DNA of 64,000 nt, taken from assembly GCA_033439265.1 (NCBI GenBank), contig JAVTVX010000004.1, positions 10,582,201-10,646,200 on the forward strand, read 5' to 3'. The notes beneath the pieces were generated by a model, which saw nothing but the letters and a program-made list of their open reading frames with translations, had not been told where the DNA came from and searched no databases. A program made the position numbers and the translations under genes. This DNA is from Dillenia suffruticosa (Eukaryota; Streptophyta; Magnoliopsida; Dilleniales; Dilleniaceae). Shown here in pieces: positions 1 through 64,000 of this stretch (positions are counted from its first letter, which is position 1; each line of letters starts with the position of its first letter).

Positions 1-102
1 ACTCGCTTTTAGGGAACTTGTCACTGTGAGTCATATACTCTATTTCATACAAAGTTGACTTGATTTTGATTTCAAGTTGGTTTGTTTGGCCAAGTGGGAG
101 AA
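1..102 (+). mobile_element. 3' internal tail of an LTR retrotransposon
   Basis: The purine-rich run AAGTGGGAGAA at 91-102 sits directly before an LTR that starts TGTTATG. This is the usual place of a polypurine tract. Only the last bases of the internal region are in the window, so the superfamily is not settled. Confidence 0.55.
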
Positions 103-658
103 TGTTATGAATTTTAAAATTCAAATCCCATGAATGAGAGTTAATGCATTCAAAATAAAGTTAATAAGGAAAATATAACCGGAAAAGAATTAAATATGAT
201 GAAAAATGGAAGGGATTTGAATTGGGATGCATTTGGTCACATTTAGATGTCTCGTTCAAATCTCCACACAATTAATCTTGTTTTCGGTTATGAATATTTG
301 ATTAAATTCTCAATATAACTTGCAATATTCTAGAGTAACAATTATGGGGTTTTAAAAGTTCTTTGATAGTTGAGAGCATATATAAACCCATTTCTAGTGT
401 ATTGGGTCCCTCACTCCAATTTCAAGTCTCCACAACATCTATTGAGAGAAATTGAGAGTTTAGAAGAATTGTGCATACCAGTTGGTGCTATTGCAATTGT
501 CGGAGATCATTAGAATCCGTGAACGTTCCAAAATCACCTTGGCGCCATCACAATTGCCAAAGATCATCGGAATCAAGAATGGTCGGAGGTACATTCGATC
601 ATTTTTCTCGAATTATTATTTTCACTTTTGCATTTGGTTTGCAATATAGGATCTAACA
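103..658 (+). mobile_element. 3' LTR of an LTR retrotransposon (556 bp)
   Basis: It starts TGTTA and ends TAACA (TG...CA, with 5-bp inverted ends), preceded by a polypurine tract. A TATA-like run, CATATATAAACCC, lies near 370-382. A related copy is at 41003-41507 in the same orientation. No matching target duplication can be checked because the 5' side is outside the window. Confidence 0.6.
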
Positions 659-2337
659 GGTGTGCCCTAACATTGCAATGCCATGGTTGTAGGCAGTCAT
701 ACCACCGTAGTTGCCCTTAACTACACTATTGTTTGGCGGCCCTTAGCGTTTTGGTAGTGGTGGACCATTTCCCTCTGCAATGGCGGCTTCTCTTCACCAC
801 CGATAGGTAGAGAGGAGCCCTTAACTGTGAGTCGACTAAGCCTTTCCCTCACCAGGGGAGAGGTAGCCATGGTTGTGGCCAACACCATGGCAAAAAAACA
901 TCAAGGTTCAGAACCGTAGCCAATTGATGTTGTTGAACTGTAGAGGCTTTCCTTCTGTAAGCTTTCGCTCATGAGTAAGTTTCACCGGTGAGGTCATAGG
1001 AACTTGATTTTCGACTATAGAACAACAGAAAGCTATGATGATGGAGATAAATGGCGGCGGCGGCTTTGATACTACCCCCACCAACCATATTAATTTTACA
1101 TATTTTTATAGTCGAATGGAGGTTTTTATATTTTTTTAAAAAAATAGGAGTTTTTTTGTATTTGACCCTAAATTCTAGAATATCTTTGTATTTTTCCAAC
1201 AAAAATTTAAAAGTTATTTTTTCTTTGTTTATCCATATACAATTATTTAATTTCCTTTTTAACCTTTTATCGGTGATTTAGTAAGGATTCAACCTTTTTA
1301 AAAGCCTCACTCTTAACTTAAATCCCTCCCTCTAAATGCCCAAATGCTCTCGCTCTCTCTCTCTCTCTCTCTAGAGCTTAAATTTGCCACAGAGAGCTCC
1401 GATGTGCTTAGGCACTCCACCAACCATATTGATTCTTTGACTTTTCTGCTTTTTTCCCCTCTTTTTATCTTCATCTGTAGCTTGTTGCTATGATCGAGGC
1501 ATTGTCATGGCATTTGATTATGAATTTGTTTGATTTATTGTGAATCATAGAACCGTAAAAGTTTTAAGATGGCGTTGTATTTGAAGATCAGGTCATGCAT
1601 GTTATATTAGTGATTTGATCTTCACCTTCATTCCCTTAATTATGTATTTATGTTATCTGGTACTGTTTGAATTTCTTTTTGGCTAAGAAATGTATGTCTC
1701 TGTTGGTAGAATAATCCTTTTATTGAAAGCCAGGCATGAGGATAAACCTATATACATCTGTGTACATACTAAAATATTGCATCAAATCAAATCATTAAAT
1801 TAAATATATAAGTAAAATAATCTTATATTATGTGAATATATATCTTCATCTGAAATATTGGACATTTTGCACAATTTTTCAAATTATTCTCTACGTACTA
1901 GCTTGATTAAGTTGCCCGAATCTATAATAGCAGGTTGGATTTATAGGGACTTGCGAAGGTTAAGAAAAAAAGATGGTTTTGTAATTAGTTTACTCTTTTC
2001 GGTTACTGCCTAACGTAGGCTTTGATAATTATTAATGTACGATTTAAGTATGTTTGCAACACAATCTGATCATAAATGATGTACCAAAAACTGGTATCTA
2101 TGAAGTATAAACATATATGTTGTTAATAACTTGATTTAGTTGACCAAATCTGGAGTAGCATGTTGTGGACAAGGTCCTACTAATATTTTATTATCCCATT
2201 TTCTTAGTTTTCTTTCCTTTTGTTTGCCTATTATTTCAGTTCCTCCTTCCTCATCTCATCTCTCATCTCTCTCTCTCTCTCTCAGGCGCATGCACCTTCT
2301 CTCTATGCATATATCCATATGTATAGTCATCAGTTTC
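659..2337. other. No gene recognised; (CT)n at 1350-1371
   Basis: Unassigned AT-rich sequence with CT microsatellites at about 1350-1371 and 2265-2282. Short open frames here overlap on both strands and match no family I recognise. Confidence 0.5.
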
Positions 2338-2443
2338 TTTTCGTATTGGTAGCCTTAACTGACTTCATGTTACTACACGGGTTGATCTGTTCTTTGCAAA
2401 TGATATGTACGATACATGTGGTTGATTTTGCAAATACATGATT

Positions 2444-5400
2444 TGTCACGCCCCAAACCGGGGTCATGAGCAACCACCCGTTACCCTGGATGTCGACTAT
2501 ATTTTTACAAAAAATCGGGAAAAATCTCCATATATTTCGGAGGTCTCCCAAGTACAATTTGACTTGTATATCAACATTCATCCTATAAAATAAACAAATG
2601 GTCATCCCGACCTCTCCAAAATCAACCAATGCCACAGCCAACATCCAGAACAACGCAAGGCTATAAAAATTTCCAGCAAACCTAACCACAGACCTCTACT
2701 GTCATGCCCAACTAGAGTACGAGTAGCCGCCACACCGAGCGGACATAAAATTTTACATAATATACAATAATTTTCCCAAGTAATATTCAAATACGTACAA
2801 TCGGCTCAATACAAATAAAATATGAGAGCTTCACAAATAAATATACATAAATTATACAGTCATCCTAAAAATAAATAAATGAGTACATTTATCAAATTAA
2901 AATCTCCAATAATCGTAGCGGGAGATATGGTAACATCCATACCCAAACCCGGTACTATCAAGTCAACATCGCAATACAATAATTCTTCTTCAGTCCAAAA
3001 CTAATCCTGTGGGGAGAAAGTGAGGGGTGAGTATCTATGGGAGGATACTCAACAAGTGAGGGGATTGATATCGTGCTATTAATATCGAGGGTGAACTTGG
3101 AATGTCAAAACATGGAACATAATATAAGTATGCGAAAATAACGTGTTGTTTCAATGTAAAACATATCTCCAGGCACACATTAGAAAATAACATATGCATC
3201 CCTCCATGTATCAAGTCACATACGTAGAACCGGCCAAACAAACAATCCCGGCAATGGTCTACCTCGACCAAGGACGGGCACATTGGGAGTTTTTCACTAT
3301 ACAAATATCAAATACTGGTTGTCTACCCCAATGTTGGCCAAAGGCTACTTCAACTAACCTGTAATTAATAATAATAATACATATATATAGTCGGCCGTGT
3401 ATGATGTCCTGCCCAGTGTTAGACAGAGGCAAACTCACATCCTCTCCGATAAGGGTCAACCTAGAACACCCAAATACATAACGATCTGGCGAATACCTCC
3501 GGCCGAAACGTATTCGGGTACAAGGGGTGCCTCTACCAAATATCCTTCGTAGCTACGGAATGCTAGAGGAAGTATATCACCATATCACCAAGTCGGTCGG
3601 GCATGTAGCCCCATGCATCATATCATCACATCGGTCGGGCATACAACCCTATGCATTGTATCATATCATCAGCCGGGCGTACAGCCCAAAGATTTTATAT
3701 AAATCCATTCAAAACCATGTGCCAATACAGTGAAAAGTTGGCACAATATCAATTATCAAACTCATGGATGCATAATCTATAAAATCAGCAGTTGAGACAC
3801 TCCAATGGTCATAAAATATGTACATATACTTATCAAAATCTAAACATTCAGTTTTCACACGTATAAAAATCATGTCGTTTGAAAATCGGTAAAACATGAT
3901 TTGTCAATCAATAGTAGATGTCAAAGTCCCACTCACTATATGGGAGAGGGTAGCACACACTCCAATAAACCACAAAGTGAAGAAAGAGTGCTCTGCTCAA
4001 TCGATCAAGCGCTATATCACTACAATAAGAGTTTACACATAACACATTAAAGGTGTTATAGCATTTGGGAATTAAAGGTCATATTTTAAATATCCCTTTC
4101 AACTATCCAAATAACAACTCCAACCACACATTATCAGAGGTACCCAACGCAATGAATGTGATACTAACATCAACTATTTACATCATCATTAACATCTCCA
4201 ATGTCTTTTCTAAATCATCAAAATGGCAACATAGGGTACACACCATGAAAACACCCAACTCAAGATAATGTTATTAACCATCAAATGCATCATTCATCTA
4301 TCCAATGCAACACCATAAAATATATCTACCATATATGCATACTCGCACATGTTCTTGTAAAATCTTATCATTTACACATTTTCAAGTCACTTAAATACAC
4401 CAATATTGGAAATACATGAACACACAATCATATATCCTTATACCTACATATAAACCTTCATTTTGCTTATTAAACACCATTCACAATACTCCTAACAACA
4501 TGCTATACTTGGGTTCCCTCCAATGTACTTGGCCAAGGCATTGCACATATATAGGGTCACAACTTTCACCTCAAAATCACCATACATATACCTATAACTT
4601 CTCATGCTCATGCCCTAAATTTTATATGCATATGGTCACTAATGCACCACAAAAATATGCACCCCAAAAATCTGTACACAGTTGGACTCCTTTAGTGCAG
4701 GAAATCCTACACTCATTCCTACTCTCTTTTATGCATTAACACACATATGTACACACTTTACTTCATGCCAAATTTCTGTACGTGTAATAGCACAAAAAAA
4801 TCCTACACTTAACCTAATTAACCACATACAACGTCAGAAAACGCATTCTATTCAAATCTAGTTTACATTCTAGTATATACAAGACTTCTTATCTTAAATT
4901 TACCCTAAATTTGATAGCCAAATCGAATGGGTCCGAAATCCCTCACCTAGGGTTTTCTCGGAACATAAACCTTCGTCCGAATGTCTCCTAGATCCCTACA
5001 AAATCTGAAACGCTACCTATCAAGACAAGATTTATTTGTTAGGTCATAAACACTTAGATCAAAATCAAAACCCTAAATCAGTTACCTGCGTAGAGATTTG
5101 TGGGCTGTCACGGGCTCACGGGCCGTAGCGGGCCATCGCGGGCTATAACGGGCTCGCGAGTCTGTGGGCCAATGGGCTTCTACTAACGGGCTCGCGGGTC
5201 TGCGGGCCAATGGGCTAGTGGGCCGGCAGGCCTGCGAGCTGATGGGCCTACAGGTTGGCGACCCTACGGGCCTGCGACTGATGGGCCTGCGGGCCGGTAG
5301 TGGCTCGCGGGCTGGTGCATGCTCATGTGCTAGTGCACACTTGTGCACTAGTGCGCTCGTAGCCTAGCTCGCACTCGCTGCCTGGCTCGCGCTCGCGGAC

Positions 5401-5871
5401 TGAGGCGCGCACAATCATGGACTGGGTCGTGCTCGCGTTTACGCTGTAGCGCGCTGGCGGAAAGACTTGCTATGGCTCGATCGCCTGCAAGTGCTAGGGT
5501 ACGCTCGTGGAGGCTCACAGGAGGAGACGGTCGTCGTACGCTGTGGCTCGATCACGTGCAAAGGCACACGCTTGCGGGATGCAGCGGTAGTCACGCGCGG
5601 TGGTATGCGGTACGCGGGGGCGATCGCACGATGGTGCGTTGGTGGTAGAGCTCGCGGCGGTGTGCGAATGGGAAGGGAGAGCGATCGCGAGAAATCGCGG
5701 GGGAGAGAAACTTTGAGAGAAAAACCGAGAGGGAAAGAAGAAGAAGAAGAAGAAGGAGAAGAAGATGAAGATGATAATGATGATGGTGGTGGGCTGTGGG
5801 CGGCAGAGCTTGCGGCGAAGGAGGAGTGGCGCCGCGGTAGGGAGAGAAACGAAAAGTTGAGGAGAGAGAGA

Positions 5872-5916
<45 letters not shown>

Positions 5917-6291
5917 GGAGAGATTAGGGTTTCCAACCCTAATCACCAAATCAATTTGGGGACGCAGCGTTTTGCCCCAAAACGTTGTGTCTCCAATTAT
6001 TATTATTTTTTACTAAATAAATAATTATATATATATTTATGCATATATATTTTTATACCCATATTTCGTTAGAAATGCGAATTTCATAAGAATGGGGTTT
6101 ACTTCGATTTGTCGATTCGACAAATTAAAATATACCAAAAATTTAATTTAAATACCCAAAAAATCAAAAATCAAAGTTAAATAAATAAAATGTCTCTCTA
6201 TATAATAAACTGAGGAATATCTCAGTTTTATATGTATATATATATTTTGAAAATGGTACTCTTCTACGAATACCGTAGTGTCGGTGTTACA
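2444..6291 (-). mobile_element. Solo LTR, Gypsy Tekay-like (3.85 kb)
   Basis: Read on the minus strand it begins TGTAACACCG and ends GGGCGTGACA. It is flanked by the direct 5-bp repeat TGATT (2439-2443 and 6292-6296). It has the layout seen in the other Tekay LTRs here: AT-rich start, double hairpin (5922-5991), CT/GA-rich run, GC-rich block (about 5100-5700), then a long AT-rich remainder. No internal region adjoins it, so it is a solo LTR. The same insertion with the same duplication is at 60087-63894. Confidence 0.9.
5922..5991 (-). promoter_or_regulatory. Double hairpin in LTR
   Basis: Two palindromes: 5922-5944 (arms GATTAGGGTT and AACCCTAATC) and 5961-5991 (GCAGCGTTTTG, 4-nt loop, CAAAACGTTGT). 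This is the same arrangement as in the other Tekay LTRs of the window. Confidence 0.6.
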
Positions 6292-7160
6292 TGATTTCTC
6301 TCTCTCTCTCTCATATGATTGAACCTTCAAGACTAATGTTTCAAGTGCATCGAAATTTTGCATGTCATTTGTGAACTTTTTTGGATTGTTATCCTGATTC
6401 TTAATGAATGCAAAGTGAAGATATATTGTTGCACTATGTAGAGCTAGCTGGAGGAATGTGATCAGAGGGCAGAGTCAAATTTACATCATGCTAATGGATC
6501 GCAACAATTGATATTCTTTAGAATGCTAAATCATACATCCATCTGGGGCGTTGAACTTGTTGTAAAACTGTATCCCTTGTGATAGACACTGGAAATCTTC
6601 ATGGAAGTTGTATCATTAGTAATGGCTAACTTCTACGGAACATTTTTCAATGGCTATCTTGTACTCTGGATAGGAAAATATTTTGTAGAAGCTTCCTCTA
6701 TTTAAGACTGATATATGCAAATGACCCTTGTTTTTTCAGAAATCAAATTATTTTGGGTACTGTTAAATTTAATTGCCATAACCTGAAGCATGGTGATTTT
6801 TTAAAAATATTAAAAGATTTTGTTTACGAGTGCATCTCAATGAATAAACACAATAAATTTAGGAACTACAATACCTTTCTTAATAATCTCACAATCAGGA
6901 TGATAACCACGCCAAATAAGTTATCACTGCAAATTCACCCTGTCTCTCTGGAAGTTAAAAAAAAATGGTCAAATTTCAAAAGAATAAGAACAGATATTAA
7001 ATTTTATCGAATTTCTGATACGTAGAAAATATTATGCAGAGTGAGAGTTCAATCATTTTGTAATTTCAATTTACAAGTGTCAACTTCTCTCATCTTCATT
7101 CTAGCATTGTTCTCCATATTAAACAATCTTTTACTAGAAGACACTCGATGAAAATCCACA
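6292..7160. other. Flank inside the arm, no gene recognised
   Basis: Holds a CT run (6298-6311) and AT-rich sequence with no recognisable product. It pairs with about 59171-60086; a 330-bp stretch (6350-6680) shows roughly 4% mismatch by eye. Confidence 0.5.
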
Positions 7161-7820
7161 AATGTCTCTCACTCTTTTCTTATATTTTTAATTGTTCTTT
7201 TATGATCCGTCCTAATCTCCATTCCTTTCTTGCTTTCGTTTTAGTCTCTTTCATATTTAAAGTCTGAAACTCACTTGAAACTAGACTTTACAATAAAAGC
7301 ATCACCTGCCAGATCTTGCTATACTAAGCCGCTCATCCCCAAGCTCAATGTGTAGAGCAACATCAGAGAAAGTTTTCACAATGTTATTGTGATTCAAACT
7401 AAATTTCATGTGCTCTCACTTAATAGGAAAAGATTGGATCAAGACTTGAATTTTTTATTTATTGGAGAGGACATGACTAACTGCCTACTACTCTCTAATC
7501 ATGTTAGACACGTCTCTTAACAATTGTTTGATACTGTGGCCACCTTGTTTTTATTCAGTATCAAACTCTATAGTCATTTATCTAAAATAAGTCACTGGTA
7601 CCTTTATCTTTTACTATGAGGTACACCCAAATGTCATGAGCAGTCACATATTGCTCATACTCAGAAATCACGCCATCAATCACAAAGCTAACCAATGTTG
7701 TATGAATAGTAGAATTTATCCTTTTTCATGCCTGGTAAGCATCTTATTCTCTTATCTATGGAGCAACATTGCCCGTACCAAAGTACTACATGACATGCAT
7801 GATACCTTTCAAGAGAGTGA
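7160..7820 (-). mobile_element. Copia gag relic
   Basis: Inverted partner of 58560-59170, where the frame is easier to read. It resembles the UBN2-type gag of Ty1/copia elements. It is an old, broken fragment with many breaks; no LTRs of its own were found beside it. Confidence 0.55.
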
Positions 7821-7829
7821 ACACTAATA

Positions 7830-9220
7830 TTAATGCTCATATCATACACATAATTTTATTTTTCAAAATTAATATTCAAGATAGGTCAACATTAGGTATA
7901 GAATCAAAAGTTCACTAGATTCTCAGTCATCTTCTATGATACTAATAGATCACCATCATAAATTTAATTTAAAATTACAAAATCCAATAGATTTTCAATG
8001 AGAGTTTCTCAAATTATTCCAACCAAAAAACCTCACACTTAAATATATGAAGTATTTAAATAATTTTATAATTATGGATAAGAATTACTCAGATTCTACC
8101 GGTCCAAAATTTTCTTTTAAACATACAAAATATTTAAATAATATTTTAATTTTGGATGAGAATTACTCAAATTCTACAAATCCATTTATTTTCATTCAAT
8201 AAAGCCTAGTTTTCTTTTCCCTACATGATCATATAATTTAACAAATATAGCCAACAACTATTTAAAAGAAACTTTACATAAAAAAAATTATATAAAACTT
8301 CATCTTTTGCATGATCACGCTCCTAGCCAATAGTCATAACCTGTGAAATAAAATATATAAATAAATTATCATGTTCAGGACAAATCTATTCAGGATATCA
8401 TATTTACAATTTCCTTAGATAGCCTATCCCTAGGAGTAAATCTCCTTAGCACTTGTGAGGAACTATTTATATTTTAAGATAACATTTTCTTGATTTGTGT
8501 CTCTATATTTTTTTACTTCCTACTTTTCTATTAACGATGGTCTTCACATCATTAAGAATCATGTAATCGTTCTTGGCAAGCAACTCATCAAATATGTTAA
8601 CCCAATAAGGAGGTAGCAAATTTCTCAGTATGTACACGTCGTCCCCCGAATGGTATGACCTAATTGAAAAAATTCCAAATGTTTCTCTTCCATAATCTCA
8701 ACATGATCTGATAAAATATGAGATGAGTTCATTTTGTAAATCAACATTTGATCCAATTTCATCAAATACTCTAAAATTATCAAATCTCTTTCCCTCCCCC
8801 AGAGGCCAAAAGACTTTTAAAAATGCATTCGATTATCACCACTTTCCCTAAAAAAGAAAACAAAATTAGGTTAGACACGTAACTAATTATAATATTATAA
8901 TAAATCCTAAAGGATTATTTTTAAAATATTTTTTTAATTTTAAAACAATTTTATATTACAAAACTAATTTTCAAATATAAATAATGAGCAAAAATACAAA
9001 GAAATAATGAGTGTGAAAAACAAATTTCCACTTGATTAGCCAAAAATAAGAAAATAATTTTCTAGACTCATATAAAAATTTTTAGAATTTTTTCAATATT
9101 GAAAATAATTTTTCAATAATTTTAAACGATTTTTAAGTTTAAAAATCTAGAAAAATTATTTTTCAAATTCGAAAATAAATTAAAAATTATAAAAAAAAAA
9201 TCCAGAGAGAACAAAAATTA
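7830..9220. other. Unassigned relic sequence, repeated at 15704
   Basis: AT-rich, with a local duplication of about 75 bp (8041-8100 resembles 8101-8178). From about 8098 on it is repeated at 15704-16820 in the same orientation, and inverted at about 57150-58280. The minus strand has short coding-like stretches (around 8560-8640) that I could not place in a family. Confidence 0.45.
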
Positions 9221-9223
9221 GTT

Positions 9224-9541
9224 TTGATGAAAATTCTAGAAGAAATGGAGGCTGCATGTGCCCTCACACATCGTCGAGATGGATTCTCCAAAATAGACAC
9301 GTGCACACTCTCCTTGGGTGGCGCAAGTACTTCACGCGTTGCCTTCTCGGATTTTACCAATCACCAAATTTTAGTTATCTCCATTTTTGATATCGCTAAG
9401 TTTAGTAGTGGTCTCGAATTTTCTATCAGACATCTCTGGCCTAAGGGGTGGACATCACATGCCAATACCAAAAGTGAGATCGGTCATGAGTACTATTTCA
9501 TCCTCTTTCTCAATTTTTCTTTTGTTTTTTTCAATTTATGA
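9224..9541 (+). other. Conserved 105-codon open frame, unknown
   Basis: Open frame beginning MMKILEEMEAACALTHRRDG. Versions of it stay open at 16826-17167 (113 codons, clearly diverged) and in the other arm at 56833-57144 on the minus strand. The shared core is HLWPKGWTSHA about 70 residues in. It lies antisense to, and inside, the CACTA relic, downstream of the transposase. I recognise no domain, no signal peptide and no membrane segment. It may be a chance open frame kept by low divergence, since the strongest identity is between arms that are recent copies. The 16826 copy is the only independent support. Confidence 0.25.
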
Positions 9542-9612
9542 GGCACCCTGGTTAACTATTTCGTAGAGTTAGCTTTTTTTATGAAAAGATGATGATTTCC
9601 CTGGCTACTCTT

Positions 9613-9756
9613 TCATGTTGGCCCCATCCTTTTACGTCTAACTCTTCCCACAAGTTCCTTGCCAGTGACTTTGAGGAACACTCTGTTTACAATTTGATTG
9701 ATGGACTCTTGCATTGAGATAACTTGTTGAGTTGCTATCATTTCATCAATTTGTTC
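9613..9756 (-). pseudogene. CACTA second-gene (TNPA-like) terminal exon
   Basis: On the minus strand, an acceptor-like TATAG precedes a 47-codon stretch ending in a stop. It contains IDEMMATQQ and GKELVGRVRGKRM. A GRVRG-type motif near the end of a helical segment recalls the plant transposase_24/TNPA-like accessory proteins of CACTA elements. It lies downstream of TNP2 on the same strand, where such a gene is expected. Assignment to that family is inference; the twin is 56611-56754. Confidence 0.35.
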
Positions 9757-10899
9757 CTATACATAAAAAATACATATATAAATTTCAACACAAACTTTCA
9801 TTAAAAGATCAATACAATTGCTTAGAAATAAATTATATCTAAAATTCATGTGACTATCATACTGACAAATTTGTATTTACATATGAACCATCCTTCCTCA
9901 TATGGTAGTTTTGTAAGGTTCAATTCTGTTAGAGGATATCCTATCTCTTATTCCTAAAATAAAATCATTGGCAACTAAAAAGATACTACTAAATACAGCA
10001 ACAGTATTTTAAAAAATTATTAATTCCTTTATCCACCTCGTAAATAACTTTGAGCCGCAGAGCACATATATGTTTGTTGTAGTCAGATCTACTTCACTAT
10101 CTTAGACTTCTCCTACGAAATATTTTGAATTATTATGGTAAGTATATAAAAAGAAAAAAAAAACAAAATCTTATTAAATAAAGCATGTTATTATCTTTTT
10201 ACGTGTTGAGCACTAGTGTGCAACAATGGCCTCCTAATCACGAGGATCGTGACCCTCCGAGACATTTGCAGAAATCTCCTCAACAGTCTAATCATCATCA
10301 TAATATTTTTCTAAGAGTATAACTATGGTATTTAAATGCTATAGAAATTGATTTGAGGATAAATGTATCAACATCATCCTCAATTGGTGTTTCGAATAGA
10401 ATCTTTTTTGTAGAAGAAAACACATGAAGTAAAACATGTTGCAACAACAATAAAAGAAAACAAATATAGAAAATATTTTCATGAAAGATATCATTTGTTC
10501 TTTCGTGCCAAAGATCTATTGTGTTAGTTTTTATGACTAAGAGGGTAAAATGTCATTTAAATAATATATAGGGAAATCTCCTCTCTCTCCCCCTCTCTCT
10601 CTATATATGTAATGTATATATGTATTCTTTCCCAACATTTAAGGTAAATGTCCTCGGATTTACTTTGCCAACAAAAGAAATGTCAAAACATTAAAACCTA
10701 CCGTATTTTTTCTATTGAAATGATGGCAAAAGTTCCCACCACCGGTAATTTTTTTTTTTTAGGAACCACTTTTCCCAACATTTTAGTTCTATAACATTGC
10801 AGAAAATTGACATTAATTCACCATTAAAAATACACATGGCATTTTTCATATATATATTAAATTCACTAAAGGGGCAAGAAACTACTAAAAAATCTCTGA

Positions 10900-13210
10900 T
10901 ACCAATGAAAGTTTCAAACAAACTAACAAATGGGTACATCTATCTGTATTGTACGGGTCCTCTGACCTTCACCTCATAAGCTAAGTGAGCAGGCAAATGC
11001 TCCATACTAGCAAAGAATGACGGGGGAAGATTTTCTCAAGTTTGCACAACGTCTCAACTATATTTCTCTCCAACATCTCCATATGATTAATACGCAACTC
11101 AGTCGCACATAAGTCTCTAAAGAAATTATTGTGTTCCGTTAAAACATCCAAAGTGGCATTGGGTACAAGGTCACGGAAGGTAATAAGAATCAATCTCTGC
11201 ATAAAGATGTGACAATCATGATTTTTCATCCCATAAAATTTGAAATCCTCCAAGCTCACACATCGAGCCAAGTTTAAAGCATATCCATCATGAAATTTCA
11301 AAATTTTCAGCCATCGGCATACATGTAATATTTGATCTTTATGTAAGGCGTATGAACCTTTTGGCAACCAAGTCCTCCCATTCATTTCTCTCAATTCTAA
11401 TTTAGGTCGTTTGCAATACAACCCCAAGTCGAGTCTCGCCTTTACGTTGTCCTTGATTTTTTCTTTAATATCCATCACAGTGTTAAATACATTCTCAAAC
11501 ACATTTTTTTTTAATATGCATCACATCCAAATTGTGGCAAATAAGAAAGATTTTTTAATAAGGCAACTCCCAAAATATACATCTTTTCACCTAGTTGTGT
11601 TCGATTCCAAAGCCTAAAAATGTCTGTCTATCGTATTTTCTTCCAAAGATAATTTCAGAAAGAGAAGACACTCGATAAAACATCTCATCGCCAGATAAAA
11701 GAGGAGGGACATCATTCCCAACTATTCCTTTTCAGAATTTATCCCTTTACCTCCGATATAGATGATCAGTAGGAAGAAATTGATGATGACAATCAAAGAA
11801 TGAAATCTTTCGACCATTAGCAAGAACAAATGACTTTGTATTCTCCATGCAATAGAGCATGCTAACTTTCCATGAGTGCTCTATCCTAACAACATTGCAT
11901 AAGCTGGAAAATCACTTATTGTCCATAAAAGTGCAGCTCTCATATGGAAGTTTTGTTGTCTTGATATGTCATAAGTGATAACTCCATCACTCCATAACAT
12001 TTTCAGTTTTTCAATCAAAGGTCTCAAAAAGACATCAATATGCTTAATAGGATTTCTCGGTCCCAGGATTATCAGACTCATATAAATGAAAGGCTACTTC
12101 ATACACATAGAAGCAGGCAAATTATAAATAGTCATAAAAACTAGCCAACATGAGTAAGGAATAGATGACTGACCAAATGGCTTAAATCCATCTGTACATA
12201 ACCCTAAGTGCATATTTTGAGTTTTAGAGGCGAATGATGGATAAGTAGAATCAAAATGCTCCCATGCTTGACTATAGGCATAGTGTGTAACAACTTCATC
12301 ATCTGTACGTTAATTTCTAGCATGTCATGTCATGTGTTCTACTGTAACTGTTGACATGTAAAGCCTTTGAAGTCTTGGTGTTAGAGACAAGTATCGTAAC
12401 ACCTTGTTTGATACTTGTTTTCTTTTTCCACTACCCACGTTTCAAAGTTTATATCGAGGATTACCGCATATGAAAACAATTGGTTTTTCCCCGATATTCT
12501 AGATAATATAATATACAATAATTTTCACAAATATCAATCTTCTGATAACCAAGTCCAAGTTTTTTCTAGGGTTTCTTTGTTCCATAAAAATTAGATATGA
12601 ACTTTGAATCTTCGGGTAACATAGTTTGTATAATCTCATTAATGCAATCATAATATGCCGCACTTATGTTGAATTCTAACTTGCAATTTAATAATTGTGA
12701 AACTGCTGACAATATTGTTTGCATTTTACACACATTCCATAATGGTTTTTCAGCACTTTTCAACAACTCATAAAACATTGCCGCTTCTGGATTAGGTGGC
12801 TCCGTATTCTCAACATTTATGTCATCAAGATTCGAATTCCAATCAAAATGAGGGCCTAATGCATCGACAATCATGGATCTATATGGACCTTGTACATGCT
12901 CTCTACGTCTAGATGATTCCCCTTCAAATGATTGTCCATTTCTTACTTCTTCGTGACAAACCCATATGGTGTAACCATTAACAAACTCTTTTGACAACAA
13001 GTGCACTGCGACATCATCCCGAGAACAAAATTTATGGTTCCGATAGTTATGGCAAGGACATCTAATCTTTAACCCATCCATAAAATTGTGTTGTGAACAT
13101 GCAAAATCCAAGAAGTTATTAACACTCTCAACAAATTCATTTGTTAAGTATCCATTAGCTAAGCAACAAAACATCCAACTCCAATCAATTGACCCCATAT
13201 CGAATGACAA
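10900..13210 (-). pseudogene. CACTA transposase TNP2 relic (left copy)
   Basis: This is the catalytic transposase of En/Spm-type DNA transposons, which binds the element ends and moves them by cut and paste. On the minus strand 13210-12566 is an open 214-codon frame with the N-terminal Transpos_assoc domain (SRDDVAVHLLSKEFVNGYTI). Transposase_21-like blocks follow at 12081-11881 (IDVFLRPLIEKLKMLWSDGV) and 11502-10981 (KDNVKARLDLGLYCKRPKL, then HICRWLK-type sequence). Stops and frame shifts separate these blocks, and recognisable coding stops near the MYPF motif at about 10939, short of a usual full TNP2. The element's 5' end is upstream at 15703. Inactive; the inverted twin is 53164-55470. 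Confidence 0.85.
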
Positions 13211-13393
13211 ACTATATAATAAAAAAAGATGTTTAAGATGACAATGTCAAATACTACAATGACAATGTCAATAACGTAAAAGAACGAAAAGGGAAAATAG
13301 GGAATACCAGTGTATACTATGGTGATGTGGGATCTATAGAATGTCTACTTGAGTTTAGTTCAATATAAACAGACGAAGATAGAGAATTAGGCT

Positions 13394-14859
13394 ATGATAG
13401 TAATTGAAGACAGGGAGAGAGAAAGTCGCCATTGTTAACATAAAATCAAGATTGTGACACAGAAAGCCTAGCAAAGGCATATGCCTCCTGCCCAGATTGA
13501 TACATAAGTTGGTGAATAAAATGGAATGGATAACATTGAAATCAAAGAATATCCTTAAGACATCAAACTACCCGACGGCTAGGTAGAGTTTAGAATAAAA
13601 GATGAGAAACATAAGATGGTGAAGACAAAATAATACGAAAAAAAGTAAAATTATTCAAGTGAGATGATTTTATCTAGCTTATGCATTCTTGTGGTAAAGC
13701 TTATATTATATCCAGCGAAAGGATTTCAAGTCATGTTTTATTTTTAATTTTTTTTTACTTTCTTTGAGTTACGCGCAACATGCATGACTTATTTTATGAT
13801 AACTTCTCTTCAAAATAAGAAGGAGAACAATAGATACCTGTCCCAGTTATCTTGAACGTCCTGCGTTGTTCTCCAAGTACAAGCTCTGCCTCCTGCCCAA
13901 GTTGCTGGATCCTCTAAACCCTTGACAATATTTAAAAATTTCTATATCTTCATAGAAAATGTTGTTTCCACTTTTTCAAATACAATAGATTAATATTATC
14001 TCATTTCACATTGAATCCTGCAAGCAGCACAACTGAGAGCAAGCATATAGCTTATGTAGTTAAATTACATCGATTTATGCTCTATCATTTGCCAAGATAT
14101 ATCCCAAGTCTGGTAAGAAGTAGACGTATTTTTTTCAAATAGACATAGAAGGTCGACCTACCATTCACACATCGAGAAGAATATGCATCGACCTGAATTA
14201 TCTAGAGCATTGCCCGTCTAAGGATAGTTGCTTAATAAAATTAGTCAAGATGGTAGACACATAAATTTTTTTGGTTTATGTTTCTTTATTGAAGTTGACC
14301 TATCAATATGTAGGTATTGATTCTAACTATGGTGACAGCCCAACATTGATTCTAACTTCACTCTTAACACTCAAAATTACATAATCATTAAACTTGTACT
14401 ATAAGCAAAATTATTCAATTATTTCTTCATAATTACAATTATTAGACCTCTAAATCCAAAATTAAAGGTTCATACACTTAAAGAGAGAGAGACAGAGTTT
14501 AAACAAAAGTTGGAGTGAGTGAAGTGGATGATAAACTACCAATTAATAAGACTGAATCAGTATATGTATGGTGCAAGTACAAGAATGTGCTTCTTTTAAG
14601 TAGCCTGTGACACACATCATATGAGGCCACTTGTTGTTTGTTTAAATTAGCAATTTATTTTAAAATCTCAGCATACAATTGTGAAGATGAGTACCTCCTA
14701 ATCTGGTTGGTGGAGAACTTAATTTTCTAAAGTTTGAAGACAAATTTGGCAATAGTAGAATAATATTAATGTTCAAAATTGTAATAGAAAGAAAAATATA
14801 TCGATAGCATTACAAAATAATGAGGTGATTAACCAGAATATTGCTGAAAATTCAAACCA
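13394..14859. other. Region upstream of TNP2, no coding recognised
   Basis: AT-rich sequence between the TNP2 start exon and the leader-like region. It probably holds introns or untranslated sequence of the transposon gene, but no exon could be supported. Confidence 0.4.
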
Positions 14860-15345
14860 TCAAAGGGCGTTCTAGGGTTCACCTGCAAATTCCGTCTTCT
14901 TATTCCTTTACATGTGATGGGGAAATGCCTTCGATTCTCAAATCAGCCTATAACCAAAGACAGATAATGAAAACCAGAAAGCCAAATTAGGACGCAGAAG
15001 AAACAAATATATGAAATTCAAGGACACAAAACCCTATAATAGCAAGTAGCAGCAATAGTTTCAGAAAATGAAACGAAACCCTAATCTAAGAACCTCAATG
15101 CACCTCAACGCACAGAAAAACCCTAATCTTTCAAAACCAAAAATATCTACTCTCAGTTAATGCCATCACAGATGAAGAGGAAAACCCTAATCACAGACGA
15201 ACCTCGAAGATGCCATCACCATACGCGGGGATGACCCTACAGCATGGAGAAGCTAGGATTTCGTAGATAGAGTTTGTAGGTTATTTTCGACAAGTCAGGG
15301 AAAGAAGAGAGAGAGAGAAGTTTGGAGATACAGATGTGTTGTCAC
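14860..15345 (-). promoter_or_regulatory. Leader-like region of CACTA relic 1
   Basis: On the minus strand, a CT-rich start (15303-15325) is followed by several telobox-like AAACCCTAA/TTAGGGTTT motifs (around 15065-15190) and short ATG-led stretches. This suits the 5' untranslated start of the transposon's transcript, 350-850 bp inside its end. Inferred from position and composition only. Confidence 0.4.
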
Positions 15346-15351
15346 TTAGAA

Positions 15352-15703
15352 AAAAAAAAATTTGTTTGCTTAAGAACACTGACGGATTGCCGATGGACGA
15401 ATCCATTGGTCTATTTTCCCTTAGTAATCCGTCATTAAGTGGCAAATATTCCTGACGGATTATAATCCATCGATAATTCCATCGTTATTCGGTTGCTAAT
15501 CTATCGGAAAGCATTTTTAGAACCCAAATTACCAACAGAATTATATGCTGGTATTTCCGTCAGTAAAGCCATCAATAATACGTCGGTTTTCTATTGGTGA
15601 TTTGGGCTGCTTAAGATTGACTTTTCGAACGTAAATTAGTCAGAAATCTGTCACAATCAGCGATGGATTTTTTTCGTCACTGATAATCCCTTTTGCAGTA
15701 GTG
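15352..15703 (-). mobile_element. 5' terminus of CACTA relic 1 with subterminal repeats
   Basis: The end reads TAGTG at 15699-15703, so on the minus strand the element begins CACTACTGCAAAAGGGATTA. Degenerate copies of TGACGGATT/CCGTC words fill 15375-15675, as expected of En/Spm subterminal binding repeats. It faces the TNP2 gene in the correct orientation. The matching 3' terminus was not found, and the sequence beyond 15703 belongs to another relic copy. Confidence 0.7.
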
Positions 15704-17530
15704 TACTGGTCCAAAATTTTCATTTAAACATACAAAATATTTAAATAATGTTTTAATTTTGGATGAGAATGACTCAAATTTTACAAATCCATTTATTTTC
15801 ATTCAAGAGATCCAAGTTTTCTTTTACCTATATGATCATATAATTTAACAAATACAGTCAACAACTATTTAAAAGAAACTTTACATAAAAAAATTATATA
15901 AAACTTCCTCTATTGCATGATCACGCTCCTAGCCAATAATCATAACGTGCGAAAGAAAACATGTAAATAAATTATCTTGTTTAGGATAAATCTATTCGGG
16001 ATATCAAATTTACAATTCTCTTAGATAACCTATCCCTAGGAGTAAATCTCCTTACCGCTTGTGAGGAACTATTTATATTTTAAGATAACATTTTCTTGAT
16101 TTGTGTCTCTATAATTTTGATTTTGTACTTTTCTATTAATAATGGTCCACATCATTAAGAATTATATACCTGTTCTTGACAAGCAACTCATCAACCATGT
16201 TAACCTAATAAGGAGACAACAAATTTCTCAGTATGTACACATCATTCCCCGAAAGGTATGACCTTATTGAAAAAGTTCCAAACGTTTCTATTCCATAATC
16301 TCTAGATGATCTGGTAAAGTATGAGATGGGTCCATTTTGTAAATCAATATTTGATCCAAGTTCATCAAATACTCTGAACTTGTCAAATCTCTTTCCCTCC
16401 CCCAGAGGCCAGAAGACTTTTAAGAATATGTTCGATTATTACAATTTTCCCTAAAAATGGAAATAATATTAGGTTAGACACGCAACCAACTATAATATTA
16501 TAATAAATCTAAAAGGATTATTTTTAAAATATTTGTTCAAATTTAAAACAATTTTAGATTACAAAAACTAATTTTCAAATGTAAATAATGAGCAAAAATA
16601 CAAATAAATAATGACCGCGAAAAAAAAATTTCCACTTGATTAGCCAAAAATAAGAAAATAATTTTCAAAACTCATATAACAATTTTCAGAATTTTTTCAA
16701 TATTGAAAATAATTTTTCTGTAATTTTAAACAATTTTTTTGTTTAAAAATCTAGAAAAATTATTTTTGAAATTCAAAAATAAATTAAAAATTATAAAAAA
16801 AATCCAGAGAGAATAGAAATTATTTTTGATGAAAATTCCAACAAAAATGGAGGCTACATGTGCCCCCACACACCATCAGGATGAGTTGTCCAAAATGGAC
16901 ACGTGCACACTCTCCTTGGGTGGAACGAGTACTTCACACACTGTCTTCCTAGGTTGTACCGATCACCAAATTTTGGTTACACTCATTTTTGATATTGCTA
17001 AGTTTAGTGGTAGTCACCAATTTTCAATCAAGCATCTCTGGCCTAAGGGGTGGACATCACATGCTGCTGCCGAGAGTGAGGATGGTCATGAGTACTGTTC
17101 ATCTTCTTCCTCAAGTTTTTGGTTTTCAACCCAAATTTCGAACGGTCATATTTTTCTCAATTCTTAATCATTTTTTGTAATATTTATATGGTTTATAATC
17201 ATTTTTCGTGGGGAAACTAATCATATAATTTCATATCATGAAATATAGTAGTTTTTAAGATATGAGTACATTAAATTTCGGTTAAGATTTGTAATATCTT
17301 ATAATATACTCATCAGATGTATAGCAAATTTTGTAGATTTGATCCTCATGTTATGAGCATACGACTATATAAAATTGAGAGCATTCCATTGAACCAACTT
17401 CAAATTGACATTAATTCACCATTAAAAATACGCGTCATTTTTCATATATATATTAAATTCCCTGAAGGGACAAAAAACTACTCAAGAATCTCTGATACCA
17501 ATGAAGGTTTCAAACAAACCAATAAATATC
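15704..17530. mobile_element. Second, diverged CACTA relic copy
   Basis: 15704-17140 repeats 8098-9520 in the same orientation, and 17401-17525 repeats 10803-10930. The roughly 1.3 kb between those points in the first copy is reduced here to about 260 bp. It includes another version of the unknown open frame (16826-17167). CACTA relic 1 appears to have inserted at its edge, at 15703/15704. Confidence 0.65.
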
Positions 17531-18366
17531 ATTTTTATGTGAAAAATTTTTGGATCTTAAACGTGTTAAAATCACAAACCTCTTTTTAACGGATGGGTGT
17601 TCTAGGTCGAGAGCATATTACAAAATTAGATAACACTCTATTGTTCCATAATCCAAATATCTTATTTAAATCAACGATCAATATTTTACAATCCCTCTAT
17701 TTACAATGTGAGAAATTTCCCTCTTTCACTCACCCACGAAACATGGCTTCTCACTTTGTCATAGTCAAACTCAAAAAAAGAGTTGTAGGCCCTCCCCTCT
17801 ATTTCAAGTTCATATACAAAAGACGGGGGTTGTGTTTTCATTTCCAAAAATAAAGGGGGTTTATTAGGGAGAGAGAGAGAGGGAGTTGGGAGATTGAGGG
17901 GTGGTTACGAAAAAAACACCCCACCCTCTCATTTTTAATTCAAATTCAAAATTGGTAGGGATTAGGGTCTACCCACATGGGCGGACCCACCCCATTTTCC
18001 AACATACCGATATTCAACAATTGGATCAACTCAGCCTTGGTTGAGTAGTACAAGTATGATAGCCTAATAATTAGTACTACACTAACTCATACCCTACTTC
18101 AAGGAATTTTTGAAGTGCTTTGAAGGTACCATGCGCAGTCGTTATCTTAAATCAGTGAATTATTTCTTGTCTTGTTGTTTAAAAAATTTTCTCCAAATAT
18201 TTTAACACATACTTAAAAATAGAACCATAAAATAGAAAGAAAAATATATACTTAGAAAATTCTAATTGAATGCAAAATAATTTGAACATATGTAATCACA
18301 AAGTTTTATTCCATTGCGATGTATCGGTTACATGAATTTTTATATATCATTATATTCTATTTCATT
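17531..18366. other. Unassigned; GA run at 17869-17882
   Basis: Contains an open frame at 17593-17853 with no recognisable domain, a short GA run, and GC-richer sequence near 17980. It may be the remains of another repeat, but no ends are visible. 18120-18366 pairs with 52734-52980. Confidence 0.4.
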
Positions 18367-18589
18367 CACTACAAAATAAATGACTTATTCAGACGGACGA
18401 AAATCGTCCGGTAAATCAACTAAAACCATTTGCAGATATTTCTCCAACGGATAGGATTTTAGTTGGCTATACACCCATCAGAATAGGTTTATACTGACAA
18501 TCTTAATTATCGTTGGAGCATGTCATATATTTATAGTGACGGTCAGAAAGTGTTGGTAAAATTAAGCTAAGTATGGGTAAAAATTACTA

Positions 18590-18990
18590 TATTTTATCAT
18601 CAGTTACCATTCAGTTACTACTTGGTTACTACTCACTTATTACTTGATTTTGATTACCACTCGGTTACGACTCGATTATTATCACTTGGTTAGCATAAGT
18701 ATTATCTTTTATCGTCGGTTACTACATAACTGTTAAGAAATGTAACTGCCATTTAGAAACGGTTATTTATATGTTAGGAAATGTTATGACTTTTATTATC
18801 GGTTATCACTCGATTACTACTCGGTTACCACAATTGTTACCCTTTATCGTCGATTAGTCATTTATGGTCGGTTAGTACATATATTCATACGTTATATCGG
18901 TTACTACAGTCATTTATCCGTTAGCAAATGTTACTATTTCATCAGTTATCACATATTGTACGATTACCACATATGCTGACATTTTAGGAA
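18590..18990. repeat. Subterminal repeats, TCGGTTAC/TCGATTAC family
   Basis: Roughly 15 or more degenerate copies of a word like TCGGTTACTACT lie within 400 bp, starting about 220 bp from the CACTA end. Clustered short repeats just inside the ends are transposase-binding sites in En/Spm elements. The mirror cluster is 52140-52560. Confidence 0.65.
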
Positions 18991-19439
18991 ATGTTATAAA
19001 CTATAAAATAAAGAAATTACTAAAATAATATAATATCTTGTATTATTGAGAATGATTGATACATTAATAGAATAAGAAAAAAAATATTACATATCAAATA
19101 ACTGTATATCTTCTCCTCTTCTCTTCAGCATATCTTCTGTCCCAAAAATGCTTGAGTCGCAGCATCAACTTTCATGTCAATCTATTCATAAAAAGGGCTA
19201 TAAAAAATATTATCTTTTCTGGATGGACTATGTCAATCCATTCATAAAAATAAAAATTGTTATAAATAAAAATATTACATTTTGGATGCAGTCACTTAGA
19301 GATAATGATTGTTGGTTGGGAGTTAAGAATACAAATAATTTGGATTATTATTAAAAGCAAAAATGAAATTGAAATTAGTAATATTGTGTGAAAACAAAGA
19401 AATAACATTCGTACTTAAATCTGAACTAAACCAGATGAT

Positions 19440-19715
19440 TGAGTTTCTTCAAAGTCAAGTTGCTCTAGGATGGTTGTGATTCTTCAAAAATACTCATCCT
19501 TCGTTTAATTCATCCAAAATGAGTACAAGCTGTGAAAATTTAAAATATTTCAAAATATAATATAATCCAAATTTTATTTAAAAAAATATGTAATTACCTG
19601 TTTCACGAAAATTTTGGTTGATTCACAAGCAAGAGCTTTGAGCGGAGAGGAGAGGTTTTGAGGGGAGGAAAGGAAAGAGGGTTCAGAGGAATGATTTATA
19701 GAAGATTTGGTTTAT
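19440..19715 (-). promoter_or_regulatory. Promoter-leader-intron module of CACTA 2
   Basis: On the minus strand: a TATAAA-like box (about 19692-19702), a CT-rich leader, a donor CAG/GTAATTA (19597), an acceptor TTTTCACAG (19530), then a second exon opening with a ten-residue frame MSIFEESQPS. The 68-bp intron has canonical GT-AG ends. The matching module in the other arm (51417-51700) keeps all of these signals. Confidence 0.45.
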
Positions 19716-20094
19716 TTTACCGCCCAAATAAAGTTTCAAAATTTTCAAAAGCCCGTCAATTTTTCTTGCTTTTTTTTAACCTTTTTATCGCCTTTAGATC
19801 ATCAAGTTTTTACCATCTTAGAGTTTAATTTCATCTTAATCTACCGCTCTTTTTTTTTATTATATTATCAAAGATTTTATATTTTCATTTGTATTTTTGT
19901 TTATGTTACCAACTATTACTACAACATTACAACATTGTTACTATGTTATGTTATAATATTATTACTAAATTATATTAAAAACATTTAATTATATATTATT
20001 ACATTATTTAAATTAATAATATTAATTATACCATTATTCTACATAATTCATATTTAAAATTTTTTATATATTAATTATAGCATTATTGATTGAA

Positions 20095-20305
20095 AGACCG
20101 GTGCTCGCCCCATGACGCATGCCTACACGGGCGCCTACGCGGCATGCATGGTGGCCCATGCAAATGTGTGCGTGGGCGCCCACATGGCATGAGTAGCATA
20201 TGCCCCCACATAGGGCAACAACGCATGCAAGCGCCTGCACGGACGCCCGGCTATGCCAACGCGGGCGCCCTAGTATGGGGCATGCACGTACGGAAACGCC
20301 TCGTA
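20095..20305. repeat. GC-rich GGGCGCC island
   Basis: A sharply GC-rich block in very AT-rich surroundings, built of repeated GGGCGCC, CATGC and GCATGC words, many of them self-complementary. The mirror copy is 50815-51030 and a related, longer island is 28020-28440. The open frames across it look like composition artefacts. Confidence 0.6.
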
Positions 20306-20866
20306 AATTAATATATTATTAAATTATTAATTTATATATTACTATTTTAAATTATTAATATTATTATTTAAAAATTATAATAATATTTAATCAATCTAGC
20401 AATTCTCACAAAAATTAGGCGGTAAATTTTGTTAAAGTCCCAAAAACATTTTACATTTTGGTATTAATCAGTCGCCAAAATTTTATATTTGTTTTTTGTT
20501 TCAACCGCAAAAAATTTAGTTTTAGTGCCAAATTATCATGTTACTTACTCGCTATATGTCTATTTCTCTTTTTTTTTTCTTTTTTACTCACTTTGTTTGC
20601 TTTTATTTAAACAAAACAATCTATAATAATTATTGAATTAAATTGACTTTGTGTTAGGAAAATCAAACCACCTTACCATTAAATTCAAATAAAATTCATT
20701 AAAATTCATTGTCTCATTATGGTTGGAAGATAATATGATAGCTTTAACAAAATTAATCAAACAACATGAAAAATAAAATTATATGATATTCTACCTTTCA
20801 CAAAATTGGAACGAAAATTTTGGATTACTTTGTTGTCAAATTTTGTTAAACTACTTGTAGGATTAA

Positions 20867-21073
20867 TGTAACACACAAAAAAAAAAAATATACAGCAGCG
20901 AAGTGCTGCGTTTTGAGACAAACCGCAACACCCCCGCCCAATTGGGGATTAGGGCTTTTAGCCCCAATCCTTCTCTCTCTCACTTCATCTCTCTCTCTCC
21001 CCGATTCTGCCTCCCTCTCCTCCCCTGCGGCCACCGCTTGCTCTACCGCATAATTGCTCCCGCCGCCTCCTTC

Positions 21074-21105
<32 letters not shown>

Positions 21106-23204
21106 CTTTGCTTCTCTCTTTTCCCGATCTCCCCGCCGCCGCGTCTTTCTCTCTCCCGCTACCATCCTCCGCCGAGCGCGAGCGCGCACTACGTGAGCCC
21201 TAGTGCGCCCCTGTGCGCCTCTGCACGCTCCTGCACGAGCGCCAGCGCGCCCTTGCGCACCCCAGCACGAGTTCCTCTACACCAGCACACCCTTGCGCGC
21301 CTTTGCACAAGCACACTGCACGCTCCAACCCAAGCGCTCCAGCTTGCGAGCGCGAGCCCTAGTCCTAGCCCGGGAGCGCGCCAGCCCGCGAAGGCCCGTG
21401 ATAGTCCGTGAGCCTTTGCGAAGGTAAATGACTCAAAGTTTTGATTTTCGTATTAGGGTTTCGAATTTCTTTAGTAATTGGACTTAAATTATTCACAATT
21501 GTTTTGAATTTGGAAACATTTAGGTTTTAGACCAAACCGACGGGCAAACGAAAGCTAGATCTGAGATCCGAGGAGCCCTAGGTGAGAGAAATGGAATCTC
21601 TGCAGCCTTTGGATAAACTTTGTCAAATTAGGTAGTATTGGTTGGAAAGAAATTGAAGATCAATTACTAGACCCTTATTTGATATCGAATTGTGATGAGT
21701 AATTAGGAAAATCTCATTGGAGACTCGAGCAGTCAGATTTGAATTGGCTTTGAAAATAGGGAGTGATCACCCTCCCGTATACTGTGAGTGAGATTTATTT
21801 CAATGCTTTTGTTTAATATGTAACCCATGTTTTACAATATTTGATAAAGGAGCATAATTTGTAGCGTGTTTGAAATGTTTTGACTGATTTTGAAATTGAT
21901 TTTTGTGAACTGATGGAGTATCCAAAAACAGTGTTGAAATATGAAAATTATGCATCCACGTGTTGAAACGTATAATGTGTCATTTTATGCTATATGTTGC
22001 ATTTGGTTTGTGAACCTGATTTCGGCATATTTTGATATGATATTGGTTTTGGCCTTGAGGGCTTTGATATGTATTGTTCCGTAGCTACGGAAGACACCGT
22101 GAGAGACGCTTTGGTGGCATCCGGATACGCCTAGGCCTAAGGTATCCCATGAGTTGTCGTGATTTGATTATCGACACGGTACTAGCCAGGTTAAACCCAA
22201 AAGGAGGAGGATTTGGATTTGGATTTGGATATCCTCTCCAAGTCTAGCACCTGGACGAGGTTCGTCACCAACGCCGAGGTAGAGAGCACTTTAAATAAAC
22301 TTGCATATAACACCCCCGGTGTGCCTGTCATAGGTCGCGGTAAACCTCTGCCAAGACTCTTTCAGCTGATAGCACTATAATTTTAATGACAGTGCTTTGG
22401 ATACATATTTGACTTGAAATACGTGCTAATGATATATTGTTGAAATGAAAAGCATGATGACTTGAAATATGATTTATATACTTATGTTTTGACACTCCAG
22501 TTTCACATTTCATATTGGACGATTACATGACCCACTCACTCACTGAGTATTCTTTCCCGAATACTCACCCCTCATTTCCCTTTTGTTTCAGAGATAGTAT
22601 TTGACAAGGAGCGTTGCTTTTAGAACGCTCAGTATCTTTGGGAGATCTGGTCTGGACTTGAGGAGTCATTGTGTATTTTCGCTGCAAATTTGTATTGGTG
22701 ATGTATATGTATTTTGAGGTTTATAGATGACCATTTTATAATTCTGGGACGACTGTATAGATATGGACATTTAAATTATGGAACTCTCATGTTACTGCAT
22801 AACACTGCATTAAGGCTTTTCTTTTTCGTTGTGTATGTATTTGGGAATGTGTTATGTCTTAGAAGTGTACTCTAGGATCGCTCGGTGCCACCTCTAAATC
22901 ACAGGAGGGGCGACTGGCGGCTGTCCATGCCTTTGACGGGGGCATGGCAGTAGAGGTCTATGGCTAGGTTGTTGGAAATTTTTATAAGCTTGCGTTATCT
23001 GGATGTTGGTTGTGAGATTGGTTGATTTTGAGGAGGTCGGGATGACCAGTTGATTATATTATAAGATGGTTGTGATTTATACAGGATAAATTATATTTGA
23101 AAAACCTCCGAAATATGGGGAGATTTTGTCTGATTTTCTGTAAAAATACAGCCGGCATTTAGGATAACGGGCTGCTGTTTATGATCCCGGTTCGAGACGT
23201 GACA
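20867..23204 (+). mobile_element. 5' LTR of left Tekay copy
   Basis: Starts TGTAACAC and ends CGTGACA. Order: AT-rich start, double hairpin (20903-20969), CT run, TTC microsatellite (about 21082-21110), GC-rich block to 21420, long AT-rich remainder. 2338 bp. Confidence 0.9.
20903..20969 (+). promoter_or_regulatory. Double hairpin in LTR
   Basis: 20903-20929 has arms GTGCTGCGTTTTG and CAAACCGCAAC. 20947-20969 has arms GATTAGGGCT and AGCCCCAATC around TTT. Confidence 0.6.
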
Positions 23205-23211
23205 GTTGGAT

Positions 23212-23223
23212 TGGTATCAGAGC
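23212..23223 (+). other. Primer binding site (tRNA-Met type)
   Basis: TGGTATCAGAGC lies eight bases after the LTR end. It matches the sequence complementary to the 3' end of plant initiator tRNA-Met, used to prime minus-strand synthesis. Confidence 0.85.
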
Positions 23224-23513
23224 GACTTGGTTGAAAGCTATGTAGAAAGAGAGTCTTGAAAACATTCCCGCGTGTGTTGGTGTTTAAAGTCCTCAATGCA
23301 TGAGAGTTTCATATAGTCATGAAGTCCCAGTACATGGTCATAGGTATATGAGTTCATCTATGTTATGGGAGTTGGATACATGACGCATCTAACCCATTAT
23401 TTTCACATCCAATTACCTTGAATTATAGTTCAATTCTTGTAGGGGGTTAGTTATGGAGAAACTAACCCTGATTTATGAATGTCTATCTAATAAAAGTATA
23501 TCCTTTTTGCAGA

Positions 23514-24905
23514 ATTATGCTACCCAGACGTGGTAGAAGAGGTGTTAGATTCACATCACTTGAGGGTCGGTTAGTGCCAGATGCACCTCGGGCACCCGAG
23601 ACCCCACGAGTACCAGAGGAATTAGACGAGCCGAAGGATCGTACCTCGACTCGCGTGCCACCACCGGCACCTACTCAGCCAGTTGCTTAGGCTGAGACTC
23701 CTGTACCCACCCTCGACACCTTTCGTCAGGTGTACGAGTGGTACGCTTCGTATGGGATACAGATTCCACCCCTACCATCTCCTACAGCGGCGCCTGTACC
23801 TACAGCAGCGTCAATTCCTTCGGCACCGGTTCCACCGCCAGTGGCCGGTCCTTCTACTTTGTCCGAGCTGAGTGAGACCACATCGGCTGTTCCTAGACAG
23901 GTACATGAGTTGACTCAGTTGGTTAAGGAGGCCCGTCAGCTGGGGTGCACCGATTTCACCGGGCTTGGTGATGCTACGGCAGCCAAGCATTGGATCAATC
24001 GCACCGTAGGATTTTGACTAATCTGGGGATTAGAGAGGAGCTCTGCCTGAAAGTAGCACAACGATTATTAGAAGGAGAGGCCCTCTTATGGTGGGAGACC
24101 CTCACTGATGAGGCGACAGAGTCACTGCGGTGGGACGACTTCTTTCGGGAGTTTGACTGCAGATTCTTCCCACTCTACCAGTAAAACCGGATGAGGTCAG
24201 AGTTGGGACGACTTACACAGGGGTCCAGATCTGTCTCAGAGTATGAAGCAGACATGCAGAGACTTGCCGCATTTGTACCAGATCTGGCCACACCTCAATA
24301 ATTGCGTTTCAAATTCGGGGACGGTCTTAGCCTCAGCATAAAGAGGTATATGACTGTTACTCCATAGTTTACATTGACTGAGGTGATAGACTCTACTCAC
24401 CGCGCGGAGGCCTTGGTCCGCGCAAAGACTAAGCAGAGAGAGAGTAGAGAGCAGAAAAGAAAGAAGAGCAGTCTTATTTTGTCGAAAACTCCAAGAGGGG
24501 CAGGGGATCCAGTTCGTACAAAGGCGGATTTGGATCTGGATTTTCTAAGCTGGGACGGGGACAGTACTTCCAAGGGTTTAAACAGCCCGCTCCGACTCAC
24601 CCTACACAGTTTACTACTCAGTGACACCCTTATTACCGCAGGTGCAGTCGGTCCCATCCGAGTGGAGCTTGTTCATGACAGTCACTTGCTTCCACTGTGG
24701 GAAGCCGAGGCATATTAGGAATTCTTGCCCTGAGTTAGGACTCGAAGGACAGAGTTCACTGAACCACACTAGTAGTCCTCGTATGGGACAGCAGGGGCAG
24801 CCTGCTCGACCAGCAGTTTCTACTCGCAGGGTGACCACCGGGAGTAACACAGTATAGACCCAGGCAAAACAGCAGCCTAGGGCTCAGGCCCAGGTTTATG
24901 CCATT
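23514..24905 (+). pseudogene. Tekay gag region (fossil)
   Basis: Starts MLPRRGRRGVRFTSLEG. It contains a retrotransposon-gag core (EELCLKVAQRLLEGEALLWW) and a CCHC zinc knuckle (CFHCGKPRHIRNSC at about 24685-24726). It would encode the capsid-like and nucleocapsid protein. Broken in several places; the right-arm copy is about 46165-47500. Confidence 0.8.
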
Positions 24906-24909
24906 GCAT

Positions 24910-26808
24910 GCTCTAGCTCGAGCGTGAGCCCTAGTCGTAGCCTGGGAGCGCGCCAGCCCGCGAGCCCACTGCAACCCAGTCCAGCCCGTGGCCCACTGTT
25001 GACCCGCGTAGGCCCGTATAGTCCGTGAGCCTTTGCGAAGGTAAATGACTCAAAGTTTTGATTTTTGCATTAGGGTTTCGAATTTCTTTAGTAATTATAC
25101 ATAAATTGCTCACAATTGTTTCGAATTTAGAAACATTCAGGTTTTAGACCAAACCGACGAGCGAACGAAAGCTAGATCTGAGATCTGAGGAGCCCTAGGT
25201 GAGAGAAATGGAATCTCTTCAGTCTTTGGATAAACTTTGTCAAATTAGGTAGTATTGGTTGGAAAGAAATTCAATATCCATTACTAAACTCTTATTTGAT
25301 ATCGAATTGTGATGATTAATTAGGAAAATCTCATTGGAGACTCGAGCGGTCAGATTTGAATTGGCTTTGAAAATAGGGAGTGATCACCCTCTCGTATACT
25401 GTGTATGAGATTTATTTCAATGCTTTTGTTTAATATGTAACCCTGTTTTACAATATTTGATAAAGGAACATGATTTATAGCGTGTTTGAAATGTTTTGAT
25501 TGGTTTTGAAATTGATTTTTGTGAACCGATAGAGTATCCAAAAAGAGTGTTGAAATATGGAAATTATGCATCCACGTGTTGAAACGTATAATGTGTCATT
25601 TTATGTTATATGTTGCATTTAGTTTATGAACCTGATTTCGGCACATTTTGATATGATATTAGTTTTGGCCTTGAGGGCTTTGATATGTATTGTTCCGTAA
25701 CTACGAAGGACACCGTAAGAGACGTTTTGGTGGCGTTCGGATATGCCTAGGCCTGGAGTATCCCACGAGTTGTCGTGATTTGACTATCGACAGGGTACTA
25801 GTCAAATTGAACCTGAAAGATGGAGGATTTGGATATCCTCTCCAAGTCTAGCACCTGGACGAGGTTCGTCGCCAACACCGGGGTAGAGAGCACTTTTAAT
25901 AAAGTTGCATATAACACCCCCGGTGTACCTGTCATAGGTCACGGTAGACCTCTGCCAGGACACTTTTGGCTGGCAGCTCTATGATTTTAATGACAGTGCT
26001 TTGAATGCATATTTGACTTGAAATGCGTGCTAATGATATATTGTTGAAATGAAAAGCATGAAGACTTGAAATATGATTTATATACTTATGTTTTGACACT
26101 TCAGTTTCACATTTCATTTTGGACGATTGTATTGACCCACTCACTCACTGAGTATTCTTTCTCGAGTACTCACCTTTCATTTCCCTTTTGTTTAAGAGAT
26201 AGTATTTGATAAGGAGCATTGCTTTTAGGACACTCAGTATCTTTGGGAGATCTGATCTAGACTTGAGGAGTCATTGTGTATTTCCGCTGTAAATTTGTAT
26301 TGGTGATATCTATGTATTTTGAGGTCTATAGATGACCATTTTATAATTCTGGGATGACTGTATAGATATGGACATTTAAATTGTGGAACTCTCATGTCAC
26401 TGCATAACACTGATTGAGGCATTTCTTTTTCATTGCGTATGTACTTGAGAAAGTGTTATGTCTTAGAAGTGTACTCTAGGATCGCTCGATGCCACCTCTA
26501 AATCATAGGAGGGGCGACTGGCGGCTGTCCATGCCTTTGACGGAGGCATGGCAGTAGAGGTCTGTGGCTAGGTTGTTGGAAATTTTTATAACCTTGCGTT
26601 ATCTGGATGTTGGTTGTGAGATTGGTTGATTTTGGAGAGGTCGAGATAGCCATTTAATTATATTACAGGATGATTGTGATTTATACAGGATAAATTGTAT
26701 TTGGGAAACCTCCGAAATATGGAGATATTTTGCCCAATTTTCTATAAAAATACAGGTAGCATTCAAGATAACGGGCGGCTATTCACGATCCCAGTTCGGG
26801 GCGTGACA
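24910..26808 (+). mobile_element. Partial 3' LTR of left Tekay copy
   Basis: Corresponds to the part of the 5' LTR from about 21345 to its end. It finishes GGGGCGTGACA and is followed by the target duplication ATTAA. Confidence 0.85.
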
Positions 26809-28019
26809 ATTAACGAGATGAACCAAGAGTTATTACCTAAATATCAATTGCGTTTTTTTATGATTTGTTACTTTAATCATTGAACTAGATTAAATCTGGC
26901 ATTGAGTATCTGTCCAAGAATAATGTTATTAACAAATTCTAAAAATTACATTGCATGAGAACCATAGAGAAATGGAGGCAATGAGTATAATAATATAGTA
27001 ACTAATAAAAAAAGAGAGACGGTCAAAAAATTGTGAAATGTAGTAACTAGTTATTAAGTAGTTAGTAAGTACTTTATAAGTAAGTAATAAAAATGACAAT
27101 GCGGTATTAATTAAAAGTATAAAAAAAATTGTGAGAAATTAAAAAACGCAGTAACGAAAAAAGAGACGGGAGAAAAAGCACGAAAGTGAGGTTTTAAAAT
27201 TTTGTTTGTGAAAATGAAATATTATAAATTCAATCTAGGTGAAACCTCAAACTCAAAATTTTTTCATCATTCCCTTCAAAGTTCTTCTCCGCTAACTCAT
27301 TTAAACCTCTCACTCATACTTTACAAAATTTTATCTGCCATCAAAGTTTCTTCATCCTTCCCTTGAAAGCTCTTCTTCCCTAACTCATTTAAACATTTCA
27401 CTCACACTTAAGTTTTATCTTGGATATTTAAAAGAACAACGGATGAACATTATACGAAGAATCACTACTACTCCAAGTTCAATCGAACAAGTTCAATCAT
27501 CCAACATATTACCCATGTTTTAAATAATAAACATATTATTTTAATTTTAATTTGAGATTTAATATTAAAATAGAAAATTTCAAAAAATTGGCGCAGAAAA
27601 GGAAAAAGTTTGTGAAAACTTATTTTCAAAATTTGTTTATGAAAATAGAGAGACATTATTACAACGGAAGTGCAAAAATATTATAAAAAATTTGAAAATA
27701 TTTTGGGAGACAAATAATATAATAATTATATTATTATAAATTATATTATAAATTTATCAATTTAGATCAAATTATCGAGCTAATGCACTTTTTCTTAATA
27801 TAATATTTGTATAATAATCATTTAATTATTATTAATATTATATTATATAACTTAATTAATTATTTTAGATGTGAAATAATATTTCAAGCGGTGTTAATAT
27901 TAATAATTTTAAATAATTAGGTTCTCTAAACTGTAAATAATTTTCTTAATTTTTATCATTATTAATTTAAATGAAATTAATAGTAATTTAAACAATTAAA
28001 ATATTGCTTGCCGACACTG
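26809..28019. other. Continuation of the host site, probably inside CACTA 2
   Basis: AT-rich. Holds a local direct repeat of about 61 bp (27263-27323 and 27351-27411) with CT-rich leader-like composition, followed by a short frame starting MNIIRRITTTPSSIEQ (about 27443). No product is recognised. This is the sequence into which the Tekay element jumped. Confidence 0.45.
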
Positions 28020-28440
28020 TGCTAAGCTGCTACAGGCACCTGCCTTTACTCGCGTCGGTGCTCGCGTAAGCAAGCGCTGCACACATGCGAGCGCCCGCAT
28101 TGGCGCCTGCCCATGCTCAAGCGGGCGCCCGAGTGGGCAGGCACCCCGCGCAAGCAACACCCGTGCCGGCGCCTACCCTTGCTCGCGCTGGCGCCTGTGT
28201 AGGCGGGCACTACGCGCAGGCAAGTGGGCATGCGAGCGCCCGCACTGGCGCCTTCCCATGCTTGTGCGGGCGCCCACGTGGGCAGGCGCCCCGCATTGCT
28301 CTGCGCAAGTAGCACCCGTGCGGGCGCCCGCGGGGGCAGGCGTCCCGCGCAAGTGCGGGCAGGCACCCATCACAAGCAGCGCCCGTGCGGGCAGGCACCC
28401 AGCACAAGTAGCGCCCGTGCGGGCGCCAGCTTGCTCAGCT
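28020..28440. repeat. Long GC-rich GGGCGCC island
   Basis: About 420 bp of GC-rich, internally repeated sequence: GCGGGCGCC, GTGGGCAGGC and GCAAGTAGCGCCCGTG words, with near-tandem units at about 28320-28430. AT-rich sequence lies on both sides. The vocabulary is that of 20095-20305. A smaller relative lies near 29085-29145. Open frames on both strands are artefacts of composition. Confidence 0.65.
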
Positions 28441-28472
28441 TTCTTTTATTTATGCAAAAAAGGATAAAGTGT

Positions 28473-28537
28473 TGCAAGCACCCGGCTTCGAATCTATGAC
28501 CAGAATCTGATTATTTAAAGTGCTAACCATTAATCCA
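28473..28537 (-). other. tRNA-like sequence
   Basis: On the minus strand TGGTTAGCACT resembles an A box, and about 25 bases further GATTCGAAGCC resembles a B box (GGTTCGANTCC). No convincing T-stem or acceptor pairing can be drawn, so this is at best a decayed tRNA or tRNA-derived SINE head. Confidence 0.25.
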
Positions 28538-28540
28538 CAA

Positions 28541-29312
28541 TTTTCTTGTGTAAGTTTCTTTTTTTTATTTATTTTTTTCTTTCTTCCCACCAAACTCAAT
28601 CTCACTTTTTTTTTGCCTCCCTATTTCACTCTCATTTTTTTTTTCTCTATCTCACTTTTACCTCTATTTTTTTCTTTTTCAGGGAGCTTTTTTTTTTCGT
28701 TTTATATTCTGTTTGAATTATTTTTATTCTGATTTTAACATATTCAAAACCAATGATATTTAAATTGAATGTTATTAATGAATTATAATTTATTAATTTT
28801 ATATATTTTGAAGAGGAAATATTTGTGATTAAATATATATATATTTTAAATTATTAATATATTATAATTTAAATTTCATATTTATTAGAAAAACAAATAA
28901 TTAGAAAAAAAAAACAAAAACTATAAAATTAAATGAAATAGAATAATGGAAATAAAAATAATAAAATAAAATAAAATAATAAAAAAATGATAAAATATAA
29001 TAGTAGAAATATAAATAAAAATAAAGTTAGATTTAACGAAATTATATGATTTACTATGTACCGTGACAATCACCATGAGTGCATATAGCGCGTGCATGCC
29101 ATGACATACCTTGCATAAGCGCATGTCGTGCGTGGTGGCAAAAGCAAGCACCTGCAGAACATTTTAGATGCATGTCATTTGTTTATCTATTGCGATACCG
29201 TTAGGTAAAATAACCAATACTCATCTTAATTTGATCTAAACTCATGCCAAAGATGTCACATTCTTCTTCTTCTTTATGATCTTCGCATAATTCTAATTCA
29301 TGAACATTTTAG
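28541..29312. other. Poly-T/AT-rich stretch, no gene recognised
   Basis: Long T-rich and AT-rich runs (28555-29030), then a short GC-richer patch (29085-29145) and the sequence upstream of the X8 exon. No first exon with a signal peptide could be identified for the X8 gene. Confidence 0.45.
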
Positions 29313-29702
29313 ATGCAGAACACCCATACTGGTGCATAGCAAGTCGTGACGCATCGACCGTGGCATTGCAGAAAGCTCTAGACTGGGCTTGCAGCCATGG
29401 TGCTGACTGCAGAATGATTCAACCAGACCAGCCTTGCTATGAGCCTAACACACTCAGGTGGCATGCCTCCTATGCGTTCAACAATTACTACCAAAAATTC
29501 AGGAAAATTGGTGGCACTTGCGACTTTGAAAATACTGCCCACATCATTCATAATGATCCCAGTAAGTTTTTCTGTCAACAGTTACACTAAATCAACTATG
29601 GTTGGATTTTTTTTCATCAACAACTCATTTTATTTTTATTTTTCCTCCAAATTTTTTTTCCTTGTAGGTGTTGGTGATTGCCGGTATGAGGTGATTTTCT
29701 GA
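29313..29702 (+). CDS. X8 (CBM43) domain gene piece, two exons
   Basis: Exon 1 is 29313-29561 after an acceptor TTTTAG. A 106-bp GT-AG intron follows (29562-29667; GTAAGT donor, CTTGTAG acceptor). Exon 2 is 29668-29702, ending in TGA. The product carries one complete X8 domain of about 90 residues: it opens YWCIASRDASTVALQKALDW, then HGADC, QPCYEPNT, HASYAFNNYYQK and GTCDF. All six cysteines of the family are present, the last in the short second exon (VGDCRYEVIF). X8 domains bind beta-1,3-glucan (callose) at cell walls and plasmodesmata, as in Ole e 10-like and PDCB proteins. There is no GPI-type tail. No upstream signal-peptide exon was found, so it may be a displaced piece. Decayed relatives lie at 31186-38490. 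Confidence 0.7.
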
Positions 29703-31185
29703 TTCAATGGTTCAAGAGGCATGGAATAATTGAGTATGGAAGCATGGTTTTATCCTGTTCAATGGATCATATCTCCAACTCATTGGAAAGAAGTTAGTGA
29801 GATCGACATTTACCTTTGAAGTCAATATAAATAAGTAAAGAATGTTATACATCTTGAGTTTATGAAGTGATTGAAAATTACATGATTGAGTTCACATTCT
29901 GAATAGCATTCAAAAGTTACATGAATTTTGAGTATACATAAATGATTTTAAAGGGAACCAAGTTGCGAAACAACCTAGCTTATAATTTCTAATAAAAATA
30001 AGATCTCACAATAATAATTGTAATATCTTAAACTATTACATGGATACCAAAAACAATGAACAAAAATTATTTTTTTTAATAAATTATCAAACTCAAACTT
30101 TTTCACATATCCAATTTTCTAAAAATTTTCATACATGAAATTTTTTATTTTTATGTCATTCTTTGAAGTAAAAATTTATAATAAAAAGAAAAAGAAAAAA
30201 CAGAAGGTGAAGTGAATGTTTGGTGCAAGTCTCCTTGGTAAGCAATAACAATCGCATGATTCTGTACATAAAATATGGTATCTTGAGGATATCGAATATT
30301 TTGTCATGCAAGATAAAGTGAATTTCTAAATGAATGTCATTGATAAATGGTAACAATTCAGTGACTCAATTCAAGATATAGATAATATGGTAACAATTCA
30401 GTGACTCAATTCAAGCTATAGATAATATGGTATCTGAAAAGTATTGAATATTTTCTCGTAGAAGATGAAGTGAACAATTGGAACAAGCTTTCATTGATAG
30501 ATTTAAGTCAAGTTAGAGATGATAGTACCGTAAACGCACTAACTATTTTCTTCTGGGCGACAATATTTTGGTGAAATATTGTTCTAATTTTTACCAATTT
30601 TCAACCAATTTTCAACCAATTTCTTTGCTGTTGGGCAAGAACTAGCGAATTGCCTTGGATCTTGAGTTCAATTAACTTGAAATTTCACTTAGAGTTCGAG
30701 ACTAGCTTGTATTGTTATGACCTTGATGTGGGACTTTGAGATCAAGTAGATTTTGTACCTAATTCCAAATATTCTCTTTATTTCAAATCTGCAATCACAA
30801 TTACACTATTTGAGTAAAAACAGAATAAATATTACCGAAAAATAATAAAGGTCTAAAAAATTTTGGGTCCAACAAATATATTTACATATAACGCCTCAAT
30901 CCGTAAATATTACATAATGATGCAAGCCTATCCACCCAACCATTTGCTACTCTTACCATCTTCCCCAATGCCTTCAAAATGCATCCTCATCTTTGGTCAA
31001 CAGTATTAGTTGCTCATTTTATTGTTTTATCTATTGCAACAGAATTAGGTGAAATAAAATAGCCGATGCTCATCTTAGTTTGGTTTAGAGTCATGCCAAA
31101 GCACAAAAGATGACACTTTGTCTAGTTTTTTATTTTTTTTCCCTTCATGTTCATTGCCTAAATTCTAATACACATAGAGCTTTTA
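29703..31185. other. AT-rich spacer; 40-bp tandem at 30351-30430
   Basis: Two back-to-back 40-bp units (30351-30390, 30391-30430) differ at one base, and looser copies of nearby words recur at 30260-30310 and 30420-30470. 30900-31180 resembles the region just upstream of the X8 exon (about 29160-29300), suggesting tandem duplication of the X8 locus. No gene recognised. Confidence 0.5.
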
Positions 31186-31270
31186 GTTGTACAAGGACAA
31201 ATGTGTTGTGCAGCGATGCCGGCAGTATCGGGCCGGTGCTGCAGACAGCTCTAGACTGAGATTCAACCAA
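31186..31270 (+). pseudogene. Decayed X8 exon fragment
   Basis: Aligns with the start of the X8 exon at 29329-29400 (TGCAGAAAGCTCTAGACTGG versus TGCAGACAGCTCTAGACTGA), but the frame contains stops and ends early. A host gene relic from local duplication. Confidence 0.55.
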
Positions 31271-31314
31271 CCCTTCATGTTCGTTTCATAAATTCTAATT
31301 TACAAGAAGTTTTT

Positions 31315-31552
31315 AGTTGCACGAGAACAAATATGTTATACAGCGATGCCAGCAGCATCGGGCCGGCGCTGTAGACAGCGCTAGATTGAGATTCAATCAA
31401 AACACCTTGTTGTGAGCCTAATACTGTCAAGGATCGCACCTCATATGCCTTCAACAGTTACTATAAAAGACTAAAGAAAACATTTGCAGCTTTGGCAATG
31501 CTGCCATCCTCACTGGTATTGATTCTAATAAGTTATTCAATAGTTACATTGT
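31315..31552 (+). pseudogene. Decayed X8 exon
   Basis: Covers most of the domain. EPNTVKDRTSYAFNSYYKR is still readable in the middle, against EPNTLRWHASYAFNNYYQK in the better copy. The first third and last third are out of frame or altered. It is the outer part of the inner inverted repeat; the twin is 38255-38490. Confidence 0.65.
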
Positions 31553-31855
31553 CATGTCCCGACTCTCCCATTGAGCACATAACAACCGCCGCATTATGGC
31601 ATCTAGAAGAGAAGTTGGAGCATGTGAGGATGATTCATTCTCGCACTCAGGAGGAGGAATCTCATTAATATTCCTCGTCCTTCGTCTAGGCAGCATGGTT
31701 CCTACAAAAGAAACACTATGTTGAGCTCACCAGATTGGATATTATACTAAACGTTTAATCCCTTAAAAATAAAAATTAAATCTAGTCCATAAGAATCCAT
31801 GAAAAGTTTTGTACATTTCTTAAAAATAAATCCTTAAAAGATTAAATACGTTGAC
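31553..31855. other. 300-bp insertion in inner left arm
   Basis: The inner right arm runs straight past this point. The inserted piece contains TGTCATGTCCCGACTCTCCC and resembles no other part of the window. Perhaps a transposon fragment; family not recognised. Confidence 0.4.
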
Positions 31856-31931
31856 TATAGTTGGATTTTTTTTCTATTTTCCAATTAAATAAGACCTATT
31901 TTCATTACGCATGTATTTGGTTGGGTGAAAA

Positions 31932-34695
31932 TGTCACACCCCGAACCGAGATCGTGAACAACCGCCCGTTGTCCCTGGATGTCGGCTGTATTTTTATAGA
32001 AAATCGGACAAAACCTCCCCATAAATTGGAGGTTTCCCATGTATAAATAAACCTGTATATTCAAAATCAAACTGTAATTTAAACAAATGGTCATCCCGGC
32101 CTCTCCAAAATCAACAAATGCCACAGCTAACATTCAAAACAATGCAAGACTATAAAGTTTGTAACAGTTCTAGCCACAGACCTCTACTAGCATGCCCAAC
32201 TAGAGCGTGAACAGCCGCTACACCGAGCGGACCTAATTTTATACAATGTATAACATATTTCCCAAGTAGAAAGTTTAAAACGCTTATAGATAAATCAATG
32301 CAAGTAAAATGAACCAAAGCGAGAGTTATGCACACATCTGTCCATAAGTTATACAGTCATCCCATAATATACACGGCCAACTACGGATCTCAATATCAAG
32401 ATCTCGCAGGGTCGAAATAAGATAAAGATTTCATATTTCAATTTGAAGTAAATCTCACCGTCGTAATTACCAAATCCGCTCTAGGGCCTGTAATGTCACT
32501 CTATCACAATAAACCTGTTTGAGGAGGGAAAAAGAGAGGGATGAGTATCATGAGAAAATACTTAGTGAGTGAAGGGGATAATATCAAGCATAAATAGTGT
32601 GGGTGAACCATTGGAGTGTCAAATAATATCATTCGAAACAGAAATTCACATTTCATAGCAAAACATGATATATTTAGTAATTTGAAATCATTTAATCAAT
32701 CACACGATAACAAATATATATGTATCCATTTAAAATAAAAAAATGTCAGAGCGAGTCAAAAATAATCCTGGCAAAGGTCAACCGTGACTAAGAACAGGCA
32801 CATCGGGGGTTTTAGTATACATAGAGTTTAAAACGCTCTCTACCCCGATGTTGGTCATGAGTTCACTAAGACTAACTTATCATCGTGTATAGGACCCCGC
32901 CCGTGCTAAACGGTGGCGTCACACACGTCCTCCCCTTACGTGGGTTAAACCAGCCGCGCCTATAGCCCTTAGAATAAATGACGTTTGCGGATACCTCCTG
33001 CAGAAGCGTATCCGGGCAACTCGTACCTCTACAAACGTCTTTCGTAGCTACAGAATCATCATAATATCACAAGAACACAACGTCCTAGGGCACAACGTCC
33101 TACAAGTAGCATCACATCACGCATAACTAGTGGGCATCCAACCTACATAGTTCATCAAAATATTTCAAATCTACGTGCTAATATGTTTCATCAAATCATT
33201 TCAAAACAACATATCAATACATCGGTAGAAAGGAAATTATCAATTTTCAAGTAATAGCACAATTTTTGTTTCATTTCAAACCATGGATGCATAGTTAACG
33301 TAAATATAATTTAAGACACTCCAATAATCACAAAACAGATTTGAAATTTAATATCATACGTCAAATGAAATACATATCAAAGCATATTTTATCAAAAATA
33401 CGACAGAAAACACGTTTTACTATTTTATGCAAGAGATTAGAGTCACACTCACAGTATATGTGAGGGTGGTCACTTCCTATTTTCAAAATGAATCAAATTG
33501 ACTCGTCGAATATCCAAAAGACAAACCCAATCAAATTCATCAAATTTTTATATCAATAAAAGCCTAATAAGGGATTTTCAACTTCTTTCCAAATTAATAC
33601 AACATAAATTTACACAATTTTTTTTTTTAAATTCTCGTTTTATCAAATTTCAAATCATTTGACTCATAACTGATCAGATTTCTAATTTTCTTCGAATTTA
33701 ACATATTTCAGAATATATATAACTTCCGATTCTAAATTCAACTTAAATTTGACAAAATTACTCAAAGGCTGAAGAGATCGCATTTCTCTCACCTAGGGTT
33801 CCTCGAATCTCAGACCTAACTTTCGCTCTCCCGTCGAATTGGTCTACCCTGAAATGTTTCCAAATTTGAAACACATATGAGCAATTTAAATTCAATTACT
33901 AAGAGAATTCAAAACCCTAGTGTAAAAATCAAAACTCTGAGTCATTTACCTACGCAGAAACTCGCAGACTGTTACAGGCCATCTCAAGCTGCGAGCCTGG
34001 GGCCGCAGTGGGCTGCAGTGGGTCGCGGGCCATAGTAGGCTTGCGGGCCTAGGGCCTGCGGGTTGTTGGGCCTGCAGGCATGGTGGGCCTACGGGCTACT
34101 GGGTCTGTGGACCTGGTGGGTATCACGGCTAGGGCTCGCGCTCGTGAGCTGGATTGCACGCTGTGAGCCACGCGCGCTCGCGCAGTGGGTCGCGTGCTGG
34201 AGCACTCTCGCGCTCGTGCTGGGGTGGCACGCTAGCTCGCGTAGGGGTCTCACGCTGGCTCGCGCAGGGGTCGCGTGCTATCTCGCACTGGGGTCACACG
34301 CTAGCTCGCGCTGGGGTCGCGCACTGGCTCGCGCTGGGGTCACGTACTGCTCGCGGAGATCTCGCGCTGGGCTCGCTCAACTCGTGCGCAAGCATAGTCC
34401 CAAGCAGGTGCACGCTCGCGCTATGGAGCGCTTGGGCAGAAGGTTTAGCGCTGCTCGCATGCTCGCGCGAGAAAGGAGACACTGTAGGCTAGTACGCTCG
34501 TGTGAGGAGGGAGGAGCAGCCGCGGTGGGTGGCGGAAGGGAGAGGCCGCGGCGGAGGAGAAGAGAAAGAGAGAGAGAGAGAGAGACGAAGAGAGAGAGAG
34601 AGAGAGAGAATTAGGGCTTAAAGCCCTAATTCAATTTGGGGGAGAGTGCTGCGTTTCTCTCCAAAACGCAGCACCTCTTTTTTTTCGGTATTACA
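31932..34695 (-). mobile_element. Solo LTR, Gypsy Tekay-like (2.76 kb)
   Basis: On the minus strand it starts TGTAATACCG and ends GGGGTGTGACA. The direct repeat GAAAA flanks it (31927-31931 and 34696-34700). The inverted twin sequence near 38160-38180 lacks the insertion and shows the unoccupied site. It has the family layout: hairpins at 34610-34674, GA run 34564-34610, GC-rich block 33980-34550. Confidence 0.9.
34610..34674 (-). promoter_or_regulatory. Double hairpin in LTR
   Basis: 34610-34630 is a perfect 10-bp stem (ATTAGGGCTT/AAGCCCTAAT) with a one-base loop. 34646-34674 pairs GTGCTGCGTTT with AAACGCAGCAC. Confidence 0.65.
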
Positions 34696-34849
34696 GAAAA
34701 TGTTTGGTCTTCTTGCCATATTATTCCACCATTGTGTATGGTAGCAAAACGCAATCCAAGCAAACCAAGTAATGGCTGAATTAGACAAGATTCTCTTGGA
34801 TTTGTATATGACTACTTCCCTTCTGCCCTCTTTCTCTCTCATAGAAATG

Positions 34850-35010
34850 CGACTTGGGTCCAAGAGAATTCGCCATGCTATTTGCCAACACTCTCAAGGA
34901 CCATGCCTTCTTTGTATTTAACAATTACTCGCAAATGTTTAAGAAAACTGGAGCTAATTGCTGCTTTGGTTTGGCAGCTCTAACTTCATCACTCAACTCC
35001 ATCCTGATGC
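34850..35010 (+). pseudogene. Decayed X8 exon fragment
   Basis: Readable as KDHAFFVFNNYSQMFKKTGA followed by NCCFG, matching the centre and end of the X8 domain (HASYAFNNYYQKF, GGTCDF). The WC start is lost. The inverted copy is 37890-38030. Confidence 0.6.
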
Positions 35011-36061
35011 CTCCTTTCCTATTTTCATTTTCTTCCTTTGATGCCACTTTTTTGATTCACATTGTGAAATATATATACATATACATATACATATATACTT
35101 TTTTTATTTTTAATTATTTTAAAAAGAATAGGCAAGGCCAATATGTAGAGGAGACAGGCGGCTTATTTGTGAGTCTGGCGCATGAGGAAGAGGAGACGGG
35201 GAACTTAAAAAGAAAAGCAAGACCAATATGGAGAGGAAGACACGCCGTCACTTGTATAATGAATACATAGCGAAATACAATAAGCTTCGTTTGGACAATT
35301 ATAAAAAACAAAGCAGTCAAATTTGTATTTTACCTCTGCAGCAGGGGCCTTATTTGAATATTCAAATAAATTATTATTAATTTATTCAAAATTCCATATT
35401 ATTAAATTAAGTAATATAGAAGTGTGAAACCATAATCATCCATTTTTTAAACTAAACTATTACAATGGAATAGATATTTAGTGAAACATTAGGGTAGAAT
35501 GTTAAAAATCTAGATATAAATTAACCGTAAAGATACAAATGTTGAGAATTTAGTCGAGAAAATAAATTAATTAAAGAAAGAGTGGTTTAAAAAAATCTTA
35601 AATAGTTGAGTCATCATTATCATCATCATTGTTATTTTAACTTTTTCAAGATAGTTTATTTTTATTTTTTTACTATTATCTTCTCAATTTTAACTTTTAA
35701 ATTTTAATTTTATATTTTTTTAATATTTTTAAAATATTTTTTTATTTTTACACCACTATTATATTAGTTTCTCAAACAATTGACTTCAAAATTTGAAATT
35801 AAGATTTTATTTTTTGTTATTATATTTATAAAATATTTATATTTATTATTACAAATATGGAAATATAATAATAAAAAATTGAATATTCAATCAATTCATT
35901 AAATTCAAATTATTACAAATTTATTTTGATAGAAAATATTGACATGGTTTTGAAACCATATTAAACATTAAAGCAATAATAAAAATAATTAGAAACTTAA
36001 TACTCCATTACTTCAATTAAAATATTACAATAAATTAGATTATATAAAAAACTCATTTTCA
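35011..36061. other. AT-rich part of inner repeat arm
   Basis: Very AT-rich, with a TACATA run (35073-35098). No coding sequence recognised. It matches about 36788-37850 in reverse complement. Confidence 0.5.
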
Positions 36062-36179
36062 CAAATATTACACCACTGCTTTGTGTAGCAGAGCAAATGG
36101 TTAGGTGGCTTGGCTTGCTTTATGATATAATATTTATCGACTCAAATTTTTTGACACTACTAGATACGGGCACCCTTAG

Positions 36180-36940
36180 TTTCCATACCCTGATAAATAT
36201 TTGAATATGTTATATCATATTATGCATCAAAATCATATCAATTATTGAATTAATTTTGAAAATATTTGGGTTTCCTTTTTATACATTTACATATTTGTGA
36301 CAATGAATTTTTTATATAAATCAAAATTATTATAATATTTCAATTAAAATAATAGAGTATGAGGTTTTATATTATTCTTATCATTATTTTCTATTTTTAA
36401 CATAGTTTCAAAACAATGTTCATATATTTTCTATTATCATATTAGAGCCTTGTTCCAATTAACTTAATTTGATTTCCCTCGGCAAAATGAGTTATCCATG
36501 CACCCACACTCGAGAGCTAGAGCCAAGAGCATGAGCCAAGAGTCAAGTATTGAGCTACTGCCTGGATCTAGATCAAGATCCAAAGGCAAAGCTAGAGCCA
36601 CAGCCCAGAGCTTGTGCCATGATTAGAAAAACACACTTACGATTTTAAATCCTCTATCCAAATTTCTTTCAAAATCAAATTATTTTAATTATACCACATT
36701 AAGTTTAAAAAAGAATTTTAGAATATAGTTTATATCAAACTTGAATTAATTATTGATTTAACTCTTTCCTTATTTTTATATTTACATATTTGTGATAATG
36801 AGTTTTTTTTATATAATCCAAATAATTGTAATATTTTAATTGAAGCAATGGAGTATCAGGTTTCATATTATTCATATTATTGCTTTAATCTTTAATATCA
36901 TTTCAAAACCATATTCATATATTTTCTATCAAAATGAATT
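36180..36940. repeat. Direct repeat around the inner axis
   Basis: 36180-36450 is repeated at about 36660-36930 (shared ACATATTTGTGA, TTTTATATAA, ATATTTTCTAT). Between them is a purine-rich segment with repeated GAGCCA words (36505-36610). Both copies are inverted relative to about 35930-36062. The axis of the inner palindrome falls in this unpaired region. Confidence 0.6.
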
Positions 36941-37889
36941 AGTTGAATTTAATAATTTGATTGAATATTTGATTTTTATTATTATAATATTTCCATATTT
37001 GTAATAATAAATAAAAATATTTTATAAATATAAGAACAAAAAATTGAATCTTAATTTCAAATTAAAGAAGTCAATTGTTTGAGAAACCAATATAGGAGAA
37101 GTGAAAAAATAAAAAGTAAAAATATTTTTAAAATAATAAAATATATAAAATTAAAATTTGAAAGTAAAATTGAGAAGATAATAGTAAAAAATAAAAATAA
37201 AAATAATAAAAAGAGAAATAAATAAACTATCTATAAAAACTTAAAATAATAATAACGATGATAATGATGAATCAACTATTTTATACTTGTTTAAACCACT
37301 CGTTATTTTTTTTATGTTATCTACTCAATTAAATTCTCAATATTCGAATTTTTATGGATAATTTATATCTAAATTTTCAGCATTCTACTCTAATATTTCA
37401 CTAAATACTTATTCTATTGTAATAGTTTAGTTTAAAAAATGGATGATTATGGTTTCACATTTCTATTTTAATTTAATAATATTGAATTTTGAATAAATTA
37501 ATAATAATTTATGTGAATATCCAAATAAGCCCCCTGCTGCAGAGGTAAAATACAAATTTGACTGCTTTGTTTCTTGTAATTGTCCAAAGGAAGCTTATTG
37601 TATTTCTCTAAGTATTCATTATATAAGTGACCATGTGTCTTCCTCTCCATATTGGCATTACTTTTCTTTTGAAGTTCCCCCCTGTCTCCTCCTGTTCCTC
37701 ATCCACGGTCTCCATGCCCCTCCCTTGTCTGTTTCTTCATTACTTTTAAAATTATTAAAAATATAAAACGTTTATATGTAAATTTATATGTATATATATT
37801 ACACAATGTGAATCAAAAAAGGGGCATCAAAGGAAGAAAATGAAAATAGGAAGAGGAGGTATCAGGATGGAGTTGAGTGATGAAGTTAG

Positions 37890-38030
37890 AGCTACCAAAT
37901 CAAAGTAGCAATTAGCTCCAGTTTTCTTAAACATTTGCTGGTAATTGTTCAAGTCAAAGAAGGCATGGTCCTAGAGAGTGTTGGGCAAATAGCATGCCTA
38001 ATTCTCCAGGACCCAAGTCGCATTTCTCTA
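37890..38030 (-). pseudogene. Decayed X8 exon fragment
   Basis: Inverted twin of 34850-35010; same part of the domain, with additional differences. Confidence 0.55.
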
Positions 38031-38254
38031 AGAGAGAAAGAGGGCAGAAGGGAAGAAGGCATGTACAAATCCAAGAGTCTCTTGTCTAATGCAGCTGTTA
38101 CTTGGCTCGCTTAGCTTGCGTTATGCTACCATACACAATGATGGAATAATATGGCAAGAATACCTAACACTTTCACCCAACCAAATACATGCATAATGAA
38201 AATAGGTCTTATTTAATTGGATAAAAATAGGAAAAATGAGTTGTTGATGAAAAA

Positions 38255-38490
38255 CTCCGGTTAATGTAACTGTTGAAAAGATTACTAGGATCAATATGGG
38301 TGAGAATAGCAGTATTGCCAAAGCTGCAAATATTTTCTTTAGTTTTGTGTAGTAACTATTGAAGGCATAACAGGTGCGATCCTTAACAGTGTTAGGCTCA
38401 TAACAAGGTGGTTCAGTTGAATCTCAGTCTAGAGCTGTCTGCAACACCGGCCCGATGCTGCCTATATCGCTACATAACATTTATATTTGT
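38255..38490 (-). pseudogene. Decayed X8 exon
   Basis: Inverted twin of 31315-31552. On the minus strand the words around EPNTVKDRT and the CTAGACTGAGATTC start block are still recognisable. Confidence 0.6.
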
Positions 38491-38540
38491 CCTTGTGCAA
38501 CTAAAAACTTCATGTGAATTAGAATTTATTGTCATATATT

Positions 38541-41002
38541 GTCCGCATTACTAAAGAGGATAAGATGATCGAGAGTTGTTTTTTTTTTTTTCTTTCCATG
38601 TTCACAATTTATTTTACAAAACTCAAAACCACGTAATCCAGTCCCGGGGGAAGAAAATCTTATTTTATCTTGCGAAGACTATAAAAATGTTTCTTTCTAT
38701 TTGGATAGGGTCATAGATTTTTCTAAATTATTTGGCGTTGTGGTAACAGTTCATTTTATAGCTCCACATGCAAAGAATCATCCTCCACATAGTCTGGAAA
38801 ATGACGAAAAACAGTCAATAACTTGGGAAGAATTAAGCAAGTTGATCATAAAGCATAGCTTTCTGATTTATACTTGATTCATAAGTATAATAGAACAACT
38901 TATCATAAACTCAACTCAAATAAGCACAAAATCAAACTGTAGTATGATTATTACATTGCTTATTATAGTCACTAAGAAATAGCAACAACACTTGATTTTA
39001 CCCAAAATATAAGTCTTATTTATTCATGTCGATAATTGACGGGGTTATTGATGATTTATTTTGTCTCATATTTAAGGTTTATTCATTCTTGTCCGTCATT
39101 AATGGAGTTACTTGTGCTTGATTTTACTTGAAGTTTTGGGTTTGCTTCTACTTTTCAAGTAATAATAATGGCCCTTGATTTCATTTCAAGTTCAAGGCTT
39201 TTGGCAGGGAAGTAAGAAATGTAATATGCATAAAACTCTAACGACATGCCGTACCGATTATCCCAAATAGTGAAATCTATGATCACTAGTAAAGTATTGA
39301 TACTTGTTTTGCCATAGCCTTAAAATTATAAGAGAAGGTAAATCATGAAGGATTATTTAAAACTAATAGCATTGAGTTACTTTAAATACTCTGGATAGTA
39401 ATGTTGTAATAGAATGAAAAGATATTAGAATCTGTTATTGTATTTTCCAAATGGGGGGTGTTAACATAGTTAGAATCTACTGTTATGCATAAAAAGATGG
39501 TCAGAAATTAACCAACACGGATTATCTTGAAATAGATTAATCAGAAAATACTTAAAAAGTGTTAGGTGAACAGATTTTGAAAGTAATCTTTTAGAGAGGA
39601 AACAAAATTGGAGAGTTGCATGGGCATTGATAGATCGAGTGTGGTTAGGTCACAATTGAGATCATGAGATTAGAATGATTATTATAATAGTTACTATTAT
39701 TTTCTAGGGGATTAAGTTTCAGATTGTTATTATTGTAGTATTGTTGTTTTCTAATTATTCTTTAGTTAGTTTTTAATGAAAATTTATTTTTTAGTTAATT
39801 GATTTAAGAGAGGAGAATTGGAGTAAAAAGTGAGTGGAAGGGGCAACTTTGTCATTTTGTAGAGATAAATTTGCCATTTTTTAACCATATATAGTTAGAT
39901 TTAACAAATCTAAGACCGATTTTGTCAAAAATTAATAGTTGAGGGGAGGGCATTATAACAATTAATCAGATCTTTATTTCAAAAAAAAAAAGAAAAATTG
40001 AAAATATGACTCCTAAGAAACAAGTACAGAAAGACCCCTAAATTTACAAAAAGTTCAAAACATCCCCCACAGTTACTAAAATATATAAAATTAACCTTTC
40101 CATCTATAACCAATTCATTTTTACCGTTAAAATTTAAAAAAAAAATTAAAAATATAAATTTTCTTTTAAAAAATTAAGAACAAAAAATTAACTGTCATTC
40201 TCTCTCTCTCTTCTCTCTCCTTTCTAGCTCTTTCCTTCTTCCTTCAACAACTTAGCTTTCTGTCTCTTCAACATGCACTCTCTATGTTAATCTCTTCAAT
40301 ATGCACTCTCTGTGTTAATCTCTGAGTCTCTCTATTTCTCTCTATTCATCTGTTTTTCTCTCTATGACTAAATCTGCCACCATTGCCAACAAGAAGGATG
40401 AAGAACCACCTATGGGAGGTGGTAGTCATGAGCCAACACATTTTTCGTGTGTTGGCGGGTACCATCAACAGCTATAGAGTGGGACACAAAACCAAGTCGT
40501 TATTGGACCTATGGCCTCAATATTAAATGACGGGAGTTGCCTGCGAGCGAAAACTAGCGGGACGTGAGCCTCTACCATTTGGTGGAAGTAGAGGCCACAA
40601 CTATGAGCCCCACTACATTTCTCGACTACTAAAATTAAATTAAATAACTCCAATTTTAGTTGATTTACCAAAACAAAATGGAATCCCAATAATATTTTAT
40701 TGATTTTAATTTAAATTCACTTACTAAACCTAACCTAAATAACTCCAACATCAACTAACCGTTAATTAATATTGTGTATGAATCGTGAGATTTTAAAATA
40801 AAATTCCATTCCGAGATGAAATTTTATTATTGACTTTTTAATTATTTAAATAAATGATTTTAAATAAAAGTATACATTTATGATAAAGTCTATATTTATT
40901 ATTATAAAATAATGAATCCTCACAAAATTAACTATGGACCCTAATTTATTAAAAAAACAAAAGAATTTTAATAATTAAAAGAAAATAGAACAAAGTAGGG
41001 GT
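38541..41002. other. Spacer, no gene recognised
   Basis: AT-rich. Holds a CT-rich patch (40198-40260), then two 28-bp tandem units (40265-40292, 40293-40320) that differ at two bases. Nothing protein-like recognised. It has no partner in the left half. Confidence 0.5.
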
Positions 41003-41507
41003 TGTTAGGAATTTTAAAATTCAAATCCTATGAATGAGAGTTAATGCATTCAAATAAAGTTAATGGGAAAAATATAACCGAAAAAGAATTAAATATGATG
41101 AAAAATGGAAGAGATTTAAATTGGGATGCATTTGACCACATTTAGGTGTCTCATTCAAACCTCCACACAATTAATCTTGTTTTCGATTATGAATATTTGA
41201 TTAATTTCTCATTGTGAGCAGCAATATTCTAGGGTGACAATTATGGCATTTTAAAAACTCTTTGATGGTTGAGAGTCTATATAAACCCCCTCTTAGTGCA
41301 TTGGATTCCTAAATCCAATTTCAAGTCTCTACACCATCTATTGAGAGAAATTGAGGGTTTAGAAGGTTTGTGCATGTCATTTGGTATTATCGTAATTGTA
41401 AAAAATTATCGGAATCCATAAACGTTCCAAAATCACCTCGACGCCATCACAATTGTCAAAGATCATCGAAATTGAAAATGGTCGAAAGTACATTCAATCC
41501 TTTTTCT
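41003..41507 (+). mobile_element. LTR piece related to 103-658
   Basis: Starts TGTTAGG after a purine-rich run (AAAGTAGGGG) and follows 103-610 closely, including the TATATAAACCC box near 41280. A Tekay LTR begins directly at its right edge, consistent with insertion of one element into another. Confidence 0.7.
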
Positions 41508-42390
41508 TGTAACACCGACACTGCGGTGTCCGTACAAGTATGCAACCCTTGAAATATATATATATATAGAGAAAAAAATGTTTATTTATATTGATTTTTT
41601 ATTTCGGGGTCTTTAAATTTAATTTTTGGTATGAATTAAATTGCCGTATTCGTAAATCGTAGCGAACCTATTATTTTTATAAAATTCACAAGCTAGCAAA
41701 AATGTGGGTGCGAGAATATATATGTGAATGTATATATATGCTTTTAAAAAAAACACTCCACAGTGGAGTGCTACGTTTTGAGCCAAAACGCAGCACCCCC
41801 TGTATTTGGGAAATTAGGGATTAAAATCCTAATCCCCCCTTCTCTCTCTCTCTCTACCCCCGACTCTTCACCTTCCGCGGCGCCATCTCCTTCTCCGCCG
41901 CATCCCTCCGTCGAGATCGATCGCTCCACCACCGCCACCTTTCCTCTTTCCCTCTCTAGATCACTCTCTTTCTCTCTCTCTTTCCGCCTCTCTTCTCTTT
42001 TCTCTCGATCTCCCCGCCGCCGCGTCTCTCTCTTTCTCGCTGCCATCCTCCGCCGCGAGCGATCGCCAGAATCAGCCGCACGATCTTCCTTCCATGAGTG
42101 TGCCATAGCCGACGCTGCTCCAATCCTCTGCGAGCGCGCGACTGCAGCGCGATCTCCAATCCTCTGCGAGCGCACACTGTGCGAGCCCTAGCGCGCCCCT
42201 ACATGCCTCTGCATGCTCCTGCACGAGCGCCAGCGTGCCCCTGCACGAGTGCCAACGCACCCCAGCATGGGCTCCCCTGCACCAGCGAGCCCTTGCATGC
42301 TTCTGCACGAGTGCTAGGGCGCCTCTGCGCGAACGCAGTGCGCATAGCACGCGACCTTCTGCGCAAGCGCTCGCCTCAACCCGCAATTAC
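41508..42390 (+). mobile_element. Tekay LTR start piece, plus orientation
   Basis: Begins TGTAACACCGACACTGCGGT, as in the 3.8-kb LTR at 60087. It carries the hairpin pair (41768-41833), CT runs, and a GC-rich block to about 42390. There it meets another LTR in the opposite orientation. Confidence 0.75.
41768..41833 (+). promoter_or_regulatory. Double hairpin in LTR
   Basis: 41768-41796 pairs GTGCTACGTTTTG with CAAAACGCAGCAC. 41813-41833 pairs ATTAGG..ATT with AAT..CCTAAT. Confidence 0.6.
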
Positions 42391-42652
42391 GGAGAAGAAG
42401 AAGAAGAAGAAGAAGAAGAAGAAGAAGAAGAAGAAGAAAGAGAAGGAGAAGGAGGCAGCGGCAGCAATTACGCGGTGGAGCGCGGTGGCCGCAGGGGAGG
42501 AGAGGGAGGCAAAATCGGGGAGAGAGAGAGAAGGATTGGGGCTAAAAGCCTTAATCCCCAATTGAGCGGGGGTGCTGCGTTTTGTCTCAAAACGCAGCAC
42601 TCCGCTGCTGTATATATATATATATATATATATTTTTTTTGTGTTACATTTT
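42391..42652 (-). mobile_element. 3' LTR start of right Tekay copy
   Basis: Minus-strand start TGTAACACAAAAA at 42652. It holds a TA run, hairpins (42534-42600) and a GAA microsatellite (42391-42437), then stops against the plus-oriented LTR piece. Confidence 0.8.
42534..42600 (-). promoter_or_regulatory. Double hairpin in LTR
   Basis: 42572-42600 is a perfect 13-bp stem, GTGCTGCGTTTTG / CAAAACGCAGCAC, with a 3-nt loop. 42534-42556 pairs GATTGGGGCT with AGCCTTAATC. Confidence 0.65.
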
Positions 42653-42671
42653 CTAACCCCCTAAAAATAAG
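42653..42671 (-). other. Polypurine tract
   Basis: On the minus strand TTAGGGGGTTAGAAAA-type sequence lies directly before the LTR start, as needed to prime plus-strand synthesis. Confidence 0.65.
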
Positions 42672-42696
42672 TTTCGTTCTCGAAACTAAAAGTAAA

Positions 42697-43800
42697 CTAT
42701 ACAGAAAACAGATGGGAGTATTGTTTGCTCATGGCTTCCTCAGGCTCCCTGGTCTGTTCCTCGACCTGGTCGCTCCTCCACAAAACTCTAACAAGAGAAA
42801 CCTCTTGGCTTCGTAACTTTCTGATCTGTCGATCCAGAATAGCCATAGGCTGAATAGGTAAGTTCAAGTCCTCTCGAAGCTCAACTGGCGGAGCCTCTAA
42901 AATGTGTGAGGAATCTGACTGATATCTCCTAAGTACTGAGACATGAAATACATCGTGAATACGTGATAGGTCTGCTGGCAGCTCCAATTTATATGCTATA
43001 CTTCCGACCCTCTCAATGATACGGAAGGGCCCAATATACCTGGGGCTCAACTTCCCTCGCTCACCAACCTCATCCCAGCACAACGGGGAACGACACTTCC
43101 TCCCATACAATGCCTCGTAAGTTAGCATGCCAATGCTCGCCAGATAGCTATTATTATAGGCGAACTCCACTAACGGAAGATGCGGATCCCAACTCCTCCA
43201 GAAATCCATAACACATGCTCTAAGCATGTTCTCTAAAGTCTGAATGGTCCTCTCTAACTGACCATCCGTCTGGGGTTGATACGTTGTGCTGAAATTTAGT
43301 CTAGTACCCAAAGCCTCCTACAAACTGGGCCAAAAACGAGATGTAAATCTGAGGTCTCTATTTGATACTATCGACACTGGAACCCTATGCAGTCTCACAA
43401 TCATATCAATATAGAGGCGTGCCAATGCCTCAAGCGAGTAATAACTCCTAATCGGGATGAAGTGTGCGGATTTAGTAAGTCGGTCAACTATCACCCAAAT
43501 AGCATCATGTTGTGCCGAAGTCCACGGTAACCCCACTATGAAATCCATCGTAATATGCTCCCACTTCCACTCAGGAATGGGAAGGGGCTACAAAGTGCCA
43601 GCTGGACGCTGGTGCTTAGCCTTTACATGCTGACATATAAGGCAACGAGCAATGAATTCTACAATTTCCCGTTTCATACCCGACCAATAATAACTGTCTC
43701 TGATGGTGCGGTATATTTTAGTACTGCCGGGATGTAAAACATAAGTAGATCAATGAGCCTCCTCAAGAATCGCCCTGCGGAGATCACTATCTATTGGTAC
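42697..43800 (-). pseudogene. Tekay integrase with chromodomain-like tail (fossil)
   Basis: HHCC-type zinc finger region (CLICQHVKAKHQRPAG near 43600-43650), core motifs [20 protein letters not shown] and AYNNSYLASIGMLTYEALYG, then RYIGPFRIIERVGSIAYKLE and VFHVSVLRRY. The end, ILDRQIRKLRSQEVSLVRVL, is the tail typical of chromoviral integrases, thought to steer insertion towards particular chromatin. Broken. Confidence 0.85.
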
Positions 43801-44178
43801 ACATACCCGATCTCGAAAAACCAACAGTCTATCCTTGCAAACTCTAAAGTCATCAATATCACCTCTACTGGCTTTCTCATAAATACTTCAGATCTCTTTA
43901 TCACTCTGCTGAAGCTCTCTGATACGGTCGAGCAAATTCGGCCAAACCTCAAATTTGGCTAGTATAGCTCCCTGATCATCACTAGCCAACCTGACTCTCA
44001 AAGCTCAGAGTCCCAATAAACACGAGAGATAAGTACTCTCGGTAGTCTGAGAAGAGGAAGTCGACTTCCGACTCAAGACATCAACCACTACATTAGTATT
44101 GTCCGGATGATAATCAATGATAAGGTCATAATCCGTTAGCAGCTCTAACCATCTCCGCTGCCTCAAATTCAGCTCCCT

Positions 44179-45120
44179 CTAAGTGAACAGATACTTCAGA
44201 TTCTTATGATCTGTAAACACCTTGCATGTGACCCCATATAAATAGTGGCGCCATATTTTTAGTGCAAAAACTATGGCCGCCAACTCCAAATCGTGTGTAG
44301 GATAGTTCACCTCATGCTTCTTTAGCTGTCGCGAAGCATAGGGTATAACTCTACCATCCTGCATCAATACACAGCCTAATCCCTGTCTGCTAGCATCACT
44401 GTACACCACATACTCTCGACTACTCGTGGGAAGGGCTAGAATCGGAGCGGACGTCAATCGCTGTTTGAGCTCCTGAAAGCTCACCTCACAACGGTCATCC
44501 CATATAAATCTGACGTCCTTCCGTGTCAATCTAGATAACGGAGTAGCAATTCAAAAAAATCCCTCTACAAATCTGCGGTAATACCCGGCTAGACCAAGAA
44601 AACTCCTGATTTCTGATACTGTTTGTGGCTACTCCCATCTCAATATAGCCTCAACTTTCTGCTGATTAACAAAGATACCCTTCGCAGAAACTATGTGGCC
44701 AAGAAAACCAATCTGCCGCAGCCAAAATTCACACTTAGTGAACTTGGCATAAAATTGTCTCTCACGAAGAGTTTGCAGATCACCCTAAGGTGCTGAGCAT
44801 GCTCATCATCACTCCGCGAGTAGATTAAGATATCATCAATAAAAACAATGACGAACTGGTCCAAATAATCATGAAAAATTCGGTTCATTAGGTCCATAAA
44901 TGCGGCAGGGGCATTAGCCAACCCAAACGGCATGACCAAAAACTCATAATATTCGTATCGGGTGTGGAAAGTCGTCTTTTCCACATCTTGACTCCTAATC
45001 CGCAACTGATGATATCCCGATCGAAGATCAATCTTCGAGAAAACTTGGGCACTTTGCAATTGATCAAATAAATCATTTATGCGATGCAACGGATATCTAT
45101 TCTTCATAGTCACCCGATTA
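44179..45120 (-). pseudogene. Tekay reverse transcriptase and RNase H (fossil)
   Basis: RT motifs [40 protein letters not shown] and [16 protein letters not shown], followed by RNase H motifs [20 protein letters not shown] and [20 protein letters not shown]. The order RT, RNase H, integrase marks Gypsy (Metaviridae). Broken. Confidence 0.9.
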
Positions 45121-45599
45121 AGCTACCTGTAATCCACACACAATCTCAGTGAGCTGTCCTTTTTCTTTACAAACAGCACTGGAGCGCCCCAAGGGGACGT
45201 GCTAGGACGGATAAACTCCTTATCCAGCAATTCCTGTAGCTGGACCTTGAGCTCTCTCAGCTCAGCTGGCGCCATCCTGTATGGCGGCATAGAGATAGGG
45301 GTAGTCCTTGGAGCTAAATCGATCTCAAAGTCAAACTGCCAAACCGGTGGTAATCTGGGTAACTCCTCGGGGAAAATATCAGGAAAGTCCTATACCACTG
45401 GGACATCCTCCAGTCTCGGTCCCTGAGCAGTGGTGTCAATGATATGAGCCAGGTAAGCCGCACATCCGCGGCGAATCATGCGTTTGGCCTCTAAAAGTGA
45501 AATGACACAGCGGGGTAAAACCCGCCTCTCGCCCTCAAAAATCAACACTGGCTGATCGGGTCTTCGAAACTCCACCTGCTTCTTAAAGCATTCAACTGA

Positions 45600-45892
45600 A
45601 CTCGATGCATATGTAGCTAATCCATCCCCAAGATGGCATCAAAATCAGTCATGGCGAGGGGGATTAGATATGCCTTCAGCACTGTATCCCCAACTTTGAT
45701 CTCACATTCTCTATACACTGTGTCGCGTACAATCTGCTCACCCAGAGGAGTGATGACCGATATCTCCTCGTCTAAAGGTGAGAGCGGTCTGTCAGAGTAT
45801 CGGGAGAATTTATTGCTCACATACGAATAGTTAGACTCCTTGTCAATAAGGATACGAGCATCTATTCCAAAAATAGGTAGAGTACCTATCAT
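45600..45892 (-). pseudogene. Tekay aspartic protease region (fossil)
   Basis: A retropepsin-like block with the VLID-type start, YVSNKF, and AMTDFDAILGMD at the end, as in plant Gypsy proteases upstream of RT. Broken. Confidence 0.7.
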
Positions 45893-46164
45893 TTGAACAA
45901 ATGCACATAAACTTAGAATAATTTCAAACTTGATATGTATATATATATGTCAAAATAGTTGAGCCTCTAAGGCTTCTACAACCTCGGTGTACAAAGATGT
46001 CATAGAGGTATCATGTCGACATAGGGGAACACAACATAAAATACCTATACGACTGATACAATGTTGACATCCTCAAAACAAGTGGAAATACGAATAGAGA
46101 TCCTATTCTACAGGATCAGAATGAGGAGTACCCATGATGATGTCAGGATTCGCCTGGGCATCCT

Positions 46165-47500
46165 CCTGCGTCATGGCATAAACCCGGGCCTGAGCCCTAG
46201 GCTGCTGTCGTGCCTGGGTTTGCACTGTGTTACTCTCGGTGGTCACCCTGGGAGTAGAAACTGCTGGCCGAGTAGGCTGCCCCTACTGTCCCATACGAGG
46301 AGTACTAGTGTGGCTTAGTAAATTCTGTCCTCTGAGTCCTAACTCAGGGCAAGAACTCCTAATATGCCCCGGCTTCCCACAGTAGAAGCAAGTGACCGTC
46401 ACTGAACAAGCTCCACTCGGAGGGGACCGACTGCACTTGTGGCAATAAGGGTGCCGCTGAGTAATAAACTGTGCAGGGTGAGTCGGAGCGGGCTGTCTAA
46501 ACCCCTGGGAGTACTGTCCCCGTCCCAGCTCAGAAAATCCAGATCCAAATCTGCCTCTGTGCGAACTAGATCCCCTACCCCTCTTGGAGTTCTTGACAAA
46601 ATGAGACTGCTCTTTCTTTCTTTTCTACTCTCTACTCTCTCTCCACCTAGCCTCTGCATGGACCAAGGCCTTCGCGCGGTGAGCAGAGTCTATCACCTCA
46701 ACCAATGTAAACTGTGGAGTAACAGTCATATACCTCTTTATGCTGAGGTTAAGACCGTCCTCAAATTTGAAGCGCAAATACTGAGGTGTGGCCAGATCTG
46801 GTACTAATACGACAAGTTTCCGCATGTCTATCTCATACTCCGAGACAGATCTGAACCCCTGTGTAAGCCATCCCAACTCTAACCTCATCCGGTTTTGCTG
46901 GTAGAGTGGGAAGAATCTGTGGTCAATAAGGGCCACCTCATCAGTAAGGGCCTCCCACCATAAGAGGGCCTCTCCTTCTAATAATCGCTGTGTCACTTTT
47001 AGGCAGAGCTCCTCTCCAATCCCCAGATCAGTCAAAATCCTACGGGTGCAGTTGATCCAATGCTTGGCTGCCGTAGTATCACCAAGCTCAGTGAAATCGG
47101 TGCACCCCAGCTGACGGGCCTCCTTAACCAACTGAGTCAACTCATGTACCAGTCTAAGAGCAGCCGATGTCGTCTCACTCGGCTGGGACAAAGTAGAAGG
47201 AGCAGCTACTGGCGGTGGAACCGGTGCCGAAGGAACTAACGCTGCTGTAGGTGCAGGCGCCACTGTAGGAGGTGGTGAGGGCGGAATCTGTATTCCATGC
47301 GAAGCGTACCACTCGTACACCTACCGGTGGTGGCACGCGAGTCGAGGTACAATTCATAAAGGATAATTCCTCTGATACTCATGGGGTCTCGGGTGCCCGA
47401 GGTGCATCTGGCACTAACATACCTTCAAGTGATGCGAATCTAGCACCTCTCCTACCACGTCTAGGTGTTATAATTCTACAAAAAGGATATACTTTTATTA
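46165..47500 (-). pseudogene. Tekay gag region, right copy (fossil)
   Basis: A gag core (GEELCLKVTQRLLEGEALLWW region) and a CCHC knuckle near 46360-46405 (CFYCGKPGH type). Twin of 23514-24905. Broken. Confidence 0.8.
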
Positions 47501-47763
47501 GATAGACATTCATAAGTCAGGGTTAGTTTCTCCATAGCTAACCCCCTAAAAGAATTGAACTATAATTCAAGGCAATTGGATGCGAAAATAATGGGTTAGA
47601 TGCGTCATGTATCCAACTCCCATAACATAGATGAACTCATATACCTATGACCATGTACTGGGACTTCATGACTATATGAAACTCTCATGCATTGAGGACT
47701 TTAAACACAAACACACGCGAGAATGTTTTCAAGACTCTCCTCCTACATAGCTTTCAACCAAGT

Positions 47764-47775
47764 CGCTCTGAGACC
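47764..47775 (-). other. Primer binding site (tRNA-Met type)
   Basis: On the minus strand TGGTCTCAGAGC, one base different from the left copy's primer site, lies just inside the LTR end. Confidence 0.75.
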
Positions 47776-47783
47776 AATTGAAC

Positions 47784-50263
47784 TGTCACGCCTCGAACCG
47801 GGATTGTGAACAGCGGCCTGTTATCCTGAACGCCGGCTATATTTTTATAGAAAATCAGACAGAATCTCCCTATATTTCGGAGGTTTTCCAAATACAATTT
47901 ATCTTGTATAAATCACAACCATCCTGTAATATAATCAAATGGCCATCCCGGCCTCTCCAAAATCAACCAATCTCACAACCAACATCCAGATAATGCAAGG
48001 CTATAAAAATTTTCAACAATCTAGCCACAGACCTCTACTGTCATGCCCCCGTCAAAGGTATGGACAGTCGCCAGTCGCCCCTCCTGTGATTTAGAGGTGG
48101 CACCGAGCGATCCTAGAGTATACTTCTAAGACATAACACATTTCCAAGTACATACGCAACGAAAAAGAAATGCCTCAATGCAATGTTATGTAGTGACATG
48201 AGAGTTCCACAATTTAAATGTCCATATCTATATAGTCGTCCCAGAATTATAAAATGGTCATCTATAGACCTCAAAATACATATACATCACCAATACAAAT
48301 TTGCAGCGGAAATACACAATGACTCCTCAAGTTCAGACCAAATCTCCCAAAGATACTGAGCGACCTAAAAGCAACGCTCCTTGTCAAATACTATCTCTGA
48401 AATAAAAGGGAAATGAGGGGTGAGTACTCGAAAAAGAATACTCAGTGAGTGAGTGGGTCAATGCAATCGTCCAATATGAAATGTGAAACTAGAGTGCCAA
48501 AACATAAGTATATAAATCATATTTCAAGTCATCATGCTTTTCATTTCAACAATATATCATTAGCACGCATTTCAAGTCAAATATGCATGTCATTAAAATC
48601 ATAGAGCTGCCAGCCGAAAGAGTCCTAGTAGAGGTCTACCGCGACCTATGACAGGCGCATCGGGGGTGTTATATGTAAATTTATTTAAAGTGCTCTCTAC
48701 CTCGGCGTTGGTGACGAACCTCGTCCAGGTGCTAGACTTGGAGAGGATATCCAAATCCAAATCCAAATCCTCCCCCTTTCGGGTTCAACCTGGCTAGTAC
48801 CGTGTCAATAATCAAATCACGACAACTCGTGGGATACCCCAGACCTAGGCATATCCGGACGCCACCAAAATGTCTCTCACGGTGTCCTTCCTAGCTACGA
48901 AACAATACATATCAAAGCTCTCAAGGCCAAAACCAATATCATATCAAAATATGCCGAAATCAGGTTCACAAACCAAATGCAACATATAGCATAAAATGAC
49001 ACATTATACGTTTCAACACGTGGATGCATAATTTCCGTATGTCAACACTGTTTTTGTACACTCCATCGGTTCACAAAAATCAATTTTAAAAACAGTCAAA
49101 ACATTTTAAACACGCTACAAATCATACTCTTTTATCAAATATTGTAAAACAGGGGTTACATATTAAACAAAAGCATTGAAATAAATCTCACTCACAGTAT
49201 ACGAGAGGGTGATCACTCTCTATTTTCAAAGCCAATTCAAATCTGATCGCTCGAGTCTCCAATGAGATTTTCCTAATTAGTCATCACAATTCGATATCAA
49301 ATGAGGGTCTAGTAATGGATCTTCAATTTCTTTCTAACCAATACTACCTAATTTGATAAAGTTTATCCAAAGGCTGAAGAGATTTCATTTCTCTCACCTA
49401 GGGCTCCTCGGATCTCAGATCTAGCTTTCGTTCTCCCATCGGTTTGGTCTAAAAGCTGAATATTTCCAAATTCAAAACAATTGTGAACAATTTAAGTCCA
49501 ATTACTAAAGAAATTCGAAACCCTAATGTGAAAATCAAAACTTTGAGTCATTTACCTTCGCAATGGCTCACGGACTATCGCGGGCCCTCGCAAGCTGGAG
49601 CGCTCCTTAGCTAGGACTAGGGCTTGCGCTCGCGAGCTGGAGCGCTCGGGCTGGAGCATGCAGTGTGCTTGTGCAGAGGCGCACAAGGGCACGCTCGTGC
49701 AGAGGAACCAATTCTGGGGCACGCTGGCGCTCTTGTAGGAGTGTGCAGAGGCACGCAGGGGCGCGCTGACGCTCGTACAGGAGTGTGCAGAGGCACGCAA
49801 GGGCGCGCTGGCACTTGTACAAGAGCGTGCAAATGCGCGCAAGGGCCCACTAGGGCTCGCACTCTGGAGAGCGCAGTCACGCGCTCTGGCGCTGTCACGC
49901 ACGCTGGTGTATTCGCAGTTGTGCAGGGATCACGCTCGGCCGAGGATGGTAGCAGGAGATAGAGGGACACGGTGGTCGGGAGATCGGGAGAAGAGAGAAG
50001 AAAAAAAGAAGAAGAAGAAGAAGAAGAAGAAGAAGAAGAAGAAGAAGGAGAAAGAGAAGGAGGCGGCAGCAGCAATTACGCGGTGGAGCGCGCGGTGGCC
50101 GCAGGGGAGGAGAGGGAGGCGGAATCGGGGAGAGAGAGAGATGAAGTGAGAGAGAGAAGGATTGGGGCTAAAAGCCCTAGTCCCCAATTGGGCGGGGGTG
50201 CTGCGTTTTGTCTCAAAACGCAGCACTCCGCTGCTGTATATATATATTTTTTTTGGTGTTACA
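47784..50263 (-). mobile_element. 5' LTR of right Tekay copy
   Basis: Minus strand: starts TGTAACACC at 50263 and ends GAGGCGTGACA at 47784; 2480 bp. About 5-6% different by eye from its partner at 20867-23204 over 230 bp. Contains a GAA run (50008-50046) and a GC-rich block (49560-49960). Confidence 0.9.
50160..50226 (-). promoter_or_regulatory. Double hairpin in LTR
   Basis: 50198-50226 is a perfect 13-bp stem, GTGCTGCGTTTTG / CAAAACGCAGCAC, with a 3-nt loop. 50160-50182 pairs GATTGGGGCT with AGCCCTAGTC. Confidence 0.65.
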
Positions 50264-50814
50264 TTAATCCTACAAGTAGTTTAACAAAATTTGACAATAA
50301 AGTAATCCAAAATTTTCGTCCCAATTTTGTCAAAGGCAGAACATCATATAATTTTATTTTTCAAGTTATTTGATTAATTTTGTTAAAGATATCATATCAT
50401 CCTCCAACCATAATGAGACAATGAATTTTATTTGAATTTTATGGTAAGGTGGTTTGATTTTCCTAACACAAAGTCAATTTAATTTAATAATTGTTTTAGA
50501 TTGTTTTTGTTTAAATAAAAGCAAACAAAGAGAGTAAAAAAGAAAAAAAGAGAGAGAAATAGACATATAGCAAGTAAGCAACATGATAATTTGGCGGTAA
50601 AACAAAATTTTTCGCGGTTGAAACAAAAAACAAATAAAAAATTTTGGTGGCTGATTAATACCAAAATGTAAAATGTTTTTGGGATTTTAACAAAATTTAC
50701 AGCCTAATTTTTGTGAGAATTGCTAGATTGATTAAATATTATTATAATTTTTAAATAATAATATTAATAATTTAAAATAATAATATATAAATTAATAATT
50801 TAATAATATATTAA

Positions 50815-51030
50815 TTTACGGGGCACTTCCATGCGTGCATGCCCCATACTAGGGCGCCCGCGTTGGCATAGCCGGGCGCCCGCACAGGCACTTGCATGCG
50901 TTGTTGCTCTATGCAGGGGCATATGCTACTCATGCCATGCGGGCACCCACGCACACATTTGCATGGGCCACCGTGCATGCCACGTAGGCGCCCATGTAGG
51001 CATGCGTCATGGGGCGAGCATTGTCCTTTC
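50815..51030. repeat. GC-rich GGGCGCC island (right copy)
   Basis: Inverted twin of 20095-20305, with several word changes but the same GGGCGCC and GCATGC make-up. Confidence 0.6.
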
Positions 51031-51416
51031 AATCAATAATGCTATAATTAGTATATAAAAAATTTTGAATATGAATTATGTAGATTAATGGTATAATTAA
51101 TATTATTAATTTAAATAATGTAATAATATAAAATTAAATATTTTTAATGTAATTTAGTAATAATATTATAACATAACATAGTAAGAATGTTGTAATGTTG
51201 TAGTAATAGTTGGTAACATAAACAAAAATACAAATGACAATATAAAATCTTTGATAATATAATAAAAAAAAATAGCGGTAGATTAAGATGAAATTAAACT
51301 CTAAGATGGTAAAAACTTGATGATCTAAATGCGATAAAAAGGTTAAAAAAAATAGGAAAAATTGACGGGCTTTTGAAAATTTTGAAAATTTATTTGGGCG
51401 GTAAAATAAACCAAAT

Positions 51417-51700
51417 ATTTTATAAATCATTCCTCTGAACCCTCTTTCCCTTCCTCCCCTCAAAACCTCTCCTCTTCGCTCAAAGCTCTTGCTTGTGAAT
51501 CAACCAAAATTTTCGTGAAGCAGGTAATCACATATTTTTTTAAAATAAAATTTAGATTATATTCTATTTTGAAATATTTTAAATTTTCACAGCTTGTACT
51601 CATTTTGGATGAATTAAACGAACGATGAGTATTTTTGAAGAATCACAACCATCGTAGAGCAACTTGACTTTGAAGAAACCCAATCATCTGGTTTAGTTCA
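51417..51700 (+). promoter_or_regulatory. Promoter-leader-intron module of CACTA 2 (right copy)
   Basis: TATAAA (about 51420), CT-rich leader, donor CAG/GTAATCA at 51524, acceptor TTTTCACAG ending 51592, then an exon with a ten-residue frame at 51625. Intron 69 bp. Confidence 0.45.
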
Positions 51701-52139
51701 GATTTAAGTACAAATGTTATTTCTTTGTTTTCACACAATATTACTAATTTCAATTTCATTTTTGCTTTTAATAATAATCCAAATTATTTGTATTCTTAAC
51801 TCCCAACCAACAATCATTATCTCTACGTGATTGCATCCAAAAGGTAATATTTTTATTTATAACAATTTTTATTTGTATGAATGGATTGACATACTCCATC
51901 CAGAAAAGATAATATTTTTTTATAACCCTTTTTATGAATAGATTGACATGAAAGTTGATGCTACGACTCAAGCAATTTTGGGACAGAAGATATGCTGAAG
52001 AGAAGAGAAGAGGAAATATACAGTTATTTGATATGTAATATTTTTTTTCTTATTCTATTAATGTATCAATCATTCTTAATAATACAAGATATTATATTAT
52101 TTTAGTAATTTCTTTATTTTATAGTTTATAACATTTCTT

Positions 52140-52560
52140 AAAATGTCAGCATATGTGGTAATCGTACAATATGTGATAACTGATGAAATAGTAACATTTG
52201 CTAATGGATAAATGACTGCAGTAACCGATATAACATATGAATATATGCACTAACCGACCATAAATGACTAACCGACGATAAAAGGTAACAATTGTGGTAA
52301 CCGAATAGTAATCGAGTGATAACCAACAAAAAAAGTCATAACATTTCCTAACATATAAATAACCGTTTCTAAATGGCAGTTACATTTCTTAACAGTTATG
52401 TAGTAACCGACGATAAATGATAATACTTGTGCTAACCGAGTGATAATAATCGAGTCGTAACCGAGTGGTAATCAAAATCAAGTAATAACTGAGTAGTAAC
52501 CAAGTAGTAACTGAATGGTAACTAATAATAAAATATAGTAATTTTTACCCATGCTTAGCG
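52140..52560. repeat. Subterminal repeats (right copy)
   Basis: Many degenerate GTAACCGA/GTAATCGA words, the mirror of 18590-18990. Confidence 0.65.
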
Positions 52561-53163
52561 TAATTTTACCAACACTTTCTGACCGTCACTATAAATATAT
52601 AACATGCTCCAACGGTAATTAAGATTGTCAGTATAAACCTATTCCGACAGGTGTATAGCCAACTAAAATCCTATCCGTTGGAGAAGGATCTGCCAATTTT
52701 CGTCTGTCTGAATAAGTCATTTATTTTGTAGTGAATGAAATAGAATGTAATGATATATAAAAATTCATGTAACCGATACATCGCAATGGAATAAAACTTT
52801 GTGATTACATATGTTCAAATTATTTTGCATTCAATTAGAATTTTCTAAGTATATATTTTTCTTTCTATTTTATGGTCCTATTTTTAAGTATGTGTTAAAA
52901 TATTTGGAGAAAATTTTTTAAACAACAAGACAAAGAAATAATTCACTGATTTAAGATAACGACTGCACATGGTACCTTCAAAGCCTAATTCTCTATCTTC
53001 GTCTGTTTATATTGAACTAAACTCAAGTAGACATTCTATAGATCCCACATAATCATAGTATACACTGGCATTCCCTATTTTCCCTTTTCATTCTTTTATG
53101 TTTTGACATTGTCATTGTAGTATTTGACATTGTCATCTTAAACATCTTTTTTTATTATACAGT

Positions 53164-55470
53164 TTGTCATTCGATATGGGGTCAATTGATCGGAGTTGGA
53201 TGTTTTGTTGCTTAGCTAATGGATACTTAACAAATGAATTTGTTGAGAGTGTTAATAACTTCTTGGATTTTGCATGTTCACAACACAATTTTATGGATGG
53301 GTTAAAGATTAGATGTCCTTGCCATAACTATCGGAACCATAAATTTTGTTCTCGGGATGATGTCGCAGTGCACTTGTTGTCAAAAGAGTTTGTTAATGGT
53401 TACACCATATGGGTTTGTCACGAAGAAGTAAGAAATGGACAATCATTTAAAGGGGAATCATCTAGACGTAGAGAGCATGTACAAGGTCCATATAGATCCA
53501 TGATTGTCGATGCATTAGGCCCTCATTTTCATTGGAATTCGAATCTTGATGACATGAATGTTGAGAATACGGAGCCACCTAATCCAGAAGCGGCAATGTT
53601 TTATGAGTTGTTGAAAAGTGCTGAAAAACCATTATGGAATGTGTGTAAAATGCAGACAACATTATCAGCAGTTTCACAATTATTAAATTGCAAGTTAGAA
53701 TTCAACATAAGTGCGGCATATTATGATTGCATTAATGAGATTATACAAACTATGTTACCCGAAGATTCAAAGTTCATATCCAATTTTTACGGAACAAAGA
53801 AACTCCAAAAAAAACTTGGACTTGGTTATCAGAAGATTGAAATTTGTGAAAATTATTGTACGTTATATTATCTAGAATATCGGGGAAAAACTAATTGTTT
53901 TCATATGCGGTAATCCTCGATATAAACTTCGAAACGTGGGTAGTGGAAAAAGAAAACAAGTATCAAACAAGGTGTTACGATACTTGTCTCTAACACCAAG
54001 ACTTCAAAGGCTTTACATATCAACAGTTACAGTAGAACACATGGCATGACATGCTAGAAATTAACGTACAGACAATGAAGTTGTTACACACCATGCCCAT
54101 AGTCAAGCATGGGAGCATTTTGATTCTACTCATCCATCATTCGCCTCTAAAACTCGAAATATGCGCTTAGGGTTATGTACAAATGGATTTAAGCCATTTG
54201 GTCGGTTATCTATTCCTTACTCATGTTGGCCAGTTTTTATTACAATTTGCCTGCTTCTATATGTATGAAGTAGCCTTTCATTTATATGAGTCTGATAATC
54301 CTAGGACCGAGAAATCCTATTAAGCATATTGATGTCTTTTTGAGACCTTTGATTGAAAAACTGAAAATGTTATGGAGTGATGGAGTTATCACTTATGACA
54401 TTTCAAGACAACAAAACTTCCATATGAGAGCTGCACTTTTATGGACAATAAGTGATTTTTCAGCTTATGCAATGTTGTTAGGATAGAGCACTCATGGAAA
54501 GTTAGCATGCTCTTATTGCATAGAGAATATAAAGTCATTTGTTCTTGCTAATGGTCGAAAGATTTCATTCTTTGATTGTCATCGTCAATTTCTTCCTACT
54601 GATCATCCATATCGGAGGCAAAGGGATAAATTCTGAAAAGGAACAGTTGGGAATGATGTCCCTCCTCTTTTATCTGGCGATGAGATGTTTTATCGAGTGT
54701 CTTCTCTTTCTAAAATTATCTTCGGAAGAAAATATGATAGACAGACATTTTTAGGTTTTGGAATCGAACACAACTAGGTAAAAAGATGTATATTTTGAGA
54801 GTTGCCTTATTAAAAAATCTTTTTTATTCGCCACAATTTGGATGTGATGCATATTAAAAAAAATGTGTTTGAGAATATATTTAACACTGTGATGGAAATT
54901 AAAGAAAAAATCAAGGACAACGTAATGGCGAGACTCGACTTGGGGTTGTATTGCAAACGACCTGAATTAGAATTGAGAGAAATGAATGGGAGGACTTGGA
55001 TGCCAAAAGGTTCATACGCCTTAAATAAAGATCAAATATTACATGTATGCCGATGGCTGAAAAATTTGAAATTTCATGATGGATATGCTTCAAACTTGGC
55101 TCGATGTGTGAGCTTGGAGGATTTCAAATTTTATGGGATGAAAAGTCATGATTGTCACATCTTTATGCAGAGATTGATTCTTATTACCTTCTGTGACCTT
55201 GTACCTAATGCTGCTTGGGATGCTTTAATGGAACACAGTAATTTCTTTAGAGACTTATGTGCAACTGAGTTGCCTATTAATCATATGGAGATGTTGGAGA
55301 GAAATATAGTTGAGATGCTGTGCAAACTTGAGAAAATCTTCCCCCCGTCATTCTTTGATAGTATCGAGCATTTGCCTGCTCACTTAGCTTATGAGGTGAA
55401 GGTCAGAGGACCCGTATAATACAGAAGGATGTACCCATTTGTTAGTTTGTTTGAAACCTTCATTGGTATC
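53164..55470 (+). pseudogene. CACTA transposase TNP2 relic (right copy)
   Basis: Inverted twin of 10900-13210. The first frame, 53164-53913 (249 codons), holds the Transpos_assoc domain at about residues 5-90 and follows a splice-acceptor-like TTATACAG, so an upstream exon is likely lost. Transposase_21-like sequence continues past a frame break near 53910: RLGLCTNGFKPFGRLSIPYS (about 54165), 54286-54486 (IDVFLRPLIEKLKMLWSDGV), STHGKLACSYCIENIKSF (about 54487), and 54838-55419 (LDVMHIKKNVFENIFNTV, ARLDLGLYCKRPELELREM, FPPSFFDSIEHLPAHLA). Stops interrupt at about 54055, 54268, 54484 and 55418. Inactive. The 5' end of its element is missing in this arm. Confidence 0.85.
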
Positions 55471-56610
55471 AGAGATTCTTAAGTAGTTTCTTGCCCCTTC
55501 AGTGAATTTAATATATATATGAAAAATGCCATGTGTATTTTTAATGGTGAATTAATGTCAATTTTCTGCAATGTTATAGAACTAAAATGTTGGGAAAAAT
55601 GGTTCCTAAAAAAAAAAAATTACCGGTGGTGGGAACTTTTGCCATCATTTCAATAGAAAAACTACGGGAGGTTTTAATGTTTTGACATTTCTTTTGTTGG
55701 CAAAGTAAATCTGAGGACATTTACCTTAAATGTTGGGAAAGAATACATATATACATTACATATATGAGAGAGAGGGGGGGAGAGAGGAGATTTCCCTATG
55801 TATTATTTAAATGACATTTTACCCTCTTAGTCATAAGAACTAACACAGTATATCTTTGGCACGAAAGAACAAATGAAATCTTTCGTGAAAATATTTTCTA
55901 TATTTGTTTTCTTTTATTGTTGTTGCAACATGTTTTACTTCATGTGTTTTCTTCTACAGAAAAGATTCAATTCGAAACACCAATTGAGGATGATGTTGAT
56001 ACATTTATCCTCAAATCAATTTCTATAGCATTTAAATACCATAGTTATACTCTTAGAAAAATATTATGATGATGATTAGACTGTTGAGGAGATTTCTGCA
56101 AATGTCTCGGAGGGTCACGATCCTCGTGAATAAGAGGTCATTGTTGCACACTAGTGCTCAACACGTAAAAAGATAATAACATGCTTTATTTAATAAGATT
56201 TTGTTTTTTTTTTCTTTTTATATACTTACCATAATAATTCAAAATATTTCGTAGGAGAAGTCTAAGATAGTGAAGTAGATCTGACTACAACAAACATATA
56301 TGTGCTCCGCGACTCAAAGTTATTTGCGAGGTGGATAAAGGAATTGATAATTTTTTAAAATACTGTTGCTGTATTTAGTAGTATCTTTTTAGTTGCCAAC
56401 GATTTTATTTTAGGAATAAGAGATAGGATATCCTCTAACAGAATTGAACCTTACAAAACTACCATATGAGGAAGGATGGTTCATATGTAAATACAAATTT
56501 GTCAGTATGATAGTCACATGAATTTTAAATATAATTTATTTCTAAGCAATTGTGTTGATCTTTTAATGAAAGTTTGTGTTGACATTTATATATGTATTTT
56601 TTATGTATAG
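55471..56610. other. Intron-like part of CACTA relic 1
   Basis: AT-rich with a GA run (55765-55790). The inverted twin is about 9757-10900. No coding recognised apart from short fragments after the TNP2 end. Confidence 0.4.
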
Positions 56611-56754
56611 GAACAAATTGATGAAATGATGGCAACTCAACAAGTTATCTCAATGCAAGAGTCCATCAATCAAATTGTAAACAGAGTGTTCCCCAAAGTC
56701 ACTGGCAAGGAACTTGTGGGAAGAGTTAGAGGTAAAAGGATGGGGTCAACATGA
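56611..56754 (+). pseudogene. CACTA second-gene (TNPA-like) terminal exon
   Basis: Twin of 9613-9756. Acceptor-like TATGTATAG, then EQIDEMMATQQVISMQESIN and GKELVGRVRGKRMGST before a stop. Family assignment tentative. Confidence 0.35.
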
Positions 56755-56832
56755 AAGAGTAGCCAGGGAAATCATCATTTTTTCATATAAAAAGCTAACT
56801 CTACGAAATAGTTAACCAGGGTGCCTCATAAA

Positions 56833-57144
56833 TTAAAGAAAACAAAAGAAAACTTGAGAAAGAGGATGGAAATAGTACTCATGACCGATCTCACTTTCGG
56901 TATTGGCATGTGATGTCCACCCCTTAGGCCAGAGATGTCTGATAGAAAATTCGAGACTACCACTAAACTTAGCGATATAAAAAATGGAGATAACCAAAAT
57001 TTGGTGATCGGTAAAACCCGAGAAGGCAACGCGTGAAGTACTTGCGCCACCCAAAGAGAGTGTACACGTGTCTATTTTGGAAAATCCATCTCGACGATGT
57101 GTGAGGGCACATGCAGCCTCCATTTCTTCTGGAATTTTCATCAA
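56833..57144 (-). other. Conserved 103-codon open frame, unknown
   Basis: Twin of 9224-9541, with HLWPKGWTSHA in the middle. No recognised domain. Confidence 0.25.
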
Positions 57145-58559
57145 AACTAATTTTTGTTCTCTCTGGATTTTTTTTTATAATTTTTAATTTATTTTCAAAT
57201 TTCAAAAATAATTTTTCTAGATTTTTAAACTTAAAAATCGTTTAAAATTATTGAAAAATTATTTTCAATATTGAAAAAATTCTAAAAATTTTTATATGAG
57301 TCTAGAAAATTATTTTCTTATTTTTGGCTAATCAAGTGGAAATTTGTTTTTCACACTCATTATTTCTTTGTATTTTTGCTCATTATTTATATTTGAAAAT
57401 TAGTTTTGTAATATAAAATTGTTTTAAAATTGAACAAATATTTTAAAAATAATCCTATAGGATTTATCATAATATTATAGTTAGTTACATGTCTAACCTA
57501 ATGTTGTTTTCATTTTTAGGGAAAGTAGTGATAATCAAATGCATTTTTAAAAGTCTTTTGGCCTCTGGGGGAGGGAAAGAGATTTGATAATTTTAGAGTA
57601 TTTGATGAAATTGGATCAAATGTTGATTTACAAAATGAACTCATCTCATACTTTATCAGGTCATGTTGAGATTATGGAAGAGAAACATTTGGAATTTTTT
57701 CAATTAGGTCATACCATTCGGGGGACGACGTGTACATACTGAGAAATTTGCTGCCTCCTTATTGGGTTAACATAGTTGATGAGTTGCTTGCTAAGAACGA
57801 TTACATGATTCTTAATGATGTGAGACCATCGTTAATAGAAAAGTAGGAAATAAAAAAATATAGAGACACAAATCAAGAAAATGTTATCTTAAAATATAAA
57901 TAGTTCCTCACAAGTGGTAAGGAGATTTACTCCTAGGGATAGGCTATCTAAGAAAATTGTAAATATGATATCCCGAATAGATTTGTCCTGAACAAGATAA
58001 TTTATTTATATATTTTATTTCGCAGGTTATAACTATTGGCTAGGAGCGTGATCATGCAAAAGATGAAGTTTTATATAATTTTTTTATGTAAAGTTTCTTT
58101 TAAATAGTTATTGGCTATATTTGTTAAATTATATGATCATGTATGGAAAAGAAAACTAGGCTTTATTGAATGAAAATAAATGGATTTGTAGAATTTGAGT
58201 AATTCTCATCCAAAATTAAAACATTATTTAAATATTTTGTATGTTTAAAAGAAAATTTTAGACCGGTAGAATTTGAGTAATTCTTATCCATAATTATAAA
58301 ATTATTTAAATACTTCATATATTTAAGTGTGAGATTTTTTGGTTGGAAGAATTTGAGAAACTCTCATTGAAAATCTATTGGATTTTGTAATTTTAAATTA
58401 AATTTATGATGGTGATCTATTAGGATCATAGATGATGACTGAGAATCTAGTGAACTTTCGATTTTATACCTAATGTTGACCTATCTTGAATATTAATTTT
58501 GAAAAATAAAATTATGTGTATGATATGAACATTAATATTAGTGTTCACTCTCTTGAAAG
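57145..58559. other. Unassigned relic sequence
   Basis: Inverted twin of about 7830-9220. The plus strand has a coding-like stretch (LPPYWVNIVDELLAKNDYMI at about 57750-57810) with no recognised family. AT-rich. Confidence 0.4.
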
Positions 58560-59170
58560 GTATCATGCATGTCATGTAGTACTTTGGTACGGGCAATGTT
58601 GCTCCGTAGATAAGAGAACAGATGCTTACCAGGCATGAAAAAAGATAAATTCTACTATTCATACAACATTGGTTAGCTCTATGATTGATGGCATGATTTC
58701 TGAGTATGAGCAATATATGACTTCTCATGACATTTAGGTGTACCTCAGAGTAAAATATAGAGGTACCAGTGACTTATTTTAGATAAATGACTATAGAGTT
58801 TGATACTGAATAAAAGCAAGGTGGCCACAGTATCAAACAATTGTTAAGAGACGTGTCTAACATGATTAGAGAGTAGTAGGCAGTTAGTCATGTCCTCTCC
58901 AATAAATAAAAAATTCAAGTCTTGATCCAATCTTTTCCTGTTAAGTGAGAGCACCTGAAAGTTAGTTTGAATCACAATAACATTGTGAAAACTTTCTCGG
59001 ATGTTGCTCTACACATTGAGCTTGGGGATGAGCGGCTTAGTATAGCAAGATCTGGCAGGTGATGCTTTTATTGTAAAGTCTAGTTTCAAGAGAGTTTTAG
59101 ACTTTAAATATGAGAGAGACTAAAACGAAAGCAAGAAAGGAATGGAGGTTAGGACGGATCATAAAAGAAC
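58560..59170 (+). mobile_element. Copia gag relic (right copy)
   Basis: The block EHLKVSLNHNNIVKTFSDVA and the following IELGDERL (about 58950-59040) match the end of UBN2-type gag of Ty1/copia elements. MISEYEQYMTSHDI (about 58690-58735) suits an upstream part. Old fragment with many breaks; no LTRs seen. Confidence 0.6.
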
Positions 59171-60086
59171 AATTCAAAATATAAGAAAAGAGTGAGAGAC
59201 ATTTGGGGATTTTCATCAAGTGTCTTCTGGTAGAAGATAGTTTTATGTGGAGAACAATGCTAGAATGAAGATGAGAGAAGTTGACACTTGTAAATTGAAA
59301 TTACAAAATGATTGAACTCTCACTCTGCATAATATTCTCTACGTACTAGAAATTCGATAAAATTTAATATCTGTTCTTATTCTTTTGAAATTTGACTATT
59401 TTTTTTTTAACTTTCAGAGAGACAGGGTGAATTTGCAGTGATAACTTATTTGATAACTTATTAGCGTGGTTATCATCCTGATTGTGAGATTATTAAGAAA
59501 GGTATCGTAGTTCCTAAATTTATTGTGTTTATTCATTGAGATGCACTCGTAAACAAAATCTTTTAATTTTAAAAAAAAAATCACCGTGCTTCAGGTTGTG
59601 GCAATTAAATTTAACAGTACCCAAAATAATTTGATTTCTGAAAAACAAGGGTCATTTGCATATATCAGTCTTAAATAGAGGAAGCTCCTACAAAATATTT
59701 TCCAATCCAGACTACAAGACAGCAATTAAAAAATGTTCCGTAGAAGTTAGCCATTACTAATGATACAACTTCCATGAAGATTTCCGGTGTCTAGCACAAG
59801 GGATACAATTTTACAACAAGTTCAACGCCCCAGATGGATGTATGATTTAGCATTCTAAAGAATATCAATTGTTGCGATCCATTAGCATGATGTAAATCTG
59901 ACTTTGCCCTCTGATCACATTCCTCCAGCTAGCCCTGCATAGTGCAACAATATATCTTCACTTTGCATTCATTAAGAATCAGGATAAGAATCCAAAAAAG
60001 TTCACAAATGACATGCAAAATTTCGATGCACTTGAGACATCAGTATTGAAGGTTCAATCATATGAGAGAGAGAGAGAGAGGAATCA
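59171..60086. other. Flank inside the arm, no gene recognised
   Basis: Twin of 6292-7160. GA run at 60063-60080, just before the solo LTR. Confidence 0.5.
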
Positions 60087-60462
60087 TGTAACACCGACAC
60101 TGCGGTATTCGTAGAAGAGTACCATTTTCAAAATATATATATACATATAAAACTGAGATATTCATCAGTTTATTATATAGAGAGAGATTTTATTTATTTA
60201 ACTTTGATTTTTGATTTTTTGGGTATTTAAATTAAATTTTTGGTATATTTTAATTTGTCGAATCAACAAATCGAAGTAAACCCCATTCTTATGAAATTCG
60301 CATTTCTAACGAAATATAGGTGTGAAAATATATATGCATAAATATATATATAATTATTTATTTAGTAAAAAATAATAATAATTGGACACGCAACGTTTTG
60401 GGGCAAAACGCTGCGTCCCCAAATTGATTTGGGGATTAGGGTTGGAAACCCTAATCCCTCCA

Positions 60463-60494
<32 letters not shown>

Positions 60495-63400
60495 CCGCTC
60501 TCTCTCTCCCCGACTTTTCGTTTCTCTCCCCATCGCGGCACCACTCCTCCTTCGCTGCGAGCTCTGCCGCCAACCGCCCACCACCACCATTATCATCATC
60601 TTCACCTTCTTCTCCTTCTTCTCCTTCTTCTCCTTCTTCTTCTTCTTTTCCTCTCGGTTTTTCTCTCACAGTTTCTCTCCCCCACGATTTCTCGCGATCA
60701 CTCTCCCTTCCCGATCACACACCGCTGCGAGCTCCACCACCAGCGCGCCATTGTGCGATCGCCCCCGCGTACCGCATGCCACAGCGCGTGACTGCTGCTG
60801 CATCCCGCAAGCGTGTGCCTTTGCACGCGATCGAGCCACAACGCACGACGACCATCTCCTCCTGCGAGCCTCCGCGAGCGGACCCTAGCGATTGCAAGCG
60901 ATCAAGCCATAGCACGTCTTTCCGCCAGCGTGCTACAGCGTAAGCGCGAGCACGACCTAATCCGTGACCAGGCCGCAAGTGCGAGCTAGGCCGCGAGCGC
61001 ACCAGTGCACGAGCGCGCACTAGCACATGAGCACACACCTGCCCGCGAGCCACTGCCGACCCACAGGCTCGCTAGCCGGTAGGCCCATCAGCTCGCAGGC
61101 CTGTCGGCCCACTAGCCCATTGGCCGGCAGACCCGCAAGCCCATTAGCAGAAGCCCACTGGCCCATGGACCCGCGAGCCACTATAGCCCGCGATGGCCCG
61201 CTACTGCCCGTGAGCCCATGACAGCCCATGAATCTCTATGCAGGTAACTGATTTAGGGTTTTGATTCTAATCTAAGTGTTTATGACCTAACAAATAAATC
61301 TTGTCTTGATAGGGGGCGTTTTAGATTTTGGAGTGATCTAGGAGACATTCGGACGAAGGTTTATGCTCCGAGAAAACCCTAGGTGAGGGATTTCGGACCC
61401 ATTCGATTTGGCTATCAAATTTAGGGTAAATTTAAGATAAGAAGTCTTGTATATACTAGAATGTAAACTAGATTCGAATAGAATGCATTTTCTGACGTTG
61501 TATGTGGTTAATTAGGTTAAGTGTAGGATTTTTTTGTGCTATTACACGTACAGAAATTTGGCATGAAGTAAAGTGCGTACATATGTGTGTTAATGCATAA
61601 AAGAGAGTAGGAATGAGTGCAGGATTTCCTGCACTAAAGGAGTCCAACTGTGTACAGATTTTTTGGGTGCATATTTTTGTGGTGCATTAGTGACCATATG
61701 CATATAAAATTTAGGGCATGAGCATGAGAAGTTATGGGTATATGTATGGTGATTTTGAGGTGAAAGTTGTGACCCTATATATGTGCAATGCCTTGGCCAA
61801 GTACATTGGAGGGAACCCAAGTATAGCATGTTGTTAGGAGTATTGTGAATGGTGTTTAATAAGCAAAATGAAGGTTTATATGTAGGTATAAGGATGTATG
61901 ATTGTGTGTTCATGTATTTCCAATATTGGTGTATTTAAGTGACTTGAAAATGTGTAAATGATAAGATTTTACAAGAACATGTGCGAGTATGCATATATGG
62001 TAAATATATTCTATGGTGTTGCATTGGATAGATGAATGATGCATTTGATGGTTAATTGCATTATGGTTTTATCTTGAGTTGGGTGTTTTCATGGTGTGTA
62101 CCCTATGTTGCCATTTTGATAATTTAGAAAAGACATTGGAGATGTTAATGATGATGTAAATAGTTGATGTTAGTATCGCATTCATTGCGTTGGGTACCTC
62201 TGATAATGTGTGGTTGGAGTTGTTATTTGGATAGTTGAAAGGGATAGTTAAAATGTGACCTTTAATTCCCAAATGCTATAACACCTTTAATGTGTTATGT
62301 GTAAACTCTTATTGTAATGATATAGTGCTTAATCGATTGAGCGGAACACTCTTTCTTCACTTTGTGGTATTATTGGAGAGTGTGTTACCCTCTCCCATAT
62401 AGTGAGTGGGACTTTAACATCTACTATTGATTGACAAATCATGCTTTACCGATTTTCAAATGACATGATTTTTATACGTGTGAAAACTGAATGTTTAGAT
62501 TTTGATAAGTATATGTACATATTTTATGACCATCGGAGTGTCTCAACTACTGATTTTATAAATTATGCATCAATGAGTTTGATAATTGATATTGTGCCAC
62601 CTTTTCACTGTATTGGCACATGGTTTTAAATGAATTTATATAAAATCTTTGGGCTGTACACCCGGCCGATGACATGATACAATGCATAGGGCTGTATGCC
62701 CGGCCGATGTGATGATATGATGCATGGGGCTACATGCCCGACCGACTTGGTAATATGGTGATATGCTTCCTATAGCATTCCATAGCTACAAAGGACATTT
62801 GGTAGAGGCACCCCTTGTACCCGAATACGCTTCGGCCGGAGGTATCCACCAGATCGTCATGTGTATGGGTGTTCCAGGTTGACCCTCATCGGAGAGGATG
62901 TGAGTTTGCCTCTGTCTAGCACTGGGCAGGACATCATACATGGCCGACTATATATATGTATTATTATTATTAATTACAGGTTAGTTGGAGTAGCCTGTGG
63001 CCAACATTGGGGTAGAGAACCAGTATTTGATATTTGTATAGTGAAAAACTCCCAATGTGCTCGTCCTTGGTCGAGGTAGACCATTGTCGAGATTGTTTGT
63101 TTGGCCGGTTCTACGTATGTGACTTGATACATGGATGGATGCATATGTTATTTTCTGATGTGTGTCTTGAGATATGTTTTACATTGAAACAACACGTCAT
63201 TTTCGCACAGTCATATTACGTTACATGTTTTGACACTTCAAGTTCACCCTCGATATTAATAGCACGATATCAATCCCCTCACTTGCTGAGTATCCTCCCA
63301 TAGATACTCACCCCTAACTTTCTCCCCCACAGGATTAGTTTTGGACTGAAGAAGAATTATTGTATTGTGATATTGATTTGATAGTACCGGGCTTAGGTAT

Positions 63401-63894
63401 GGATGTTACCATATCTCCCGCTATGATTATTAGAGATTTTAATTTGATAAATGTACTCATTTATTTATTTTTGGGATGACTGTATAATTTATGTATATTT
63501 ATTTGTGAAACTTTCATATTTTATTTGTATTGAGGCGATTGTACGTATTTGAATATTACTTGGGAAAATTATTGTATATTATGTAAAATTTTAGGTCCGC
63601 TCAGTGTGGCGGCTGCTCATGCTCTAGTTGGGCATGACAGTAGAGGTCTGTGATTAGGTTTGCTGAAAATTTTTATAGCCTTGCGTTGTTCAGGATGTTG
63701 GCTGTGGTATTGGTTGATTTTGGCGAGGTCGGGATGACCATTTGTTTATTTTATAGGATGAATATTGATATACAGGTCAATTGTACTTGGGAGACCTCCG
63801 AAATATATGGAGATTCTGCCCGATTTTCTGTAAAAATACAGTCGACATCCAGGGTAACGGGTGACTGCTCATGACCCCGGTTTGGGGCGTGACA
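60087..63894 (+). mobile_element. Solo LTR, Gypsy Tekay-like (3.81 kb)
   Basis: Starts TGTAACACCG and ends GGGGCGTGACA, flanked by AATCA on both sides (60082-60086 and 63895-63899). Inverted twin of 2444-6291, whose duplication TGATT is the same site read on the other strand. CT run 60462-60496, TTC/CTT-rich run 60600-60650, GC-rich block 60715-61230. About 6% different from its twin over 280 bp at the 3' end by eye. Confidence 0.9.
60385..60456 (+). promoter_or_regulatory. Double hairpin in LTR
   Basis: 60385-60417 pairs GCAACGTTTTG with CAAAACGCTGC (a G-T and a mismatch allowed). 60434-60456 is a perfect 10-bp stem, GATTAGGGTT / AACCCTAATC. Confidence 0.65.
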
Positions 63895-64000
63895 AATCAT
63901 GCATTTGCAAAATCAACCACATGTATCGTACATATCATTTGCAAAGAACAGATCAACCTGTGTAGTAACATGAAGTCAGTTAAGGCTACCAATACTAAAA
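63895..64000. repeat. Right arm continues to window edge
   Basis: Reverse complement of about 2338-2443. It shows that the inverted repeat is not finished at 64000. Confidence 0.9.

Follow-up and report, generated by a model that had tools for sequence, protein, structure and literature searches.

The large palindrome in this 64,000-nucleotide stretch of Dillenia suffruticosa DNA (the window) very probably represents a unit that has been inherited and copied many times within segmental duplications arranged in a higher-order array. The window occupies C4:10,582,201-10,646,200, near the right end of an array of ~1.4 Mb at ~9.24-10.67 Mb on the 24.7-Mb chromosome C4. Twenty-four alternating copies of the centre segment S, two clades of arms, and a length marker argue that the palindrome is an inherited and copied unit rather than a lone fold-back or a mis-join.

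The palindrome and its mobile elements

Alignment of the window against itself with blastn bears out the giant inverted palindrome that an earlier note had read from the letters, with arms at 2338-24904 and 64000-46173. The arm sizes of 22.6 kb and at least 17.8 kb, together with the spacer, match that account exactly, in an alignment far beyond chance. The outermost inverted pair, 2338-13397 and 64000-52978, covers 11,100 columns at 95.1% identity (17,387 bits). It is followed inward by 18117-21181 with 52984-49930, 21205-23667 with 49764-47324, 23728-24113 with 47322-46936, and 24153-24904 with 46926-46173. The limits at 2338 and 64000 mark the edge of the window only; when 100 kb is added on either side, the arm pairing extends to C4:10,579,108 and C4:10,651,773, and the full palindrome spans 72.7 kb. 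Two long inverted arms around a spacer are confirmed as present in the assembly as described. A tRNA search found none.

The arms differ by 4-10% depending on the block, which agrees with the several percent and fairly old age proposed earlier. From outside to inside, five MAFFT blocks are 96.1, 95.2, 92.5, 91.7, and 89.8% identical. Transversions between the arms stay at 0.8-1.5% across all five blocks, which rejects an age gradient along the arms, while transitions climb inward from 3.0 to 9.4%. The inner blocks consist of LTR-retrotransposon DNA, and since transitions alone rise, the identity gradient looks like the decay of methylated cytosines in transposon DNA. At substitution rates of ~0.7-1.3e-8 per site and year, the 4.0% divergence of the outer arms would correspond to ~1.5-3 million years.

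The arms share insertions of mobile elements (Table 1), as had been proposed. The same solo LTR occupies one site in both arms, with its target duplication on both sides of each copy, and the CACTA relics recognised by Pfam domains in arm B have counterparts in arm A. An LTR retrotransposon with gag, reverse transcriptase, and RNase H domains (Pfam), putatively of the Tekay lineage named in the earlier note, is also inserted at a common site. In arm A it retains a 5′ LTR at 20867-23204, part of gag, and a truncated 3′ LTR from ~25003; in arm B the 3′ LTR starts at 42648 and is cut off near 42.3 kb. The matching target duplications claimed for this element hold in part: ATTAA stands on both sides in arm A but on the outer side only in arm B, because the inner LTR of arm B is cut off. 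Divergence is 8.2% within the LTR pair of arm A and 6.9% between the 5′ LTRs of arms A and B, as would be expected if the insertion somewhat predates the arm split.

The tail-to-tail meeting of LTRs near 42.3 kb is possibly an old rearrangement junction, and it hints at a break or template switch that joined inverted LTR copies there. The possibility that the large palindrome is really centred on an older inverted repeat within S (34.7-38.2 kb) was considered and rejected, because the transversions of this repeat are several times those of the arms.

Table 1. Features of the window (positions in the 64,000-nucleotide stretch)
Feature	Position	Strand	Remarks
Arm A	1..24904	+	2338-24904 pairs with arm B; 1-2337 pairs piecewise with the right flank
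Solo LTR, arm A	2444..6291	-	Target duplication TGATT on both sides
CACTA transposase remains, arm A	10984..13246	-	Identified via arm B counterparts
Segment of 4.7 kb	13398..18116	+	In arm A, absent from arm B
LTR retrotransposon, arm A	20867..26808	+	Internally deleted; target duplication ATTAA
Centre segment S (spacer core)	26814..41507	+	Amplified on C4 in alternating orientation
X8-domain open frame	29297..29587	+	PF07983, E 3.5e-22
Degenerate X8 copy	31390..31665	+	Below Pfam cut-off
Solo LTR inside S	31932..34695	-	Target duplication GAAAA; inserted in left arm of inner repeat
Inner inverted repeat, older	34696..38174	.	34696-36068 against 36786-38174; 6.7% transversions
Degenerate X8 copy	34845..35267	+	Below Pfam cut-off
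Degenerate X8 copy	38124..38423	-	Below Pfam cut-off
Truncated related LTR	41508..42300	+	Tail to tail with the cut-off LTR of arm B
Same LTR-retrotransposon insertion, arm B	42300..50263	-	5′ LTR 47784-50263, gag/pol remains
Arm B	46173..64000	-	Inverted relative to arm A; runs on to C4:10,651,773
CACTA transposase remains, arm B	53128..55416	+	Transpos_assoc, Transposase_21, DUF4218 (Pfam)
Solo LTR, arm B (same one)	60087..63894	+	AATCA on both sides, complement of TGATT

The array on C4 and the two clades of arms

Copies of the unit were located with four DNA probes from the window against the whole genome; ~40 candidates were scored per probe, so all counts are lower bounds. For the arm probe 2400-3400, 40 matches were scored of 7,406 candidates, and at least 33 lie on C4. 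Among the matches listed, 32 on C4 are 94-100% identical, with at least 26 in 9.33-10.65 Mb, at least five at 18.08-18.42 Mb, and at least one at 8.37 Mb. Other contigs hold at least seven matches to this probe at 89-90%. For the arm probe 18400-19800, 42 matches were scored; C4 copies other than the window itself are 94-97% identical, and at least 13 matches on other contigs reach 92-94%, which indicates that this piece by itself is a dispersed repeat. For the centre probe 38600-40600, 43 matches were scored from 62 candidates, at least 39 of them on C4, and those listed outside C4 are four weak matches of 158-242 bases at 73-75%. For the centre probe 29200-30300 (41 matches from 137 candidates), every match listed is on C4.

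The 24 scored copies of S in 9.25-10.66 Mb alternate between + and -, an order with a probability of 7e-7 among random orders of 12 copies per sign. This map excludes a fragment of 131 bases (9,686,258) whose inclusion would disrupt the alternating order, as well as the second pieces of two split copies and 15 tandem copies at 18 Mb. The marker order b+ s- x- b- recurs at 9281-9315, 9834-9869, 10043-10080, 10274-10311, and 10430-10460 kb and is reversed in the window (one x position, 10303021, comes from the X8 protein search). The array contains six such palindrome cores, the window included, and the remaining S pairs lack at least one marker. A block at 10,491-10,554 kb is directly repeated at 10,604-10,666 kb, a distance of ~111.4 kb, with longer pieces 94-98% identical. 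Blocks longer than 1 kb recur at >90% identity in a fixed order, as in an array of segmental duplications, and whole-block copying explains the alternation of S without a special mechanism. The array structure is known from one assembly, short of proof, with misassembly of the entire array as the alternative. The rightmost match to the window centre stops at ~10.666 Mb; to the right of this point are a MADS-type gene and a gene weakly matching PF12843.

A tree of 30 copies of window positions 1800-4800 (3 kb per arm) separates the arms into two clades. The sample comprises 28 of the 33 C4 matches of the arm probe 2400-3400 and two of the seven from other contigs; the C4 copies at 10132912, 9923562, 9526663, 9750458, and 18371281 are outside the tree. 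Arm A clusters with 13 array copies (support 100/99) and arm B with seven (98/95), seven of the tree copies having been chosen by search as top matches to arm A. Arm B and its array copies in turn cluster with three copies at 18 Mb (100/99). Constraining A and B to be sisters lowers the log-likelihood of the 3-kb tree by 242 and is rejected (AU p 1.26e-46). The nearest relatives of arm A, at 9791 and 9606 kb, are 97.7% identical to it and that of arm B, at 10349 kb, is 97.8% identical, while A and B share 95.8%. The two arms are not each other's sole or nearest relatives in the genome, as joined haplotypes would be. Orientation follows the clades: the other 13 A-clade copies are all -, whereas all six tree members of the B clade from the main array are +, and both are flipped in the window.

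The arms of the window differ at 41 of 43 sites fixed between the clades, which rejects strong gene conversion between them over the 3 kb examined. At the other two sites, near the end of this stretch, arm B has the A-clade base, and A and B are mutually closest in one of 24 windows of 150 columns; slight exchange between the arms is possible. By block, arm identity is 89.8-96.1%, below the >99% of arms maintained by conversion.

Length separates the clades as well. The two arm probes lie 15.0-16.4 kb apart in nine of nine A-type pairs, 10.6-11.6 kb apart in six of six B-type pairs, and 14.9-16.4 kb apart in five pairs at 8 and 18 Mb. This ~4.7-kb length marker agrees in all 15 paired array copies measured, a set that excludes copies with no adjoining partner and one pair at 18 Mb separated by 45.8 kb. 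Segment 13398-18116 accounts for the length difference in the window, so an old deletion in the B clade is probable. The 18-Mb copies are nearer to arm B by sequence but long like arm A by the length marker, so they point both ways on the first step in the origin of the palindrome. In four cases, copies separated by ~208 kb pair as nearest relatives in the tree (bootstrap 99, 99, 100, and 84), and the copies at 9958 and 10167 kb are 99.5% identical, which points to recent duplication of a block that already held a palindrome.

The X8 gene and its copies

Apart from transposon genes, the X8 gene in S is the sole gene recognised in the sequence read from the unit, which for the 36-kb array units amounts to one 800-base piece and two exons. 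The only solved relative of the X8 frame at E 0.001 or better is PDB entry 2jon (E 2.6e-17), listed as beta-1,3-glucanase. A protein search of the genome with X8, in which 150 of 262 candidates were scored, finds at least 43 matches on C4 with at least 74% identity over at least 59 residues. At least 26 are in the array at 9.24-10.61 Mb and at least 17 at 18 Mb, where 15 copies form a tandem array with steps of 4,993-5,009 bases (18.147-18.218 Mb). Related clusters are found at C1:9.889-9.914 Mb (five copies in 6.15-6.18-kb steps, 66% identity) and C19:0.526-0.550 Mb (five copies, 52-69%).

Six cysteines define the X8/CBM43 family. They are present in the translations of eight of eight C4 copies read, and a C19 relative lacks the last cysteine in the frame read. 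Exon structure was read from the DNA alone, and hydrophobic first exons were judged by eye. Both L049, the unit at 18.188 Mb, and L050, one of the 36-kb array units, contain a TATAAA-like element and an intron along with a first exon that is hydrophobic and six cysteines in the X8 exon. L051 shares this first exon, but one splice-donor base is altered and 9 bases are deleted, and the copy at 10,563,967 has a stop within the X8 exon; of these four copies with a first exon, L049 and L050 have no defect. The predicted product is a small, probably secreted protein of sugar-binding type. Ole e 10, an olive pollen allergen, is a stand-alone X8/CBM43 protein, and the copies on C4 that look whole resemble proteins of this type in their single X8 domain and six cysteines and putatively also in a signal peptide. 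Unlike them, the C4 gene has dozens of copies on one chromosome, and its X8 exon outpaces its flanks in five of six pairs.

L049 and L050 form the most divergent pair: the X8 exon has 37 differences in 278 sites, against 5 in 395 for non-coding DNA (Fisher p 1.2e-10), a tenfold excess, and the first exon has 0 in 70. Among the six pairs of the four first-exon copies, p for exon against non-coding DNA ranges from 1.2e-10 to 0.23 and is below 0.05 in five. The X8 exons of the window and L049 differ by 25 replacement and two silent changes, and the intron and 3′ flank at 15 of 980 sites. The codon after EPN specifies five different amino acids among six C4 copies. For the window, 10,498, 10,563, L049, L050, and L051 sequences, dN/dS, taken as ratios alone, is 0.37-3.82 over 15 pairs, above 1 in ten and below 1 in five. 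This pattern would fit diversifying selection, short of proof. Synonymous differences in the X8 exon are likewise raised in some pairs, and for L049-L050 (5.7 of 53) they exceed the non-coding level, which suggests that exon-limited conversion from older paralogues may have contributed to the divergence. The array copies L050, L052, and L053 differ from one another by 0-2 silent and 0-1 replacement changes; recent copying or constraint is a possible cause.

The chance is about even that the X8 copies are passengers of transposon-rich DNA multiplied by recombination, the gene bringing no benefit, a reading compatible with the palindrome as an inherited array unit. In keeping with passengers, the window copy and the copy at 10,498,534 are missing the promoter and the greater part of the signal-peptide (first) exon, five of the 43 C4 copies contain an internal stop, frame shifts interrupt a further two (9,508 and 18,393 kb), and two pairs of array copies differ at silent or single replacement sites only. 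The truncated window copy and the stops speak against every copy being useful. However, 36 of the 43 C4 copies scored are free of internal stops and splits, L049 and L050 are without defect among the four first-exon copies read, a separate 5-kb tandem array holds 15 copies, and the L049 and L050 signal-peptide exons are identical while their X8 exons have diverged. If selection favoured the amplification, X8 would be the likeliest cargo. A possible but doubtful reading is an ampliconic family, in which palindromic, transposon-laden duplications on one chromosome multiply a small secreted X8 protein of callose-binding type, possibly in a non-recombining region. The mature exon would then be under diversifying selection, as expected for a protein in pollen-pistil or plant-microbe conflict.

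Origin of the palindrome and comparison with known systems

An assembly artefact at this place, with two haplotypes or homeologues joined head to head, is exceedingly improbable. Such sequences can differ by 4-10% plus insertions and deletions, as the arms do, but the same inverted core occurs six times, both arm types are found many times on C4 with the two arms not mutual nearest relatives, and the length marker divides A and B types throughout. The inverted haplotype joining raised in the earlier note does not by itself explain the alternating S, the recurrent arm clades, or the length marker, and the array copies, arm tree, S map, and length marker reject a haplotype mis-join here. It is very improbable that a single local inverted duplication produced arms A and B at this site, which then diverged. 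The solo LTR and LTR-element site common to both arms, and an LTR pair in A that differs more than the 5′ LTRs of A and B, as expected if the insertion preceded the duplication, would suit such an event; against it, the 3-kb tree rejects A and B as sisters, and 13 array copies are closer to A and seven to B. The same tree rejects a young local fold-back for this arm pair, although a local inverted duplication may have been the origin of the founding unit. The earlier reading stands for the palindrome, its size, its shared insertions, and its age of several percent, but not for a single event, given the array copies and the two clades. It is unlikely that the array is real but its latest ~208-kb block (9.79-10.21 Mb) is falsely duplicated, for example through haplotypes placed in tandem. 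The nearest relatives ~208 kb apart, including the near-identical 9958 and 10167 copies, could be so explained, but copies in the same order at 94-98% identity occur outside this block, so the array and its palindromes are independent of it.

As an inherited array unit, the palindrome would have the structure arm A, centre S, inverted arm B, and inverted second S. The existence of two arm clades suggests that A-type and B-type arms already flanked S as inverted partners when the array began to expand. The first step may have been an inverted duplication in place or an incoming copy from the 18-Mb cluster. Tandem duplication, probably through unequal exchange, would then have copied whole palindrome-bearing blocks, most recently one of ~208 kb, and the window would be one such block in reverse. 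The arms would have drifted with their own clades, with almost no A/B exchange within this palindrome over the 3 kb tested.

Segmental-duplication arrays that have a higher-order period form a general class. The C4 array resembles them in its large, transposon-rich units, tandem blocks of ~111 and ~208 kb, and expansion on one chromosome. It differs from them in that S alternates in orientation among the scored copies, which makes palindromes the repeated motif. The array is of a known kind, a variant by virtue of S alternation, separate arm clades, and X8 cargo. Amplified X8 genes and comparable plant palindromic arrays were not found in the literature searched, which is weak evidence only.

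The W chromosome of the willow Salix purpurea carries palindromes W.P1 and W.P2 with arms of ~20 kb in a female-specific region; four arms average >99% identity and show signs of gene conversion (PMC7023750). The C4 palindrome is like W.P1 and W.P2, as described there, in its location on a plant chromosome, arms of ~20 kb, adjoining inverted copies, genes within the repeats, and arm-specific insertions and deletions (PMC7023750). Unlike the willow arms, with their >99% identity and conversion, the arms here are ~96% identical outside and 90% inside and fall in separate clades (PMC7023750).

The finding suggests that palindromes in plants need not be one-off accidents but can serve as heritable units from which a megabase array is built, with arms that remain apart rather than being homogenised as in the willow W palindromes. 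For genome scanning, a palindrome that seems to stand alone should first be compared with the genome it comes from, and only then explained by a haplotype mis-join. If the X8 genes are active, the array would allow a test of whether amplification through palindromes is coupled to rapid protein change outside known sex chromosomes.

X8 genes of the window, the 18-Mb tandem array and other clusters

The X8 (CBM43, PF07983) exon of the window was compared with its counterparts in L049, a unit of the tandem array at 18 Mb of C4, and L050, a 36-kb unit of the array of palindromic units to which the window belongs. Divergence in this exon far exceeds that of the introns and flanks, and the first exon of the gene is unchanged between L049 and L050. 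The unit of the 18-Mb array, as read in L049, carries an X8 gene with its first exon and a promoter-like element. The X8 frames score equally in all 15 scored copies, and none of these 15 contains a stop codon. Two further clusters lie on other contigs, and an exon pair in the palindromic array is perhaps a recombinant copy.

Positions of the features discussed (C4, contig JAVTVX010000004.1; C1 and C19, other contigs of the same genome)
Feature	Position	Details
X8 exon compared	window 29314-29587	
Inner inverted repeat	window 34696-38174	X8 remains; transversions 6.7%
Tail-to-tail LTRs	window 41508-42648	two, related, truncated; inner end of arm B
X8 tandem array	C4:18,147,103-18,218,263	5.0-kb unit; at least 15 copies (scored matches)
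X8 cluster	C1:9,889,098-9,913,972	five copies among the matches listed; spacing 6.15-6.18 kb
X8 cluster	C19:525,680-550,200	five copies among the matches listed
X8 exon pair	C4:10,384,303-10,384,812	~30 bases apart; 97% and 88% identity to the window's X8 exon
LTR-element DNA, 8.2 kb	C4:10,571,636-10,579,812	just outside arm A
Inverted copy	C4:10,483,062-10,491,228	left of arm A; 95.6% identity
MADS-box gene	C4:10,742,633-10,743,448	PF00319, E 5.5e-18; positions 6433-7248 of right-flank piece L028
Region with probable tandem duplication	C4:9.79-10.21 Mb	duplicated block of ~208 kb

Possible traces of rearrangement inside the window

The inner inverted repeat is older and is interrupted by a solo LTR with the target duplication GAAAA. 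The meeting point of the two tail-to-tail LTRs is possibly an old rearrangement junction.

Surroundings of the palindromic array and a probable recent duplication within it

The LTR-element stretch next to arm A has its inverted counterpart to the left, and the MADS-box gene lies ~77 kb right of the right edge of the array. Within the array, one block was probably duplicated in tandem recently; one pair of copies in this region shares 99.5% identity.
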